Source of the DNA: Nocardioides panacisoli
GTDB lineage: Bacteria > Actinomycetota > Actinomycetes > Propionibacteriales > Nocardioidaceae
Length of the DNA stretch: 64,000 nt
Assembly: GCF_019448235.1 (NCBI RefSeq)
Contig: NZ_CP080409.1
Span: 744,001-808,000 of the forward strand
Direction: 5' to 3'
Position numbers and translations under genes: made by a program. A model generated the notes under the pieces. The model was not told the origin of the DNA and ran no database searches. It saw nothing but the letters and a program-made list of their open reading frames with translations. Below are positions 1 to 64,000 of the stretch, piece by piece (the first letter of the stretch is position 1; each line of letters starts with the position of its first letter).

Positions 1-66
1 AGTAGCAACGCGGGTCCGCCGCGGCTGCGCTCCTTGGGAGGGGAGCGCGGGAGGGAAGAGAGACAC

Positions 67-990
67 ATGCGCAAAATCATCGGGCCGGTGCTTGCCGGCG
101 TGGGTGGGTTCTTGTTGGTCGCCGGTCTGGTGGCGATGATCTGGGCCCCCGGAGTCGTGAAGAAGACGCCGTTGGACGTCAACACCACGACCAATCTCGG
201 GGGCGAGGCCGCCAAGCTGGACACCGCCACCGGGGACTTCGACCCCCGACCTGTCTATGCCGTCAGCCTGACGCGGGTCGACTCCGACGTCTCGACCGAC
301 GACACCGCGGTCTGGGCCCAGACGCAGTGCGTCGTGTTCGGCACCGAGGGCGAGTGCGTCTCCGGGGACGACCCGAACCTGATCACGGCCAGCATCAGCA
401 CCTTCGCCACCGACCGCGTCACCGCGGAGGGCGTCGCCACCGAGGACCTGCCCGAGAACACGCTGCCGGCCGACGCCGACGCCGTCGAGGGGCTGGTGAA
501 CAAGTTCCCCTTCGACTCCGAGAAGGAGACTTACCCGTACTGGGACGGCACGGTCGGTGCCGCGGTCGACGCGGTCTATGACCGCACCGAGTCGATCGAC
601 GGCCTGGAGACCTACGTCTATCGCGTCACGCTGGACGAGGAGCCGATCGAGATCTCGGAGGGGGTCCCGGGCACCTACACCGCGGTGAAGGAGATCTTCG
701 TCGAGCCCAGGACGGGGTCGATCATCGACCAGACCGACGACCAGCAGCGCACGCTCGCCGACGGTACGCCGGCCCTGGACCTCCAGCTGTCCTTCACCGA
801 CGAGCAGGTCGCGGCCAACGTGGCCGACGCCGAGGACAACATCTCCAGCATGGGCCTGATCACCACCACGGTCCCGCTCGTCGGGATCATCGGCGGCATC
901 CTGTTGCTGGGTGTCGGCGGCCTCCTGACGGTGCGAGGTCGCCGTCCGGCCTCGGCCCACGTCGCCGAGCGGCCCCTGGTCAACGCCTGA
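67..990 (+). CDS. DUF3068 family membrane protein
   Basis: A 307-residue protein resembling the DUF3068 (PorA-like) family of actinobacteria. A hydrophobic segment at about residues 4-27 and another at about 268-290 flank an acidic, Thr-rich middle domain, so it probably crosses the membrane twice with the middle part outside the cell. I start at the ATG at 67 because a GGAGGG purine run lies just upstream; an in-frame TTG at 34 has no such site. The molecular function is unknown. It converges on the methyltransferase gene with a 10-base gap, and the two stop codons face each other in an inverted repeat. Any promoter is cut off by the window edge. Confidence 0.75.
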   Translation: MRKIIGPVLAGVGGFLLVAGLVAMIWAPGVVKKTPLDVNTTTNLGGEAAKLDTATGDFDPRPVYAVSLTRVDSDVSTDDTAVWAQTQCVVFGTEGECVSGDDPNLITASISTFATDRVTAEGVATEDLPENTLPADADAVEGLVNKFPFDSEKETYPYWDGTVGAAVDAVYDRTESIDGLETYVYRVTLDEEPIEISEGVPGTYTAVKEIFVEPRTGSIIDQTDDQQRTLADGTPALDLQLSFTDEQVAANVADAEDNISSMGLITTTVPLVGIIGGILLLGVGGLLTVRGRRPASAHVAERPLVNA

Positions 991-1006
991 CCCTCCGGGC
1001 TCAGGC
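985..1006. terminator. Hairpin built from two convergent stop codons
   Basis: GCCTGA at 985-990 and TCAGGC at 1001-1006 are exact inverted repeats around a 10-base loop. Each arm contains the stop codon of one of the two convergent genes. There is no T-run, so any terminator activity would be weak or factor-dependent. Confidence 0.35.
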
Positions 1007-1882
1007 CCCGGGCAGGTCGGCCCCGAAGATCGCCGTACCGGGGGTGAGCTGGCCCCGCACGCGGGACCAGCCACCCCACGGTCGGTCATGCCCGTCGGGC
1101 CACTCCGGCTCCAGCAGGGTGGTGATCCGGAACCCCGCGCCGGCCAGGACGGCGACCCAGTCGCCCAGCGTCCGGTGGTGCTCCACGTAGGCCACCTGAC
1201 CGGTCTCGTCGTCGGTCTCGACGTACGGCGTCCGGTCCCAGTAGCTCTGGCTCGCCGTCAGCCCCTCCTCGGTGGGGTCGTCGGGGAACATCCACCGCGT
1301 GGGGTGGGTGATGGAGAACGCGAACCGACCACCCGGGCGCAGGACGCGGGCCGTCTCGGCCACCGCGACCTCGATGTCGGCGACGAACTGCAGCGCCCCG
1401 AAGGAGCAGAACACGACGTCGAAGGTGTCGGCCGCGAACGGCAGGTCGGTGGCCGTGCCCAGCACGCTGGGGACCGTGATCCCCGTGGCGTCGTCGAGCC
1501 GGCGCGAGTGCTGGAGCTGGCGGTGGGAGAGGTCCAGGCCGACGGCGTGCCCGCCACGGGCCCGCACCCATCGCGAGCACTGCCCCGCACCCGATCCGAC
1601 CTCGAGCACCTGGCGCCCCGTGACGTCGCCCAGGATCCCTGCGTCCTCCTCTCGGAGGCCCTCGGGGCCCCACAGGAACCCGGCGTCACCCAGGAACGGG
1701 CCGTGGGTGGCCTGGTACTCGTCGGCGTAGCGATCCCAGTCCGGCCCGTTGGCCCGTCGTGACGCGGCCTCGTCGACCATGCGACGCTCGGCGGTGACGG
1801 CGGGTTGCGGCCACTCCGGACCCCCCGGCTGCTGTGCGGCGGCGGGCGGGACGACCGGGGGAGGGGACATGCTGTGCTGCAC
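1001..1882 (-). CDS. Class I SAM-dependent methyltransferase
   Basis: A 293-residue cytosolic methyltransferase of the UbiE/Methyltransf_11 type. The S-adenosylmethionine-binding motif I (VLEVGSGAGQ) is at residues 92-101, followed by an acidic motif II around GLDLS and the FDVVFCSFGALQFV stretch typical of the fold. The first 45 residues are Pro/Ala-rich and probably disordered. I use the GTG at 1882 because a TACGCT -10 hexamer ends 6 bases before it, the leaderless arrangement seen throughout this window; an ATG at 1870 is the alternative. The substrate cannot be told from sequence. It diverges from rpsA, with 136 bases between the start codons. Confidence 0.8.
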   Translation of the reverse strand: MQHSMSPPPVVPPAAAQQPGGPEWPQPAVTAERRMVDEAASRRANGPDWDRYADEYQATHGPFLGDAGFLWGPEGLREEDAGILGDVTGRQVLEVGSGAGQCSRWVRARGGHAVGLDLSHRQLQHSRRLDDATGITVPSVLGTATDLPFAADTFDVVFCSFGALQFVADIEVAVAETARVLRPGGRFAFSITHPTRWMFPDDPTEEGLTASQSYWDRTPYVETDDETGQVAYVEHHRTLGDWVAVLAGAGFRITTLLEPEWPDGHDRPWGGWSRVRGQLTPGTAIFGADLPGA

Positions 1883-1888
1883 CCCGCG

Positions 1889-1894
1889 AGCGTA
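1889..1894 (-). promoter_or_regulatory. -10 element of the methyltransferase gene
   Basis: TACGCT on the minus strand, 6 bases before the GTG at 1882, implying a leaderless transcript. Confidence 0.5.
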
Positions 1895-1917
1895 CGCCGT
1901 CGGCGCCCGGCCGCGAG

Positions 1918-1947
1918 TTGGACCGTGTCACTCCGCGCGCGTACTCT
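1918..1947 (+). promoter_or_regulatory. rpsA promoter
   Basis: TTGGAC at 1918-1923 and TACTCT at 1942-1947 are separated by 18 bases, a good housekeeping promoter. Transcription would start near 1954, giving a leader of about 65 bases before the rpsA ATG. Confidence 0.5.
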
Positions 1948-1957
1948 TGGTACTCGT

Positions 1958-1979
1958 GTGCCTGCAGTTCCGCAGGCAC
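1958..1979 (+). promoter_or_regulatory. Hairpin in the rpsA leader
   Basis: GTGCCTGC at 1958-1965 and GCAGGCAC at 1972-1979 form a perfect 8-bp stem with a 6-base loop near the 5' end of the predicted rpsA mRNA. It could be a structure for autogenous control by S1 or simply a stabilising stem; sequence alone does not decide. Confidence 0.45.
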
Positions 1980-2018
1980 GTCCATCGACACCTGTCCACC
2001 TGAGGATCCAACCACTCC

Positions 2019-3512
2019 ATGACGTCCACCATCTCGACCCCGCTTCCCAGCCAGTACGACGACAGTGCCCCGCAGGTCGCCGTCAACGACATCGGTTCGG
2101 AGGCGGACGTTCTCGCCGCCATCGACCAGACGATCAAGTACTTCAACGACGGCGACATCGTCGGCGGCACCATCGTCAAGGTCGACCGGGACGAGGTCCT
2201 GCTCGACATCGGCTACAAGACCGAGGGCGTCATCCCCTCGCGCGAGCTCTCCATCAAGCACGACGTCGACCCCGCTGAGGTCGTCGAGGTCGGCGACGAG
2301 GTCGAGGCCCTCGTCCTCCAGAAGGAGGACAAGGAAGGCCGCCTGATCCTGTCCAAGAAGCGCGCCCAGTACGAGCGCGCCTGGGGCACCATCGAGGGCA
2401 TCAAGGAGGCCGACGGCGTCGTCGAGGGCACCGTCATCGAGGTCGTCAAGGGTGGTCTCATCCTCGACATCGGCCTGCGCGGCTTCCTCCCCGCCTCGCT
2501 GGTGGAGATGCGCCGCGTGCGCGACCTGCAGCCCTACGTAGGCCAGACGCTCGAGGCGAAGATCATCGAGCTGGACAAGAACCGCAACAACGTCGTGCTC
2601 TCCCGCCGCGCGTGGCTGGAGCAGACCCAGTCCGAGGTCCGCCACGGGTTCCTCACCCAGCTGCAGAAGGGCCAGATCCGCAAGGGCGTCGTGTCCTCGA
2701 TCGTCAACTTCGGTGCGTTCGTCGACCTCGGCGGTGTGGACGGCCTGGTGCACGTCTCGGAGCTCTCCTGGAAGCACATCGACCACCCGAGCGAGGTCGT
2801 GACCGTCGGCGACGAGGTCACCGTCGAGGTGCTCGACGTCGACATGGAGCGCGAGCGGGTCTCGCTGTCGCTCAAGGCGACGCAGGAGGACCCCTGGCAG
2901 CACTTCGCCCGGACCCACCAGATCGGCCAGATCGTGCCCGGCAAGGTCACCAAGCTGGTGCCGTTCGGTTCCTTCGTCCGCGTCGAGGACGGCATCGAGG
3001 GCCTGGTCCACATCTCCGAGCTGGCCGAGCGCCACGTGGAGATCCCCGAGCAGGTCGTGCAGGTCAACGACGACGTCATGGTCAAGATCATCGACATCGA
3101 CCTCGAGCGTCGCCGGATCTCGCTGTCGCTGAAGCAGGCCAACGAGACCACCGCAGCGATCGACGTCGACGAGTTCGACCCGACGCTGTACGGCATGCCG
3201 GCCACCTACGACGAGCAGGGCAACTACATCTACCCCGAGGGCTTCGACCCCGAGACGGGCGAGTGGCTCGAGGGCTACGACGAGCAGCGCCAGACCTGGG
3301 AGGCGCAGTACGCCCGGGCGCACGCGCGCTGGGAGGCCCACGTCAAGCAGCAGGCCGAGGCCAAGGAGGCCGAGGTCGAGGCGGGCGAGGCCACCTCGTA
3401 CTCCTCCGGCTCCGAGTCCGCGAGCAGCGGTGGCGACGTCGAGGAGGACGGCGGCTCGCTGGCCTCCGACGAGGCGCTGCAGGCGCTGCGGGAGAAGCTC
3501 ACCGGCAACTGA
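2019..3512 (+). CDS. rpsA: 30S ribosomal protein S1
   Basis: Ribosomal protein S1, 497 residues, binds mRNA on the 30S subunit. Four S1 (OB-fold) RNA-binding domains are visible, beginning near residues 45, 130, 215 and 300. The last two carry the classic VxxIVNFGAFVDLG...GLVHVSELS and KLVPFGSFVRVEDG...GLVHISEL patterns. A long acidic, Ser/Gly-rich tail follows from about residue 385. Four domains rather than six is normal for actinobacteria. The ATG at 2019 has only a distant GAGGA (12 bases away), which fits the generally weak ribosome binding site of S1 genes. A promoter, a leader hairpin and a strong intrinsic terminator bracket it as a single-gene unit. Confidence 0.97.
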   Translation: MTSTISTPLPSQYDDSAPQVAVNDIGSEADVLAAIDQTIKYFNDGDIVGGTIVKVDRDEVLLDIGYKTEGVIPSRELSIKHDVDPAEVVEVGDEVEALVLQKEDKEGRLILSKKRAQYERAWGTIEGIKEADGVVEGTVIEVVKGGLILDIGLRGFLPASLVEMRRVRDLQPYVGQTLEAKIIELDKNRNNVVLSRRAWLEQTQSEVRHGFLTQLQKGQIRKGVVSSIVNFGAFVDLGGVDGLVHVSELSWKHIDHPSEVVTVGDEVTVEVLDVDMERERVSLSLKATQEDPWQHFARTHQIGQIVPGKVTKLVPFGSFVRVEDGIEGLVHISELAERHVEIPEQVVQVNDDVMVKIIDIDLERRRISLSLKQANETTAAIDVDEFDPTLYGMPATYDEQGNYIYPEGFDPETGEWLEGYDEQRQTWEAQYARAHARWEAHVKQQAEAKEAEVEAGEATSYSSGSESASSGGDVEEDGGSLASDEALQALREKLTGN

Positions 3513-3552
3513 GACTGAGTCCGAGCGCGTCCAGCGCTCGGTCCCGGTCAGC

Positions 3553-3593
3553 GGCGGCCCCGACCACGACGGTCGGGGCCGCCGGCCTTTTTT
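3553..3593 (+). terminator. Intrinsic terminator of rpsA
   Basis: A perfect 13-bp stem (3553-3565 with 3571-3583, loop ACGAC) followed after four bases by six T residues at 3588-3593. This is the only textbook rho-independent terminator I see in the window. Confidence 0.92.
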
Positions 3594-3628
3594 GCGCGCG
3601 CGACTTGGCGCGCGCGACGTGCCGGTCG

Positions 3629-3790
3629 TCAGCGGCCGCCGTCGAGCCGGTGGCGCGGCGCGACGGCGTCGAGGTCGATCCGGTGCGAGGCCGGCGGGGA
3701 ACGGAACCCCCGGTCGTCGGTGTGGACCCCGCGTGCGGTGAGCGCCACCGCGACCAGGGTGAGGAGGGCGAGGACGAGGAGAAGGGTCAT
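3629..3790 (-). CDS. Possible small membrane protein (53 aa)
   Basis: A 53-codon reading frame whose product begins with a strongly hydrophobic segment (MTLLLVLALLTLVAVALTAR) and then turns basic and polar, like a single-pass membrane peptide. The ATG at 3790 abuts one TGGCAGGAA box, and AAGACT, a possible -10, lies 7 bases upstream, so a leaderless transcript divergent from the AraC-type gene is plausible. I do not recognise a family. The case rests on hydrophobicity and context, so a chance reading frame cannot be excluded. Confidence 0.35.
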   Translation of the reverse strand: MTLLLVLALLTLVAVALTARGVHTDDRGFRSPPASHRIDLDAVAPRHRLDGGR

Positions 3791-3875
3791 GGCAGGAAGT
3801 CTTCTCTCGTCCACTTCCTGCCACCAGTGGCAGGAATGACGGCCTCCCTTGATTTCCTGCCACTCCTCGTGGCAG
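3790..3875. promoter_or_regulatory. Operator cluster with AdpA-like TGGCAGGAA boxes
   Basis: Four copies of TGGCAGGAA lie at 3790-3798 (+), 3815-3823 (-), 3828-3836 (+) and 3854-3862 (-). A partial copy, TGGCAG, is at 3870-3875. The middle pair makes a perfect 10-bp inverted repeat with a 2-base centre (3815-3836). The last pair makes CTGCCAC-N5-GTGGCAG (3857-3875), lying between the -35 and -10 of the AraC-type gene. The box differs from the Streptomyces AdpA consensus TGGCSNGWWY at one position. Autoregulation by the neighbouring DJ-1/AraC protein is the obvious inference. Confidence 0.7.
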
Positions 3876-3878
3876 CAT
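3849..3878 (+). promoter_or_regulatory. Promoter of the AraC-type regulator gene
   Basis: TTGATT at 3849-3854 and CAGCAT at 3873-3878 are 18 bases apart, and the GTG start follows 8 bases later. An inverted operator repeat lies between the two promoter elements. Confidence 0.45.
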
Positions 3879-3886
3879 CACCTCCC

Positions 3887-4840
3887 GTGAGGTCGGTCGC
3901 CGTGGTGGTGCAGGACGGTGTCGAGCCCTTCGGGCTCGGCGCGATGTGCGAGGTGTGGAACGAGCCCTACCACCCCGAGGACGACAACCCGGTCTTCGAC
4001 TTCGTCGTCGTCGCTCCGGAGCCCGGGCGCGTCCGTGGCAGTGGCGGGTTCGACATCGTCGTCGAGGACGGCCTGGAGGCCGCGGCCGACGCCGACCTCC
4101 TGTGCCTCGCCCCGCACCGCAACCACCTCACGCCCCATCCGGCTGTCCTGGACCTGGTGCGGGCCGCGGATGCCCGCGGGGCGCACGTCTTCGCCCACTG
4201 CACGGCCACCTTCACCGTCGGCGCCGCCGGGCTGCTCGACGGTCGCCGCTGCACCACGCACTGGCGGCACGCCGCCGAGCTCAGCGCCCGCTTCCCCGAG
4301 GCCACCGTCGAACCGGACCGGCTCTACGTCCAGGACGGCAACCTGATCACCGGAGCGGGCTCGGCCGCCGGACTCGACGCCGCCCTGCACCTGATGCGGC
4401 AGGAGCACGGCGCCGCCGTCGCCGCCACGGCCGCCCGGCGGATCGTCGTGCCACCGCACCGGGACGGGGGCCAGGCCCAGTACATCGCCCGAGCGGTGCC
4501 GGAGTGCGAGTCCGAGGTGCTGCGTCCGCTGCTGGAGTGGGTGGCGACCCACCTGGAGGAGGCCCACAACGTCGCCTCCCTCGCGCGTCGGGTGCACATG
4601 TCGCCCCGCACCTTCGCCCGCCGCTTCCGCGACGAGGTCGGTACGACGCCCCACCAGTGGGTGACTCGCCAGCGTGTCGCCGCGGCCGAGGAGCTGCTCG
4701 AGCGCAGCGACCGTCCCGTCGACTGGATCGCGACCGAGGTCGGCTTCCCCAACGCCCAGGCGCTGCGGCACCACTTCTCCCGTGTCCGCGGCGTCAGTCC
4801 CGCCCACTACCGACGGACGTTCCGCGCCGAGGCCTCCTGA
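3887..4840 (+). CDS. GlxA/AdpA-type AraC-family regulator
   Basis: A 317-residue DNA-binding regulator. Residues 3-170 form a DJ-1/PfpI-like domain (VAVVVQDGVEPFGLG at the start; AHCTATF with Cys105 at the nucleophile-elbow position). Residues 219-315 form a double helix-turn-helix AraC domain ending in the family signature around EVGFPNAQALRHHFSRVRGVSP. I start at the GTG at 3887, which puts VAVVVQDG at the usual place. An upstream in-frame ATG at 3836 lies inside the operator palindrome and is unlikely. The same architecture occurs in AdpA of Streptomyces, and the boxes upstream resemble AdpA sites. Its targets beyond its own promoter are unknown. Confidence 0.88.
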   Translation: MRSVAVVVQDGVEPFGLGAMCEVWNEPYHPEDDNPVFDFVVVAPEPGRVRGSGGFDIVVEDGLEAAADADLLCLAPHRNHLTPHPAVLDLVRAADARGAHVFAHCTATFTVGAAGLLDGRRCTTHWRHAAELSARFPEATVEPDRLYVQDGNLITGAGSAAGLDAALHLMRQEHGAAVAATAARRIVVPPHRDGGQAQYIARAVPECESEVLRPLLEWVATHLEEAHNVASLARRVHMSPRTFARRFRDEVGTTPHQWVTRQRVAAAEELLERSDRPVDWIATEVGFPNAQALRHHFSRVRGVSPAHYRRTFRAEAS

Positions 4841-4846
4841 GAGTGC

Positions 4847-6103
4847 TCAGCCGGCGTGGTCGTCGGCGAGGCCGAAGCGCTGCACCTTGCCCGTCGACGT
4901 CCGCGGCAGCGAGGTGAGCGTGCGGTAGTCCTTGGGGCGCTTGGCCGGCACCAGCCGTTCGCGGGCGAAGTCGCGCAGCGCCTCCTCGTCGGCTCCTCCG
5001 ACGACGGCGGCACACACGCGGTGCCCCCACTCGGGATCCGGTACGCCGTACACGGCGACGTCCGCGACGTCCGGGTGCTCGCTGAGCACCGCCTCGACCT
5101 CGGCGGGGTAGACGTTGACACCGCCGGTGATGATGAGGTCCTCCCGCCGCCCCTCGAGGTGGACGTAGCCGTCCTCGTCGATGCGGCCGTGGTCTCCCAC
5201 GGTGAAGGCCGGACCGGCGTCGGTCTCGCGCCAGGCCGCCGCCGTCTTCTCCGGTGCGCCGAAGTAGCGGAAACGGGCGTGCTCGGGGACCACGCACCAC
5301 AGCGTGTGGTCGGGGTCGACGCTCAACGTCCGGCCGGGTCGTGCCCGCCCGACGGTGCCGGGCCGCTCGAGCTGCTCTTCGCTGCGGCAGGCGGTGAACT
5401 GGCCCTCGGTGGAGCCGTAGAACTCCCACGTCGAGCCGGGCGGGAAGAGCTCCAGGAGCCGGCGCTTGACCTCCGGCGGGCAGGGGGCGCCGGCGTGGGC
5501 GAGGAGCCGGAACGACGAGAGGTCGGGCACGCCCACGACGTCCCAGTGCGCGAAGAGGCGTTGCAGGTGCGCGGGGACGCAGAACATCGAGGTCGGCCGG
5601 TCCGCGAGGATCGCCTCGGTCACCGTGGCCGGGTCGAACGGTCCGGGCAGGAGCACGCGGCCCCCGGCCAGCGCGGTGCCCATCGCGAAGCGCAGCGGCG
5701 CCGAGTGGTGCAGCGGGCTCAGCACGAGGTGCACGTCGTCGGCCCGGAAGTCCCACAGGTCGCGTTCCTCCTCCAGCAGTGCTCGCGCGGAGTCGTCGTC
5801 CAGCAGGCCGGAGTAGACACCCTTCGGGGTTCCCGTGGTGCCGCTGGTGCAGTGCATGGGTCGACCGCGCGGGAGCCCCGCCGGCGGAAGCACCGCGAGC
5901 AGCTCGTCGAGCTCGGACTCGCTGGTGATCACCCGGTGCGGCGCCAAGCCGCCCAGGATCCGCGCGCGCTCGGTCGCCGTCAGCTTCGGGTCCAGCGGGA
6001 TCGGGAAGGCGCCCGCGGTCAGCAACCGGATGACGGCGTCGACGTAGCGGTGCGAGCCGGGCAGGAGGAGGGCGACCCGATCCTCGGGGCCGGGCAGCTG
6101 CAT
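4847..6103 (-). CDS. AMP-dependent acyl-CoA synthetase/ligase
   Basis: An ANL-superfamily enzyme expected to activate a carboxylic acid as acyl-AMP and transfer it to CoA. The ATP-binding P-loop CTSGTTGTPKG is at residues 85-95; YGSTEGQF (A5-type), GRREDLIITGGVNVYPAEVE (hinge) and a C-terminal TSTGKVQR with the catalytic Lys follow in order. At 418 residues it is about 80-100 shorter than typical family members because the N-terminal lobe is abbreviated: it begins just before the motif LLPGSHRYVDAVIRLLTAGAFPIPLDP. The ATG at 6103 has a strong GGAGG 4 bases upstream, so the short form appears genuine. The acid substrate is unknown. Confidence 0.88.
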   Translation of the reverse strand: MQLPGPEDRVALLLPGSHRYVDAVIRLLTAGAFPIPLDPKLTATERARILGGLAPHRVITSESELDELLAVLPPAGLPRGRPMHCTSGTTGTPKGVYSGLLDDDSARALLEEERDLWDFRADDVHLVLSPLHHSAPLRFAMGTALAGGRVLLPGPFDPATVTEAILADRPTSMFCVPAHLQRLFAHWDVVGVPDLSSFRLLAHAGAPCPPEVKRRLLELFPPGSTWEFYGSTEGQFTACRSEEQLERPGTVGRARPGRTLSVDPDHTLWCVVPEHARFRYFGAPEKTAAAWRETDAGPAFTVGDHGRIDEDGYVHLEGRREDLIITGGVNVYPAEVEAVLSEHPDVADVAVYGVPDPEWGHRVCAAVVGGADEEALRDFARERLVPAKRPKDYRTLTSLPRTSTGKVQRFGLADDHAG

Positions 6104-6187
6104 GGCACCTCCGTGTCGTGGTGGGGCGGCAGACGCTACGCCATGCCGACCGGTGGCTGTCCGGACCGGTCGGTGTCCACCACCCGC

Positions 6188-6193
6188 TAGCGT
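6188..6193 (+). promoter_or_regulatory. -10 element of the antiporter gene
   Basis: TAGCGT, 6 bases before the GTG at 6200; leaderless arrangement. Confidence 0.5.
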
Positions 6194-6199
6194 GACCCC

Positions 6200-8104
6200 G
6201 TGCTCGATGCCCTGGCCGCCTCCTCGGTGCTCGACGACCTCGCCGGGCTGGGCCCGGCGCCGTACCTCGCGCTGGTGGTGGTGCTCGCCGCGTCGGCCCA
6301 GACGATCGCCTGGCGGCTGGGCGTCCCCTCGATCCTGCTGCTGCTCGTCGTCGGTTTCGGCCTGGGCCAGGTGGTGGGCCCCGAGTCCGTCCTGGGGCGT
6401 GACGTGCTCTTCGACGGTGTGACGATCGCGGTCGGCATCATCCTCTTCGAGGGCAGCCTGTCGCTGCACTGGCGGGACCTGCGCGACCTGGGGCGTCCGG
6501 TGCTGCGGCTGTGCACGGTCACGGTCGCCATCGCATGGACGCTCACCACGCTCGCGGCGATCGCCGTCGGGGTCGCCTGGCAGCTCGCGCTGCTGGTCGG
6601 CGCGATCCTGGTCGTGACCGGCCCGACGGTGATCGCCCCCATCCTGCGGATGCTGCGTCCCACCCGGCGCGTCTCCTCGCTGCTGCGGTGGGAGGGCATC
6701 GTGGTCGACCCGATCGGTGCGGTGCTGGCCGTGCTGGTCTTCCAGGGCGTCATCGCCGGCGGACGCGAGGGCACCGCCGGCGACCTCGCCGCCGCCCTGG
6801 GCATCACGGTGGCACTCGCCGTGGCGCTGGCGCTGGCGGTCGGCTATGCGCTCGAGCTCCTGATCGTGCGCCACGTGATCCCCGACCACCTCCAGGGCGT
6901 GGCCTGCCTGTCCGCCGCCATCGGCGCCCTGACCGTCTCCAACGCCGTGCAGGCCGAGTCGGGCCTGCTCACCGTCACCCTGCTCGGCATCTACCTGGGC
7001 AACAGGGAGCGACTGCACCTGCACCACGTGCAGGAGTTCACCGAGCACCTGCAGGTCCTGCTCGTCGGCGTGCTGTTCGTCGTGCTCGCCGGTCGGGTGA
7101 CGCCGGAGCAGCTGGGTGCGGTGTGGTGGCAGGCGCTGGTCTTCGTGGTGCTGCTGGTGATCGTGGTCCGGCCGGTGAGCATCGTCCTCGGCCTGTGGGG
7201 CACCAGGGTCACCAGCGCGGAGAAGCGGTTGCTGGCCGGTATGGCACCGCGAGGGATCGTCGCCGCGGCCGTGGCGAGCATCTTCGCCCTCGAGTTCGCC
7301 CACGTCGCCCACGAGGCCGAGGAGAACCGGGCGCCGCGGGCGGACGAGCTGACCCGCCTCGCGACGGAGGCCGAGGCCCTCGTGCCGATCGTGTTCGTGG
7401 TCATCGTGTGCACCGTCGCGTTCTACGGGCTCGGCGTGGGCCGGCTCGCCGAACGACTGGGCCTGGCGACCACCTCGCCGCAGGGTGTGCTCTTCGTCGG
7501 CGGCAAGGAATGGGTGGTCCAGGCGGCGCAGCGACTGGAGGAGCTCGACGTGCCCTGCGTCGTGGTCGACCGGGTCTACGCCGACCTCGGGCGCGCACGC
7601 CAGGCGGGGTTGCGGACCGTGGTCGCCAACATCCTCAGCGACTACGCCGTCCGGGACCTGGACCTGGCCGGCATGGGCCGGCTGATCGCCACGACCTCGG
7701 AGGACGAGGTCAACGCCACGGCGGCCCGCGAGTTCGCACAGGTGCTGGGCCGCGCCCACGTCTTCCAGGTACGCCGCGGCGACGCACCGGTCGGCGACGC
7801 GCCCGCCAGCCGCCGGCAGGTGGCCGCCTCGCACCTGACCGCACGGACGCCGTTCGACCCGCCGCTCACCCACGACGACCTGGAGGCCCGCCTGGCCGCG
7901 AACTGGCGGGTGACGCGCACCAAGATCACCACCGAGTTCGACCTGGGCCGCTTCCGTGCCGAGCACGGCGAGGACGCCGTGCTGCTCTTCGCCGTGCGCG
8001 ACGGCGAGCTGGAGGTCGTCACCGAGAAGTCGTCGCTGCCCGACACCGGGTTCGTGGCGGTGGCACTGGTGCCGCCGCGCCAGCACGGCGAGGAGTCACA
8101 GTAG
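6200..8104 (+). CDS. CPA-type cation/proton antiporter with RCK-like domain
   Basis: A 634-residue membrane protein of the monovalent cation:proton antiporter superfamily (NhaP-like). About twelve hydrophobic segments span residues 20-425, including a VTGPTVIAPIL motif and the VDPIGAVLAVLVF segment whose Asp is the usual ion-binding residue. Residues about 430-540 look like a TrkA-N/RCK nucleotide-binding domain (VLFVGGKEWVVQAAQRLEEL, then VVDR and the TTSEDEVNATAAREFA motif), and a further C-terminal cytosolic domain follows. It probably exchanges Na+ or K+ for H+ under nucleotide control. The GTG start 6 bases after TAGCGT suggests a leaderless transcript. The coaE -10 overlaps its stop codon. 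Confidence 0.87.
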   Translation: MLDALAASSVLDDLAGLGPAPYLALVVVLAASAQTIAWRLGVPSILLLLVVGFGLGQVVGPESVLGRDVLFDGVTIAVGIILFEGSLSLHWRDLRDLGRPVLRLCTVTVAIAWTLTTLAAIAVGVAWQLALLVGAILVVTGPTVIAPILRMLRPTRRVSSLLRWEGIVVDPIGAVLAVLVFQGVIAGGREGTAGDLAAALGITVALAVALALAVGYALELLIVRHVIPDHLQGVACLSAAIGALTVSNAVQAESGLLTVTLLGIYLGNRERLHLHHVQEFTEHLQVLLVGVLFVVLAGRVTPEQLGAVWWQALVFVVLLVIVVRPVSIVLGLWGTRVTSAEKRLLAGMAPRGIVAAAVASIFALEFAHVAHEAEENRAPRADELTRLATEAEALVPIVFVVIVCTVAFYGLGVGRLAERLGLATTSPQGVLFVGGKEWVVQAAQRLEELDVPCVVVDRVYADLGRARQAGLRTVVANILSDYAVRDLDLAGMGRLIATTSEDEVNATAAREFAQVLGRAHVFQVRRGDAPVGDAPASRRQVAASHLTARTPFDPPLTHDDLEARLAANWRVTRTKITTEFDLGRFRAEHGEDAVLLFAVRDGELEVVTEKSSLPDTGFVAVALVPPRQHGEESQ

Positions 8105-8107
8105 GGT
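8102..8107 (+). promoter_or_regulatory. -10 element of coaE
   Basis: TAGGGT, 7 bases before the coaE ATG. The TAG within it is also the antiporter stop codon (8102-8104). Confidence 0.5.
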
Positions 8108-8114
8108 CCGACGC

Positions 8115-8708
8115 ATGCGCGTGGGACTGACCGGGGGAGTCGCCTCGGGGAAGAGCACGGTGTCGGCGATCCTCTCCGGGCTCGGCGCGGTCGTCATCGA
8201 CGCCGACCAGCTCGCCCGCGACGTCGTCGCCCGGGGCACCGACGGGCTGGCCCGCGTCGTGGCGACGTTCGGCCCGGAGGTCCTCACCCCGGAGGGCGAC
8301 CTGGACCGTCCCGCCGTCGGCGAGATCGTCTTCGCCGACGAGGCCAAGCGCCGCGAGCTGGAGGCGATCATCCATCCGCTGGTGTTCGAGCGGACGATCG
8401 AGCTGGAGGAGTCCGCGCCGCCGGGTGCGGTGGTCGTGCACGACATCCCGCTGCTCGCGGAGTCCGGTCGCGCGGACACCTTCGACGCGGTGATCGTCGT
8501 CCACGCACCCCGCGAGGTACAGGTGGACCGCATGGTGCGCCACCGCGGGTGGGAGGAGACCCACGCCCACTCCCGGATCGATGCCCAGGCCACGCCGGAG
8601 CAGCGGGCCGCGATCGCGACCCACGTGATCGACAACACGGGCACGCCGGAGGACTTACGTGCCCGTGTTGTCGAGATCTACGACGACCTGACCTCGACCG
8701 ACGCCTAG
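8115..8708 (+). CDS. coaE: Dephospho-CoA kinase
   Basis: Catalyses the last step of coenzyme A synthesis, ATP-dependent phosphorylation of the 3'-hydroxyl of dephospho-CoA. The 197-residue protein has the P-loop GLTGGVASGKST at residues 4-15, the DADQLARDVV motif near residue 32, and VVHDIPLLAESG near residue 112, all diagnostic of CoaE. The length is typical of the single-domain form; the C-terminal DUF found in mycobacterial CoaE is absent. The ATG at 8115 follows TAGGGT by 7 bases, so transcription is probably leaderless. It converges on the sigma factor gene, and the two stop codons lie in a shared hairpin. Confidence 0.95.
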   Translation: MRVGLTGGVASGKSTVSAILSGLGAVVIDADQLARDVVARGTDGLARVVATFGPEVLTPEGDLDRPAVGEIVFADEAKRRELEAIIHPLVFERTIELEESAPPGAVVVHDIPLLAESGRADTFDAVIVVHAPREVQVDRMVRHRGWEETHAHSRIDAQATPEQRAAIATHVIDNTGTPEDLRARVVEIYDDLTSTDA

Positions 8709-8735
8709 GGGGCGCCGGGCGCCGGCCGAGGCGTC
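8700..8735. terminator. Shared hairpin between coaE and sigma factor gene
   Basis: GACGCCT at 8700-8706 pairs with AGGCGTC at 8729-8735, with further GC-rich pairing (repeated GGCGCC) inside. Stop-codon bases of both convergent genes lie in the stem. No T-run on either strand, so at best a bidirectional, non-canonical terminator. Confidence 0.45.
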
Positions 8736-9699
8736 AGGCCGCCAGGTCGGGGTCGCCGATCCGGCGCAGCTGCTGCAGTGCCTCGCGCTCCAGCTGGCGG
8801 ACCCGCTCGGCGGAGATGCCGTGCTTCTTGCCGATGTCGGCGAGCTTGTGCTGACGTCCGTCGACCAGCCCGTAGCGCGAACGCACGATGTCGGCCGACC
8901 GGTCGTCGAGCTGCTCCACGAGCGTGGTGAGCCGCTCCCGGGCCTCGGAGTCCAGGAAGGTCAGGTCCGGACCCGGCGAGGTCTCCTGCGCCATCAGGTC
9001 ACCCAGCGAGGTGTCCCCGTCCTCGTCCACGGGCGTGTCGAGGCTGACGTGCTCCCGGCTCCAGGCCATCAGGTCCAGGACCCGCTCGATGTCCTTGTCC
9101 AGCTGCGCGGCGATCTCCTCGGGCTCCGGCTCGCGGCCGAGCTCGCGCTCCAGGGTGCGGCGGGCGCCGCTGACCTGGTTGAGCTCCTCGACCACGTGCA
9201 CGGGGAGTCGTACGACGCGGGCCTGCTGGGCGATGCCGCGAGTGATGGCCTGCCGCACCCACCAGGTCGCGTAGGTGGAGAACTTGTAGCCCTTGGCGTA
9301 GTCGAACTTCTCCACCGCACGGATCAGGCCGGTGTTGCCCTCCTGGATCAGGTCCAGCATGGGCATCTGTGCGCGGCCGTACTTGCGGGCGATGGAGACC
9401 ACCAGCCGCAGGTTCGCGTTGATGAAGTCGTCGATCGCGCGCTCACCCTCGGCGGCCAACCACTCCAGCTCCTGCTGGGTGGCCGACTTCGGGGCACCGC
9501 CCTTGCGGCGGCCGACCCGACCGGTGTCGAGCAGGTGCTGCGCGTAGAGCCCGGCCTCGATGGTCTTCGCGAGCTCGACCTCGCGTGCGGCATCGAGCAG
9601 GGGCGTGCGGGCGATCTCGTCGAGGTAGAGCCCGACGCTGTCGCGGCCCTCGATCTCGCGGTCGTTGCGCGTCTTCACTGGTGCCATCGTGATGGTCAT
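8734..9699 (-). CDS. RNA polymerase group 2 sigma factor (SigB-like)
   Basis: A 321-residue sigma-70 family protein. Region 1.2 (DSVGLYLDEIARTPLL) is at about residues 20-36, region 2 near 100-165 (YGRAQMPMLDLIQEGNTGLI, then YKFSTYATWWVRQAI), region 3 near 170-235, and region 4 at the end (ADIGKKHGISAERVRQLEREALQQLR). It lacks the long acidic N-terminal region 1.1 of the principal sigma factor, so it fits the non-essential group 2 type such as mycobacterial SigB. The ATG at 9699 has a GGAGG 5 bases away. Four helically spaced CTCAG repeats lie upstream, between this gene and the peptidase gene. Confidence 0.9.
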   Translation of the reverse strand: MTITMAPVKTRNDREIEGRDSVGLYLDEIARTPLLDAAREVELAKTIEAGLYAQHLLDTGRVGRRKGGAPKSATQQELEWLAAEGERAIDDFINANLRLVVSIARKYGRAQMPMLDLIQEGNTGLIRAVEKFDYAKGYKFSTYATWWVRQAITRGIAQQARVVRLPVHVVEELNQVSGARRTLERELGREPEPEEIAAQLDKDIERVLDLMAWSREHVSLDTPVDEDGDTSLGDLMAQETSPGPDLTFLDSEARERLTTLVEQLDDRSADIVRSRYGLVDGRQHKLADIGKKHGISAERVRQLEREALQQLRRIGDPDLAA

Positions 9700-9820
9700 G
9701 GCAACCTCCTCCACTCGTGCCAACACGCCCTCGCGTGCCGGGATTCCCGGTCGGGCGCCGGGATGGTCTGTGTAGGGACAGACGAGTGGCAGGTGCCCAG
9801 AGTTGCCGCTTCCGCGGAAT

Positions 9821-9857
9821 CTCAGCGAAGTCTCAGGGAACCTCAGGAACGCCTCAG
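9821..9857. repeat. Four phased CTCAG direct repeats
   Basis: CTCAG recurs at 9821, 9832, 9842 and 9853, each followed by a purine-rich GAA- or GGA-like stretch. The 10-11 base spacing puts all copies on the same face of the helix. They lie upstream of the minus-strand sigma factor gene and run into the peptidase stop codon. This looks like a binding array for a direct-repeat response regulator. Confidence 0.5.
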
Positions 9858-11992
9858 GAGAGCCCCATCCGGTCCAGCATCCAGGCGAGGCTGAAGGCAC
9901 GGTCGTGCCAGGCGCGGTAGCGGCCCGAGACGCCTCCGTGGCCGGCGGCCATCTCGATGCGCAGCAGGACCTCGGCCCCGGGAGCCCGCTCCCGCAGCCG
10001 CGCCACCCACTTGGCCGGCTCGGCGAAGAGCACGCGGGTGTCGTGCAGCGAGGTCTCGGCCAGGATCGGCGGGTAGGGCAGGTCAGCGACGTTGTCGTAG
10101 GGGGCGTACGCCGCCAGCCGGTCATAGACCTCCGGGCCCGACGCCGGGTCGCCCCACTCGTCGTACTCGACCACGGTCAGCGGCAGCGAGGCGTCGAGCA
10201 TGGTGGTCAGGTTGTCCACGAACGGCACGCCGGCCACGATGCCGCCGAACGCGTCGGGTGCCTGGTTGGCGACCGCGCCCATGAGCAGGCCGCCGGCGCT
10301 CCCGCCCTCGGCGACCAGCCGCTCCGGGGTCGTCCATCCGGTGTCGACGAGGTGGCGCGCGCAGGCGATGAAGTCGTCGAAGCTGTGCTGCTTGTGCTCG
10401 AGCTTGCCGTCGTCGTACCACCGGCGCCCCATCTCGCCACCGCCCCGCACGTGGGCGATGGCGTACGCCGCGCCGCGGTCGAGCAGCGACAGTCGCGCCA
10501 CGGAGAAGTGCGGGTCGGTGGAGATCTCGTAGGCGCCGTAGCCGTAGAGCAGCAGCGGCACCGGCCCGTCCCCGGGCTGCCGGTCACGCCGCACCACCAG
10601 CGAGATGGGCACCTCGACACCGTCGGGGGCGGTCGCCCAGAGCCGGTGCTCGACGTAGTCGTCGGGGTCGTAGCCGCCCAGGACCGGCGCCTGCTTGCGC
10701 AGCACCAGGTCTCCGGTGTGCAGGTCGTAGTCGTGCACGGCCGGGGGCTGCACGAGGCTGGTCATCCCGACGCGGATGGTGGGCTGGTGCCACGACGGGC
10801 TGGCGCCGACGCCGACGGTGGCGAGCTCGCCGGGGAACTCCACGACGCGGTCGGCGGCGATCGGCTTGGCCGGGTCCGCCCCCAGCGCGAGTACCCGGAC
10901 CTCGGGGCGGCCGGCGCGGCGCTGCTCGACCACCAGGTGTCCGGCGAAGGCGTCCACGTCCTCCAGCCGCACCGCGGTGTCGTGGGGCAGTAGGGGCGTC
11001 CAGGCGCTGCGGGGCGTGGGCGCGGCCGGCGCCAGGCCGAGCTCGAACTCGGGGCCTGCGGCGTTGTGCAGCACGACCAGGCGGTCCTCGCCCCCGATGA
11101 CGGCGTGCTCGATGCCGTACTCGACGCCGGTCTCGCGGGGGGCGAAGCACCACGGCGCGGCGTCGGCGGTGGTGGCGTCGATCAGGTGCCACTCGGAGGT
11201 GATCTTGGAGGAGCACGCGATCACCACGTAGCGCTCGGAGCGGGTGCGGCCGACGCCGACGCCGAACTGCGGGTCGGTCTCGTGGTGCACCAGCTCGTCC
11301 TGCTCCTGCGGGGTGCCGAGCCGGTGGCGCCAGATCTTGTCCGGCCGCCAGGCGGCGTCGACGGTGGAGTAGTAGAAGTGGTCCGGCGTGGCGCCCCACG
11401 TGACGCCGCCGAGCACGCCGGTCAGCTCGTCGTCGAGCAGTTCGCGGGTGCCGAGGTCGAGCACCCGGACGACGAACCGCTCGTCGCCGACCACGTCGGT
11501 CGCGTAGGCCAGGAGCCGGTCGTCGGGGCTGACCGTGGAGCCGCCGAGGGAGAAGAAGTCGTGGCCCTCGGCCAGCGCGTCCAGGTCCAGCAGCACCTCC
11601 TCGCCCGGCAGGGCGGGACGGTCCGGCGCGGCGTCCTCGGCGGGCTGCGGCGGCGTCCAGTCGTCCTCGTCGGCGACGGGCACGCGGCAGGTGGCGCCGT
11701 ACTGGCGGCCCTCGAAGGTGCGGCCGTAGTACCAGTGGCCACGGATCCGGGTCGGCACCGAGAGGTCGGTCTCGCGGGTGCGGGCCTTGATCTCGCCGAA
11801 GAGCTGCTCACGCAGGTCCGCGAGGTGGGCCGTGCGGTGCTCGGTCCAGGCGTTCTCGGCCTCGAGGTGGGCGCGGACCTCCGGGTCCTCGGCGTCGCGC
11901 AGCCAGTCGTAGTCGTCGATGCGCTCGCGACCGTGGTGGGTGGTGGTCACGGGGCGGGGCTCGGGCCGGGGCGGCTGGTTCGGTGCAGGCAC
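9854..11992 (-). CDS. S9 family prolyl oligopeptidase (protease II-like)
   Basis: A 712-residue cytosolic serine peptidase of clan SC, family S9A, which cleaves short peptides. The N-terminal two thirds match the seven-bladed propeller region. The alpha/beta-hydrolase domain carries the nucleophile motif GGSAGGLLMG (Ser near residue 564) and the catalytic His in AGHGGVSGR near residue 683. The HVRGGGEMGRRWYDDGKLEHKQ-type segment upstream is typical of oligopeptidase B, which cuts after basic residues; I infer but cannot prove that specificity. No signal peptide. The GTG at 11992 lies 6 bases after TACCGT, so the transcript is probably leaderless. Confidence 0.9.
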   Translation of the reverse strand: MPAPNQPPRPEPRPVTTTHHGRERIDDYDWLRDAEDPEVRAHLEAENAWTEHRTAHLADLREQLFGEIKARTRETDLSVPTRIRGHWYYGRTFEGRQYGATCRVPVADEDDWTPPQPAEDAAPDRPALPGEEVLLDLDALAEGHDFFSLGGSTVSPDDRLLAYATDVVGDERFVVRVLDLGTRELLDDELTGVLGGVTWGATPDHFYYSTVDAAWRPDKIWRHRLGTPQEQDELVHHETDPQFGVGVGRTRSERYVVIACSSKITSEWHLIDATTADAAPWCFAPRETGVEYGIEHAVIGGEDRLVVLHNAAGPEFELGLAPAAPTPRSAWTPLLPHDTAVRLEDVDAFAGHLVVEQRRAGRPEVRVLALGADPAKPIAADRVVEFPGELATVGVGASPSWHQPTIRVGMTSLVQPPAVHDYDLHTGDLVLRKQAPVLGGYDPDDYVEHRLWATAPDGVEVPISLVVRRDRQPGDGPVPLLLYGYGAYEISTDPHFSVARLSLLDRGAAYAIAHVRGGGEMGRRWYDDGKLEHKQHSFDDFIACARHLVDTGWTTPERLVAEGGSAGGLLMGAVANQAPDAFGGIVAGVPFVDNLTTMLDASLPLTVVEYDEWGDPASGPEVYDRLAAYAPYDNVADLPYPPILAETSLHDTRVLFAEPAKWVARLRERAPGAEVLLRIEMAAGHGGVSGRYRAWHDRAFSLAWMLDRMGLS

Positions 11993-11998
11993 GTCGCC

Positions 11999-12004
11999 AC
12001 GGTA
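11999..12004 (-). promoter_or_regulatory. -10 element of the S9 peptidase gene
   Basis: TACCGT on the minus strand, 6 bases before the GTG at 11992. Confidence 0.5.
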
Positions 12005-12016
12005 GTAGGGGTGACC

Positions 12017-13345
12017 TCACTCCGTCGGTGCTGGCTCCCAGCGGGAGAGGGCCGAATCGTCCTCGGGGAAGGTCCGGACGGGACCGGGCCCGGTGTCGGC
12101 GGTCTCGAAGCGGACCGTCACGATGCCGCGTCCGGCACCCCAGACCCAGCCCCGGCCGTGCTCGGTGTGCACCACGTCCTGGCCCGGCGCCCACCCGTGG
12201 TGGCGGCGTACGCCGGCCTCGGCCACGGCGGCGTCCTCGGCCGTCGGCGCCTCCGGCTCCGCGGCGTCGTCCTCGGGTGCGAAGAGCTCCTCCTGGATCC
12301 AGTCCGCGAGGCCGGAGACGCCGACACCCAGGAGGCGCACGCCGCCGACCGGGTCGAGCTCCTCCAGCAGCCGGTGGGCCTGCCGCGCGATGGTGGCGGG
12401 ATCGTCGGTCGGGGAGGGGAGCGTCACCGACCGGTTGAGGGTGGTGAAGTCGTACAACCGGGTCTTCAGGGTGACGGTGCGCCCCGACAGACCGGCCTTG
12501 CGGAGCCTCCCGGCGACGCTGCGGGCCTGGTTCGTCAGCAGGGCCGCCATCACGCGTCGGTCGGTGAGGTCGGTCTCGTAGGTGCCCTCCGCGCTCACCG
12601 ACTTGGCCTCGCGCTCGGGCACGACGGCACGGTCGTCCTCGGCGCGCGCGAGGTGGAACAGGCCGGTCCCGTGCGCCGACCCCAGGAGCGAGACCAGCTC
12701 CGGCTCGTCGACGCCCTCCAGATCGGCCACGGTGTGGATCCCGATGCGACGCAGCCGCTCCAGCGTGGCCGGGCCCACCCCGGGGATGACCGAGACCTGC
12801 ATCGGGCGCAGCAGGTCGCGCTCGGTGCCCGGTGCGACGACCACGAGCCCGTCGGGCTTGTCCAGGTCGCTGGCCACCTTGGCGACGAACTTGGAGGTCG
12901 CGATGCCCACCGATGCGGTGAGGCCACCCGTCGCGCTCGCGATCTCCTCGCGCAGTCGCTCCGCGGCGCGGGTGACCGTCGGGATGGTGAGGTCAGGCAG
13001 GTCGGCCTCGGCGAGGTCGAGGAACGCCTCGTCGAGCGAGAGCGGCTCGACCAGCGGGGAGAGGGCGCGCATCCGGGCCATGACGGCGGCGCTGGCCTCG
13101 CGGTAGGCCGTGAACCGGCCGCTGAGGTACGCCGCGTGGGGGCAGCGTGCCCGCGCCTCCCGGGTCGACATCGCCGACCGCACCCCGTGGGCCCGTGCCT
13201 CGTAGGAGGCGGTGGCCACGACGCCGCGGCCGCCGACCCCGCCGACGACCACGGGCTTGCCGCGCAGCGAGGGCTTGTCGCGCTGCTCGACCGCGGCGAA
13301 GAACGCGTCCAGATCCAGGTGCAGGATCGAAGCGGTCGCGCGCAC
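12017..13345 (-). CDS. dinB: DNA polymerase IV (Y-family)
   Basis: A 442-residue translesion DNA polymerase. The metal-binding residues are visible: Asp11 and Asp13 in LHLDLDAFFAAVEQ, and Asp105-Glu106 in SLDEAFLDL. The VVATASYEARAHGVRSAMS finger motif and the helix-hairpin-helix segment VIPGVGPATLERL follow. After the little-finger domain comes an actinobacteria-type extension of about 90 residues, acidic linker then HTEHGRGWVWGAGRGIVTVRFE, which I cannot assign a role. The GTG at 13345 follows TACCGT by 6 bases and puts the first catalytic Asp at the usual distance from the N-terminus; longer upstream frames look non-coding. Confidence 0.93.
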   Translation of the reverse strand: MRATASILHLDLDAFFAAVEQRDKPSLRGKPVVVGGVGGRGVVATASYEARAHGVRSAMSTREARARCPHAAYLSGRFTAYREASAAVMARMRALSPLVEPLSLDEAFLDLAEADLPDLTIPTVTRAAERLREEIASATGGLTASVGIATSKFVAKVASDLDKPDGLVVVAPGTERDLLRPMQVSVIPGVGPATLERLRRIGIHTVADLEGVDEPELVSLLGSAHGTGLFHLARAEDDRAVVPEREAKSVSAEGTYETDLTDRRVMAALLTNQARSVAGRLRKAGLSGRTVTLKTRLYDFTTLNRSVTLPSPTDDPATIARQAHRLLEELDPVGGVRLLGVGVSGLADWIQEELFAPEDDAAEPEAPTAEDAAVAEAGVRRHHGWAPGQDVVHTEHGRGWVWGAGRGIVTVRFETADTGPGPVRTFPEDDSALSRWEPAPTE

Positions 13346-13351
13346 CCACCC

Positions 13352-13357
13352 ACGGTA
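13352..13357 (-). promoter_or_regulatory. -10 element of dinB
   Basis: TACCGT on the minus strand, 6 bases before the GTG at 13345. I see no SOS box next to it. Confidence 0.5.
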
Positions 13358-13493
13358 GCGGTGGGCACGGACACCCCCTGCCCTCCGCCCCGTGCGCCAC
13401 GGCGTGCGCCGGTCGTGGTCCACACCTCGCGCTCCGCCCGGCCCCCGTCCACAGGGCATCGCCCACCGCACCGCGGATGTCGTGGGCGACCCG

Positions 13494-13499
13494 CATCGT
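13494..13499 (+). promoter_or_regulatory. Possible -10 of the DUF4192 gene
   Basis: CATCGT, 7 bases before the ATG at 13507; weaker than the TAnnnT hexamers elsewhere. Confidence 0.3.
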
Positions 13500-13506
13500 C
13501 ACCGGC

Positions 13507-14484
13507 ATGACCACGACGACACCCCACACGACCCCGGACACCCCGACCTTCACCGTGCGCGACGCGACCGACCTGGTCGCGCTCGCCCCGATCGTGCTCG
13601 GCTTCACGCCGACCGATTCGGTGGTGCTGGAGGGACTGGTCGGCCCGCGGCCCTTCCACGCCCGCGTGGACCTGCCCGGCCGCCGCGACCTCGACCGTGC
13701 CGCGGCCGACGAACTCGCCGACACCCTCGTCTCGGCTGCGCTCGGGCAGGGCACCCGTGGGGTCGCCCTGCTGTTCCACTCCGAGGACGCCGCTGCCGTC
13801 GACCGCGCTTGGCGGGCCCTCCGGCGGCACTGTGCGCGGCGCGGCCTGCAGGTCCTGGATGGCCTACGAGTGGTCCCTGGGCGCTACCACCCGCTGACCG
13901 GACCCCGGAGGCTGCGGGAGACGGGGGTGCCGATCGACCTGGCGCGCCACCGGTTCACCGCGGCCGCGGTCGCAGCCGGCATGGTGACCCGCGGGAGTCG
14001 TGCGGAGCTCGCGGCGACGCTCGATCCCGATGTGACCGGGCGCGACGCGGTCGCCCGACTGCTCGACCGCCACGCCCGCACGTCCGGGGCCACGACGATC
14101 GACGGCGAGTGGGCGGCAGGTCTGGTGGCCGACCACGTCGCCGACGGCACCCCGGCCGACGTCGACGACGTGGCGCACCTGGTGGCGTCGTTGCCCACCC
14201 GCTCGGTCCGGGACCGGGTCGCGGAGTCCGTCACCCGTCGCACCGCGACCGGACACGTCGCCTTCTGGAGCGACGTCGTACGCCGCGCCCCGGCCGTCGC
14301 GTCCGGTGCTCCCGCGGCGATCCTCGCGCTGGCCGCCTGGCGTGCCGGCGACGGTGCGCTGGCCTGGATCGCGGTGGACCGGTGCCGTGAGGTCGACTCC
14401 GCCGACCCGGTCGCCGCCCGAGTGGCCCTCGCGCTGGAGCGGGCGGTGCCACCGGACGCCGACCTGCCCGACGTGCGCCGGTGA
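13507..14484 (+). CDS. DUF4192 domain-containing protein
   Basis: A 325-residue cytosolic protein matching the actinobacterial DUF4192 family. The hallmark N-terminal motif (VRDATDLVALAPIVLGFTPTDSVVLEGL) is at residues 17-44, and a conserved late motif FWSDVVRRAPAVASGAPAAILALAAW with GDGALAWIAVDRC is near the C-terminus. The biochemical role of the family is unknown. The Thr-rich first fifteen residues look disordered. It lies divergently from dinB and converges on a small hypothetical gene across a 7-bp GC hairpin. Confidence 0.82.
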   Translation: MTTTTPHTTPDTPTFTVRDATDLVALAPIVLGFTPTDSVVLEGLVGPRPFHARVDLPGRRDLDRAAADELADTLVSAALGQGTRGVALLFHSEDAAAVDRAWRALRRHCARRGLQVLDGLRVVPGRYHPLTGPRRLRETGVPIDLARHRFTAAAVAAGMVTRGSRAELAATLDPDVTGRDAVARLLDRHARTSGATTIDGEWAAGLVADHVADGTPADVDDVAHLVASLPTRSVRDRVAESVTRRTATGHVAFWSDVVRRAPAVASGAPAAILALAAWRAGDGALAWIAVDRCREVDSADPVAARVALALERAVPPDADLPDVRR

Positions 14485-14489
14485 CCGCC

Positions 14490-14505
14490 GCCGCGGCACC
14501 GCGGC
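14490..14505. terminator. GC hairpin between convergent genes
   Basis: GCCGCGG at 14490-14496 and CCGCGGC at 14499-14505 form a perfect 7-bp stem with a CA loop, placed exactly between the two convergent stop codons. No T-run. Confidence 0.4.
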
Positions 14506-14964
14506 TCAGGGCCGCCGGCGGATGCGCTTCCAGTGGCGCGCCACCCCGGTGCGCGGGTCGCGCCAGCCGTGCTTGGTGACGACCACCAGGTCGAGCAGGA
14601 CCCCCAGTTCGGCGCCCGCTGCGGCGGTCGCCGCCACCCAGTCCCGGTCCACCTGGGCCTCGCCGTCGACCTCGGCGGCGGCGTCGGGTCGGGTGAGCCA
14701 CAGCAACGGCACCCGGCCGCGCGACACCGTCGGACGCACCAGGGCCTCCACCACGTCGACCCGCAGGGCGGGGTCGAGCTCGTCGCCACGCAGGACGGCG
14801 AAGGTCCGTGCCGCGCGGCCCGGCACGCCCGCGTGCAGCACCGGGGCGAAGGCGCGACGCCGCTCGGTGGTGGCATGCTCCAGCACCGCCTCACGCAGCA
14901 GCCGCGCCAGGGGACGGGTGAGGGGCTCGGTGATCCCGGGAGCGGTGCGGGCGTGATGGGGCAT
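14506..14964 (-). CDS. Hypothetical protein (152 aa)
   Basis: A 152-residue soluble protein I do not recognise. The N-terminal third is helical and basic (LARLLREAVLEHATTERRRAFAPVLHAG). The middle contains alternating hydrophobic stretches (VDVVEALVRP, VPLLWLTRP), and the end is basic (GWRDPRTGVARHWKRIRRRP). Codon usage and the GC-rich third positions look like those of its neighbours, so I think the gene is real. CACGCT lies 7 bases before the ATG as a possible leaderless -10. It faces the DUF4192 gene and is followed by the reductase gene on the same strand upstream, 51 bases away. Confidence 0.6.
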   Translation of the reverse strand: MPHHARTAPGITEPLTRPLARLLREAVLEHATTERRRAFAPVLHAGVPGRAARTFAVLRGDELDPALRVDVVEALVRPTVSRGRVPLLWLTRPDAAAEVDGEAQVDRDWVAATAAAGAELGVLLDLVVVTKHGWRDPRTGVARHWKRIRRRP

Positions 14965-14971
14965 GGACCGC

Positions 14972-14977
14972 AGCGTG
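14972..14977 (-). promoter_or_regulatory. Possible -10 of the 152-aa hypothetical gene
   Basis: CACGCT on the minus strand, 7 bases before the ATG at 14964. Confidence 0.3.
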
Positions 14978-15015
14978 CCTCATGTCCGGCGTCGTCGCCG
15001 GGGCCCTCCACAGGC

Positions 15016-17061
15016 CTACCAGTGCACGCCCTTGAAGACCTTGGCCATCATCAGCTGCTCGCTCTCACGGCCGCCGGGCTCGGCGCCGTCGACCTGCCCC
15101 TCGGCGGTGCGTGGCGTCGGAGGCGCCGACTGCCCCTTGGCCGCGGCGCTGTCGGGGAAGACGTGGTAGGCGACGTTGAGCACCCGGAACGCGGCCTTGG
15201 GGGCGACGGTGTGCGCGACCGCGCCGACGGTGCCCAGGGCGGTGTTGATCTCGTGGGGCTTGTCGACCAGTGCCCGGATCACGACGTCCGCGGCCTGCGC
15301 GGGCGAGATCGTGGGGAACTTGTCGTAGATCTTCGTGGGGGCGATCATCGGGGTCCGCACCAGCGGCATGTGGATCCCGGTGAAGGTGATGCCGTTGCCG
15401 ACCACCTCGCTGGCCACGACGTTGCTCCAGGAGTCCAGTGCCGCCTTGGAGGCGACGTAGGCCGAGAAGCGCGTCGGGTTGGTCTGCACCCCGATGGAGG
15501 AGATGTTGACCACGTGGCCCGACTTCTGCCGTTGCATGATCGGCATCAGGCCCATCACCAGCCGGATCGCGCCGAAGTAGTTGAGCTGCATCGTGCGCTC
15601 GAAGTCGTGGAAGCGGTCCTGGGAGAGCCGCAGCGAGCGTCGGATGGAGCGCCCGGCGTTGTTGATGACGAAGTCGACCGAGTCCAGCTCGCCCAGCTGG
15701 GTGCACAGGTCGTCGATCGCCGCCAGGTCCGAGAGGTCGCAGGCGTAGACGTGGGCCGTGCCGCCCCGCATCTCGATCTCGGCCTTGGTGGCCTCGAGCT
15801 TGTCCTTGCCGCGGGCGACGAGCACCGGGATGCCGCCTGCCTGGGCCACCTTGAGTGCGGTCACCTTGCCGATGCCCGAGGATGCCCCGGTGATGACGAC
15901 GCGCTTCCCCTTCAGCGCCGCCCGGTTCTTGGCGCTGTCGCCGGTGGAGGTGTCGAGGTACTCCTCCCAGTAGGACCACAGCGTGCGTGCGTAGGACTCC
16001 AGGTCGGGCACGCCGATGCCGGAGCCCGCGAGGGCCCGCTCGGTCTCGCGGGAGTCGAAGGCGGGCGTGAAGGAGGAGTGGCCGACCACCTCCGCGGGCA
16101 CGCCGAGGCGTCCCAGGGTCTGGTCCAACAGCAGGCGTGCCGGCGCGCTGCGCACGACCCGGGTGAAGACGCTGAGCGGCTGGATCGGTCGTGGCAGCAG
16201 CCCGGTTGCCCGTGACGTCACCGCCCGGTCCACCGGGGTGGCGAAGCGTGGCGCACCGGCCGCAGCGCAGAAGGTGTTGATCATCTCCACGACCGGCTGC
16301 GGGTCGGGGTTGACCAGGTGGAAGGCCTCGCCGTCGCGATCGGCCAGGTGCGCCAGGTGGTCCATCGCCGAGGCGACGTAGTCCACCGGCACCAGGTTGG
16401 TGTCGCCCAGGTCAGCGCCCACCAGCGGCAGCCAGGCCGGCAGGCGGTCGCGCAGCACCTTGATCGCACCGAAGAAGTAGTAGGGGCCGTCGATCTTGTC
16501 GATGGCGCCGGTCTGGGAGTCGCCGACGACGATCGCGGGCCGGTAGACGCGCCATGGCACCGGGCACTCCTCGCGCACGATGCGCTCGGACTCGAACTTG
16601 GTGCGGTGGTAGGGCGAGGGGAGCGGCTGGCCCTCGTCGAACATCGACTCGTCGAAGCGGCCGGGGTGGTCGCCGGCCGCCGCCACCGAGGACACCTGGT
16701 GGAAGCAGCCCGCTCCCACCAGGCCCGCGAGCCCCAGGGCGTGGCGGGTGCCGTCGACGTTGAGGAGCTCGTTGGTGCGGTCGTCGGCGGTCATGTCGTA
16801 GATCGCCGCGAGGTGGAAGAAGTGGTCGATCGTCCCGGCGTGCTCGTCGATCCACGCCTGGTCCACGCCGAGGTCGGGCCGACCGAGGTCACCGGTGACC
16901 GGGCGGACGCGGTCCGATCCCCACTGCCGGATCAGCGCCTCCACGCGCGGGAGCGAGGACTCGCGGCACAGCACGTGGATCGGTCCCTCGCGTCGGGCGA
17001 GGAGCTCGCCGACGAGGTGTCGTCCGATGAAGCCTGTGGCGCCGGTCACGAGGTAGGACAT
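15016..17061 (-). CDS. Two-domain SDR protein, likely fatty acyl-CoA reductase
   Basis: A 681-residue fusion of two Rossmann enzymes. The N-terminal half (residues 1-370) is an extended SDR of the NAD_binding_4/male-sterility type: TGATGFIGRH at 6-15, HLAAIYDM, and the catalytic SPYHRTKFE (Tyr and Lys). The C-terminal half (from about 385) is a classical SDR: TGASSGIGK, NNAGRS, SSIGV and YVASK. Mycobacterial AcrA1-type acyl-CoA reductases have this layout, so reduction of long-chain acyl-CoA to aldehyde or alcohol (wax or lipid synthesis) is the best guess. The ATG at 17061 lies 6 bases after TAGGCT, suggesting a leaderless transcript. Confidence 0.82.
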   Translation of the reverse strand: MSYLVTGATGFIGRHLVGELLARREGPIHVLCRESSLPRVEALIRQWGSDRVRPVTGDLGRPDLGVDQAWIDEHAGTIDHFFHLAAIYDMTADDRTNELLNVDGTRHALGLAGLVGAGCFHQVSSVAAAGDHPGRFDESMFDEGQPLPSPYHRTKFESERIVREECPVPWRVYRPAIVVGDSQTGAIDKIDGPYYFFGAIKVLRDRLPAWLPLVGADLGDTNLVPVDYVASAMDHLAHLADRDGEAFHLVNPDPQPVVEMINTFCAAAGAPRFATPVDRAVTSRATGLLPRPIQPLSVFTRVVRSAPARLLLDQTLGRLGVPAEVVGHSSFTPAFDSRETERALAGSGIGVPDLESYARTLWSYWEEYLDTSTGDSAKNRAALKGKRVVITGASSGIGKVTALKVAQAGGIPVLVARGKDKLEATKAEIEMRGGTAHVYACDLSDLAAIDDLCTQLGELDSVDFVINNAGRSIRRSLRLSQDRFHDFERTMQLNYFGAIRLVMGLMPIMQRQKSGHVVNISSIGVQTNPTRFSAYVASKAALDSWSNVVASEVVGNGITFTGIHMPLVRTPMIAPTKIYDKFPTISPAQAADVVIRALVDKPHEINTALGTVGAVAHTVAPKAAFRVLNVAYHVFPDSAAAKGQSAPPTPRTAEGQVDGAEPGGRESEQLMMAKVFKGVHW

Positions 17062-17067
17062 GGCAGG

Positions 17068-17073
17068 AGCCTA
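17068..17073 (-). promoter_or_regulatory. -10 element of the two-domain reductase gene
   Basis: TAGGCT on the minus strand, 6 bases before the ATG at 17061. Confidence 0.5.
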
Positions 17074-17200
17074 CGCGCGAGTAGCTCCGGATGGGAGACC
17101 TTGCTCGGTGGTCTCGACACGCCCGTCGCGACCACGCAGGTCAGGCCGCGGGGCTACTCGACCTTCTCGCCGACGAGTGCGCCCGCGCCGGCGCATGGCC

Positions 17201-18079
17201 TCACTCGCTCGAACCGCCGAACATGATCTCGTCCCAACTCGGCACCGACGCCCGGCCACGCTTCTTCGGCGGCGTACGCCGCTGCGGCGGCGCCGGTGCG
17301 GGCTCCGGCTCCTTGTCCTCGTCCTCGCCCTCCGCGGCCGGCTCAGGGGGCGGCGTGGTGTCCGCGATCGGCTCGTCCGGCACCGGGGCACCGTCCTCGC
17401 CGTCGCGGACCATGTCGAGCGCGTCATCGCCCAAGGGCAGCTGGTCGGCGACGGCCGAGAGGTGACGCTGTCCCTCGACGCGGGCCGGTGCCGGCGGCGG
17501 CGTGTCGCCGATGAGCAGGCGGGCATCGTCGTTGTCGGCGGTGACGTAGTTGCCCGGCGCGTCGAAGACGAACTTCGCGGTGCCGGCGTTGTCGGCGAGC
17601 ACGAAGTCCGCGGTGAGCACCCAGCGTCCGTCCTCGCGGCGGTAGGAGTCCCACGAGACCTGGTCCGGGCGGGCGTCGTTGGCGGCGAGGTGGGCCGTCA
17701 CCGCCTCGCCGAGCTGGCGCAGGTGACTCGCGCCGGCGCTGTCACCCGACCGGCGCAGCGAGGACTTCTGGGCCCGCTCGGCGATGTGCTGGCGCTCGGC
17801 GAGGACCGGCGCGGCGTAGGCCATGATCGCGTCGACGGTGCTGCCCGCGGCCTCGGCGACCTCCTCGGGCGACTCACCGCCACGGATCCGGTGCTGGATG
17901 TCGCGGGGGCGAAGGGTGCTGCTCATCTGCATCTCCAACTGGCCGAGTCGAGTGGTCTGTCCGCGCAGCGCGGCACGGAGCCCGGGGGTGATGTCGAGGG
18001 TGAACTCGGTGCCCCGGTCGCTCACCAGGAGCAGGCGGCGCCCGTCCTCACTCACTCCGGCGAGGGAGAGGTGCGACAT
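17201..18079 (-). CDS. sepH: Septation protein SepH (DUF3071)
   Basis: A 292-residue protein matching SepH, the actinobacterial cell-division factor that binds FtsZ and promotes Z-ring assembly. The conserved N-terminal region MSHLSLAGVSEDGRRLLLVSD and the helix-turn-helix-like segment LRPRDIQHRIRGGESPEEVAEAAG (about residues 55-80) are present. A long acidic Pro/Glu-rich linker and a short conserved C-terminal tail (RASVPSWDEIMFG) complete the family pattern. The ATG at 18079 has AAGGA upstream; in-frame extension to 18151 adds only Pro-rich sequence. It stands alone, downstream of the lactone oxidase gene across a hairpin. Confidence 0.88.
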   Translation of the reverse strand: MSHLSLAGVSEDGRRLLLVSDRGTEFTLDITPGLRAALRGQTTRLGQLEMQMSSTLRPRDIQHRIRGGESPEEVAEAAGSTVDAIMAYAAPVLAERQHIAERAQKSSLRRSGDSAGASHLRQLGEAVTAHLAANDARPDQVSWDSYRREDGRWVLTADFVLADNAGTAKFVFDAPGNYVTADNDDARLLIGDTPPPAPARVEGQRHLSAVADQLPLGDDALDMVRDGEDGAPVPDEPIADTTPPPEPAAEGEDEDKEPEPAPAPPQRRTPPKKRGRASVPSWDEIMFGGSSE

Positions 18080-18123
18080 GGGCGGGATCCTTGGTCGTGG
18101 TGGTGCGGGTCGGGGTTGGGGCG

Positions 18124-18129
18124 AGCCTA
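18124..18129 (-). promoter_or_regulatory. Possible -10 of sepH
   Basis: TAGGCT on the minus strand, giving a leader of roughly 40 bases that includes AAGGA before the ATG at 18079. Confidence 0.35.
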
Positions 18130-18140
18130 CGCCAGCCGGA

Positions 18141-18183
18141 CACACCCCCACGGCAGGCTCACCGGGGGTGCGTGGGGTGTGTG
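18141..18183. terminator. Imperfect hairpin between lactone oxidase gene and sepH
   Basis: ACACACCCCCACG-like sequence at about 18140-18152 and CGTGGGGTGTGT at 18171-18182 can pair with one bulge. There is no T-run; weak terminator or an operator. Confidence 0.3.
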
Positions 18184-18209
18184 CCGACGACGGCCGGACC
18201 CCGGCCCGG

Positions 18210-19523
18210 TCAGTTGCCCAGGATCCGGCGCAGGTGGTCGTTGGTGAGGACGCGGTCGGGATCGAGTCGGTCCCGCAGCGCCACGAACTCGTCGCGGCGG
18301 TCGTAGAGCGCGGCCACGTCGTCCGGACCGAGCGTGTGGAGCTTGCCCCAGTGGGGGCGACCGCCGTGGGCGCGCAGCATCGCCTCGATCAGGGAGAAGT
18401 ACGACGCGTGGTCGGCACCGCGGTGGGTGTGGAAGGCCAGGTACAGCGAGTCCCGGTCGTACGCGGTGGAGAGCGGCACGTCGTCGGCCGGCGCCACCCG
18501 GATCTCGACCGGGAAGCTGATCCTCAGGTCCGAGGCGTCGATGAGCCGCCGTGCCTCCCGCAGCACGTCGAGGCCGACCTCGCGGGGGACGGCGTACTCC
18601 ATCTCCTTGAAGACGACCTCACGGCTGGTGGTGAAGACCCGGTGGGCCACGTCGGAGTAGGTGCGCGCCCCGAGGAGGCGAGCGGCCAGCCGGTTGGCGC
18701 GCGGGACGGCGGCGGGCGCGTGGTTGAGCAGCGCTGTCTGGGCACCGAACACCTTGTTGGAGAGCAGGTCGTCGTCGAGCCAGGCGCGCCAGCGGGGGAG
18801 CGGTTCGGCGTCCCCGGGGTCGACGTCGAGCCGGTCGTTGCGCTTGGTCAGCATCCGGTCGGTGTGGGGGAACCAGTACATGTCGACGTGGTCGTGCTCG
18901 GCGGCCATCTCGTCGAAGCGGGCCAGCGCCTCGTCCCAGCCCATCGGCTGCTCGGTGGCGCGCAGGCAGAACAGCGGCTCGACGGCGAAGGTGACGGTGG
19001 TCAGCACGCCCAGTGCTCCGAGGCCGAGCCGCCCGAACTCCCATACCTCGGGATTCTCCCGGGCCGAGGCACGCAGCACCTCGCCCTCCCCGGTCACCAG
19101 CTCCAGCGCCACCGCCTGCGCGGACAGGCTCGCGGTCCGCCCGCCCGTGCCGTGGGTGCCGGTCGAGATCGCCCCGGCGAGGGTCTGGTCGGCGATGTCA
19201 CCCATGTTGTGCAGGGCCAGGCCGTGCCGGGCGAGCGCGGCGTTGAGGTCCTTCAGTCGGGTTCCCGCCCAGGCCGTCGCCGTCCCGGCTGGGTGGTCGA
19301 CGGCGAGGAGGCCGGTCATGCCGTGGGGCAGCAGGAGGGTGTGCTCGGGGCGGGCGATGGGCGTGAAGCTGTGGCCGGTCCCCGCCGTCTTGACCGTCGT
19401 CCCGGACTCCCGGGCACGCTCGACCTCGGCGACCACGTCGTCGGTGGTCGCCGGCGTACGGGTGCGGATCCCGTGCGCGGCGGCGAGGCCGGACCAGTTG
19501 CGCCACGAGTCGCCCGTGCTCAT
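18210..19523 (-). CDS. FAD-linked sugar-lactone oxidase (arabinono/gulonolactone oxidase type)
   Basis: A 437-residue flavoenzyme of the vanillyl-alcohol-oxidase fold. An N-terminal FAD-binding domain (GTGHSFTPIARPEHTLL near residue 46, and the AGAISTGTHGTGGRTASLS pyrophosphate loop near 117) is followed by the ALO C-terminal domain with HTHRGADHASYF and GGRPHWGKLHTL, typical of D-arabinono-1,4-lactone and L-gulono-1,4-lactone oxidases. The physiological lactone in actinobacteria is uncertain. The ATG at 19523 follows TACCGT by 6 bases; a longer form from 19586 would overlap the start of hemH and is unlikely. It is divergent from hemH with 53 bases between starts. Confidence 0.88.
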   Translation of the reverse strand: MSTGDSWRNWSGLAAAHGIRTRTPATTDDVVAEVERARESGTTVKTAGTGHSFTPIARPEHTLLLPHGMTGLLAVDHPAGTATAWAGTRLKDLNAALARHGLALHNMGDIADQTLAGAISTGTHGTGGRTASLSAQAVALELVTGEGEVLRASARENPEVWEFGRLGLGALGVLTTVTFAVEPLFCLRATEQPMGWDEALARFDEMAAEHDHVDMYWFPHTDRMLTKRNDRLDVDPGDAEPLPRWRAWLDDDLLSNKVFGAQTALLNHAPAAVPRANRLAARLLGARTYSDVAHRVFTTSREVVFKEMEYAVPREVGLDVLREARRLIDASDLRISFPVEIRVAPADDVPLSTAYDRDSLYLAFHTHRGADHASYFSLIEAMLRAHGGRPHWGKLHTLGPDDVAALYDRRDEFVALRDRLDPDRVLTNDHLRRILGN

Positions 19524-19529
19524 GGGGCG

Positions 19530-19535
19530 ACGGTA
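19530..19535 (-). promoter_or_regulatory. -10 element of the lactone oxidase gene
   Basis: TACCGT on the minus strand, 6 bases before the ATG at 19523. Confidence 0.5.
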
Positions 19536-19564
19536 GCGCTCGTGGACGGTGTCCGGGGGCTCCC

Positions 19565-19570
19565 TAGGAT
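19565..19570 (+). promoter_or_regulatory. -10 element of hemH
   Basis: TAGGAT, 6 bases before the GTG at 19577; GTGGAC at 19542-19547 is a weak -35 with 17-base spacing. Confidence 0.5.
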
Positions 19571-19576
19571 GGTGGG

Positions 19577-20647
19577 GTGTCGACATCGGATGACCCCCGC
19601 AGCGCCGTCGCTCCCTATGACGCCCTCCTCCTGGTCTCCTTCGGGGGGCCGGAGAAGCCGGCCGACGTGGTGCCGTTCCTGGAGAACGTCACCCGGGGCC
19701 GGGGGATCCCGCGGGAGCGGCTGGAGGAGGTGGGGGAGCACTACTACCTCTTCGGTGGACGTTCCCCGATCAACGACCAGAATCGTGAGTTCCTCACGGC
19801 GCTGCGTGCCGACCTCGACGGGGCGGGGATCGACCTGCCCGTCTACTGGGGCAACCGCAACTGGGACCCCTACCTCACCGACACGGTGGCGCAGATGGCG
19901 CAGGACGGCGTACGCCGCGCGGCGTGCTTCGTCACCAGCGCCTACTCGTCGTGGTCGAGCTGCCGGCAGTACCGCGAGAACCTCGCCGAGGCCGCGGACC
20001 GTGTGGAGGCGCCGCCCCAGTTGGACAAGCTGCGGCACTACTTCAACCACCCCGGGTTCGTGGCGTCGGTGACCGACTGCACCCTCGAGGCGCTCGCCGA
20101 CCTGCCCGAGGACGTCCGGGCGCAGGCCCGCCTGGTCTTCGTCACCCATTCCATCCCCACCGCGATGAACGACCACAGCGGGCCCGACGGGGGCGCCTAC
20201 GTCGCCCAGCACCGCGACGTCGCGGCCGTCGTGACCGAGCGCGTCGCCCGGGAGACCGGCAACGAGCACGACCACGAGCTCGCCTTCTGCTCGCGCTCCG
20301 GGTCGCCCCACACGCCGTGGCTCGAACCCGACATCAACGACCGGCTCGAGGAGCTGCACGCCGAGGGCGCGGCCGCGGTGGTGATGGTGCCGGTCGGGTT
20401 CGTGTCCGACCACATGGAGGTCATCTACGACCTCGACACCGAGGCCATGGCCACCGCCGACCGGCTCGGGCTGCCCGTGCGCCGGGCCGGCACCGCCGGC
20501 GTGGACCCCCGCTTCGTCGCGACCGTGCGGGACCTGCTGCTGGAGCGGGCAGCCGCCGAGCGGGACGAGCCCGTCACCCGCGCCGCCGAGGGCGAGATCG
20601 GCGCGCTGTGGGACCGCTGCCCCGTGGGGTGCTGCGGTCGTGGCTGA
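19577..20647 (+). CDS. hemH: Ferrochelatase (coproporphyrin type)
   Basis: Inserts Fe(II) into a porphyrin; in actinobacteria the substrate is coproporphyrin III, so the product is coproheme (also named CpfC). The 356-residue protein has [25 protein letters not shown] at the N-terminus, the metal-site motif THSIPTAMN, and a CSRSGSP segment. A C-terminal RCPVGCC, together with Cys in SSCRQY, gives the [2Fe-2S] cluster ligands known from mycobacterial ferrochelatase. GTG start with a leaderless -10. The next gene overlaps it by 8 bases, so the two are co-transcribed. Confidence 0.95.
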
Positions 20648-21452
20648 GCCCGACGCCGCCGCGCTGGCCGCCCTTGCGCTCGACGTTGCCCGCGAGGCGG
20701 CCGACCTGGTGCAGGACCATGCCGGCCGGGTCGGCGTCGCCGCCACCAAGTCCAGCGACGTCGACGTCGTCACGGCCGCCGACCAGGCGGCCGAGGAGCT
20801 CATCCGGGCGCGCCTGGCCGCGGCCCGCCCCGACGACGCCTTCCTCGGCGAGGAGGGCGATGACGTGCCCGGCACCTCCGGCGTGCGCTGGATCATCGAC
20901 CCCATCGACGGCACCGTGAACTTCCTCTACGGCCTGGAGGAGTACGCCGTCTCCATCGCCGGGGAGGTCCACGGCGAGGTCGTGGCGGGCGTGGTCCTCA
21001 ACGCGGCCAGCGGCGTCGCCTACGTCGGTCACGTGGACGCGGCCCTGGCCGGCGGCGGTTCCGCGACGCGCGACGGGGTCGCGCTGCGCGTGCGGGAGGA
21101 GGTGCCGCTGGCGCAACGCCTGGTCGCCACCGGGTTCGGCTACCGCCGGGAGGTGCGCGAGCAGCAGGCCGCCACGACGGCACGGCTGCTGCCCGAGGTG
21201 CGCGACATCCGGCGCCACGGGTCGTGCGCCCTGGAGCTGTGCCACCTCGCCGAGGGAGCCCTCGACGCCTACGTGGAGGAGGGCGTGAACCTCTGGGACC
21301 ACGCCGCCGGTGCCCTCATCGCGCGGCTGGCCGGGGCACGGACGGAGCTACTGCCCGGGGCCGGCGGTCGCGACCTGCTCGTGGCGGCGCCCGAAAATGG
21401 CTACACGACCTTCCTGGACGCCGTACGATCCGCGGGATTCGTGCGGGAATAA
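20640..21452 (+). CDS. Inositol monophosphatase family protein
   Basis: A 270-residue Mg2+-dependent, Li+-sensitive-type phosphatase fold. The metal-binding motifs are clear: [17 protein letters not shown], the [15 protein letters not shown] signature near residue 82, and [16 protein letters not shown] near residue 215. Candidate substrates are inositol-1-phosphate or histidinol phosphate; the corresponding mycobacterial gene next to the dut block is annotated suhB. It starts with a GTG that overlaps the 3' end of hemH by 8 bases, implying translational coupling. The region after it (21453-21573) is the promoter region for the DUF4193 gene. Confidence 0.88.
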
Positions 21453-21573
21453 CCGCCCGAACCACACCGTTGGCACCACCTGCATCGGACCGGTGTACCG
21501 ACCCCGGTCCCGATGGTGCACAATCTGCCGCGCTGCTCACGCAATCCGGCTTCGCTGAGGGGAGACCGCAGTC

Positions 21574-21864
21574 ATGGCGACTGACTACGACGCACCACGC
21601 AAGAACGAGGAGTCCGAGTCCGAGGACAGCCTCGAGGAACTCAAGGCGCGTCGACACGAGAAGAACTCCGGGAAGGTCGACGAGGACGAGGCCGAGGCCG
21701 CCGAGTCCTTCGAGCTGCCGGGCGCCGACCTCTCCCACGAGGAGCTCGCGGTCGAGGTCAAGCCGCGCCAGTCCGACGAGTTCACCTGCACCAGCTGCTT
21801 CCTGGTCCACCACCGCAGCCAGCTGGCTGATGAGAAGAAGATGATCTGCAAGGACTGCGCCTAG
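21574..21864 (+). CDS. DUF4193 domain-containing protein
   Basis: A 96-residue acidic protein of the actinobacterial DUF4193 family. The N-terminal MATDYDAPRKNEE and the C-terminal zinc-ribbon-like cysteines, FTCTSCFLVHHRSQLADEK followed by ICKDC, are the family hallmarks; CxxC plus CxxC suggests a bound metal. Between them lies a highly charged Glu/Asp/Lys stretch, probably disordered. GGGGAGA lies about 9 bases before the ATG. The function is unknown, but conservation next to dut across actinobacteria suggests a core role. It converges on the DUF4235 gene. Confidence 0.88.
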   Translation: MATDYDAPRKNEESESEDSLEELKARRHEKNSGKVDEDEAEAAESFELPGADLSHEELAVEVKPRQSDEFTCTSCFLVHHRSQLADEKKMICKDCA

Positions 21865-21884
21865 TCCGGCACGCACGTCCGGAC
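21864..21884. terminator. Weak hairpin after the DUF4193 gene
   Basis: GTCCGG at 21864-21869 pairs with CCGGAC at 21879-21884 around a 9-base loop between two convergent genes; no T-run. Confidence 0.3.
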
Positions 21885-21907
21885 GCTGCGGACCGAGGTG
21901 GGGGGCC

Positions 21908-22213
21908 TCAGTCCTTGCGCAGCGGCGGGGGCAGCTCGCCGGTCGACTTCAGGTAGTAGTTCGCCGCACGCCGGCTGGCCAGCATCCGTGCCAGGCCGAT
22001 GAAGGTGCCGCTCACGACGGCCCAGGCGACGGCCTCGCGCAGTTCGACGTCGGGGTCGGCCGGGTTCTTCGGGGGCTGCTTGCCCGTGGCGGCCTTCCAC
22101 CCCGTGGAGAGTCCCGTCGCCGCCACCCTCGCCGCACCCAGTGCCGCCACGGTGGAGAAGATCGACCAGGTCTTGGAACTGTCGCCCTTCGCCTTCTTCG
22201 ACTTCTTCGCCAT
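21908..22213 (-). CDS. DUF4235 domain-containing protein
   Basis: A 101-residue small membrane protein of the DUF4235 family. A very basic start (MAKKSKKAKGDSSK) is followed by two moderately hydrophobic segments, at about residues 17-35 (IFSTVAALGAARVAATGLS) and 60-80 (AVAWAVVSGTFIGLARMLAS), with the family motif ATGKQPPKNPADPDVELREAV between them. Its function is unknown. It lies 9 bases downstream of the DUF3093 gene on the same strand, so the two form an operon divergent from dut. Confidence 0.82.
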   Translation of the reverse strand: MAKKSKKAKGDSSKTWSIFSTVAALGAARVAATGLSTGWKAATGKQPPKNPADPDVELREAVAWAVVSGTFIGLARMLASRRAANYYLKSTGELPPPLRKD

Positions 22214-22222
22214 GCGGCGACC

Positions 22223-22681
22223 CTAACCCTTGACCAGCGCCGTGAGAGCGGCGGCCAGCGCCTCGGGATGCCGCGAGCTCACCAGCCAGTACGGCGCCGG
22301 GTCGCGCGGGTCGGTGACCTCCACCCGGACCGCGCGGCGCACGTAGGGCCGCAACAGCAGGTGTGCGCGGGCGTCCGCCCCCGGGCCGGACACCCGGCGG
22401 GTCTCCTCGGCGTCGAGGGCGTCGGCGGCCCCCAGGTGCGTCGCCTCGATCCGCGCCCGTCCGGCGACGAACCAGTCGCCGGCCACCCGGAGCCGCGCCT
22501 CGCCGAACCACCACAGGCCGAGCACGAGCAACGCCATGGCGATCGCCGTGGCCGTCCAGGCGACCGGCTCGGGCACCGCGACCACCAGCGCCAGCCAGAA
22601 GCTGGCGACGAGCATCGTCCCCTGGGCCCACCAGCGGATCGGCACGCTGAGGCGCTCTTGGTACTCCGGGGGCTTCTCCAC
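22223..22681 (-). CDS. DUF3093 domain-containing membrane protein
   Basis: A 152-residue protein matching DUF3093. Two adjacent transmembrane segments lie at about residues 17-60 (the WWAQGTMLVASFWLALVVAVP region and the VAWTATAIAMALLVLGLWWF region). A small cytosolic domain follows, ending in the conserved DPRDPAPYWLVSSRHPEALAAAL pattern. Its function is unknown; it is the usual divergent neighbour of dut in actinobacteria (the Rv2698-dut arrangement in mycobacteria, from memory). GTG start; the region 50 bases wide to dut must hold both promoters. Confidence 0.82.
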   Translation of the reverse strand: MEKPPEYQERLSVPIRWWAQGTMLVASFWLALVVAVPEPVAWTATAIAMALLVLGLWWFGEARLRVAGDWFVAGRARIEATHLGAADALDAEETRRVSGPGADARAHLLLRPYVRRAVRVEVTDPRDPAPYWLVSSRHPEALAAALTALVKG

Positions 22682-22719
22682 ACCGCCGATGGTCCCATCC
22701 CGCGCGCGTGCGCGGCGCG

Positions 22720-22725
22720 TAGGGT
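22720..22725 (+). promoter_or_regulatory. -10 element of dut
   Basis: TAGGGT, 6 bases before the GTG at 22732. Confidence 0.5.
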
Positions 22726-22731
22726 CGAGGC

Positions 22732-23241
22732 GTGACCGCCCATCCCGAGCTCGAGATCGCCGTCCAGCTGCTCGACGAGGACCTGCCGCCGCCGAGCTAC
22801 GCCCACCCCGGTGACGCGGGCGCCGACCTGCTCACCACCGTCGACGTTGCCCTCGCGCCGGGGGAGCGCGCCCTGGTCCCGACCGGGATCGCGATCGCAC
22901 TGCCGGAGGGGTACGTCGCGCTGGTGCACCCGCGCTCCGGACTCGCCGCCCGCCACGGGCTCTCGATCGTCAACACACCCGGCACCGTCGACGCCGGCTA
23001 CCGGGGCGAGATCAAGGTGCTGCTGATCAACCACGACCCGACCGAGCCGATCGAGCTCCGTCGGGGTGACCGCGTCGCCCAGCTGGTGATCCAGCGGTGT
23101 GAGCGCGCACGGTTCGTGCCCACCCCCACCCTTCCCGAGACGGCCCGTGGCGCCGGCGGCTACGGTTCTACCGGCGGCTTCGCCGTCGCAGGGGAGGGCG
23201 CAGCCGCGCCGTCACCGGACTCGAGGAGAGGTCAGCAGTGA
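22732..23241 (+). CDS. dut: dUTP diphosphatase
   Basis: Trimeric dUTPase that hydrolyses dUTP to dUMP and pyrophosphate, limiting uracil in DNA. All five motifs are visible in the 169 residues: [10 protein letters not shown] (motif 1), [11 protein letters not shown] (2), [13 protein letters not shown] (3), [11 protein letters not shown] (4) and the C-terminal GYGSTGGF (5, which closes over the active site). An extra tail of about 15 residues follows motif 5. The GTG start lies 6 bases after TAGGGT (leaderless). Its stop overlaps the start of the DUF3710 gene by 4 bases (GTGA), so it heads a short operon. Confidence 0.96.
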
Positions 23242-23876
23242 GGTTTCGCCGCAAGGCAGAGTCGACCGATGCCGTCGACGAGGCGTCGGGCAACGACCCC
23301 GACGCCGGGGCGTCGTCGGCCGAGGCGTCGCCCGAGGGCCCCTACGACATCGCCGAGCTCCCTGACGACGGCCTGACCCGCGTCGACCTCGGCGGCCTGG
23401 TGGTCGCCCCGGGCTGGGGCAAGGACCTGCGCGTGCAGGTCGACCAGGGCTCCGGCGAGGTCCGCTCGGTGGTCCTCGCCGGCAAGGAGGGTGCGGTCGA
23501 GCTGCGGGCCTACGCCGCGCCGCGCCACGGCGACCTGTGGGAGGACATCCGCCCCCAGATCGCCGCCGACGTCGCCCAGAAGGGCGGCACCTCCTCCGAG
23601 CGCGAGGGCCCCTTCGGCACCGAGCTGGTCTACGAGATGCAGGTCCGCACCGCCGAGGGCAAGACCGGCACCCAGACCTCCCGCGTCATCGGCATCAACG
23701 GCCCGCGCTGGCTGCTGCGCGCGACCCTGCTCGGCACGCCCGCCCGGGAGCCCGAGGGCGCCGCGGACTGGGAGGAGGCGATCACCAACGTCGCCGTCCG
23801 GCGGGGGGACCACGCCATGCCGGTCGGGGAGCAGCTGCCCCTCCAGATGCCCGAGGGCACCCAGCAGGCGGACTGA
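23238..23876 (+). CDS. DUF3710 domain-containing protein
   Basis: A 212-residue soluble protein of the actinobacterial DUF3710 family. An acidic linker of about 40 residues precedes the domain, which begins at [21 protein letters not shown] and contains [34 protein letters not shown] and the [18 protein letters not shown] motif. Function unknown. It overlaps dut by GTGA and is followed 16 bases later by an OB-fold protein gene, an order also found in mycobacteria; co-transcription is very likely. Confidence 0.85.
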
Positions 23877-23892
23877 GACGAGAGGCACCGGC

Positions 23893-24249
23893 GTGGCGAA
23901 GAGTCGACTGCGACGCACCATCAGCAGGTGGGCCAACACCACCCACCAGGAAGCCCAGGACCTGCGACGCACCTTCGCGTCCGAGGGTGGCGACACCATC
24001 GCCGACGCCCCCGACCGCACGCCCGTCCAGCTGCGGGGCACCCTGCGCACCGTGACGCTGCGGCCGCGTGGCGGCGTACCCGCCCTCGAGGCGGAGCTGT
24101 ACGACGGCAGCGGCACGATCACGCTGATCTGGCTCGGCCGCCGCAAGATCGCCGGCATCACTCCCGGGCGGTCGATGGAGGTCACCGGGCGGATCGGCAA
24201 CTTCGACGGCAGCCGCGTGCTCTACAACCCGCGCTACGAGCTGCTGTGA
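23893..24249 (+). CDS. OB-fold nucleic-acid-binding protein
   Basis: A 118-residue protein with a tRNA-anticodon-type OB fold: VQLRGTLRTVTLRPRGGVPALEAELYDGSGTITLIWLGRRKIAGITPGRSMEVTGRI is laid out as the five-strand barrel. Such domains usually bind single-stranded nucleic acid. An N-terminal helix of about 40 residues (ISRWANTTHQEAQDLRRTFAS) precedes it. The GTG at 23893 has GAGAGG a few bases upstream. It overlaps the next gene by GTGA, which ties it to the dut-DUF3159 operon. Specific partner unknown. Confidence 0.82.
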   Translation: MAKSRLRRTISRWANTTHQEAQDLRRTFASEGGDTIADAPDRTPVQLRGTLRTVTLRPRGGVPALEAELYDGSGTITLIWLGRRKIAGITPGRSMEVTGRIGNFDGSRVLYNPRYELL

Positions 24250-25019
24250 ACGACGAGCGCGCCGCCGCGGCCGAGGCCGCCGCCGACGACTGGACCCCGC
24301 CACCGGACGTGGAGACGGTGGAGGCGCTGGTGCGCCGCCAGCTCTCCCACGCGCTGGGCGGTCGCCGCGGGATGCTCGAGGCCGGCATCCCGGGCATCAC
24401 CTTCACCGCGGTGTGGCTGATCTTCTCCGAGCTCCAGTGGGCGCTGGTGGCCAGCCTCGCCGTGGCGCTGGTGGCCCTGGTGGTGCGGCTGGTGCAGCGC
24501 AGCACCCTGCAGTACGTGCTCAACGCGCTCTTCGCGATCGGCATCGGCTGGGTCTTCGTGCGGATCGCGGCGAGCTCGGGAGGTTCGGAGACCGACCAGG
24601 CGCTGGCGTTCTTCCTGCCCGGCATCCTCTACAGCCTGGGCTACAGCATCGTGCTCGCCCTCTCCTGCCTGACGCGGTGGCCGGTCGTGGGGTTCATGAT
24701 CGGCGCCGCGACCGAGGACCCGCTCGGGTGGCGGCGCAACCCGCAGGTCGTGAAGCTGTGCACCCGCCTGACGTGGGTGCTGATGGCCCCCGGCGCGATC
24801 GGTGTGCTGCTGCAGGGGCCGGTGTGGCTGCTCGGCTACGGCGGCACTATCGACGCCGAGACCGCCGTGCTGGTGATCGTCATCCTGCGGATGGGGCTGG
24901 GCTGGGTGATCCGGATCGCGTCCTTCGCCACCATGATCTGGCTGCTCGCCCGCAACGCGACGCCGCTGGAGCCCGAGCCCGCCGCCGAGCAGGGCGGTGC
25001 GGGCTCAGGCCGGGTGTGA
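24246..25019 (+). CDS. DUF3159 family membrane protein
   Basis: A 257-residue polytopic membrane protein of the DUF3159 family with six hydrophobic segments: two close together around residues 50-85, one near 95-115, one near 125-150, and two between 175 and 240. The conserved HALGGRRGMLEAGIPGITFTAVW motif is at about residues 35-57, and TEDPLGWRRNP is in the third loop. Its function is unknown, although such proteins resemble intracellular septation or transport-like families. It is the last gene of the dut operon. Its final 15 bases overlap the convergent trkA-type gene. Confidence 0.82.
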   Translation: MNDERAAAAEAAADDWTPPPDVETVEALVRRQLSHALGGRRGMLEAGIPGITFTAVWLIFSELQWALVASLAVALVALVVRLVQRSTLQYVLNALFAIGIGWVFVRIAASSGGSETDQALAFFLPGILYSLGYSIVLALSCLTRWPVVGFMIGAATEDPLGWRRNPQVVKLCTRLTWVLMAPGAIGVLLQGPVWLLGYGGTIDAETAVLVIVILRMGLGWVIRIASFATMIWLLARNATPLEPEPAAEQGGAGSGRV

Positions 25020-25676
25020 GGCCGGGTTCAGCAGGCGCTCCAGGTCGTCCTCGAGGGCGGCGGGCACCACGAACAGCAACTCGTCGCCGGCCTCGATCGG
25101 CTGCTCCGGCGTGGGCACGTAGACCTGGCTGTCGCGCAGGATCGTGACCAGCGCGCAGTTCTCCGGGAACGGGATCAGCCCCGCCGGCTTGCCGACGTAG
25201 GGCGACTCCGCGGGCAGCGTGAGCTCGACCAGGTTGGCCTCGCCCTGGCGCAGCGTGAACAGGCGCACCAGGTCGCCCACGGCGACGGCCTCCTCGACCA
25301 GCGCCGACATGATCCGCGGTGTCGAGACGTTGACGTCCACGCCCCACGCCTCGGTGAAGAGCCACTCGTTGTTGGGGTGGTTGACCCGCCCCACGGTGCG
25401 GGGGACGCCGAACTCGGTCTTGGCCAGCAGCGAGGTGACCAGGTTGACCTTGTCGTCGCCGCTCGCCGCGATCACCACGTCGCAGCGGTCCAGCCGCGCC
25501 TCCTCCAGCGAGGACAGCTCGCAGCTGTCGGCCAGCAACCACTCCGCCTCCGGCACCCGTTCGGGCCGGATGGCGCCCGGTGCCTTGTCGATGAGCAGGA
25601 CGGTGTGGCCGTTCTCGATCAGCTCACTGGCGATCGAGCGGCCCACGGCGCCGGCTCCGGCGATGGCTACCCGCAT
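25005..25676 (-). CDS. TrkA-type potassium uptake regulator (CeoC-like)
   Basis: A 223-residue cytosolic protein: TrkA-N Rossmann domain (MRVAIAGAGAVGRSIASELIENGHTVLLID, GxGxxG with Asp30 to bind NAD(H)) and a C-terminal TrkA-C domain from about residue 140. It should form the gating ring of a K+ transporter, sensing NAD/NADH or ATP/ADP. The ATG at 25676 has a GGAGG 7 bases upstream, located just inside the gap after the companion gene (13 bases away), so both are co-transcribed. Its 3' end overlaps the convergent DUF3159 gene by 15 bases. It corresponds to mycobacterial ceoC by order and architecture. Confidence 0.9.
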   Translation of the reverse strand: MRVAIAGAGAVGRSIASELIENGHTVLLIDKAPGAIRPERVPEAEWLLADSCELSSLEEARLDRCDVVIAASGDDKVNLVTSLLAKTEFGVPRTVGRVNHPNNEWLFTEAWGVDVNVSTPRIMSALVEEAVAVGDLVRLFTLRQGEANLVELTLPAESPYVGKPAGLIPFPENCALVTILRDSQVYVPTPEQPIEAGDELLFVVPAALEDDLERLLNPASHPA

Positions 25677-25689
25677 GTCGCGTCCTCCC

Positions 25690-26355
25690 TCACTCGTCCT
25701 GGCCGGGGCCGTCGGCGAGGGACTGGTAGGCACGCGTCGCCAGCTCCTCGCGGATCACCACGTGCAGCATGTCACCCTCCTGCAGCACCGTCTGGCCGGT
25801 GGGCAGCATGCCCTCGCCGAGGCGGTCGATCCAGGCGATCCGGGCCTTGGACTGCTTCTGGAAGTCGATGATCCCGGACCCGACCCACCGCTCGGGCACC
25901 ATCACGTGCTCGACGCGGATCTTGCCGCTCGGGTCGCGGAAGTCCGGCTCGGCGCCGGCGGGCAGGATGCGGCGCAGCACCTGGTCGGAGGTCCACTTCA
26001 CGGTGGCGACGGTGGTGATGCCCAACCGCTGGTAGACCTCGGCGCGTCCCGGGTCGTAGATCCGGGCGACGACCTGGTCGATGTCGAAGGTCTCCCGCGC
26101 GACACGCGCGGCGATGATGTTGGAGTTGTCGCCGCTGGAGACCGCTGCGAAGGCGTCGGCGCGTCGGATCCCGGCCTTCTCCAGCACCCCCTGGTCGAAC
26201 CCCATCCCGGCGATCTTGTCGCCGTTGAAGGCGGGGCCCAGGCGGCGGAAGGCGTCCGGGTCGGAGTCGATCACCGACACGGTGTGGTTGCGTTCCTCCA
26301 AGCTGCGCGCGAGGGTCGATCCGACCCGGCCGCAGCCCATGATCACGACGTGCAC
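25690..26355 (-). CDS. TrkA-type potassium uptake regulator (CeoB-like)
   Basis: A 221-residue partner of the preceding TrkA protein, with the same TrkA-N (MHVVIMGCGRVGSTLARSLEERNHTVSVID, Asp at the strand-2 end) and TrkA-C halves; the motif AAVSSGDNSNIIAARVARE marks the ligand-pocket strand. A pair of single-copy TrkA proteins probably builds a hetero-octameric gating ring. The GTG at 26355 lies 6 bases after TACGGT, implying a leaderless message. The divergent permease gene starts only 27 bases away, and the two -10 elements touch back to back, so expression of the two units must be interlinked. Confidence 0.9.
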   Translation of the reverse strand: MHVVIMGCGRVGSTLARSLEERNHTVSVIDSDPDAFRRLGPAFNGDKIAGMGFDQGVLEKAGIRRADAFAAVSSGDNSNIIAARVARETFDIDQVVARIYDPGRAEVYQRLGITTVATVKWTSDQVLRRILPAGAEPDFRDPSGKIRVEHVMVPERWVGSGIIDFQKQSKARIAWIDRLGEGMLPTGQTVLQEGDMLHVVIREELATRAYQSLADGPGQDE

Positions 26356-26361
26356 GGCTCA

Positions 26362-26373
26362 ACCGTATAGCGT
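26362..26373. promoter_or_regulatory. Back-to-back -10 elements of ceoB-like gene and permease gene
   Basis: TACGGT (minus strand, 26362-26367) serves the ceoB-like GTG at 26355, and TAGCGT (plus strand, 26368-26373) serves the permease GTG at 26382. They are directly adjacent, so one polymerase would block the other. Confidence 0.6.
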
Positions 26374-26381
26374 TGAGGCTC

Positions 26382-28418
26382 GTGGGTGTCGGAGACGTAG
26401 CCAAGCGCATCGTGGTCGGGCGCAAGCTCCGTAGTGCGCAGCTCGGCGAGCGACTGCTGTCCAAGCGGATCGCGCTACCGGTCTTTGCCAACGACCCGCT
26501 CTCCTCGGTGGCCTATGCCCCCGACGAGATCTTCCTGATCCTCGCCTTCGCGGGCGTGTCGGCGTACGCCTTCTCGTGGAAGATCGCCCTGGTCATCGCG
26601 TTCGTCATGTTCGTGGTGGTGCTGTCCTACCGCCAGAACGTGCAGGCCTACCGCTCCGGTGGCGGTGACTACGAGGTCGCGCGCACCAACCTGGGCTCGA
26701 CGGCGGGCCTCACGGTGGCGAGCGCGTTGCTGACCGACTACGCCCTGACGGTCGCGGTGTCGATCTCGGCCGCCTCGCAGTACGCCGCCACCACGGTCGA
26801 CGCGTTCGCCGGCCAGCAGGTCTGGATCGCGGTCGGTGCGGTGCTGCTGCTGACGGCGGTCAACCTGCGCGGCGTCCGCGAGTCGCAGACGGCGTTCGCG
26901 GTGCCGACCTATCTCTTCATCGTGGGCCTGCTGGCGATGGTCGTGTGGGGGTTCGCGCGGGAGTTCCTCGGCGGCGGCCTGCCCGACGCGCCGAGCGCCG
27001 ACCTGCAGATTGTCGCCCAGGACTCCACTGCCGACGAGGTCGGCGGGGCCGCGATGGTCTTCCTGTTGCTGCGGGCGTTCGCGTCGGGGTCGGCGACGCT
27101 GACCGGCGTGCAGGCGCTGGGCAACGGCGTGCCCGCGTTCCAGCAGCCCAAGGGCCGCAACGCGGCGACGACGCTGTCGATCCTCGGCGCCATCGCGGTG
27201 ACGCTCGCGGTGTCGGTGGTGGTGCTGGCCAACCTCACCGACGTCCGGGTCTCCGAGGAGCCCCAGGACCGGCTGCTCAACGCCGACGGCTCACCGGTAG
27301 GAGAGGACTTCCACCAGGACCCCGTGCTGGGACAGCTCGCGGAGACGATCTTCGACAACTTCATGCCGGGCTTCGTCTTCATCGCGCTCATCACGATGCT
27401 GGTGCTGCTGCTGGCCGCCAACACCGCGTTCAACGGCTTCCCGGTGCTGGCCTCGATCCTGGCCGGGGACGGCTACGCGCCCCGGGCCCTGGCCTCGCGT
27501 GGTGACCGTCTGGCCTACTCCAACGGCGTACTGCTGCTGGCCGGCGCCGCGATCGTGCTCATCGTGGCCTTCCGTGCCGAGGTGACGAGCCTGATCCAGC
27601 TCTACATCGTCGGCGTCTTCGTCGCCTTCACCGTCAGCCAGGCGGGGATGGTGCGGCACTGGACGCGGTTGCTGCGCACCACCAAGGCCGCGGCGGCCCG
27701 GCGCACCATGCAGGGCAGTCGCGCGATCAACGCCTTCGGGCTCACCGTGACCGCCGTCGTGCTCGTGGTGGTGCTGGTGACCAAGTTCGCCCAGGGCGCC
27801 TGGATCTCGATCGCGGCCATGCTGGTGCTGTTCACCCTGATGCGCTCGATCAAGATCCACTACGACCGGGTCGCAGCCGAGCTCGCCATCGCCGACGAGG
27901 ACAAGGTGATGCCGACCCGGGTGCACGCGATGGTGCTGGTGGCCAAGCTGCACAAGCCCACGCTGCGTGCCCTCGCGTTCGCGAAGGCGTCGCGCCCCAA
28001 CGCACTCGAGGGCATCTACGTCTCCGTGGACCCCGCCGAGACCGCGCAGCTGCTGCAGGAGTGGGAGACGCGCAACACCGGCGTACCACTGAAGGTGCTG
28101 CACTCGCCCTACCGGGAGATCATCAAGCCGATCGTCGAGTACGCCAGCGAGATCCGCCGGGCCAACCCCCGTGGTGTCGTGGCGGTCTACATCCCCGAGT
28201 ACGTCGTGGGGCGCTGGTGGGAGCAGCTGCTGCACAACCAGACGGCGCTGCGCCTGAAGGGGCGGCTGCTGTTCACCCCCGGCGTCATGGTCACGTCCGT
28301 GCCCTACCAGCTGCGCTCCTCCCAGCGCGCCCGCGAGCGGGAGGAGCGCGGTGACCTCCGGGTACAGCCGGGCGACCTCCGTGGTGGCCGGGTGCCCGAC
28401 GAGGGTCCCGACGCGTGA
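26382..28418 (+). CDS. APC-superfamily permease, KimA-like potassium importer candidate
   Basis: A 678-residue protein with about twelve transmembrane segments over residues 35-490 and a C-terminal cytosolic domain of about 180 residues. The membrane part begins with LPVFANDPLSSVAYAPDEIF, which resembles the ion-site signature of the KUP/KimA branch of amino acid-polyamine-organocation transporters. The tail contains HAMVLVAKLHKPTLRALAFAKASRP, typical of YdaO/KimA-like proteins. Together with the two divergent TrkA proteins this points to K+ uptake. I use the GTG at 26382, 8 bases after TAGCGT; a TTG at 26373 is in frame. The next gene overlaps by GTGA. Confidence 0.82.
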   Translation: MGVGDVAKRIVVGRKLRSAQLGERLLSKRIALPVFANDPLSSVAYAPDEIFLILAFAGVSAYAFSWKIALVIAFVMFVVVLSYRQNVQAYRSGGGDYEVARTNLGSTAGLTVASALLTDYALTVAVSISAASQYAATTVDAFAGQQVWIAVGAVLLLTAVNLRGVRESQTAFAVPTYLFIVGLLAMVVWGFAREFLGGGLPDAPSADLQIVAQDSTADEVGGAAMVFLLLRAFASGSATLTGVQALGNGVPAFQQPKGRNAATTLSILGAIAVTLAVSVVVLANLTDVRVSEEPQDRLLNADGSPVGEDFHQDPVLGQLAETIFDNFMPGFVFIALITMLVLLLAANTAFNGFPVLASILAGDGYAPRALASRGDRLAYSNGVLLLAGAAIVLIVAFRAEVTSLIQLYIVGVFVAFTVSQAGMVRHWTRLLRTTKAAAARRTMQGSRAINAFGLTVTAVVLVVVLVTKFAQGAWISIAAMLVLFTLMRSIKIHYDRVAAELAIADEDKVMPTRVHAMVLVAKLHKPTLRALAFAKASRPNALEGIYVSVDPAETAQLLQEWETRNTGVPLKVLHSPYREIIKPIVEYASEIRRANPRGVVAVYIPEYVVGRWWEQLLHNQTALRLKGRLLFTPGVMVTSVPYQLRSSQRAREREERGDLRVQPGDLRGGRVPDEGPDA

Positions 28419-29569
28419 GCCGTCGCCAGGCCCGGCAACGCCGCCCCCGCCGGCGAGCACAGCGCGGCCGGTCGGTCGTGGGGGAGCGGTACGACGTCAC
28501 CGTCGGCCCCGTCGCCCACGGCGGCCACTGCGTGGCGAGGGTGCCGACCGAGGACGGCGCCTCCCGCGTCGTGTTCGTGCGCCACGCGCTGCCCGGCGAG
28601 GTCGTGACTGTCGAGCTCACCGAGGGCACTGCCGGCGACCGGTTCTGGCGCGGGGACGCCGTGGCGGTGCACGAGCCCGCCACGGACCGCGTGGTCCCTC
28701 CGTGCCCGGTGGCCGGCCCCGGACTGTGCGGTGGCTGCGACTTCCAGCACGTCGCCCCCGCGCGGCAGCGTTCGCTGAAGGCCGACGTCGTCCGGGAGCA
28801 GCTCGCGCGGCTGGCCGACCTCGACGTCGCCGTGGTCGTCGAGGAGGTGTCCAACCCGCTCGCCGGTCCGGACGAGGAGGGGCTGCGCTGGCGGACCCGT
28901 CACCGCTACGCCCGGCTGCCGGACGGCGGCCGCGGCATGCGGCGGCACCGGTCGCACGAGGTGGTGCCGGTCGAGGACTGCCTGCTGGAGGCGCCGGATG
29001 GCCCGCGCCACGTCGTCGACGGCCGCTCGTTCACCGTGGCCGACGGCGGCTTCTGGCAGGTCCATCCCGCCGCCCCGGAGACGCTCGTCCGGGCGGTGCT
29101 CGAGGCCTTGGCGCCGCGACCCGGCGAGCGGGTCCTGGACCTCTACGCCGGTGTCGGCCTCTTCACCCGGTTCCTCGCCGAGGCGGTCGGTGAGGACTCC
29201 TGCGTGGTCGCGGTGGAGGGGGACCGTCGTGCCGCCGACCTGATCGAGGTCAACTGTCCGGGCGTGACCGCGGCCGCCGGAGACGTCGGGGCCACCCTCG
29301 AGGCGGCGTACGACGAGCCGTTCGACCTGGTCGTGCTGGACCCGCCGCGTGCCGGCGCCAAGCGTCGCGTGGTCGAGCAGGTGGTCGCGCGGCGGCCCCG
29401 TGCGGTCGCGCACGTCGCCTGCGACCCGGCCGCCCTGGCCCGCGACGTGGCGCTGTTCGCCGAGCACGGTTACCGGCTCCGCTCGCTGCGGGCCTTCGAC
29501 CTGTTCCCCATGACCCACCACGTGGAGTGCGTCGCCCTGCTGGAGCCGGCGGGCGCCCACCAACGGTGA
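28415..29569 (+). CDS. TRAM-domain RNA uridine methyltransferase (TrmA/RlmD family)
   Basis: A 384-residue m5U-type RNA methyltransferase. After a basic tail comes an N-terminal TRAM OB-fold (residues 22-85, VGPVAHGGHCVARV). Cysteines in CPVAGPGLCGGCDF, plus a later VEDC, make a likely [4Fe-4S] site. The SAM-binding LDLYAGVGLFTRFLA is near residue 240; DLVVLDPPRAGAK (motif IV) and HVACDPAALARD with the catalytic Cys near residue 340 follow. Whether it modifies tRNA or 23S rRNA cannot be told. It overlaps the permease gene by 4 bases (GTGA) and ends the potassium operon. Confidence 0.9.
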   Translation: MSRRQARQRRPRRRAQRGRSVVGERYDVTVGPVAHGGHCVARVPTEDGASRVVFVRHALPGEVVTVELTEGTAGDRFWRGDAVAVHEPATDRVVPPCPVAGPGLCGGCDFQHVAPARQRSLKADVVREQLARLADLDVAVVVEEVSNPLAGPDEEGLRWRTRHRYARLPDGGRGMRRHRSHEVVPVEDCLLEAPDGPRHVVDGRSFTVADGGFWQVHPAAPETLVRAVLEALAPRPGERVLDLYAGVGLFTRFLAEAVGEDSCVVAVEGDRRAADLIEVNCPGVTAAAGDVGATLEAAYDEPFDLVVLDPPRAGAKRRVVEQVVARRPRAVAHVACDPAALARDVALFAEHGYRLRSLRAFDLFPMTHHVECVALLEPAGAHQR

Positions 29570-29608
29570 GGGCGCCTGCGCCGGCCCGGCGATCCCCGCC
29601 GGGGTGAG

Positions 29609-29654
29609 TCACCCGCGCAGGGTGAGGGCGCCGGGGGGCGGGGCTCCCTATGTT
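29609..29654 (+). promoter_or_regulatory. Island box a and promoter of the sulfatase operon
   Basis: TCACCC at 29609-29614 and GGGTGA at 29620-29625 form a perfect palindrome with a 5-base centre. TATGTT, a good -10, begins 23 bases after the box (29649-29654). The sulfatase ATG lies 39 bases further on. Confidence 0.65.
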
Positions 29655-29693
29655 CGACGTGGAGCTTGATCACCCACGCGAGAAGGGCCAGCC

Positions 29694-31193
29694 ATGTCGG
29701 ACATGCCGAACATCCTGATCATCTGGGGCGACGACATCGGGATCAGCAACCTCAGCTGCTACAGCGAGGGGATGATGGGCTACCGGACGCCCAACATCGA
29801 CCGGATCGCCGACGAGGGAGTGCGGTTCACCGACTACTACGGCGAGCAGAGCTGCACCGCGGGCCGCGCCGCCTTCATCACCGGACAGAACCCCTACCGC
29901 ACCGGCCTCACCAAGGTCGGCATGCCGGGAGCCGACATCGGCCTGCGGGCCGAGGACCCCACCATCGCGACCGCGCTGAAGAACCTCGGTTACGCCACCG
30001 GCCAGTTCGGCAAGAACCACTTCGGCGACCGCGACGAGTTCCTGCCCACCATGCACGGGTTCGACGAGTTCTTCGGCAACCTCTACCACCTCAACGCCGA
30101 GGAGGAGCCCGAGCTCGACGACTACCCCTCGGAGGAGGACTTTCCCGACTTCCGCAAGAACTTCGGGCCACGCGGCGTGATCCACTCCTGGGCCAACGGA
30201 GACGGCACCCACCGGATCGAGGACACCGGCCCGCTCACCAAGGAGCGGATGAAGACCATCGACGACGAGGTGCTGCCCGAGGCGCTGCGCTTCATGGGTG
30301 AGGCGCGGGACGCGGACACCCCGTTCTTCCTGTGGCTGAACACCACCCACATGCACTTCCGGACCCACGCCAAGGACAGCAGCCGGGGGAAGGCCGGGCG
30401 GTGGCAGTCGGAGTACCACGACACGATGTGCGACCACGACGAGCTCGTGGGGGAGGTGCTCGACTGGCTCGACGACCAGGGCCTCGCGGAGGACACGATC
30501 GTCATGTACTCCACCGACAACGGCCCACACATGAACACCTGGCCCGATGCGGGCATGACGCCGTTCCGCAACGAGAAGAACTCCAACTGGGAGGGTGCCT
30601 ACCGCGTGCCGGCGCTGGTCCGGTGGCCGAGCCGGTTCCCCGCCGGCGCGGTGCGCAACGGCATCGTCAGCCACAACGACTGGTTCGTCACCCTGCTCGC
30701 CGCCGCCGGCGACGCCGACGTCGCGGACCGGCTCAAGCAGGGCACCGACCTGGCCGGCTCGACCTACCGGGTGCACCTGGACGGTCACGACCAGCTCGAC
30801 TACATCACCGGGACGGTCGCGGCGAGCCCCCGGCAACACTTCTTCTACTGCTCCGACGACGGCGACCTGACGGCGCTCCGGTTCGACAACTGGAAGATCG
30901 TCTTCATGGAGCAACGCGCCACCGGCACGCTGAACGTGTGGGCCGAGCCCTACACCGAGCTGCGCGTGCCCAAGATCTTCAACCTCCGCACCGATCCCTT
31001 CGAGCGCGCCGACATCACCTCCAACACCTATTACGACTGGCTCCTGGACCACGCCTGGGTCCTGGTTCCCTCACAGACCTACGTCGCGCGGATGCTGCAG
31101 ACGCTGCAGGACTTCCCACCGCGCCAGGAGTCGGCGAGCTTCACCGTGGGCAAGGTCATGGAGAAGATGCGTGCCGGAATCTCGAGCGCCTGA
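29694..31193 (+). CDS. Arylsulfatase (formylglycine-dependent sulfatase)
   Basis: A 499-residue sulfatase of the alkaline-phosphatase superfamily. The N-terminal NILIIWGDDIG provides the two metal-binding Asp residues. SCTAGRAAFITGQNPYRTGL contains the CxAGR sequence whose Cys (about residue 57) is converted to formylglycine, the catalytic aldehyde hydrate. NTTHMHFRTH and STDNGPHMNTWPDAG complete the metal and substrate site. There is no signal peptide, so it is cytosolic and would act on an imported sulfate ester. It heads an operon with its own maturase (overlap 23 bases) and a HAD phosphatase, under an island box. Confidence 0.93.
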   Translation: MSDMPNILIIWGDDIGISNLSCYSEGMMGYRTPNIDRIADEGVRFTDYYGEQSCTAGRAAFITGQNPYRTGLTKVGMPGADIGLRAEDPTIATALKNLGYATGQFGKNHFGDRDEFLPTMHGFDEFFGNLYHLNAEEEPELDDYPSEEDFPDFRKNFGPRGVIHSWANGDGTHRIEDTGPLTKERMKTIDDEVLPEALRFMGEARDADTPFFLWLNTTHMHFRTHAKDSSRGKAGRWQSEYHDTMCDHDELVGEVLDWLDDQGLAEDTIVMYSTDNGPHMNTWPDAGMTPFRNEKNSNWEGAYRVPALVRWPSRFPAGAVRNGIVSHNDWFVTLLAAAGDADVADRLKQGTDLAGSTYRVHLDGHDQLDYITGTVAASPRQHFFYCSDDGDLTALRFDNWKIVFMEQRATGTLNVWAEPYTELRVPKIFNLRTDPFERADITSNTYYDWLLDHAWVLVPSQTYVARMLQTLQDFPPRQESASFTVGKVMEKMRAGISSA

Positions 31194-32139
31194 GCGGGGC
31201 CGCGAGCTCGTCGCCCTGCCCGGCGGCGCGTTCCGGATGGGCTCTGACGACCACTACCCGGAGGAGGCGCCGACCCACCCGGTGCGGGTCGGTGCCTTCT
31301 CGATCAGTCCGACACCGGTGACCAACGCCGAGTTCGCGCGCTTCGTACGGGCGACCGGCTACGTGACCGTCGCCGAGCGACCGCTCGACCCAGCCGGCTT
31401 CCCCGGTGCCCCACCGGCGAACCTGGTCCCCGGCTCGATGGTCTTCACGCCCACCGACGGTCCGGTCGACCTGCGCCACCTCAGCCAGTGGTGGACGTGG
31501 ACGCCGGGGGCGCACTGGCACGCGCCGTACGGTCCGGGGAGCTCGGTCAAGCGGATCCCCGACCATCCGGTCGTCCAGGTGTGCCACGAGGACGCGCGCG
31601 CGTACGCCGACTGGGCCGGACTCGACCTGCCGAGCGAGGCCGAGTGGGAGTACGCCGCTCGCGGCGGCCTCGACGGCGCCCCCTACACCTGGGGTCACGA
31701 GAAGCGCCCCGACGGCCGGATCATGGCCAACACCTGGGACGGCCCCGACTTCCCTTGGCGACACTCGAGGGAGAGCGGCCACCTCCGCACGGCGCCGGTC
31801 GGCAGTTTTCCCGCCAACGGATTCGGGCTCTTCGACATGGCCGGCAACGTCTGGGAGTGGACCGAGGACTGGTGGACCAGCCGCCACCCCGAGGCCGCGG
31901 AGACGGCCTGCTGCGCACCGGTCGACCCGCGCGGGGGAGATCTCGAGGGCAGCCTCGACCCCCGGCAGCCGCAGTTCCGGACCGGCCGCAAGGTGATCAA
32001 GGGGGGCTCCCACCTGTGCGCCGACAGCTACTGCCTGCGCTACCGCCCGGCCGCCCGGCGGCCACAGATGGTCGACACCGGCATGAGTCACGTCGGCTTC
32101 CGGTGCGTCCGGCGGGACCCGGGGAGCGACGATGGGTGA
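31171..32139 (+). CDS. Formylglycine-generating enzyme family protein
   Basis: A 322-residue SUMF1/FGE-type protein that should oxidise the sulfatase Cys to formylglycine. It starts ELVALPGGAFRMGSDDHYPEEAPTHPV (family entry motif), has LPSEAEWEYAARGG near residue 150 and NVWEWTEDWW near 225. The active-site pair HLCADSYC, two Cys four residues apart as in copper-dependent FGE, is at about residues 286-291. The GTG at 31171 lies inside the sulfatase gene (23-base overlap) behind GGAGAAG, so substrate and maturase are translationally coupled. The downstream HAD gene overlaps by 8 bases. Confidence 0.93.
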   Translation: MPESRAPERGRELVALPGGAFRMGSDDHYPEEAPTHPVRVGAFSISPTPVTNAEFARFVRATGYVTVAERPLDPAGFPGAPPANLVPGSMVFTPTDGPVDLRHLSQWWTWTPGAHWHAPYGPGSSVKRIPDHPVVQVCHEDARAYADWAGLDLPSEAEWEYAARGGLDGAPYTWGHEKRPDGRIMANTWDGPDFPWRHSRESGHLRTAPVGSFPANGFGLFDMAGNVWEWTEDWWTSRHPEAAETACCAPVDPRGGDLEGSLDPRQPQFRTGRKVIKGGSHLCADSYCLRYRPAARRPQMVDTGMSHVGFRCVRRDPGSDDG

Positions 32140-33046
32140 CCCGCTTCCCTCGTGGCGTCCCGGCGCGGTGCGCGAGTCCGTGGTCGCGTTCCTCGACGCG
32201 GTCACCGACGTACCGGTGGCGGACCGCCTCGCCTGCTTCGACAACGACGGGACGCTGTGGTGCGAGCGGCCGACCTACGTGCAGTTCGACTACCTGATCG
32301 ACCTGCTCCGGGCCGCGGACCGTGCGGACGCGACGATCCAGGACCGGCCGGAGTACGCCGCGGTCCTCGACGGCGACCCCGAGGCGATCGGCGACCTCGG
32401 GCTGGTGAGGGTGGCGCTCGCGCTCACCGAGCTCTGCGAGGGCTGGACCCCGGAGGAGTTCACCGCCAGCGTGGGTGCCTTCATGGCGCGTGCCCCGCAT
32501 CCGACCCTCGGCCGCCGGCATCGCTGGGCGGTCTACCAGCCGATGCTGGAGCTGCTCGACGCCCTCCGCGCTCGCGACGTCACGGTGAGCATCGTCAGCG
32601 GCGGTGGCACGGAGTTCGTGCGGGCCGTCAGTGACGACCTCTACGGCGTACCGCCCGAACTCGTGGTCGGGACGATGATTGCCTACGACTACGACCGCGA
32701 TGCGGGCGGACGACCACGCCTGCGCCGTACGGCGGAGGTCGACAAGGGCCCCAACGAGGGGGCGGCGAAGGTGAGTGCCATCCAGTCCCAGCTCGGGCGG
32801 CGACCCCGGTTGGCTGCGGGCAACTCCGGGGGCGATCGCGAGATGCTCGAGTGGGCAGCCGGTCAGGACGGGCCGTCCCTGGCGCTCCTGGTCGACCACG
32901 ACGACGCCGACCGTGAGGTCGCCTACACCAGCGTGGCCCAGAGCTTCGCCGAGGCGGAGCCGATCACCGAGGTGGGCTCCGCACTGGGGTGGACCGTGGT
33001 GAGCATGGCGCGGGACTGGGCTCAGGTGTTCCCGGAGGCTCGCTGA
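32132..33046 (+). CDS. HAD-superfamily hydrolase (phosphoserine-phosphatase-like)
   Basis: A 304-residue haloacid-dehalogenase-type phosphohydrolase. Motif I is ACFDNDGTLW (nucleophile Asp near residue 36), motif II VSIVSGGG (near 155), motif III the Lys of EVDKGPNEG, and motif IV AAGNSGGDREMLEWA. An all-alpha cap lies between motifs I and II. Similar proteins are often encoded beside sulfatases and their maturases, but the substrate is unknown. The ATG at 32132 overlaps the FGE gene by 8 bases behind GGGGAG. Its last 25 bases overlap the convergent symporter-like gene. Confidence 0.85.
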   Translation: MGDPLPSWRPGAVRESVVAFLDAVTDVPVADRLACFDNDGTLWCERPTYVQFDYLIDLLRAADRADATIQDRPEYAAVLDGDPEAIGDLGLVRVALALTELCEGWTPEEFTASVGAFMARAPHPTLGRRHRWAVYQPMLELLDALRARDVTVSIVSGGGTEFVRAVSDDLYGVPPELVVGTMIAYDYDRDAGGRPRLRRTAEVDKGPNEGAAKVSAIQSQLGRRPRLAAGNSGGDREMLEWAAGQDGPSLALLVDHDDADREVAYTSVAQSFAEAEPITEVGSALGWTVVSMARDWAQVFPEAR

Positions 33047-33915
33047 GCAGGGTTCCCCGGCGCGTCCGGGGTGTCCCCGCTGCGCCGGCCGAGCTCGGCG
33101 GCGAAGAGCAGGAGCACCACGGGCATCGCCACGGCGGCGGCCAGGGTCCGGACCACGACGTCGGGGGAGAGGCTGCTCGCGATCACGATGGCGGCAGCGA
33201 TGTTGCGCTGGGCCGCGGCGAGCTCGAGGACCCGCCGCTCGCTGCCCGGACGTCCGAGGCCCGACAGCGTGCCGGCCGCGAGGCCGGCCAGTATCAGGAA
33301 GGCGACGCCGAGGAGCACCCACGTGCCCGCCACGCCGAGGAGGTCGCGCCAGCCGGCGAGCAGAGCGGCTGCCAGGCCGAGGACGAGGCCGGTCGTCGAG
33401 AGCCGCTGGACTCCCGGGGCCCACCGGCCGGCATGGTGGGGGTGACGGGCGTGGACCAGCAGCCCGATCGCGAGCGGCAGGATCATCAGCCAGACCAGGG
33501 ATCCGGCGATCTCACCGGGTGCGACCGCGGCCTCGGGGACCAGCCACGGTACGACCACGGGGGCGTAGGCCACGGTCACCACCATCAGCAGCACCATGCT
33601 GCCGACCGCGGTGGCGGCGTCGCCGCCGGCCAGTTTGGCCAGTGGTGCCAGGAACGGGGCACCGGCAACGCAGGCGACGAGCAGCAGGGACGTCCGGGAG
33701 GCCTCGTCGACCGGCAGCGCCGTGACGATCAGCACGCCGGTGGCGGGGACCACGACGAAGTTGGCCACCAGCAGGCCGAGGACGAGGCGGACGTCGCGCA
33801 GCGGGCGCGCGACGGCACCGAAAGTGAGGGAGAGCCCCGTCCCGAGCATGCTGGCGACGACGAAGACCAGCATGCCGACGCGGGCGAGGGGGATGAGGAC
33901 CTCGGCTGCTTCCAT
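33022..33915 (-). CDS. Bile acid:sodium symporter (BASS)-like membrane protein
   Basis: A 297-residue protein with nine to ten hydrophobic segments that resembles the SBF/BASS family: an N-terminal VASMLGTGLSLTFGAVARPLRDVRLVLGLLVANFVVVP followed by CVAGAPFLAPLAKLAGGD, and the late RRVLELAAAQRNIAAAIVIAS segment, all match the two-fold repeat pattern. The substrate, probably an organic anion, is unknown. I use the ATG at 33915; 6 bases upstream is TGGACT, and an island box lies 22 bases beyond that. The 3' end overlaps the convergent HAD gene. Confidence 0.8.
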   Translation of the reverse strand: MEAAEVLIPLARVGMLVFVVASMLGTGLSLTFGAVARPLRDVRLVLGLLVANFVVVPATGVLIVTALPVDEASRTSLLLVACVAGAPFLAPLAKLAGGDAATAVGSMVLLMVVTVAYAPVVVPWLVPEAAVAPGEIAGSLVWLMILPLAIGLLVHARHPHHAGRWAPGVQRLSTTGLVLGLAAALLAGWRDLLGVAGTWVLLGVAFLILAGLAAGTLSGLGRPGSERRVLELAAAQRNIAAAIVIASSLSPDVVVRTLAAAVAMPVVLLLFAAELGRRSGDTPDAPGNPAQRASGNT

Positions 33916-33949
33916 GCCACGAGTCCAGCAGCGAGGGGGGCGGGTCACC

Positions 33950-33966
33950 TCACCCCGGCAGGATGA
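33950..33966. promoter_or_regulatory. Island box b1 (symporter-like gene side)
   Basis: TCACCC at 33950-33955 and GGATGA at 33961-33966, 5 bases apart. Read on the minus strand it sits 22 bases before TGGACT (33922-33927), which is 6 bases from the symporter ATG. Confidence 0.6.
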
Positions 33967-34011
33967 TCACCCGCAGCGGGGGAGGCGGTGCGGTGGCCCC
34001 GCGGTGAGGGT
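33967..34011 (+). promoter_or_regulatory. Island box b2 and promoter of the first SulP gene
   Basis: A second, slightly degenerate box, TCACCC at 33967-33972 and GGGGGA at 33978-33983, directly abuts box b1. GAGGGT at 34006-34011 begins 22 bases after it as a -10-like hexamer for the SulP gene. Confidence 0.5.
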
Positions 34012-34046
34012 GGAGGCTCCGGAGGGGAGGGCACGATGCGGAGGCG

Positions 34047-35750
34047 GTGCCGAGGGTGAGTTCCGAGCAGGACGCGGGTGGGCTGACGCGTCGACCCGCC
34101 CGGAACCCGAGCACGTTCCTGCCGATCCTGGGGTGGGCGCCGCGCTACCGCGTGGGGAGGGACCTGCGGCCGGACCTCGTCGCGGGCATCGCACTCGCCG
34201 CACTGCTGATCCCCGAGTCCATCGGCTACGCCGGCATCGCAGGGGTTCCGCCGGAGGTCGGCCTGTACGCCGCGATCGCCGCGGTTGCGGTGTACGCGCT
34301 CACCGGCGGCACGTCGATCCTCGTCGTGGGGCCGGCGTCCGCGGTCGCGGCGCTGAGCGCCTCGTTGGTCGCGGAGCTCGCCTCCGACGGAGCCGACCCC
34401 GTCGCCCTCACAGCTGCGCTCGCCGTGTCCTCGGGGCTGCTGCTGCTCCTCGCGGGACTGCTGCGGCTCGGGTGGATCGTCAACTTCATCTCCCGACCGG
34501 TGCTGCACGCCTTCGTCGCGGGTCTGTCGCTCTCGATCATCATCGGCCAGCTCGACGACCTGCTCGGGGTGGAGATCGACGCCGAGAGCGCTGTCGTGCG
34601 AGCCGGGCAGGTGGTGGCACGTGTCGGACAGTGGGATCCGGCCACCGTGGTCCTCGGCGTACTCGCCCTGGGGCTGCTCGTCGGTCTCGAGCGCTGGGCG
34701 GCCCGCGTGCCCGGAGCCTTGGTCGTGGTCGTCGGAGCCATTGCGGCGGTGTGGGCGTTCGGGCTCGACGACGGCACGATCGCGGTGCTCGGCTCGATCC
34801 CGCAGGGTCTGCCGGCCCCGGCACTCCCCGGCATCGACGTCCGGACCTGGCTCGAGGTCACGGTGGCGGGGGCGGCGCTGGTCCTGGTGGGCTTCTCGGA
34901 GGGCTACGCGGCGGCGAGCGCGGTGTCGGACAGCACCGGCGAGAAGGTCGACGGCGACCAGGAGCTCGTGGGCGCCGGCGCCGCGAACGTCGCGGCCGGG
35001 CTGTTCGGCGGGCAGGCCGTGTCGGGCAGCCTCACCAAGTCGGCGGCCTCGCAGGCCGCCGGGGCCCGCACCCAGGTCGCCAACCTGTCAGCGGGAGCGA
35101 TCCTGGTGCTCACCCTGGTGGTGCTCGCCCCGGTGTTCGAGCTGTTGCCGGAGGCCGTCGTGTCGGCCGTGGTCATCGCCGCGGTGCTGCCCGCGGCCAA
35201 GCCGTCCCGAGTGCTCGACCTGTGGTCGGTCAACCGGTTGGACTTCGCCGCGGGGCTCACCACCTACGTCCTCGTGCTGGTGTGGGAGACGCTGCCCGCG
35301 ATGATCGTGGGCGTCGCGCTCTCCCTCGTGTTCCTCGTGCGGCGCGCCAGCTTCCCTGACGTCGTCGAGGTCCGGCGGAGCGAGGACGGGACCTTCCGTG
35401 AGGTGGAGGACGACGCACCTGCGTTGACCCACCCCGACGTCGCCGTCGTCCGATTCGAGGCGTCACTGGTCTACGCCAACGCCGACCGGCTCGTCCGTGC
35501 CGTCGACACGCTGCTCGAGGAGCGCTCCCTGCTCCGACGGGTGGTCCTGGACGCCGAGATGATCGCGGACCTGGACTCGACCGGTGCCGAGGCGCTGCTC
35601 GCCCTCGACGGCCGCCTGGCCGAGCGCGGGGTCGAGCTGCGGCTAGCGAGGATCCACCGCCGGGCGCGCGGGCAGTTGGAGCGCTCCGGCCTCGCCGCCC
35701 GGTTCGAGGGGCGCATCCATCCGCACGTGGTCGCTGCGACCCTGGACTGA
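34047..35750 (+). CDS. SulP family anion permease with STAS domain (1)
   Basis: A 567-residue member of the SLC26/SulP family. About twelve hydrophobic segments over residues 45-435 include the signature LAALLIPESIGYAGIAGVPPEVGLYAAI and the GQAVSGSLTKSAASQAAGARTQVANLSAG loop. The cytosolic STAS domain (about 460-567) has VVLDAEMIADLDSTGAEALLAL at the conserved nucleotide-binding strand. Substrate could be sulfate, bicarbonate or another anion. Two GTG codons (34047, 34056) compete as starts; GGAGG at 34040 is too near the first and rather far from the second. It converges, with a 5-base gap, on a second SulP gene. Confidence 0.88.
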   Translation: MPRVSSEQDAGGLTRRPARNPSTFLPILGWAPRYRVGRDLRPDLVAGIALAALLIPESIGYAGIAGVPPEVGLYAAIAAVAVYALTGGTSILVVGPASAVAALSASLVAELASDGADPVALTAALAVSSGLLLLLAGLLRLGWIVNFISRPVLHAFVAGLSLSIIIGQLDDLLGVEIDAESAVVRAGQVVARVGQWDPATVVLGVLALGLLVGLERWAARVPGALVVVVGAIAAVWAFGLDDGTIAVLGSIPQGLPAPALPGIDVRTWLEVTVAGAALVLVGFSEGYAAASAVSDSTGEKVDGDQELVGAGAANVAAGLFGGQAVSGSLTKSAASQAAGARTQVANLSAGAILVLTLVVLAPVFELLPEAVVSAVVIAAVLPAAKPSRVLDLWSVNRLDFAAGLTTYVLVLVWETLPAMIVGVALSLVFLVRRASFPDVVEVRRSEDGTFREVEDDAPALTHPDVAVVRFEASLVYANADRLVRAVDTLLEERSLLRRVVLDAEMIADLDSTGAEALLALDGRLAERGVELRLARIHRRARGQLERSGLAARFEGRIHPHVVAATLD

Positions 35751-35755
35751 CCGGA

Positions 35756-37432
35756 TCACTCCTGCCGGCCCTGGTCCTCCATCGCGTCGCTCCAGGCCCG
35801 TCGCACCGTCTCGCCCAGCCATTCGGTGCCGAGGTAGACGTTGTGCTCGCCGAGTTGGTCGACCAGGCCCTCACCGCGCAGCTGGCGCAGCACCTGCTCG
35901 TTGCCGAGCACCAGCTTGAGCGCACCGCCACGCGAGGCGAGGGAGGAGCCGTAGCGGCTCAGCACGTCGAGCAGGGTCAGTCCGAGTTGGTCGACGCCGC
36001 GCAACCGCAGGACGACCACGGCACGCTCACTGCCGGCCGTGACCGCGGGTAGCTGCGCCTCCAGGACCGGAGCGCTGGCGAAGAACAGGCTGCCGTAGGG
36101 CTGTAGCACGACGACCGAGTCCGCGGCGAGCACCCCTGGCGGATCGGCCTCCCGGAAGCGGCCGTCGGTGCGGAGGTCGATGGCACGCAGCGCGACCCGG
36201 TTGGACTGGTTGGCCACGTGGAGCACGATCGCCAACCCGACCCCGGTCACGACGGCGAACTGGAGCGGAACGACGAGGGTCAGGGTGAAGGTGACCGCCA
36301 GCACGCTGACCTGCAACGGTCCGGTGCGGACGACGGAGAGGAGCGCGGCCGGCTTGACTGTCCGGATCCCGACCACGATGAGCAGCGCCGCCAGTGACGG
36401 CATGGCAATGCGTCCGACCACGTCGGCGAGGAGCAGGATGACCACCGCCATCGTGATCCCGGCGATGAACAGGGAGAGCCGGCTGCGCGCCCCGGCCGAG
36501 TGCACCAGCGCCGAGGCCGACATGGAGCCTCCCACGGGCATTCCCTGGAAGACGCCGGAGAGGACGTTGCCGGCGCCCTGGCCGATGAAGTCGCGCGAGG
36601 TGTCGGACCGTCGTCCGTCGGGGTTGGGGATGCCGGCGGACACGGCTGCCCCCTGCACCAGCCCGACGAAGGCGAGCGACAGGGCCGGAAGCAGCAGGAC
36701 GACCACGTCGCCCAGGACCGGCAGGCGGGGCGCCGGGAGCGCGCCCGGCAGGTCGGCCAGGTCGGCCACGAGGCGTACGTCGAGCTGCAGCGCCTCGGGG
36801 AGGATCGACCCGGCCGCCACGGCGACGACCAGTCCGAGCGAACCGATGCGGGTGCGTCCCAGCGCGATGATCAGCACGACCGTGAGCGTGCCGACGGCCA
36901 CCGACCACGGGTCGGCGCGCCACGGATGCAGCACCAGGTCGAGCGCGCGCAGCACGCGGTTGGCGGCGTCGGACTCGTAGCCACTGAAGTTCGACAGCTG
37001 CCCGAGGACGATGTTGACGCCCACGGCGCTCACGAAGCCCGTCATCACCGCAGTCGGCACGAACCGGAGCATCCGACCTCCCCGCAGCAGGCCGAACGCC
37101 ACCATGACGCCCCCGGTCAGCACCGCGAGCGTGAAGAGCGCCCGCTCGGGGTCGGGACGTGAGGCGAGGTCGGTGTCGGCGACGACGAGTGACATCGCTC
37201 CGGTCGCCTGCACGGCCATGAACGTGCTGCTGGTGAAGGCGGCGGCCCCCACCATCCCGAAGAGGTACCCGTAGAGACCGGCGACCGGGTTCACCCCGGC
37301 CAGGACCCCACTGGCCAGCCCGTCGGGCACGCTCTCCACGCCCAGCACGATCCCGGCGGTGGCGTCCGGGCGCAGCTCCGCCATCGACGGCCGACGGCCG
37401 GGTCGCCAACGGCGACGAGAACGGTCGGGCAC
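35756..37432 (-). CDS. SulP family anion permease with STAS domain (2)
   Basis: A second SulP transporter, about 558 residues, clearly paralogous in fold but not a recent duplicate of the neighbour. Membrane segments begin at LRPDATAGIVLGVESVPDGLASGVLAGVNPVAGLYGYL and continue to about residue 440; a STAS-like domain ends the protein (AVVVLRLRGVDQLGLTLLDVLSRYG). The conserved VGGSMSASALVHSAGARSRLS loop is present. The GTG at 37432 lies 7 bases after the stop of the holin-like gene; an ATG at 37384 is an alternative start. It is probably co-transcribed with the holin-like gene from the island box at 37836. Confidence 0.85.
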   Translation of the reverse strand: MPDRSRRRWRPGRRPSMAELRPDATAGIVLGVESVPDGLASGVLAGVNPVAGLYGYLFGMVGAAAFTSSTFMAVQATGAMSLVVADTDLASRPDPERALFTLAVLTGGVMVAFGLLRGGRMLRFVPTAVMTGFVSAVGVNIVLGQLSNFSGYESDAANRVLRALDLVLHPWRADPWSVAVGTLTVVLIIALGRTRIGSLGLVVAVAAGSILPEALQLDVRLVADLADLPGALPAPRLPVLGDVVVLLLPALSLAFVGLVQGAAVSAGIPNPDGRRSDTSRDFIGQGAGNVLSGVFQGMPVGGSMSASALVHSAGARSRLSLFIAGITMAVVILLLADVVGRIAMPSLAALLIVVGIRTVKPAALLSVVRTGPLQVSVLAVTFTLTLVVPLQFAVVTGVGLAIVLHVANQSNRVALRAIDLRTDGRFREADPPGVLAADSVVVLQPYGSLFFASAPVLEAQLPAVTAGSERAVVVLRLRGVDQLGLTLLDVLSRYGSSLASRGGALKLVLGNEQVLRQLRGEGLVDQLGEHNVYLGTEWLGETVRRAWSDAMEDQGRQE

Positions 37433-37439
37433 GGTGGGA

Positions 37440-37787
37440 TCAGTCCAGCACGAGCTTGCCGAGGACGGCATTGACCACGGAGATGGCCACGGCGGCGACG
37501 ACGGTCCGGACGGGTCCGCCCACCGACAGGGCATCGGTGAGCCAGGCGCTGAGGGCGAGCAGCAGGCCGTTGAGCACGAGCGAGAACAGCCCCAGCGTGA
37601 CCAGCGTGATCGGGGCGGTGAGCAGCCTGAGGACGGGGCCGACGACGGCGTTCACCAGCCCGACGACGGCTGCCGCGACCGCCAGTCCGAGCACGCCACC
37701 GCTCACCTCCACCCCCTCGGACACGGCCGCGACCGCGGCGAGCACGACGGCGAGGAGCACCCAGTGCATCGCGATCCTCCGGAGCAT
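37440..37787 (-). CDS. Phage holin family (YvlD-like) membrane protein
   Basis: A 115-residue membrane protein with four hydrophobic segments and short loops: WVLLAVVLAAVAAVSEGVEV, LGLAVAAAVVGLVNAVVGPVLRLLTAPITLVTLG, FSLVLNGLLLALSAWL, and VVAAVAISVVNAVLGKLV. The NAVVGPVLRLLTAPITLVTLGLFSLVLNGLLL region is the hallmark of the phage_holin_4_2/YvlD family, which in free-living bacteria is a stress-related membrane protein rather than a lysis factor. No other phage genes are near. The ATG at 37787 has GGAGG 8 bases upstream. Confidence 0.82.
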   Translation of the reverse strand: MLRRIAMHWVLLAVVLAAVAAVSEGVEVSGGVLGLAVAAAVVGLVNAVVGPVLRLLTAPITLVTLGLFSLVLNGLLLALSAWLTDALSVGGPVRTVVAAVAISVVNAVLGKLVLD

Positions 37788-37807
37788 CTCGCCCACCTCC
37801 CGGTCCC

Positions 37808-37852
37808 ATGGTTTCGGCGCCCGGGGTTCGGCGCGTCACCCGGGACGGATGA
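37808..37852 (-). promoter_or_regulatory. Island box c and promoter of the holin-like/SulP2 operon
   Basis: TCACCC at 37836-37841 and GGATGA at 37847-37852. On the minus strand AACCAT (37808-37813) begins 22 bases after the box. The same box lies about 95 bases before the divergent MalT-like regulator gene and could serve both. Confidence 0.6.
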
Positions 37853-37946
37853 CGAGGGTCCGGACGGGCCGGTCGAGGTGGTACGGGTGGTGCCGGCGGA
37901 CGGGGTGGGGTTGAATGGCCGCACCAGCCCCGGTGGAGGGTCCGGG

Positions 37947-40505
37947 GTGGAGATCTCGGCGAGGGCGCCCATGACCACGGGGCAGCAGTACGCAGCGGTC
38001 GTGTACCGGTCGCGCCTGGTCGCGCGCCTGGAACGACTGCGCCACGATCCGGCAGCACGCCATGCACTGCTCGCGGCCCCGCCCGGGTTCGGCAAGTCGA
38101 CCCTGGTCCGTTCCTGGCTCCAGGAGCCGGCCGTCGGCGTGCCCGTGGCGCTCACCCACCTGCGCGACATCGGCGACGACCGGCGCTCGCTGTGGCAGCG
38201 GGTGCTGACGGCCCTGACGAGGGTCACCGACGAGACCGTGGGTGAGGCACTCGGGCGCCTTCCCCTGCCGGACCGCTCCGGCGGCCGTGGGTTCGTGACC
38301 GAGCTGTTCGACGTGCTCGGTGGGGTCCCGATCGTGCTGGTGCTCGATGACGTGCACGAGGTCAGCGGCGGTGCGATCCCTGACCTCGACCGCTTGCTCG
38401 CCGGGGCACCGGACTCGCTACGCCTGGTGCTCCTCAGCCGCACGCGGCCACCGCTGCCCGCGCTGACGGACCTCCGCATCCACGGGGAGCTGGACGTGCT
38501 GGCCGCACCCGACCTGGCCTTCTCCCGCGAGGAGTGCGCCGAGTGCTGCCCCCACCTCACCCCGGAACAGCAGGACCTGGTCTGGGAACGCACGGAGGGC
38601 TGGCCGACCATGGTGCAGCTCATGGCGCTGGCGCTGGAGCGGTCCCGCGACCTCGACGACGCGGACTGGCCGGGCGTGGACGGGCTCGCCGACCGGCTCT
38701 TCGGGGAGGTCTTCCAGGCGCAGGACACCAACGCCCAGCAGGTGCTGCTGCGCTGCTCCGTGGCCGACCCCATGCCGTTGGCGCTGCTGGTCCGGCTGGC
38801 GGGGTGCGAGGACGCGGGGGAGGTGCTGGCGCGGGTCGGTGGGTGGTCGGGCCTGCTGCGTGAGTCCTCGGGGACCTCGGGCGTCCCCGACTACCGCCTG
38901 CACCCGATCCTGCGGGCCTACCTCCACGGCGAGCTGGTCCGTCGCGACGCGTCCGCCGCCCGCGACGCGGAGATCGTGAGCGCCGCCTGGTTCCTCGATC
39001 GAGGCGACGGCCTGCGCGCCGTGCGGCACGCCGTGGCATCCCAGTCCCGCGAGGTGCTCGAGGCCACGTTGGCGGCTGTGGGGCCGGGACTCGTCGCTGA
39101 CGGCCTCGCGCCACAGCTCGTGCAGGCACTCGGATCCCGCCTCTTCCGTGGTGCCACCGGTCCGTGGACCGCCGTGGTCGGTGCGGCCGCCCTGGTCGAC
39201 CAGGGCCGCACCGCACCGGCCGCGGCACTCCACGAGATGCATCCGGAGGCGCACGACGACGACCTGCGAGCGGCCCAGGCGTCCGTGGGCGCGCTGCTAC
39301 GGCGCCGGCGGGGACGTCCGTGCGGGGACCTCGTCGCGATCCCCGACCACCCCGGCCTCGACGTCGAGATGTCCTACTCACTGCACCACGGCGCCGAACT
39401 GCTGCGGGCCGGGGAGCTCGCCGACTCCCGCCCCCTGCTGCGCCGGGCCGTCGACATCGCCGAGGGGCGGGCGCACGGTGCACTGCTCGTGGACGCCCTG
39501 ACCTTCCAGGCGGGGCACGACGCGGCCACGGGTGACTTCCCGGCCATGCGGGAACACCTGGGCCGGGCACGGACCGTGGCCGAGGACGGTGGATGGACGG
39601 GATCGCCGCGGGCCGCCCTGCTCCACATGCTGGAGGGGTGGCTGGCCCACCTCGACCTCGATGACGTCCGTGCGCGCACGCTCGGAGCACGAGCGGCCGA
39701 GTTGGTCGATCCCGACGACGACCCGTCGACGGTGGTGGCGGTCGACAGCCTCGTGCAGGGTGTCGTGGAAGGTGCAGCGCAGCTCGACACCAACTGGGTG
39801 CACGAGTGTTGGCGTCACGAGGGCGAGACGCGCCTCGCGCCGGACCTCGTCGCAGGCGTGGCGCTGGCCGACGCGCGGGTCAGCCTGCACCTCGGCCGGA
39901 CGGACCGCCTCCGGGAGGTCGTCGAGGGCCTGCTGCACCAGTTCGGCCCCACGGCCGAGACCCGCCTCGGATCGGCGTACCTCGAACTCGCGCGCGGACG
40001 TCCCGCGCGGGGCACGGACGCCCTCGCTGCCGTGCTCGACGGCGACGCCCCCGCGGTCTGGCCGCTGACCCTGCTCGAGGCCCACGTCCTGGCCGTGCGA
40101 CTGGCGTTGGCACAGGACCACCGGTTCCGTGCCATCGGCGAGCTGCGCAGGGCGCTCGGCCTGGCCCAGCAGCTCGGGACGCCTCGGCCACTGCTCGGGC
40201 TCGAGGCGGACGGGCTCGCCCTGCTGACGGAGGGGCAGGGGTCCTGGGGCCCACAGGAGGAGGTCGTGCAGCGCGTCCTCGAGTACGTGGCGGCCCAGCG
40301 TGGTCCCTCCCACGTCCAGCTGACCGACCGCGAGGTCGACGTCCTGCGCGAGCTGCCGACACTGCGCACCGTGGACGAGATCGCCCACGACATGGTCGTC
40401 TCGGTGAACACGCTCAAGACCCACCTACGCAACATCTACCGCAAGCTGGGGGTGTCCTCCCGGCGCGAGGCGGTCAGCGAGGCCCGGCGGGCGGGACTGC
40501 TCTGA
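37947..40505 (+). CDS. MalT-type (LAL) ATP-dependent LuxR-family regulator
   Basis: A large transcriptional activator of 852 residues. An AAA/STAND NTPase comes first: Walker A APPGFGKST about 40 residues in, Walker B IVLVLDDVHEV near residue 130, and LLSRTRPPL (sensor). A long helical, TPR-like sensor region fills residues 260-775. A C-terminal GerE/LuxR helix-turn-helix follows (VQLTDREVDVL...VDEIAHDMVVSVNTLKTHLRNIYRKL). Such proteins bind an inducer and ATP, oligomerise and activate promoters. The GTG at 37947 has GGAGGG 6 bases upstream; ATG 37971 is possible. The 3' end overlaps the convergent BrkB-like gene by 32 bases. It is the natural candidate to bind the island boxes. Confidence 0.88.
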   Translation: MEISARAPMTTGQQYAAVVYRSRLVARLERLRHDPAARHALLAAPPGFGKSTLVRSWLQEPAVGVPVALTHLRDIGDDRRSLWQRVLTALTRVTDETVGEALGRLPLPDRSGGRGFVTELFDVLGGVPIVLVLDDVHEVSGGAIPDLDRLLAGAPDSLRLVLLSRTRPPLPALTDLRIHGELDVLAAPDLAFSREECAECCPHLTPEQQDLVWERTEGWPTMVQLMALALERSRDLDDADWPGVDGLADRLFGEVFQAQDTNAQQVLLRCSVADPMPLALLVRLAGCEDAGEVLARVGGWSGLLRESSGTSGVPDYRLHPILRAYLHGELVRRDASAARDAEIVSAAWFLDRGDGLRAVRHAVASQSREVLEATLAAVGPGLVADGLAPQLVQALGSRLFRGATGPWTAVVGAAALVDQGRTAPAAALHEMHPEAHDDDLRAAQASVGALLRRRRGRPCGDLVAIPDHPGLDVEMSYSLHHGAELLRAGELADSRPLLRRAVDIAEGRAHGALLVDALTFQAGHDAATGDFPAMREHLGRARTVAEDGGWTGSPRAALLHMLEGWLAHLDLDDVRARTLGARAAELVDPDDDPSTVVAVDSLVQGVVEGAAQLDTNWVHECWRHEGETRLAPDLVAGVALADARVSLHLGRTDRLREVVEGLLHQFGPTAETRLGSAYLELARGRPARGTDALAAVLDGDAPAVWPLTLLEAHVLAVRLALAQDHRFRAIGELRRALGLAQQLGTPRPLLGLEADGLALLTEGQGSWGPQEEVVQRVLEYVAAQRGPSHVQLTDREVDVLRELPTLRTVDEIAHDMVVSVNTLKTHLRNIYRKLGVSSRREAVSEARRAGLL

Positions 40506-41322
40506 GCTCGACCAGCATCCGGCTCGCCCAGGCGCCGGCCACGGCGCTCGCGACCGCCACGAACGCGATCACGACCAGCCACGAGACGAGCGCCACGGCG
40601 ACGCCCACCACGCCGTACCGCGCCGCGTCGCGCTCGATGAGCAGCGGGACGTAGATGCTGCCGGCCCAGCCGGTCAGCACCTGTGACACCGCTCCCAGGA
40701 CGGCTCCGGGCAGGCAGGCGCGCCAGCCGACACGGAGGTTGAGCAGCAGCCGCGTCAGCAGCCACCAACACGGGATCGCCACCGCGAGTTGGACCGGCAC
40801 TGCCAGCAGGGGGCCACCCGGGAGGTCCCGGGAGAACCCGGTCACGATCGCCACGACGGCAATGCTCGCGATCAAGGTCGCGGTCCCCAGGGCACCGCGA
40901 AGGGCGCGTCCCGGTCCTCGGTGCGGCAGCCGCCAGGCCGCCTCGAAGGTCCGCTGGAGCGCGCGACCGAAGGAGTTGACCGAGACCAGGAGGATCACCA
41001 GTCCCAGCACCGAGATGCCGCCCGTGGGGTCGGGCGGGCGCGAGAAGAGCGCGCGGGCGGCGCTGGCCGCTTCCCCGGAGAGCTCGAAACGATCGACGAG
41101 CCACTCCGCGACCTCGGCCCCGCCGGTGGTCCCGATCCAGCTCGCCACCACGATCAGCAGGGGCACCAGGGCGATGAAGGCCTGTCCGGCGAGGGTCAGG
41201 GCACGGTCGCGCAACTGCACCTCGCGCAGCGCCACCAGGAGCTGTCCGGCAGGTGTGTCGACCAGCTCGTCGTACAGCCGCCGGCCGCGCTGCGCCCACG
41301 AGTGCCGGCGCCGGGGGCTCAC
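40474..41322 (-). CDS. YihY/BrkB family membrane protein
   Basis: A 282-residue polytopic membrane protein matching the YihY/virulence-factor BrkB family: an N-terminal cytosolic helix, then LRDRALTLAGQAFIALVPLLIVVASW and six hydrophobic segments, with the conserved SVNSFGRALQRTFEAAWRLP and the late YGVVGVAVALVSWLVVIAFVAVASAVAGAW. Function of the family is unclear (possible transporter). The GTG start overlaps the stop of the upstream gene by 4 bases (GTGA) behind GGAG, so the two are one operon. Its 3' end overlaps the regulator gene on the other strand by 32 bases. Confidence 0.85.
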   Translation of the reverse strand: MSPRRRHSWAQRGRRLYDELVDTPAGQLLVALREVQLRDRALTLAGQAFIALVPLLIVVASWIGTTGGAEVAEWLVDRFELSGEAASAARALFSRPPDPTGGISVLGLVILLVSVNSFGRALQRTFEAAWRLPHRGPGRALRGALGTATLIASIAVVAIVTGFSRDLPGGPLLAVPVQLAVAIPCWWLLTRLLLNLRVGWRACLPGAVLGAVSQVLTGWAGSIYVPLLIERDAARYGVVGVAVALVSWLVVIAFVAVASAVAGAWASRMLVELRAVPPAGPR

Positions 41323-42470
41323 CGGCTCCACGGGGCCGCACGCGCGACGGTGGCACCGACGCCCCCGACGACCACCAGCACCGCGAGCAGCAGCGGACCG
41401 GGGTCGGGGAGGACCAGCACGGCCAAGAGCGCCGACGCGGCGACGCCGACGCCGATCCAGCCGGACAGGGAGTGACCGGTGACAGCGGCCCAGCAGCGCC
41501 GCCAGGTGTCGGCCACCGCGCTCCGCAACCGACGTGCGCGGGTGCCGGAACCGGTCACCAGGGCCGTGCCGACCACCAGCGCCATCACCACGATCCCGAG
41601 CCGTGCCACGGTCCGCAACCGGGCGGCCACCACCTCCAGCACCGCCTCCCCGGCCGCCGAGGCGCCCGGTGGGAGTCCGCCGAGGACCTGCTCGCGGCCG
41701 ACCGACAGCCCGAGCACGAGCAGCAGCAGGACGGCCAGGGAGCCGCCGGCGAAACGGATCACCGCCCGCCGACGATCCCGCGCCAGCGCCACCCCGGCGA
41801 GGAGCAGGCCTGCGCACGCCCAGGGGAGGAGCAGGCCCCAGCGGCGCAGCACGTCGTAGCCGGTCTGCGCCTTCTCGAGTTGTTCGACCGATCCGATGGC
41901 GAAGGAGGCGTCCGCGACCTCGATCCGGTCGGCGCCGGGGACGCCGCCCTCGACCAGGCGCGCGCGAAGCGTCTCCAGCAGCGTCGACACCGGCACGCTG
42001 ACGGTCTGGTCGGCACCGAGCTCGACGAGGTCGCTGTCGTCCTCGAGCACCGCGACCAGCTCGGTGTGGGCCACCTCGTTCGCGGACGCCCACGAGTCGG
42101 CGAACGCCTCGCTGGCGACCAGGGAGTGGGCGGCCCGCGAGACGCGTTCGTCCAACCGCTCCCGGAGGGGCTCGGCGAGCAGGCTCAACACCCGGGCGAG
42201 CTCCGGAGGCACGCCGCGCGCTTCCAGTGCCTCGGCGGCCCGCGGCAGCGGGTCGACCCCGTCCAGGCCCTCCATGATCCGCTCGGTGAGGAGGTCGGCG
42301 ACCGCGGACCGGACCGCCGGCTCCTCGGCCAGGGGTGCCACCGTGGCGACGAAGTCGTCGGTCTCGGTGAGCGTGCTGCGCAGCCACCAGCCGGTGACCG
42401 ACAACGGCACCAGCACCACGGCCAGGACCAGGCAGGTGGCCGAGCAGGCAGCGCGCCAGTCGGGCCTCAC
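41319..42470 (-). CDS. Hypothetical membrane protein (383 aa)
   Basis: A 383-residue protein not assigned to a named family with confidence. One transmembrane segment near residues 11-30 (CLVLAVVLVPLSVTGWWL) is followed by a large extracytoplasmic helical domain of about 190 residues. Three or four further membrane segments fill the C-terminal half (LLLPWACAGLLLAGVAL, FAGGSLAVLLLLVLGLSV, LGIVVMALVVGTALV, and a hairpin near the end). The layout resembles other actinobacterial membrane proteins of unknown function. I start at the GTG at 42470, which follows TACCGT by 7 bases; an upstream ATG at 42566 would place an island box inside the gene. It leads an operon with the BrkB-like gene. Confidence 0.72.
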   Translation of the reverse strand: MRPDWRAACSATCLVLAVVLVPLSVTGWWLRSTLTETDDFVATVAPLAEEPAVRSAVADLLTERIMEGLDGVDPLPRAAEALEARGVPPELARVLSLLAEPLRERLDERVSRAAHSLVASEAFADSWASANEVAHTELVAVLEDDSDLVELGADQTVSVPVSTLLETLRARLVEGGVPGADRIEVADASFAIGSVEQLEKAQTGYDVLRRWGLLLPWACAGLLLAGVALARDRRRAVIRFAGGSLAVLLLLVLGLSVGREQVLGGLPPGASAAGEAVLEVVAARLRTVARLGIVVMALVVGTALVTGSGTRARRLRSAVADTWRRCWAAVTGHSLSGWIGVGVAASALLAVLVLPDPGPLLLAVLVVVGGVGATVARAAPWSR

Positions 42471-42477
42471 CGCATCG

Positions 42478-42550
42478 ACGGTAGGCAGTGGCGGTCGGCC
42501 TGCCTTCACCCGCGTCGGGTGAGGGCAGTCGGTCCGGCAGCCTCCAGTCT
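42478..42550. promoter_or_regulatory. Island box g with two divergent promoters
   Basis: A perfect palindrome, TCACCC at 42506-42511 and GGGTGA at 42517-42522. Exactly 22 bases to the left is TACCGT on the minus strand (42478-42483), 7 bases before the GTG at 42470. Exactly 22 bases to the right is CAGTCT (42545-42550), 6 bases before the GTG at 42557. Both messages would be leaderless. Confidence 0.75.
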
Positions 42551-42556
42551 TGGCAG

Positions 42557-43621
42557 GTGTCCTCACCCGCGGCCCCCACCCTGCCGACCCCGTCCGGGCT
42601 GCCGCGCGGAGTCCTGATCATGGTCGGCCTCGCCGCGATCACCGTGACGGTCGCCGGGGTGCGCGCGGTGTCGGACATTCTCGCGCCGGTGCTCCTGGCC
42701 GTGGTGCTCAGCATCGCGTCGGCACCCATCCGCTCGGGGCTGGCGGCACGGGGCGTCCCGCGGTGGGTGGGCACGGTGGTGTCGATCCTGGCCGTCTACG
42801 TCGTCCTGGTGCTGCTCACGGTGTCGCTGGTGGTGGCAGCCGCGCGCTTCGCGTCCCTCGTCCCGGAGTACCAGGACGAGCTCTCAGAGCTCCTGGCCGT
42901 GGTCACGTCGCGCCTGGCCGACCTCGGGGTCGGCAGCGCGCAGGCGCAGGCCGTCGTCGAGTCCTTCGACCTCGGGCGCCTCGCCGGTCTCGTCACCGGT
43001 GTCCTCGCGAGCCTGGCGTCACTGGCCACCGACCTCGCCTTCGTGGTGACCCTGGTGCTCTTCCTGAGCCTGGACGCGGGCGCCTTCGGTCGCCACCTCG
43101 CACAGGTGAGGACCAACCGACCGGCGATCGTCGAGGCGCTGGAGTCCTTCGCCAGCGGGACCCGCACCTACCTCCTGGTGTCGACCGGGTTCGGACTCGT
43201 CGTCGCCGTGATCGACACCGTGCTGCTCTACCTCCTCGGGATACCCGGTGCGCTGCTGTGGGGGCTCCTCGCGTTCATCACCAACTACATCCCCAACATC
43301 GGCTTCGTCCTCGGGCTGGTGCCGCCGGCGGTGCTGGCACTCCTCGAGGGCGGGCCGGGCCTGATGCTGGCCGTGATCGTGTCCTACTCGGTCGTCAACG
43401 TCGTCATCCAGTCGGTGATCCAACCCAAGATGGTGGGCGATGCCGTCGGGCTCTCCGCCAGCGTCACCTTCCTCTCCCTGGTCGTGTGGTCCTGGATCCT
43501 CGGCCCACTGGGGGCCGTGCTCGCCGTCCCGCTCTCCCTCCTGGTGCGCGCGGTCTTCGTCGACGTCGACCCCGCCACCAGGTGGATCGGCGGCCTGATC
43601 GGGTCGCGGCCCGGCGACTGA
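42557..43621 (+). CDS. AI-2E family transporter-like membrane protein
   Basis: A 354-residue protein of the AI-2E/UPF0118 family. Two N-terminal segments (VLIMVGLAAITVTVAGV and ILAPVLLAVVLSIAS) are followed by a helical domain, then VTLVLFLSLDAG and the family core LLGIPGALLWGLLAFITNYIPNIGFVLGLVPPAVLALLEGG, and ends with VIQPKMVGDAVGLSASVTFLSLVVWSWILGPLGAVLAVPL. Family members export small molecules or act as Na+/H+ antiporters; autoinducer export is not implied. It starts an operon with DUF389 and phospholipase D genes, controlled from box g. Confidence 0.87.
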   Translation: MSSPAAPTLPTPSGLPRGVLIMVGLAAITVTVAGVRAVSDILAPVLLAVVLSIASAPIRSGLAARGVPRWVGTVVSILAVYVVLVLLTVSLVVAAARFASLVPEYQDELSELLAVVTSRLADLGVGSAQAQAVVESFDLGRLAGLVTGVLASLASLATDLAFVVTLVLFLSLDAGAFGRHLAQVRTNRPAIVEALESFASGTRTYLLVSTGFGLVVAVIDTVLLYLLGIPGALLWGLLAFITNYIPNIGFVLGLVPPAVLALLEGGPGLMLAVIVSYSVVNVVIQSVIQPKMVGDAVGLSASVTFLSLVVWSWILGPLGAVLAVPLSLLVRAVFVDVDPATRWIGGLIGSRPGD

Positions 43622-43625
43622 GGCC

Positions 43626-44612
43626 ATGGACCTGGCGCTGCGGCTGGAGGCCGGCGACGTCGCTCGGATCACCGGGACGCTCTACGTCGGGTCGCGGGAC
43701 CCGCGCCGCGACCTGTCGGGGTTCTGGGTGCTGCTGGTGCTGGCCGCCGTCATCGCCGCGGCCGGCATCGTGGCCGACTCCACCGCCACTGTCATCGGCG
43801 CCATGATCGTGGCTCCGCTGATGCGTCCCATCCTGGGCGTAGCCTGCGCGATGGTGCTGGTCGACCGCAGGCAGTTGGTGCGCGCAGTCGTGCTGGTCCT
43901 GGGGGGAGCCGCGCTCGTGGTGTCAGTCGGGTTCACGATCGGCCTGCTCACCCAGGCCGACGTGGTGGCTGCGTCCAACGGCCAGGTGGCGGGGCGGGTG
44001 AGCCCGCGCCTGATCGACTTGGTGGCCGCACTCGCGACCGGCTTCGTCGGGGCGTTCGCGCTCATCCGGTCAGACGTCTCCGACAGCCTTCCCGGGGTTG
44101 CCATCGCGATCTCGCTGGTGCCGCCGCTGGCGGTGGTCGGCCTCACCCTGGAGTCGGGGGCAGGGGCGGAGTCGTTCGGCGCACTCCTGCTGTTCGGCAC
44201 CAACGTCGCCGCGATCATCGCGACCGGAACCCTGCTCCTCCTGGTCTCCGACATCCGTCGCGAGGTCGGTCGCGCCGGTCATCCCGTCGGCGAGCTGCGT
44301 GGCAGGACGCTGGCCGCCGTCGGGCTCTCGCTCGCCCTGGTCTCCGTGCCGTTGGGGGGCGGCAGCGTGCAGGTCGCGCGGGAGGAGTTCGCACTGCGGT
44401 CGGCCGAGCCCGTGGTCACCGCGTGGGCGGAGGACCGCGGATGGAGCGTCACCGACACCTCGGTGCGCGGTGACACCCTGCACGTCGAGGCGCTCGGCCC
44501 GCGTGCCGACCCCGGCCTGGCCGACCTGCGGTCCGCGTTGGACGACGCCGGCCTCGACGACCTCGCGCTGGAGCTGGAGTTCCTCCTCGGCGACACCCGG
44601 AGGGCCCCGTGA
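43626..44612 (+). CDS. DUF389 domain-containing membrane protein
   Basis: A 328-residue membrane protein of the DUF389 (TIGR00341-like) family. Five to six hydrophobic segments occupy residues 30-240, containing the hallmark VADSTATVIGAMIVAPLMRPILGVACAMV and SLPGVAIAISLVPPLAVVGLTLE plus LLLFGTNVAAIIATGTLLLLV. A soluble C-terminal domain of about 80 residues follows (VVTAWAEDRGWSVTDTSVRGD). The function is unknown. The ATG follows the AI-2E-like gene by 4 bases, and the next gene overlaps by GTGA, so all three are co-transcribed. Confidence 0.87.
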   Translation: MDLALRLEAGDVARITGTLYVGSRDPRRDLSGFWVLLVLAAVIAAAGIVADSTATVIGAMIVAPLMRPILGVACAMVLVDRRQLVRAVVLVLGGAALVVSVGFTIGLLTQADVVAASNGQVAGRVSPRLIDLVAALATGFVGAFALIRSDVSDSLPGVAIAISLVPPLAVVGLTLESGAGAESFGALLLFGTNVAAIIATGTLLLLVSDIRREVGRAGHPVGELRGRTLAAVGLSLALVSVPLGGGSVQVAREEFALRSAEPVVTAWAEDRGWSVTDTSVRGDTLHVEALGPRADPGLADLRSALDDAGLDDLALELEFLLGDTRRAP

Positions 44613-46078
44613 CCCTCGTCGTCGCTGCCCTCGGCGCCGGGCTGGTGGTGCTCAATCTGGTGCTGCGCCTGGTCGCACTCGGCGTCATCCCCGAGGGCCG
44701 CAAGCCCTCGTCCTCCGCGGCGTGGCTCGTCATGATCCTCGCCCTGCCGGTCGTGGGGTTCCTGCTCTTCTGGTTGCTCGGCCGCACCGACGTCGGTCGC
44801 GTACGTCGCGAGCGGCAGGCGGAGGCGCTGCGGCGGGTCCGGGAACGGGTGGGGGAGCTCGCCGACGCCGACCCGGGGGAGGCGCCGGCCTACCTGCCCT
44901 CCGTGCTTCACCTCAACCGGCGACTCGGGGCGTTCCCCGCGGTGCCGGCGGGGCCGGTCGTGCTCCACACCGACTACGACGAGTCGATTGCGGCCATGGC
45001 GGCGCTGGTCGACCGGGCGGAGCACCGCGTCCACGTGGAGTCCTACATCACCACGTGGGACGAGACCACCGAGCCGTTGTTCGACGCGATGGTCGCAGCG
45101 GCTGCGCGGGGGGTGACCGTGCGACTCCTGTTCGACCACCTCGGCTGCCGCAAGCTGCCGGGGCGCGAGGAGATGTGTCGGCGACTCGACGACGCCGGCG
45201 TCGCCTGGCGGGCGATGCTGCCACTGGGGTTGCGCGCGGGGAAGCTGCGTCGTCCCGACCTCCGCAACCACCGCAAGCTGCTGGTGGTCGACGGCACGTG
45301 GGCCGTGACGGGCTCGCAGAACCTGATCGAGCCGAGCTACCACAAGCCCCAGCACCAGCGAGCCGGCCGGCGATGGGTCGAACTCACGGCGACCGTCCAG
45401 GGGCCGCTCGCCCGGCTGCTCGACGGGGTGTTCGTCACCGACTGGTACACCGAGACCGGCGAACTGCTGGGGGAGGCCCCGACCGCCGGGAACACCGCGC
45501 CCGTGGACCATTCGGCCGCGTCGGACCCCGGCGTCGGTCAGGTCGTCCCCAGCGGTCCCGGGGTGGTGGCCGAGAACAACCTGCGGCTCTTCACCGCACT
45601 GGTCTACGGCGCGACCCGCCGGGTATCCCTGACCAGCCCCTACTTCGTGCCCGACGAGTCGCTGCTCTACGCCGTCACCACCGCCGCCCACCGCGGGGTC
45701 GAGATCGAGCTGTTCGTGGGGGAGGAGGGGGACCAGTTGATGGTCCACAAGGCGCAGTGCTCCTACTACCGAGCGCTGCTGGAGGCGGGAGTCCGGATCT
45801 GGCTCTACGAGCCACCGCTGGTGCTGCACGCCAAGCACCTCTCCATCGATGACGACGTGGTGGTCCTCGGGTCGAGCAACATGGACCTGCGGTCGTTCGC
45901 GCTGAACTACGAGGTGTCCACCCTGCTGACGGGGACCGATGTCGTGGTCGCGATGCGTGCGGTCGAGGACGGCTACCGCGCCCGGTCCCGGGAGCTCCTG
46001 CTCGAGGAGTGGGAACGACGACCCCGCCGCACCCGGTTCGGCGAGAACGTCTTCCGGTTGACCTCGGCCCTGCAGTGA
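44609..46078 (+). CDS. Phospholipase D-family cardiolipin synthase
   Basis: A 489-residue enzyme with two N-terminal transmembrane segments (residues 1-25 and 37-60) and two PLD catalytic domains. The HKD motifs are HRKLLVVDGTWAVTGSQN near residue 224 and HAKHLSIDDDVVVLGSSNMD near residue 410. This is the ClsA-type layout, which condenses phosphatidylglycerol (or CDP-diacylglycerol) into cardiolipin on the inner membrane face. The sequence PYFVPDESLL, typical of Cls, precedes the second domain. A GTG start overlaps DUF389 by 4 bases. Membrane-lipid remodelling fits the envelope theme of the island. Confidence 0.9.
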   Translation: MTLVVAALGAGLVVLNLVLRLVALGVIPEGRKPSSSAAWLVMILALPVVGFLLFWLLGRTDVGRVRRERQAEALRRVRERVGELADADPGEAPAYLPSVLHLNRRLGAFPAVPAGPVVLHTDYDESIAAMAALVDRAEHRVHVESYITTWDETTEPLFDAMVAAAARGVTVRLLFDHLGCRKLPGREEMCRRLDDAGVAWRAMLPLGLRAGKLRRPDLRNHRKLLVVDGTWAVTGSQNLIEPSYHKPQHQRAGRRWVELTATVQGPLARLLDGVFVTDWYTETGELLGEAPTAGNTAPVDHSAASDPGVGQVVPSGPGVVAENNLRLFTALVYGATRRVSLTSPYFVPDESLLYAVTTAAHRGVEIELFVGEEGDQLMVHKAQCSYYRALLEAGVRIWLYEPPLVLHAKHLSIDDDVVVLGSSNMDLRSFALNYEVSTLLTGTDVVVAMRAVEDGYRARSRELLLEEWERRPRRTRFGENVFRLTSALQ

Positions 46079-46085
46079 GGCCGGG

Positions 46086-46130
46086 TCACCCGGCACGGAT
46101 GACGCGAGGTGACGCACGTCGCCGGACAGT
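46086..46130 (+). promoter_or_regulatory. Island box d and promoter
   Basis: TCACCC at 46086-46091 and GGATGA at 46097-46102. GACAGT (46125-46130) begins 22 bases after the box and 26 bases before the ATG at 46157. Confidence 0.6.
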
Positions 46131-46156
46131 GGGGATGCCGTAGTGAGGAGGCGGTC

Positions 46157-46393
46157 ATGGTCGCACCGGTCGGCGCCCCGGCCCCGAGGACGTGGCGCTA
46201 TGAGTTCCTGCTCGGGGTGCGCGTATCGGACACGGTGCGGGCGGCGTTCCCCGAGCTGACCGCGACCACCGGTGCCGCCGGGGGCACGGTGTTCTTCGGT
46301 GAGGTCGAGGACGACGCCCACCTGCACGGAATCCTCGCGCGGTTCCAGACCCTGGGCCTGTCGGTGCTCGAGATGCGCCGGCTCCCCGACTGA
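46157..46393 (+). CDS. Small hypothetical protein (78 aa)
   Basis: A 78-residue soluble protein of unknown family. The pattern YEFLLGVRVSDTVRAAFPEL, then TTGAAGGTVFFGEVEDDAHLHGILARFQTLGLSVLEMRRL, alternates strand, helix, strand, helix, strand in a ferredoxin-like or ACT-like layout, suggesting a small ligand-binding or partner-binding protein. The ATG has GAGGAGG 5 bases upstream, and an island box and -10 lie further up, so I consider it a genuine gene of the regulon. Confidence 0.65.
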   Translation: MVAPVGAPAPRTWRYEFLLGVRVSDTVRAAFPELTATTGAAGGTVFFGEVEDDAHLHGILARFQTLGLSVLEMRRLPD

Positions 46394-46405
46394 GGCGTCG
46401 CGATC

Positions 46406-46451
46406 TCACCCGGCACGGGCGAGGCCGGCGGGCGGTCGCCACGCGGAGAAT
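46406..46451 (+). promoter_or_regulatory. Island box e and promoter of the HdeD-like operon
   Basis: TCACCC at 46406-46411 and GGGCGA at 46417-46422 (one mismatch to the right arm). GAGAAT at 46446-46451 begins 23 bases later; the ATG of the HdeD-like gene is at 46498. Confidence 0.6.
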
Positions 46452-46497
46452 CGGGCACGGCACCGAGACACCCGTCCCGACCCGTGGAGGAGTCCCC

Positions 46498-47055
46498 ATG
46501 ACCGACGCCGTTGCTGCCACCGGCCCCACCTGGGAGGCACGCCGGACCAAGGGCGACCTGGTCCTGGGAGGCCTGCTGGTCCTGGCCGCGATCGTCCTGC
46601 TCCTGCACGTCGTGGTGGCCACGGCGGTGTCGGTCCTCTTCCTCGGGTGGGCGATGCTCCTCAGCGGTGTGATGGCACTCGTGGTGAGCGTCATCGGCGT
46701 CGGCAGGGACGGCTTCTGGACGGGGCTGCTCGCCGGCGGCCTGCTGACCGTCCTCGGACTGGTCATGGTGCGCAACCCCGGCCTCGCCGCGGTGAGCCTC
46801 ACCCTGATCGCCGGCACCACCTTCCTCGTCTCCGGCGTGGTCCGGTTGGTCGCGGCGTTCCAGGAGGAGGCGGGACGTGCCGCGCTGCTCCTGGGCGGAG
46901 GCGTCTCGACACTGCTGGGACTGATGGTGCTGTTCAACCTCTTCTCCGCCAGCTTCACCGTGCTCGGAGTGATCCTCGGTATCCAGGTCCTGGCCGAGGG
47001 ACTGTCGCTGATGATCGCGGGGCGCATCAGGACCATCGCCCCGGCCGCCACCTGA
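46498..47055 (+). CDS. HdeD family (DUF308) acid-stress membrane protein
   Basis: A 185-residue protein with six transmembrane segments in three helical pairs, from LVLGGLLVLAAIVLLLHVVVATAVSVLFLGWAMLLSGVMALVV to VLGVILGIQVLAEGLSLMIAG, matching the HdeD/DUF308 repeat. In Escherichia coli HdeD helps acid resistance at high cell density; here the role is inferred. The ATG has GGAGGAG upstream. It is followed 17 bases later by the DUF1269 gene and is the first gene of a four-gene operon under box e. Confidence 0.85.
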   Translation: MTDAVAATGPTWEARRTKGDLVLGGLLVLAAIVLLLHVVVATAVSVLFLGWAMLLSGVMALVVSVIGVGRDGFWTGLLAGGLLTVLGLVMVRNPGLAAVSLTLIAGTTFLVSGVVRLVAAFQEEAGRAALLLGGGVSTLLGLMVLFNLFSASFTVLGVILGIQVLAEGLSLMIAGRIRTIAPAAT

Positions 47056-47072
47056 CCCCGAGAGGAACCGCC

Positions 47073-47564
47073 ATGGCCACCCTGACCGTCTGGAAGTTCA
47101 GCAATGCCGATGGAGCCGAGGAGGCAGTCCGGACGCTGTCGTCCCTGACCAGCCAGGAGCTGATCAACGTCCACGACGCCGCGACGGCCTCGTGGCCCGA
47201 GGGCAAGAAGAAGCCGAAGACCAGGCAGGCCAACGACCTGACGTCCTCGGGCGCTTTCGGCGGGGCCTTCTGGGGCCTGCTGTTCGGCATGATCTTCTTC
47301 GTGCCCCTGCTGGGGGCGGCCGTCGGTGCCGCCACGGGAGCGCTCTCCGGTGCCCTGTCGGACGCGGGCATCGACGACGGCTTCATCAACCGGGTGCGGG
47401 ACCAGCTGACCGAGGGCACCTCGGCGCTGTTCCTGCTGTCCAGCGACGCGGTGGTCGACCGGGTCAAGGACGCGTTCGCCGGCTCCGACATGGAGTTGAT
47501 CAGCACCAACCTCTCGGCGGAGGAGGAAGCCGCACTGCGGGCTGCCTTCGCCGAGGAGGAGTGA
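47073..47564 (+). CDS. DUF1269 domain-containing protein
   Basis: A 163-residue membrane-associated protein of the DUF1269 family. A cytosolic alpha/beta start (LTVWKFSNADGAEEAVRTLSSL) is followed by a conserved Gly-rich membrane hairpin, SSGAFGGAFWGLLFGMIFFVPLLGAAVGAATGALSGALSD, at about residues 58-97. A soluble end contains EGTSALFLLSSDAVVDRVKDAF. The function is unknown; the Gly-zipper resembles those of membrane-disturbing or stress proteins. RBS GAGAGG lies before the ATG. It sits in an operon with HdeD-like, DUF6325-like and SHOCT genes. Confidence 0.85.
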   Translation: MATLTVWKFSNADGAEEAVRTLSSLTSQELINVHDAATASWPEGKKKPKTRQANDLTSSGAFGGAFWGLLFGMIFFVPLLGAAVGAATGALSGALSDAGIDDGFINRVRDQLTEGTSALFLLSSDAVVDRVKDAFAGSDMELISTNLSAEEEAALRAAFAEEE

Positions 47565-47574
47565 GGCCGCGACC

Positions 47575-48006
47575 ATGAGCCGCGGTCCGATCGAGGTGCT
47601 GCTGCTCGCCTTCCCCGCGGACGTTCCGGCGGGAGACCTGCTGGAACACCTCCGTGGGCCCGTCGCGGCGGCCCAGCTGCGGGTGGTGGACCTCGTGCTG
47701 GTGGGGGTCGAGGAGGCGGGCAACCGCACCTTCCGCGACCTCGAGGACGGCAACCCGGGCGAACTCGCCGCCGGTCTCGACCTCGATCCCCACACGCTGC
47801 TCAACGAGGACGACGTCGAGTCCTTGGCGAGTGCCCTGGGACCGGAGCAACAGGGTGCGGTGGTCGTGGTCGAACACCTCTGGGCGACCGGCCTCGCCGA
47901 GGGGCTGCGCGGCCTCGGGGCCGAGCTGGCGCTGCACGTCCGGGTGACGCCGGAGGAGGCGGAGGCGGCGTTCGCCGCGACTGGGGCCTGGGGGAGACCG
48001 GCATGA
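47575..48006 (+). CDS. DUF6325-like small protein
   Basis: A 143-residue soluble protein that resembles the DUF6325 family commonly found with DUF1269 and SHOCT genes in actinobacteria. It opens GPIEVLLLAFPADVPAGDLLEHLRGPVAAAQLRVVDLVLVGVEEAG, then has an acidic middle (LNEDDVESLASALGPEQQGAVVVVEHLWATGLAEGL) and ends in a helical segment. The repeated beta-alpha-beta pattern suggests a dimeric partner-binding domain. Function unknown. It overlaps the SHOCT gene by 4 bases (ATGA). Confidence 0.72.
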   Translation: MSRGPIEVLLLAFPADVPAGDLLEHLRGPVAAAQLRVVDLVLVGVEEAGNRTFRDLEDGNPGELAAGLDLDPHTLLNEDDVESLASALGPEQQGAVVVVEHLWATGLAEGLRGLGAELALHVRVTPEEAEAAFAATGAWGRPA

Positions 48007-48296
48007 TGCGCAGGATGGGACGACCGGGACTGCTCGGCACGATGGCGCGCACCGCCGTGATCGCGGGCACCGCCAACGCGACGACCAACGCCATGAATCG
48101 CCGGGCGGCGACACGGCAGCAGGCCTCCGCCCCGGCGTACCCGCAGGCGTCCCCTGCTGCGGAGCCGGCGGCCGCGGACGGTGGGGAGTCCCCGGCGGGT
48201 CTGGTGGACCAGATCCAGCGCCTGGCCGTCCTGCACGAGCAGGGGGCGCTCTCCGACGCCGAGTTCGCCGAGGCCAAGGCGCGTCTCCTCGGGTGA
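48003..48296 (+). CDS. SHOCT domain protein
   Basis: A 97-residue protein. The N-terminus is basic with a short hydrophobic, Ala/Thr-rich stretch (LLGTMARTAVIAGTANATTNAMNRR), then a Pro/Ala-rich linker. The C-terminal 30 residues form the SHOCT (short C-terminal) motif, LVDQIQRLAVLHEQGALSDAEFAEAKARLLG, a two-helix element thought to mediate oligomerisation. Fourth gene of the HdeD-like operon, start overlapping the previous stop. Confidence 0.85.
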   Translation: MMRRMGRPGLLGTMARTAVIAGTANATTNAMNRRAATRQQASAPAYPQASPAAEPAAADGGESPAGLVDQIQRLAVLHEQGALSDAEFAEAKARLLG

Positions 48297-48320
48297 GGTG
48301 GCCGGCCCGGGCGCCGTGGC

Positions 48321-48365
48321 TCACCCACTACGGGTGGGTCGCGAGCACCGGTGAGGCCACAGTCT
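48321..48365 (+). promoter_or_regulatory. Island box f and promoter of the YggT-like gene
   Basis: TCACCC at 48321-48326 and GGGTGG at 48332-48337. CAGTCT (48360-48365) begins exactly 22 bases after the box, the same hexamer and spacing as in box g, and the ATG follows 7 bases later (leaderless). Confidence 0.65.
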
Positions 48366-48372
48366 GGGGGGC

Positions 48373-48858
48373 ATGGAGTCATCGGCGTCGATCACCGAAC
48401 CCCCGCACGTCCACCCACGACGCCGCATGGGGCTGTTGGGCGTGCGAGCCCTGGCGTGGATCCTCTACGGCTACGTCGTCGTGGTGGAGGTCGTGCTGGC
48501 CCTCGGCTTCGTGCTGTTGCTGTTCGGCGCCAGTCCGACTGCGTCGTTCGTCGCCTGGGTCTACCGTTCGCTGGACCGTGCGATGGAACCGTTCCGGGGG
48601 ATGTTCACCCCGATCGAACTGGGACTGCGTGGTGACCCGCAGCCGCCGGCCGTCCTGGACACGTCGGTCCTCTTCGCCATGGTGGCGTATGCGATCGCGG
48701 CATGGTTGGTGAGCGAACTGCTCGCCTGGATCAACGGGTTCCTCGCTCGCCTGGATGCCGCCGATGAGCGCGCCTGGACCATCGCGTCGCAGCGCGGAGG
48801 GCCTGCCGCCACGCCTCCCGGTCCGGCGGCACCCCGGTCGCGCACCGACCACCCGTGA
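48373..48858 (+). CDS. YggT-like membrane protein
   Basis: A 161-residue membrane protein. Two long hydrophobic segments (about residues 28-58, WILYGYVVVVEVVLALGFVLLLFGA, and 97-122, VLFAMVAYAIAAWLVSELLAWI) flank a loop with SFVAWVYRSLDRAMEPFRGMFTPI, the motif shared with YggT family proteins (where a Pro-Phe-R/RxIxP-type loop is conserved). The C-terminal 35 residues are polar and Pro-rich. Function unknown, with proposed links to osmotic tolerance or cell division for YggT. It is monocistronic under box f. Confidence 0.72.
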   Translation: MESSASITEPPHVHPRRRMGLLGVRALAWILYGYVVVVEVVLALGFVLLLFGASPTASFVAWVYRSLDRAMEPFRGMFTPIELGLRGDPQPPAVLDTSVLFAMVAYAIAAWLVSELLAWINGFLARLDAADERAWTIASQRGGPAATPPGPAAPRSRTDHP

Positions 48859-48913
48859 CCATCGGTAACCGCCGGACGGGCCCCGAGGGAGCGCGGCGAG
48901 GGATGAGCTTGTG

Positions 48914-48939
48914 TTCAACCTGACCTGAAGTCCTACGCT
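48914..48939 (+). promoter_or_regulatory. Promoter and possible operator of the ABC exporter gene
   Basis: TACGCT at 48934-48939 lies 7 bases before the ATG at 48947 (leaderless). TTCA-N8-TGAA at 48914-48929, containing a tandem CCTGA, covers the spacer region and could be a repressor site. Confidence 0.4.
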
Positions 48940-48946
48940 CCGAGAC

Positions 48947-53753
<4,807 letters not shown>

Positions 53754-53762
53754 CCCCGTCCC

Positions 53763-54947
53763 GTGACACGTGAGGGCCCGCGGCTTCCGCGGGCCCTCAC
53801 GGTCGTCTACGGCCTCGTCGTCGTCACCGCCTTCGGGTCCTGGTTCTACGGCTACGGCGTCCTGATCGACCCGATCGTCGCCGACACCGGCTGGTCGGAG
53901 AGCTGGCTCGCGACGGCGTACGGCGTCGGCCTGCTGGGGGTGGGCCTCGGCTCCGTCGCCGCCGGCCGGGCGCTGGACCGCATCGGCCCCCGCCCGGTCT
54001 TCGCCCTGGCCGCGGCCGGTGGAGCATTCGGGACGATCGCCACGGTCACCGCGAGTGGGCCGCTGGTGTTCGTGGCGGCCGCGGTGCTCACCCAGTGCTG
54101 CGTCGGCGCGGTCGGCTACTACACGATCGTGCACGCCGCGATCGCGCACCTGGCGCCGCAGGACCGCACGCGCGCGATCACGGTCAACACGCTGTGGGGC
54201 GCGTTCGCGAGCCCGGTCTTCCTGCCGCTGGTGGCCGGCCTCAACTCCCTCGGCGGCTGGCGTACGGCGATCGGTGTCGGCACCGGCCTCGCGGTCGCTG
54301 CCCTCGCGACCGCCGCGGTGGCCTCACCCCGTGGGACCGGCACGGTGGCACCGGGGGAGCAGCGTTCACTGGTCGCCGACCTGCGCCACGCGGTCACCGA
54401 CCCGGTGCTGCGCCGGCTGATGCTGCTCGCACTGCTGGGCGGCATGGCGTTCTCGGTCCTGATCCTCTACCAGGTCCCGGCGATGGTCACCGCAGGACTG
54501 GCACTCGGCACGGCGTCGTTGCTCGCCGGCCTGCGGGGCATCTTCCAGCTCGCGGGGCGACTGCCGTTGCCGTGGCTGGTGGCCAGGATGGGGTCGCGTC
54601 GGTTCTTCCAGGTGGTCCTGGCGCTGGTCGGGCTCTCGGGCCTGCTCCTGCCCTTCTCGGGGACGTTGGCGGTCGCGCTGGCGTTCGCCGCGGTCGCCGG
54701 CTTCGCCGTCGGGGGCTATTCGACGATGGAGAGCATCTACGCCTCCGAACTGGTGCCCGCAGGCTCGATCGGCATGGTGCTGGGCTCCTACTCGCTGGTC
54801 CGCGGTGTCGGGTCGGCCATCGGTCCCGTCGCCGCAGGCGCGGTGATCGACCTGACCGGCAGCCGGGTGCCGGTGCTCGTGGCGATCGCCGTGGTCGGCG
54901 TGTCGGCGGCGCTGGTGGTGCCGAGGGCGCCGCATCCGGTCGATTGA
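53763..54947 (+). CDS. MFS transporter
   Basis: A 394-residue major facilitator superfamily permease with twelve transmembrane segments. The first is LTVVYGLVVVTAFGSWFYGYGVLIDPIV, and the loop 2-3 motif is GRALDRIGPRPVFALAAAGG. TRAITVNTLWGAFASPVFLPL resembles oxalate/formate or monocarboxylate-type members. The late AVGGYSTMESIYASELVPAGSIGMVLGSYSLVRGVGSAIGP matches a general MFS_1 pattern. Substrate unknown. The only suitable start is the GTG at 53763, which means codons 3-13 lie inside a 14-bp hairpin that also looks like the acnA terminator. Whether translation really begins there is uncertain. Confidence 0.82.
   Translation: MTREGPRLPRALTVVYGLVVVTAFGSWFYGYGVLIDPIVADTGWSESWLATAYGVGLLGVGLGSVAAGRALDRIGPRPVFALAAAGGAFGTIATVTASGPLVFVAAAVLTQCCVGAVGYYTIVHAAIAHLAPQDRTRAITVNTLWGAFASPVFLPLVAGLNSLGGWRTAIGVGTGLAVAALATAAVASPRGTGTVAPGEQRSLVADLRHAVTDPVLRRLMLLALLGGMAFSVLILYQVPAMVTAGLALGTASLLAGLRGIFQLAGRLPLPWLVARMGSRRFFQVVLALVGLSGLLLPFSGTLAVALAFAAVAGFAVGGYSTMESIYASELVPAGSIGMVLGSYSLVRGVGSAIGPVAAGAVIDLTGSRVPVLVAIAVVGVSAALVVPRAPHPVD
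53770..53800. terminator. 14-bp hairpin after acnA, inside the MFS coding start
   Basis: A perfect 14-bp stem (53770-53783 with 53787-53800) and a CTT loop, starting 17 bases after the acnA stop. No T-run follows. It may end acnA transcription or lower expression of the MFS gene. Confidence 0.5.
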
Positions 54948-55005
54948 GGCAGCGGTGCCGGGGTGTCGGCACCGTCTGGCCGGTGGACCTTGCGACGATG
55001 TGCCC

Positions 55006-55716
55006 ATGCGAGGCAACTGGATCGGCGCAGCGTTGAGCGCTGCCCTGTGCGTGGCGCTGAGCGGCTGCGGTGCCGTGGACGACCTGGCCAGCGACGACGA
55101 ACCGGTGCCCACGGTGTCGGTGCAGCCGAGCTCGTCGGCGCCCACGACCGAGGGCGGCATGACGCTGTCCGCCGAGCCGTCGGCGAGCGCGGAGCCCAGC
55201 GAGGAGTCATCGACCGCCGAGCCGAGCGAGTCCTCGGCCGCCCCGAGCTCCTCGGCACCGGCCGACCCGGGGCCCGCCGAGGCAGACCTCGGCCGCGCGC
55301 CGACGTCGTACGACGAAGCGGCGGCGTACGTCGCCAAGGCGCGTGACGAGGGCGGCGCGGAGCAGATGCGGATCTTCGGCACGTCCGAGGACGTCTACTG
55401 CCTGATGAGCAGCGACTACATCCTGCCCTCGTGCGAGCTCCCGCAGGGCGCCGGCATCCAGGACCAGTCGGTGTGCCGCAACGCGATGGGTGACCGGGTC
55501 GGTCGCATCGAGGTGACCGAGCAGCGGGCACGGCCGGTGTGCAACACCGACACCATCCGCGAGACCCGGCCGCAGACGGTCGAGCCCGTGAGCGTGGTGA
55601 CCAACGCCAAGAGCGGCCTGCGGTGCGCGGTCGCGGACATCGGCATCACCTGCGTGCAGCCCCAGCGCGAGATCGGGTTCTTCCTCTCGCTGGACTCCTA
55701 CGCCACGTTCGGCTGA
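55006..55716 (+). CDS. Putative lipoprotein with Ser-rich linker
   Basis: A 236-residue secreted protein. The signal peptide IGAALSAALCVALSGCGAVDD ends in a lipobox (LSGC, Cys21). A Ser/Pro/Glu-rich low-complexity linker spans about residues 35-90 (PSSSAP and PSASAEPSEESS repeats). A C-terminal domain has six cysteines (YCLM, SCELP, VCRN, VCNT, RCAV, TCVQ), probably making three disulfides. GACGAT lies 6 bases before the ATG as a weak leaderless -10. I do not recognise the domain; similar ones appear in actinobacterial cell-surface proteins. Confidence 0.72.
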   Translation: MRGNWIGAALSAALCVALSGCGAVDDLASDDEPVPTVSVQPSSSAPTTEGGMTLSAEPSASAEPSEESSTAEPSESSAAPSSSAPADPGPAEADLGRAPTSYDEAAAYVAKARDEGGAEQMRIFGTSEDVYCLMSSDYILPSCELPQGAGIQDQSVCRNAMGDRVGRIEVTEQRARPVCNTDTIRETRPQTVEPVSVVTNAKSGLRCAVADIGITCVQPQREIGFFLSLDSYATFG

Positions 55717-55748
55717 GTCGCCGCGGGCCACGGCCGTGGCACTGCCAC

Positions 55749-55754
55749 TACGGT
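55749..55754 (+). promoter_or_regulatory. -10 element of the thiamine-binding protein gene
   Basis: TACGGT, 7 bases before the ATG at 55762. Confidence 0.5.
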
Positions 55755-55761
55755 GAGCGGC

Positions 55762-56070
55762 ATGCTCGCAGCGTTCAGCATCACCCCGTCGGCCGCCGAC
55801 GACACCGGATCGGTCTCCGAGGCGGTCGCCGCCGCGATCCGCGTGGTCCGCGAGTCCGGCCTGCCCAACCGCACCGACGCCATGTTCACCACCGTCGAGG
55901 GGGAGTGGGACGAGGTGATGGGCGTGGTCAAGCAGGCCGTCGACGTCGTCGCCGAGGTCTCGCCGCGCGTGGGACTGGTGCTCAAGGCCGACATCCGGCC
56001 CGGGTACGACGGCCAGCTGACCGCCAAGGTCGAGCGGGTCGAGCAGGCGCTCGCCGAGCCGGGGGAGTGA
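55762..56070 (+). CDS. MTH1187/YkoF-like thiamine-binding protein (DUF77)
   Basis: A 102-residue protein of the thiamine-binding MTH1187 family, an alpha/beta sandwich that binds thiamine-related compounds in the cytosol. The order LAAFSITPSAADDTGSVSEAVAAAIRVVRESGLPNRTDAMFTTVEGEWDEVMGVVKQAVD, then SPRVGLVLKADIRPG, matches the family. I start at the ATG at 55762 (TACGGT 7 bases before) rather than the GTG at 55753, which overlaps the -10. The next gene, also of a thiamine-linked family, starts 1 base after its stop. Confidence 0.82.
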   Translation: MLAAFSITPSAADDTGSVSEAVAAAIRVVRESGLPNRTDAMFTTVEGEWDEVMGVVKQAVDVVAEVSPRVGLVLKADIRPGYDGQLTAKVERVEQALAEPGE

Positions 56071-56071
56071 C

Positions 56072-56479
56072 ATGGACAGCGAGGTGCTCCACGTCCGGAC
56101 CGGCGACCAGCCACGCGTGGTCGACCTGACGCGGGAGTGTGCCGACTTCGCCGCCACGCGGGGCGACGGGCTGCTCCACGTGTTCGTGCCGCACGCGACC
56201 GCCGGCGTCGCCGTCCTCGAGACCGGTGCCGGCAGCGACGACGACCTGCTCGCCGCCCTCGACGAGCTGCTCCCGACCGACGACCGCTGGCGCCACCGCC
56301 ACGGCTCACCCGGTCACGGGCGCGACCACGTGCTGCCCGCCCTCGTGCCGCCGTACGCCACCGTGCCGGTGCTGGGCGGCCGGCTCGCGCTCGGCACCTG
56401 GCAGAGCATCTGCCTGGTCGACACCAACGTCGACAACCCCGAGCGCGACGTGCGGCTCTCGTTCCTGGCCTCGGCCTAA
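56072..56479 (+). CDS. YjbQ family protein (secondary thiamine-phosphate synthase)
   Basis: A 135-residue YjbQ/UPF0047 protein. The signature GLLHVFVPHATAGVAVLETGAGSDDDLLAALDELLP is followed by HGSPGHGRDHVLPALVPPYATVPVLGGRLALGTWQSICLVDT, which includes the conserved His residues that form the phosphate/metal site. Overexpressed YjbQ has thiamine-phosphate synthase activity in Escherichia coli, though the natural role is debated. It directly follows the thiamine-binding protein gene and overlaps no other gene; both are in one operon. An inverted repeat ends the unit. Confidence 0.88.
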   Translation: MDSEVLHVRTGDQPRVVDLTRECADFAATRGDGLLHVFVPHATAGVAVLETGAGSDDDLLAALDELLPTDDRWRHRHGSPGHGRDHVLPALVPPYATVPVLGGRLALGTWQSICLVDTNVDNPERDVRLSFLASA

Positions 56480-56481
56480 CC

Positions 56482-56530
56482 ACTGTGCGGAGGATCGAGG
56501 TCACGTGGTGGCAGCGATCCTCCGCACAGT
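56482..56530. terminator. Long inverted repeat between yjbQ-like and SMP-30-like genes
   Basis: A perfect 16-bp inverted repeat (56482-56497 with 56515-56530) around a 17-base loop, starting 2 bases after the yjbQ-like stop. It would form a stable hairpin, but no T-run follows. It could end the operon or bind a dimeric regulator of the gene beyond. Confidence 0.5.
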
Positions 56531-56559
56531 CCAGCGGGACGGACCGCGCCGGCCCTCGA

Positions 56560-56565
56560 TACGGT
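56560..56565 (+). promoter_or_regulatory. -10 element of the SMP-30-like gene
   Basis: TACGGT, 6 bases before the ATG at 56572; the long inverted repeat ends 29 bases upstream of it. Confidence 0.5.
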
Positions 56566-56571
56566 GGCCCG

Positions 56572-57510
56572 ATGCAGAACTTCACGGTGATCCCGGTCCC
56601 CGGCCCCGGTGCCGAGGACGTCGTCGTCGTCGACTCCGGCCCCGAGGAGGGCTGTGTCTACACCGGCACCGAGGACGGCGCGATCTTCCGCATCACCCCC
56701 GACGGCGGCATCGTGGCCCAGGTCGCCCACACCGGCGGTCGCCCCCTCGGCCTCGAGCTGGCCGCCGACGGCCGCCTCCTCGTCTGCGACGCCCACCGCG
56801 GACTGCTGTGGGTCGACCCGACCGACGGCACCGTGGAGTCGATCGCGGCCGAGGTGGCCGGCGTGCCGATGCAGTTCTGCAACAACGCCGCCATCGCCGC
56901 TGACGGCACCATCTGGTTCTCCGACTCCTCCACGAAGTACCCCATCGAGAAGTGGAAGGACGACTTCGTCCAGAACACCCGCACCGGCCGGCTGCTGCGC
57001 CGCGACCCCGACGGCACCATCACTACCGTCCTGGACGGCCTCGCCTTCGCCAACGGCGTCGCGCTCGCCGCCGACGAGTCCTACGTCGTCGTCGCCGAGA
57101 CCGCGGCCCGCACCGTCGTGCGCCACTGGCTCACCGAGGAGCGCAAGGGCCTGCGCGACAAGCTCTGCAGCGACCTGCCGGGCTACCCCGACAACATCGC
57201 CCGTGGCAGCGACGGCCTGATCTGGGTCACCCTGGCCAGCCCGCTGGACCCCGTGGTCGAGCGGCTGCACCGGGCGCCGCTGCGGGTACGCAAGCTGGTC
57301 ACGAAGATCCCCGACCGGTTCCAGCCCAAGCCGCAGCAGTCGGTGCGCGTCCGCGCCTTCGACGACGCCGGTGAGCTGGTCCACGACCTCGACATCGACC
57401 CGGCCGCCCACGGCGCGGCGTACCACATGGTCACCGGCGTCCGGGAGCACGCCGGCCGCGTCTGGATGGGCAGCCTCCAGGAGTCCGCCGTCGCGGTCTG
57501 CGACCTGTGA
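56572..57510 (+). CDS. SMP-30/gluconolactonase/strictosidine-synthase-like protein
   Basis: A 312-residue six-bladed beta-propeller protein. Repeated DGxIxR/DGTI patterns (GTEDGAIFRITPDGG, LAADGRLLVCDAHRGLLWV, AADGTIWFSDSS, LADDGLAFANGVALAADESYVVVAE-type) and a PDNIARGSDGLIWVTLASP segment match the strictosidine-synthase/SMP-30 superfamily. The LAFANGVAL and YPDNI motifs supply metal ligands in this fold. The likely activity is hydrolysis of a lactone or ester, but the substrate is unknown. No signal peptide. The ATG at 56572 lies 6 bases after TACGGT (leaderless). It precedes dxs by 48 bases. Confidence 0.82.
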   Translation: MQNFTVIPVPGPGAEDVVVVDSGPEEGCVYTGTEDGAIFRITPDGGIVAQVAHTGGRPLGLELAADGRLLVCDAHRGLLWVDPTDGTVESIAAEVAGVPMQFCNNAAIAADGTIWFSDSSTKYPIEKWKDDFVQNTRTGRLLRRDPDGTITTVLDGLAFANGVALAADESYVVVAETAARTVVRHWLTEERKGLRDKLCSDLPGYPDNIARGSDGLIWVTLASPLDPVVERLHRAPLRVRKLVTKIPDRFQPKPQQSVRVRAFDDAGELVHDLDIDPAAHGAAYHMVTGVREHAGRVWMGSLQESAVAVCDL

Positions 57511-57545
57511 TCCCCGGCAACCGGGTCCCGACAACCCTCAACCCC

Positions 57546-57551
57546 TAGAAT
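57546..57551 (+). promoter_or_regulatory. -10 element of dxs
   Basis: TAGAAT, 7 bases before the ATG at 57559; I saw no good -35. Confidence 0.5.
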
Positions 57552-57558
57552 CGAGCCC

Positions 57559-59466
57559 ATGGCACATCTCGACCGGATCAGCGCGCCCAGCGACCTGCGG
57601 GCGTTGTCGACTGACGAGATGACGGCCCTCGCCGGCGAGATCCGCGAGCAGCTGATCGACACCTGCTCGCGGACCGGCGGTCACCTCGGCCCGAACCTGG
57701 GCGTGGTGGAGCTGACGCTGGCGATCCACCGGATCTTCGACAGCCCGCGCGACCGGATCGTCTTCGACACCGGCCACCAGTCCTACGTGCACAAGATGGT
57801 GACCGGACGCGCCCACGAGTTCGACGGGCTGCGCAAGGAGGGGGGCCTCTCGGGCTATCCGAGCCAGGCCGAGTCCGATCACGACATCGTGGAGAACTCC
57901 CACGCCTCGACGTCGCTGAGCTACGCCGACGGCCTCGCGAAGGCCTACGCGATCCGCGGCGAGGACCGGCACACGGTCGCCGTGATCGGCGACGGCGCCC
58001 TCACCGGCGGCATGGCCTGGGAGGCGCTGAACAACATCGCCATCGCGGAGAACTCCCGCCTGGTGATCGTGGTCAACGACAACGGGCGCTCCTACACCCC
58101 GACCATCGGGGGCCTCACCACCGCGCTCACCCTGCTGCGCACCGACCCGCGCTACGAACCGGTGCTCCACCAGATCAAGCAGCGGCTCAACGCGATCCCC
58201 GGCGTCGGGCCGGCGGCGTACGACACCCTCCACGCGGTCAAGAAGGGCCTCAAGGACGCGCTCGCACCCCAAGGACTCTTCGAGGACCTCGGACTGAAGT
58301 ACGTCGGCCCCATCGACGGACACGACCTCGAGGCCCTCGAGTCGGCGCTGGACCACGCCAAGGGGTTCCACGGTCCCGTGATCGTGCACGCGATCACCCG
58401 CAAGGGCAACGGCTACGACCCGGCCGAGCAGCACGAGGCCGACCAGTTCCACCAGCGCAAGCCGTTCGACATCGAGACCGGCGAGGAGGCCCCCACCGGC
58501 GGCATCTGGACCGACCACTTCACCGAGGCGATGGTCGACCTGGGGGAGCGGCGCGAGGACGTCGTCGCCCTGACCGCTGCGATGGTGCACCCGACCGGTC
58601 TCGGTGCCTTCCAGGAGCGCTTCCCCGATCGCACCTTCGACGTCGGCATCGCCGAGCAGCACGCCGCCACGTCGGCGGCCGGACTCGCACTCGGCGGCCT
58701 GCACCCCGTGGTCGCGGTCTACGCCACCTTCCTCAACCGGGCCTTCGACCAGGTCCTGATGGACTGCGCCCTCCACCGGTGCGGTGTCACCTTCGTCCTG
58801 GATCGCTCCGGCGTGACCGGCGACGACGGCGCGAGCCACAACGGCATGTGGGACATGTCCGTGCTGCAGGTCGTTCCGGGCCTGCGACTCGCGGCCCCGC
58901 GTGACGCCACCCGGCTGCGGGAGCTGCTCGACGAGGCCGTCCAGGTCGACGACGCGCCGACCGTGGTGCGCTTCCCCAAGGGCCCGCCGCCGGAGGACAT
59001 CGAGGCCATCGACCGGGTCGGCGGCTGCGACGTACTGGTCCGTGAGGGCGAGCAGGACGTCCTGGTCGTCAGCTCCGGCGCGATGGCCACCACCGCCGTG
59101 GAGGTGGCCGAGCGCCTCACCGCCCAGGGCATCGGCGTCACCGTGGTCGACCCACGCTGGGTCAAGCCCGTCGACCCCGCCCTGGTCGACCTCGCCCGCG
59201 AGCACCGGCTGGTGGCCTCGGTGGAGGACAACGGCCGCGTGGGCGGCGTGGGTGCGACCCTGCTGCAGACCCTCAACGACGCCCGGGTGCGCACGCCGGT
59301 GCAGGTGCACGGGATCCCGCAGGAGTTCCTCGACCACGCCAAGCGGTCCGCCATCCTGGACCGGGTCGGGCTGTCGGCGCAGGCGATCGCCCTCGACATC
59401 GTCGAGGACGTCACGGCCGCCAGCGCCGAGGACCGGACGCTGCTCGATGTCGACAGGACGCGCTGA
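57559..59466 (+). CDS. dxs: 1-deoxy-D-xylulose-5-phosphate synthase
   Basis: Thiamine-diphosphate enzyme that condenses pyruvate and glyceraldehyde-3-phosphate in the first, rate-setting step of the MEP isoprenoid pathway. All family landmarks are in the 635 residues: [25 protein letters not shown] start, [11 protein letters not shown], the TPP/Mg motif [18 protein letters not shown] near residue 150, the KGNGYDPAE segment, [14 protein letters not shown] with the catalytic Glu near 360, and [20 protein letters not shown]. Full length; starts at the ATG 7 bases after TAGAAT (leaderless). The downstream lipoprotein gene begins inside or just after its 3' end. Confidence 0.96.
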
Positions 59467-60955
59467 CCTGCCGGTGCGCTCGCGTGCCCGTGGCCTCACG
59501 GGCCGCCTCCTCGGCCTGCTCCTGCTGGCCACGCCCCTGACGGCCTGCTCCGACGACCGGCCACCGCCCGCGCCACCAGCGGCAGCGACCGCGTCCTCGC
59601 AGGTCCAGGAGGAGGTGGCCCGGACGCTGCGCCGCCGGGGTCGGGCCGTCGCCGAGGGCGACCGGCGCCTCTTCGGCCGCACCCTGCTGCGCGAGGACGC
59701 GACGTTCGTCGAGGAGCAGGAGACCTACTTCGCCAATCTCCGCCGCCTGCCGCTCGTACGGGTCGGCTTCGAGCTGGACTCCGCCACGCTCGTCGCCGAC
59801 GGCGAGGACTACTGGGGCGAGGTCGACGTGACGCTCCGGCTGCGCCGGTTCGACGAGGGTGCCGTGCGCACCCGCGATCGGTTCCGGTTCAGTCCCTCCC
59901 GCGACGGTCGGCGCTACCTGGTCTCCTCGACCACCGACGAGGAGTGGGAGTCCGGGCACGACGTGGCGCCCCAGCCGTGGGACCTCGGGCCGATCCGCGT
60001 ACGCCGCGACAGCGGCGTGCTCGGCATCCTCGACCGCACCACGCTCGACGGTGCCGCGGACCTGCTGGACGCGGCGAGCTTCGCCCGTTTCGACGTGGCC
60101 GCCGAGGTGCCGGACGCCGAGCTGCCCGACGTCACCGTGTACGCCACGGGCGACCTCTCCTACCTCGAGCAGGTGCCCGGGCTGCCCGTGGCCGATCCCG
60201 ACCGGCTGGATGCGGTCACGATCCCGGTCGTGGCGGAGCCGGGCAGCGGGGAGGTCGCGGCGTACCGCGTCATGGTGCATCCACGGGTGCTCGCGCAGGA
60301 CCTGCCGCTGTTGGACCGGCTGCTGCGGCACGAGCTCACCCACGTGGTGGTGGGGCAGCGGGCGGACGGTGCGCCGCTGTGGCTCAGCGAGGGGATCGCG
60401 GAGTGGGTGTCGGTGCAGCCGGTGGCCCGTGACGAGCGCCGGCTGCCGGCCGAGTCGCTGGCCCTGGCCGAGGGCGGGCTCAGCGAGCTGCCGGAGGACG
60501 CCGCGTTCGGCGGCGCCGACGCGCGGGCGTGGTACGGCGTCGCGTGGTGGATCTGCGAGTACGTCGCCACGACCTACGACCGCTCCTACCTGTGGCGGCT
60601 GCTGGACGAGACCGCCGGCGACGGCGATGCGGCAGCGGCGATCGAGGAGCTGCTGGACCTGACACCGTCCGAGCTCGTGTCCGCGGCGATGGAGCTGATG
60701 CAGCAGCAGTACGCACCGGACCCGCCGCCGGAGACGACTCCGGTGCCCACGACCTCCCCGACGGCGCCGGCGACACCGACCACCCCGACGACGCCCCCCA
60801 CGGCGACGCCCACCGCACCGGCGACCTCGCCCGGTGCGAGCCCGACACCGATCGAGCCGCCGGACCGCGGTGAGGGCCGTGGGCAGGGTCGGGACGAGGG
60901 CCGGGGCCGCGGTGTGACCCAATCGGCAACGGTCTCGCCGTCGTCGCGCGACTGA
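59447..60955 (+). CDS. Putative gluzincin-type lipoprotein metalloprotease
   Basis: A 502-residue secreted protein. A signal peptide ends in a lipobox (LTAC, Cys34 from the ATG at 59447; a GTG at 59474 gives a shorter start). A middle domain of about 250 residues has no clear family. It is followed by a zinc-protease motif HELTH (about residue 295) with [10 protein letters not shown] about 20 residues later, the HExxH...E layout of gluzincins. The last 70 residues are Pro/Thr-rich, then Gly/Arg/Asp-rich ([15 protein letters not shown]), as in cell-wall tethers. Role and substrate unknown. It overlaps dxs by 20 bases if the ATG is used. Confidence 0.72.
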
Positions 60956-60961
60956 CTCCCC

Positions 60962-60967
60962 TAGGCT
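60962..60967 (+). promoter_or_regulatory. -10 element of the PAC2 gene
   Basis: TAGGCT, 6 bases before the GTG at 60974. Confidence 0.5.
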
Positions 60968-60973
60968 TGAGGG

Positions 60974-61939
60974 GTGAGCAACGCGCAATCGCCCCGCCTG
61001 GTGCACATCGTCGACGATGTGCCGGAGCTCGAGGAGGTCCGGCGCCTGCCGATGGTGCTCGCGCTCGACGGGTTCCTCGACGCCGGCAACGCCGCCGCCC
61101 TGGCCGCCGGTCACCTGATCAACGCGGACGGCCCCGGGGGCAAGCCCGAGGGCGTGGTCGTCGCCACCTTCGACGTGGACCAGCTGCACGACTACCGAGC
61201 CCGCCGGCCACCGATCTCCTTCGTGCGCGACCACTACGAGGCGTACGACGCGCCACGCCTCGTCGTACGCCTGCTCCGTGACGCCGAGGGTGCGCCGTTC
61301 CTGCTGCTGCACGGTCCCGAGCCCGACACGCGCTGGGAGGCGTTCTGCCGGGCGGTGGAGGAGGTCATCACCCGGTTCGGCGTCCACCTCGTGGTCGCCA
61401 TGGGCTCGGTGCCCATGGCCGTGCCGCACACGCGGCCGATCGCGATCACCCACCACGCCAACAACGACGAGCTCCTCACCGGCACCAGCCCGTGGCGCGG
61501 TGAGCTCCGCGTGCCCAGCAGCGCCCAGGCGCTGCTCGAGGTGCGGCTGGGGGAGTGGGGCCACGACGCGCAGGGCTTCGTCGCCCACGTGCCGCACTAC
61601 CTCGCCCAGCTGGACTACCCGCGGGCGTCGCTGGCGCTGCTGGAGCAGGTCGAGTTCGCCGCACGCCTCACCGTCGACCGCACCGACGTCGCGGAGCAGG
61701 CGGAGGAGAAGGAGTCCGAGATCGCCCGCTACCTCGCCGCCAACGAGGAGGTGGCCGACGTGGTCGCCGCGCTGGAGCAGCAGTACGACGCCTTCGAGCG
61801 CGCCGAGGACGAGGGATCGAGCCTGCTGGCCGAGGACCGTCCGCTGCCGACCGGCGAGGAGATCGGCGAACAGTTCGAGCAGTTCCTCGCGGGCCTGGAC
61901 GGCCCCGACGACACCTCCGGAGGGGACCAGCGTGACTGA
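60974..61939 (+). CDS. PAC2 family protein
   Basis: A 321-residue cytosolic protein of the PAC2 (proteasome assembly chaperone 2-like) family common in actinobacteria. LALDGFLDAGNAAALAAGHLIN near residue 30 and HLVVAMGSVPMAVPHTRPIAITHHANN near residue 135 are typical; the domain ends around residue 230 and a Glu-rich helical tail follows (VAEQAEEKESEIARYLAANEEVADVV). The function in bacteria is unclear, with links to proteasome/ATP-grasp genes proposed. The GTG start is leaderless. The next gene overlaps by 8 bases. Confidence 0.85.
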   Translation: MSNAQSPRLVHIVDDVPELEEVRRLPMVLALDGFLDAGNAAALAAGHLINADGPGGKPEGVVVATFDVDQLHDYRARRPPISFVRDHYEAYDAPRLVVRLLRDAEGAPFLLLHGPEPDTRWEAFCRAVEEVITRFGVHLVVAMGSVPMAVPHTRPIAITHHANNDELLTGTSPWRGELRVPSSAQALLEVRLGEWGHDAQGFVAHVPHYLAQLDYPRASLALLEQVEFAARLTVDRTDVAEQAEEKESEIARYLAANEEVADVVAALEQQYDAFERAEDEGSSLLAEDRPLPTGEEIGEQFEQFLAGLDGPDDTSGGDQRD

Positions 61940-62798
61940 CCGCGAACGGGAGTCGGCCGACGCCACCAAGCGGCTCGTCGCACTGCTGGACATCGAGAAC
62001 CTCGACGTCGACCTCTACCGCGGCCAGCAGCCCGAGACCATCCGGCAACGGGTCTACGGCGGACAGGTCGCAGCGCAGGCGCTGATCGCCGCCACCCGCA
62101 CGGTGGAGTCGGACTTCCACGTGCACTCGCTGCACTCCTACTTCCTGCTGCCCGGTGACTACCAGGTCCCGATCATCTACGACGTCGAGCGGATCCGTGA
62201 CGGCAAGTCCTTCGCGACCCGTCGGGTGGTGGCGCGTCAGCACGGCCGGGCGATCTACTACCAGACCCTCAGCTTCCAGCGGGCCGAGGAGGGGTACGAC
62301 CACCAGGACGCGATGCCCTCGGTCAAGCCGCCCGAGGAGGGCATGGACCTCGTCGAGCTGATGCAGGAGCGCGGCGCCGAGGAGGGTCTCGCCAAGGAGT
62401 GGGAGGCGCTCGACGTCCGCTGGATGGGCAACAGCACCTACGGCCTGGAGCCCGACGAACGCCAGGTCTCCCAGACCCGGGTGTGGCTGCGCATCGACGG
62501 CGAGCTCTCCGACGACCCGGTCGAGCACCTGGCGATGTTCACCTACGCCAGTGACGTCTCGCTGCTCGGCGCTGCGCTCGCCGCGCACGACGCGGACCCC
62601 GCCAGGACCCAGATGGCCTCGCTGGACCACACCATCTGGTTCCACCGTCCCTTCCGCGCCGACGAGTGGTGGCTCTACGAGCAGTGGTCGCCCTCCGCCC
62701 AGGGCGCGCGCGGCCTCTCGCTGGGCCACATCTACACCCAGGACGGCACCCTGGTCGCGACCTGTGCCCAGGAGGGACTGATCCGACCACGCGGCTGA
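61932..62798 (+). CDS. tesB: Acyl-CoA thioesterase II (TesB family)
   Basis: Hydrolyses acyl-CoA to free acid and CoA. The 288-residue protein has the double hot-dog fold of TesB: the first domain begins VTDRERESADATKRLVALLDIENLDVDLYRGQQPE with VYGGQVAAQALIAATRTV, FHVHSLHSYFLLPGDY and ATRRVVARQHGRAIYYQTLSFQ. The second domain carries SLDHTIWFHRPFRADEWWLYEQWSP (catalytic Asp region) and GARGLSLGHIYTQDGTLVATCAQEGL, which includes the catalytic Gln/Thr. The GTG overlaps the PAC2 stop by 8 bases behind GGAGGGG, so the two are co-translated. It converges, with a 2-base gap, on the PKD gene. Confidence 0.92.
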   Translation: MTDRERESADATKRLVALLDIENLDVDLYRGQQPETIRQRVYGGQVAAQALIAATRTVESDFHVHSLHSYFLLPGDYQVPIIYDVERIRDGKSFATRRVVARQHGRAIYYQTLSFQRAEEGYDHQDAMPSVKPPEEGMDLVELMQERGAEEGLAKEWEALDVRWMGNSTYGLEPDERQVSQTRVWLRIDGELSDDPVEHLAMFTYASDVSLLGAALAAHDADPARTQMASLDHTIWFHRPFRADEWWLYEQWSPSAQGARGLSLGHIYTQDGTLVATCAQEGLIRPRG

Positions 62799-62800
62799 GG

Positions 62801-64000
62801 TCACTCCGCGGTGACCGTCACCTCCCGGGTGACCGTGGTGGCGGTGCCCCACCCGTCGGTGACGGTCAGGCTCACCGTGTAGAAGCCGGCCTCGGGGAAG
62901 GTGTGGGACGGTGAGCTGGACGTGCTGCCGGGCGTGCCGTCGCCCCAGTCCCAGGACCGGCTGATCGCGTCACCGGTGTCGGGGTCGGCCGATCCCACCG
63001 AGGAGAAGTTGCATGACAGCGCCGCGCACGACGGCGGGTGGATGACCGCGGTCGGTGCCCGGTTGCCGGGCGGCTCGGTGATGGTGACCACCTGTTCCGC
63101 GGTGGCCGTGGCGCCCCACTCGTCGCGAGCAGTGAGCACGATGGTGAACTCGCCCGGCCCGGTGTAGGTGTGGCTGCGGACCGGCCCGTCGTCGCCCCGA
63201 CCATCGCCGAAGTCCCAGTCGTAGGCCAGCGTCGGGGTGTTCTCGTCGGTGGAACCACGAGCGTCCACGGCACAGACGTTCTCGGTGCAGTCCACCGTGA
63301 AGCTGGCGACGGGCGGGTCGTTCGGCGGGTGGGTCACCGTGACGTTGCGCTCGTGGACCTCGCTCACGAACCCGTGGTGGTCGATCGCGCGCACCCGGAC
63401 GACGTACGCCCCCGGCGGGATGACGGGCGTGGTGTAGGAGAAGTTCGAGCCGGGGGTCCCCGGGCTGGTCAGGAAGGCGCCGCGCCAGCTCTCCCGACTG
63501 CCGAACGACCCCGTCGAGCCCATGAACTCGCCAGCCTCGTTGACCACGGCGACCTCGACCTCGGCCATCGACCGGTCGTCCTCGGCCCGGCCGCTGACGA
63601 AGACCTTGCCGTCGACGAACTCGCTGTCCTCGAGCGGGTTGAGCAAGTTCTCGGTCAGCGTCGGGGCCCGGTCGCCGGGGTAGATCACGTAGCGGGCGCT
63701 CGCCCCGGAGGTGGACGGGTCCTGCTGCCCCGCCGTGTCGACGGCGTACGCCGTCACCCGCCAGTCGCCCTCGGTCGGCAGGTCGACCGGCAGGCTCCAC
63801 GTGGTGCTGGTCGCTCCCGGCGAGGCGAGCGTCGCCTCGAGGGTGGCGTACGCCGCGGAGAGGGTGCCGTCGGGTCGGAGGTAGCGCCGCGTGTCGCGCT
63901 CCTCGAGCTCGACACGCACCTGCTGCACGCCCTGGTCGTCGGTCGCGGAGCCGCTGAGTTCCAGGACGAGCTCCTGGCCGCCGGTGATCGTGCCGGTCAC
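62801..64000 (-). CDS. PKD-domain surface protein (5' end beyond window)
   Basis: The 3'-terminal 399 codons of a large extracellular protein; the frame stays open to the window edge, so the true start lies beyond it. Two or three immunoglobulin-like domains come first (about residues 1-215, including VEVAVVNEAGEFMGSTGSFG). Two PKD domains follow: one with YDWDFGDGRGDDGPVRSHTYTGPGEFTIVLTARDEWG and one with SWDWGDGTPGSTSSSPSHTFPEAGFYTVSLTVTDGWG. The protein ends right after the second PKD domain, without a sortase motif or membrane anchor. It may be a secreted enzyme or adhesin whose catalytic part is outside the window. Confidence 0.8.
   Translation of the reverse strand: MTGTITGGQELVLELSGSATDDQGVQQVRVELEERDTRRYLRPDGTLSAAYATLEATLASPGATSTTWSLPVDLPTEGDWRVTAYAVDTAGQQDPSTSGASARYVIYPGDRAPTLTENLLNPLEDSEFVDGKVFVSGRAEDDRSMAEVEVAVVNEAGEFMGSTGSFGSRESWRGAFLTSPGTPGSNFSYTTPVIPPGAYVVRVRAIDHHGFVSEVHERNVTVTHPPNDPPVASFTVDCTENVCAVDARGSTDENTPTLAYDWDFGDGRGDDGPVRSHTYTGPGEFTIVLTARDEWGATATAEQVVTITEPPGNRAPTAVIHPPSCAALSCNFSSVGSADPDTGDAISRSWDWGDGTPGSTSSSPSHTFPEAGFYTVSLTVTDGWGTATTVTREVTVTAE

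Follow-up and report, generated by a model that had tools for sequence, protein, structure and literature searches.

Within a 64-kb window of the Nocardioides panacisoli genome (the whole stretch of DNA analysed here), the palindrome TCACCC-N5-GGRTGA recurs between the genes of a 19-kb block, ahead of nearly every gene group, which raises the question of which protein reads these boxes and to what effect. We propose that the palindrome is very probably the operator of a LAL activator of the MalT type, with the product of 37971-40505, inside the block itself, as the most likely candidate. On sequence grounds, the block is classed with the known type of MalT-activated regulon, from which it departs by a GGGTGA form of the site and a different gene content.

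Distribution of the palindrome

A scan of the 3.57-Mb genome returned five exact sites, all of them between genes of the 19-kb block, in line with the first-pass annotation's proposal of one regulon of about 18 genes. When one mismatch is allowed, the sites in the window start at 29609, 33950, 33967, 37836, 42506, 46086, 46406 and 48321 and nowhere else. Counted by strand these are 16 matches, whereas 100 dinucleotide-shuffled versions averaged 0.83 and never exceeded 5. The two-mismatch pattern alone shows no excess over chance in the window (16 matches, 15.3 expected). The same annotation had placed all eight copies between genes, and this holds for 8/8 with the start codons as placed in our analysis, on which intergenic status rests. 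The half-site GGGTGA is commoner than GGATGA in this block, the flanking sequences of the eight sites are unrelated as judged by eye, and the half-site is presumably not that of DosR, CRP, HspR or LuxR-type boxes.

Control palindromes were taken in two sets. Among the seven of the first set, GRGTGA gave 16 exact matches and 57 with at most one mismatch, as many as the real box, because the GGGTGA half is common to both, and TGRGGA gave 38 matches with at most one mismatch. The later set comprised 30 permutations, each differing at 4 or more of the 6 positions, the worst of which reached 37 matches with at most one mismatch, compared with 86 for the box.

Promoters and genes of the block

Promoters were scored for a minimal -10 signature, N-A-N-N-N-T, lying 22-23 bases after the box (A at +24/+25, T at +28/+29), with a chance rate of about 0.037 per direction. 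Box 1 (exact; 29609-29625, plus strand) has TATGTT at 29649-29654 and would drive 29694-33046 on the plus strand, comprising a sulfatase of the Cys type (PF00884, C54-T-A-G-R; 29694-31193), an FGE-like sulfatase-modifying factor (PF03781; 31171-32139) and a HAD-family hydrolase (PF12710; 32132-33046). An SBF-type transporter on the minus strand (33022-33915) starts with ATG 33915 at +35 from box 2 (exact; 33950-33966, unstranded), whose minus side carries TGGACT, in which the second position is not A. Box 3 (one mismatch; 33967-33983, plus), with GAGGGT, would drive a SulP permease with a STAS domain (34047-35750, plus). Box 4 (exact; 37836-37852, minus) has AACCAT on its minus side and no such hexamer toward the LAL gene; the first gene in its minus direction encodes a 115-aa four-TM protein (PF04020; 37440-37787), and a second SulP permease with a STAS domain lies on the same strand (35756-37534, start approximate).

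The LAL gene (37971-40505, plus) is followed on the minus strand by genes for a BrkB/YihY-type membrane protein (PF03631; 40474-41319, start approximate) and a 383-aa protein without a Pfam match (41319-42470), which begins with GTG 42470 at +36 from box 5 and has relatives behind boxes elsewhere. Box 5 (exact, symmetric; 42506-42522, unstranded) has divergent -10 hexamers, TACCGT on the minus side and CAGTCT on the plus side, where an AI-2E-family transporter begins with GTG 42557 at +35 (42557-43621) ahead of a DUF389 protein (43626-44612) and a PLD-type, cardiolipin-synthase-like protein (44609-46078). The remaining features are also on the plus strand: box 6 (exact; 46086-46102) with GACAGT, then a 78-aa protein without a Pfam match (46157-46393), whose relatives are found behind boxes in other genomes; box 7 (one mismatch; 46406-46422) with GAGAAT, then an HdeD-like DUF308 membrane protein (46498-47055), a DUF6325 protein (47575-48006) and a SHOCT-domain protein (48003-48296); and box 8 (one mismatch; 48321-48337) with CAGTCT, then a 161-aa protein without a Pfam match (48373-48858) that begins with ATG 48373 at +36. 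The DUF6325 gene has no box of its own here, and elsewhere its family is the commonest immediately behind boxes. A Pfam scan of the block proteins showed no regulator besides the LAL, and no maltose genes were found among the proteins scanned. The content points loosely to a response to envelope or ion stress and to anion handling, a reading suggested by the SulP and SBF transporters, the sulfatase and its maturase, the BrkB, AI-2E, DUF389, HdeD-like and cardiolipin-synthase-like proteins and the small membrane proteins.

The -10-like hexamer that had been described 22-23 bases from the box recurs, as N-A-N-N-N-T, in 8/10 gene-facing directions (p = 1.5e-10 for at least 8 of 10 at 0.037), or in 8/12 if both neighbours are counted for each of the tandem boxes 33950 and 33967. 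The two directions without it are the minus side of 33950 (no A) and that of 37836 toward the LAL gene. Elsewhere in the genome there are 20 further one-mismatch sites, 17 of them under called ORFs (called on short stretches and thus approximate), and 18 have no signature; the two that do are both under ORFs, compared with 7/8 boxes in the block (Fisher p = 2e-4). This is the outcome of the genome-wide check that the first-pass annotation had set as a possible refutation. Among 184 boxes from many genomes the signature is present in 178/368 directions, against about 4 % elsewhere, and 29/184 boxes have it on neither side. In this set the positions of ATG codons shift together with that of the -10, a clean shift that was absent for GTG codons. 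From the -10 and ATG positions, transcripts are predicted to start at about +35 to +37 after the box; with a start at +35 the box centre would lie at about -43, which agrees with the -42 proposed earlier. The claim of start codons close behind several -10s is likewise supported. Four start codons (33915, 42470, 42557 and 48373) lie at +35/+36 from their boxes and are candidates for leaderless translation. These promoters lack a -35 consensus, and of the -10 they retain just A(-11) and T(-7).

A MalT-like LAL as the candidate reader

The 844-aa product of 37971-40505 has an N-terminal STAND ATPase related to that of MalT, a central sensor domain with a superhelix resembling domain III of MalT and a C-terminal GerE/LuxR HTH (residues about 763-844; PF00196, E 1.5e-12), with 28/78 identities to the C-terminus of MalT. 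Its recognition helix is nearly the same as that of the Actinoplanes MalT-like LAL. With NF003420, the MalT equivalog, it scores 154.4 bits, below the cut-off of 537, and we therefore call it a MalT-like LAL and not MalT itself; all NCBIfam matches of that scan fall below their respective cut-offs. The remaining structural matches in the PDB are superhelical or STAND proteins and are uninformative on function. Autoregulation was considered and rejected for this locus: box 4 has no -10 signature in the LAL direction, so the LAL gene is apparently not a target here, and seven promoter directions elsewhere do face a LAL gene. A full-length LAL search of the 198 genomes of the family, scoring the best 4 candidates of each, gave matches in 24/198 at E <= 1e-20.

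The closest known system is that of Actinoplanes, in which 17 promoters within a 51-gene region carry TCATCC-N5-GGATGA and a MalT-like LAL activates the region (PMC7567727). In Actinoplanes sp. SE50/110 this MalT is ACSP50_3915 and the region is maltose-regulated; the motif is followed by transcript starts at a distance of 34.4 +/- 1.0 bases, the boxed genes fall in expression when malT is deleted and rise when it is overexpressed, one LAL of a pair is the main activator, and binding of MalT to the motif is an assumption of that study (PMC7567727). Palindrome, half-site length and spacer are the same in both organisms, with T/A replacing C/G at one position per half. In N. panacisoli, too, TCAYCC-N5-GGRTGA precedes many genes of one large block that encodes a MalT-like LAL and contains no maltose genes. 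Gene order is shuffled between species, and a boxed class II glutamine amidotransferase and an amino acid permease are common to Actinoplanes and the relatives examined here. The N. panacisoli block differs in that GGGTGA outnumbers GGATGA, the LAL gene is not boxed, and the genes are mainly those for a sulfatase and its maturase, SulP and SBF transporters and membrane proteins. The first-pass statement that the box has no named regulator is thus not supported, the Actinoplanes MalT motif being the same palindrome and a MalT-type LAL lying inside the block.

MalT of Escherichia coli and Klebsiella, with the box GGA[TG]GA, is similar in architecture, recognition helix, core hexamer (GGATGA against GGRTGA here) and a site near -35. 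MalT sites are described as direct repeats in the excerpt of PMC6099782, and the region upstream of malP has three hexamers, two of them on the same strand, whereas in the boxes here the two halves are inverted, 5 bases apart, and lie before genes unrelated to maltose; a maltose regulon is not indicated, with no mal gene in the block scan and all exact boxes of the genome inside the block. Two other actinobacterial LALs compare less closely. SCO6993 of Streptomyces coelicolor binds short palindromes and is reported as a repressor, but its sites, as the excerpt of PMC9628970 describes them, have no mutual homology and yield no consensus. TpdR of Rhodococcus jostii TMP1 is an activator whose promoter has repeats that overlap -35 or lie directly before it, but according to the PMC6099782 excerpt these are 15-base direct and 7-base inverted repeats of another sequence, at a catabolic operon.

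LALs with the H[VLI] type of recognition helix found here have exact boxes at 12/17 loci, against 3/60 for the HT type, a split first noticed in the same 80 loci, which were chosen by protein similarity and in which the closely related HT loci thin from 60 to 3. With one mismatch allowed the contrast is weaker (15/17 against 14/60). Outside the 198-genome family exact boxes are present at 18/20 loci, 17 of these 20 coming from a single family with near-identical helices and none being of the HT type; two depart from the strict T-H form of our prediction (L264, KSHL; L281, KAHL), and the strict form gives 17/18. Exceptions run both ways: four HT-type LALs have boxes (L189 with two exact, L191 and L194 with one each, L083 of G007 with several), and 5/17 of the H[VLI] loci and two of the 20 outside loci (L264, L277) have no exact box. 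The third half-site base is A in 20/36 half-sites near ..ILRK.. LALs and in 16/204 near others, an exploratory count confounded with clade. A helix lysine in place of arginine as the cause of GGG over GGA was rejected, since L280 has lysine and GGA-rich boxes.

At the protein level the nearest named relatives are Nocardioides. That relatives keep the box was borne out in part. It lies within 400 bases upstream of 19/80 sulfatase orthologues, including 6/7 from Nocardioides and Aeromicrobium; the other 61/80 have none, among them all those from mycobacteria, Agromyces and cyanobacteria in this set. A LAL gene falls within the fetched stretch at 3/19 boxed sulfatase loci (L108, L127 and L136, the last a partial 218-aa match).

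Alternative readings and proposed mechanism

The boxes might instead be read by another GerE-domain regulator encoded elsewhere, with the block LAL as a passenger or co-regulator. The genome offers 45 GerE candidates (best 2 scored) and 22 full-length LAL candidates (best 4 scored, one match at E <= 1e-20), the LAL gene has no box-driven promoter here, and in G056, G088 and G134 two LAL genes lie beside boxes; yet the box pairs with the MalT-like helix type at loci selected on protein similarity, Pfam shows no second regulator in the block, and one LAL of the Actinoplanes pair is the main activator (PMC7567727), so we consider this rather unlikely. A LAL acting as a repressor, with the box at -35 to -51 blocking polymerase, appears very unlikely. 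A palindrome abutting -35 would suit repression, and the excerpt of PMC9628970 offers SCO6993 as a precedent, but the fixed spacing of 22-23 bases to a very weak -10, seen in those 178/368 directions, is expected of an activator that replaces the -35, and the boxed genes of Actinoplanes respond to malT as to an activator (PMC7567727). It is scarcely credible that the palindromes lack a regulatory role and represent terminators, dispersed repeats or chance matches: the chance-level count at two mismatches and the hairpins that GC-rich palindromes could form are compatible with it, but the exact sites are confined to one block, before genes and between divergent genes, their flanks are unrelated, and the -10 is position-locked with ATG codons tracking it.

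The activator reading draws on what the sequence itself contains, namely the sites, the -10 spacing, the ATG shift, a protein with the architecture and helix of MalT, and the statistical association between helix type and box. From these we infer binding and activation by the LAL at the boxes, as a dimer dependent on ATP and inducer. Once inducer and ATP are bound, the LAL would occupy, as a dimer, the two inverted GGRTGA halves, which span about -35 to -51, and bring in RNA polymerase. Transcripts would begin some 35 bases beyond the box, at several promoters on the start codon itself. The regulon would be this block, with about eight or nine transcripts and roughly 17 genes.

LAL regulators are numerous in actinobacteria and, to our knowledge, few have a known site. 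They are called poorly studied in the excerpt of PMC3282765. We tentatively suggest, at slightly less than even confidence, that widespread and largely unrecognised actinobacterial MalT-type activators use a portable promoter cassette (TCAYCC-N5-GGRTGA, then N-A-N-N-N-T after 22-23 bases, in many cases with a leaderless start codon) that recruits one pool of proteins (membrane, anion-transport and small ones of unknown function) in lineage-specific combinations, the third half-site base (A/G) following the helix type of the local LAL. Because site, -10 spacing and apparent reader helix type can be stated from sequence, a simple scan could list the regulons of many LALs for testing. The DUF6325, DUF7144, DUF6069, 78-aa and 383-aa families gain a common candidate regulator, by which a shared role for these recurrent families of unknown function becomes testable.

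Box sites and the genes behind them

The palindrome TCACCC-N5-GGRTGA, here called the box, occurs with at most one mismatch at eight sites from 29609 to 48337, and a scan of the whole window found no further such site. The first-pass annotation had described it as repeated between the genes of the block, and this stands, as all eight sites are intergenic given the start codons placed in this analysis, and 16 strand matches were observed in the window as compared to a mean of 0.83 in 100 shuffles. The genome scan (a single 3.57-Mb contig, in which the window spans bases 744001-808000) agrees with a promoter element rather than a sequence spread equally over coding and non-coding DNA: all five exact sites lie in the block, and 17 of the 20 one-mismatch sites outside it are under ORFs, which were called on short stretches and are therefore approximate.

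The gene groups behind the boxes encode a sulfatase (Cys type) with a sulfatase-maturing enzyme and a HAD hydrolase; an SBF-type transporter; a SulP permease; a four-TM protein together with another SulP permease; a 383-aa protein of unassigned family and BrkB; AI-2E, DUF389 and PLD-type proteins; a 78-aa protein of unassigned family; an HdeD-like DUF308 protein and, farther downstream, DUF6325 and SHOCT proteins; and a 161-aa protein of unassigned family. With the MalT-type LAL gene (37971-40505, plus strand) these number 18, in line with the regulon of about 18 genes originally estimated. A 160-aa ORF of doubtful gene status and with no Pfam match (47030-47509, minus strand) lies between the HdeD-like gene and DUF6325, and bears on whether the box at 46406 reads DUF6325-SHOCT. 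An ABC transporter gene begins 88 bases past the last boxed gene and is followed by aconitase (48947-53753), neither with its own box; read-through into them from the box at 48321 is possible.

Promoter architecture

The window and fetched loci together gave 184 distinct exact TCAYCC-N5-GGRTGA boxes, or 368 outward directions. Counting outward from the box, an A followed by a T four bases later is found at +24 in 106 directions and at +25 in 72, compared to about 7 per offset elsewhere; 29 of the 184 boxes lack this signature altogether, and 155 carry it, 23 of them in both directions. We read the pair as a putative -10 element, with the A at -11 and the T at -7; its other hexamer positions are weakly conserved in this set, and no TTGACA-like bias was seen at +1 to +6, where a -35 element would end. 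The signature is present in 8 of the 10 gene-facing directions of the window (8 of 12 when both neighbours are counted for each of the tandem boxes at 33950/33967), which, with the +24/+25 peak, upholds the earlier claim of a -10-like hexamer at a fixed distance. It is found at 2 of the 20 one-mismatch sites outside the block, both under ORFs.

With the A at +24, ATG codons are most frequent at +35/+36 (19 of 106 directions); with the A at +25, their maximum is at +36/+37 (15 of 72). GTG codons are scattered without a clean shift relative to the A in the same set. Because the ATG peaks move with the A, the sequences suggest that part of the boxed messages start at or beside the start codon and are leaderless or nearly so. 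Candidates in the block are the SBF-type transporter (ATG 33915, +35), the 383-aa gene (GTG 42470, +36), the AI-2E gene (GTG 42557, +35) and the 161-aa gene (ATG 48373, +36).

LAL helix type, spread and target genes

Eighty LAL loci of the order, picked by protein similarity and of at most 20 kb each, hold 33 exact boxes, as compared to a mean of 0.17 (maximum 2) for 30 permuted palindromes; with one mismatch allowed there are 86, against a permuted mean of 9.1 (maximum 37). When LALs were classed by the residue after the recognition-helix histidine, exact boxes were present in 12 of 17 loci of the NT.[KR][TAS]H[VLIM] type, 3 of 60 of the ..HT type and 0 of 3 others, and with one mismatch in 15 of 17 H[VLIM] versus 14 of 60 HT loci. 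Thinning to LALs below 50% identity leaves 7 of 8 versus 0 of 3, so that the HT group consists of a few close clusters. As this rule was first seen in the same 80 loci, the prediction was fixed before loci outside the family were fetched. All 20 of these (from 60 selected) are of the H[VLI] type with no HT case, and hence bear only on the H[VLI] half of the prediction; 18 have exact boxes, as do 17 of the 18 fitting the strict T-H form, with 69 boxes in total against a control mean of 0.1 (maximum 1). They weigh less than 20 loci, since 17 come from one family outside the order, f23. Exceptions are HT loci with boxes (L189, L191, L194, L083) and H[VLI] loci without exact ones (L264, L277). The f23 loci (L264-L279) are densely boxed; their half-sites are nearly all GGGTGA, and the helix is of the KTHLKAIYRKF type. 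In genome G007, the HT-type locus L083 (16405-19024) has two box pairs about 2.5 kb apart, the second box being identical (TCACCTTCGCCGGATGA). In an exploratory comparison confounded with clade, GGA half-sites made up 20 of 36 near ..ILRK.. LALs (8 loci) versus 16 of 204 near others (34 loci).

Across the family, exact matches turned up in 108 of the 198 genomes scanned; forward matches number as many as 14, compared to 0 to 2 for the reversed control pattern. That relatives keep the box at the promoter held in part: among 80 named orthologues of the block sulfatase (29694-31193), 68-89% identical, 19 carry it, allowing one mismatch, in the 400 bases upstream and 61 do not, 30 control palindromes averaging 0.5 loci (maximum 7). 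The distance from the beginning of the box to the match start is 84 to 113 bases in all of the 19 but L096, where it is 168; 13 of the 19 show the forward -10 signature and 3 have a LAL gene visible in the fetched stretch; they include Nocardioides, Aeromicrobium, Terracoccus, Terrabacter, Promicromonospora, Occultella, Microbacterium and an Ilumatobacter MAG. Proteins of this identity occur in actinobacteria, cyanobacteria, Chloroflexi and a Desulfomonile MAG, which suggests that the sulfatase spread horizontally.

A downstream gene could be assigned for 150 of 178 promoter directions, and the largest clusters, named from one representative or from matches to window proteins, are DUF6325 (23), SulP (14), sulfatase-related (13), DUF7144 (12), relatives of the 78-aa protein (11), SHOCT (7), the LAL itself (7), the 383-aa family (5), SfLAP (5), glutamine amidotransferase (5), AI-2E (4) and DUF6069 (4), followed by smaller groups.

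Relation to a known system

The first-pass annotation knew of no named regulator for the box, and this has to be revised. According to Droste et al. (2020; PMC7567727), a 51-gene Actinoplanes region has TCATCC-N5-GGATGA at 17 starts, lying 34.4 +/- 1.0 bases downstream of the motif, and is activated by a MalT-like LAL, with similar regions in Micromonosporaceae; on that account it is the same kind of system in another lineage. Tandem LAL gene pairs adjoining boxes in G056, G088 and G134 (L074:4409-9308, L079/L080, L081:5816-10812), with one MalT-like and one divergent helix (..SRNTxNSEIASIYRKLG.. in L074 and L081), are reminiscent of the Actinoplanes ACSP50_3915/3917 pair. Our literature search, mostly outside subscription journals, turned up no publication that treats the GGGTGA form, its spread or the helix-type link.

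The dominance of f23 among the outside loci slightly lowers our confidence in both of the readings that follow. The block is very probably a real MalT-type activator regulon, and our best guess from its gene content, held loosely, is a function in coping with ionic or envelope stress, combined with anion and sulfate handling. More tentatively, it may belong to a widespread set of actinobacterial MalT-type activators using a portable promoter cassette, in which the third base of the half-site would follow the local helix type.
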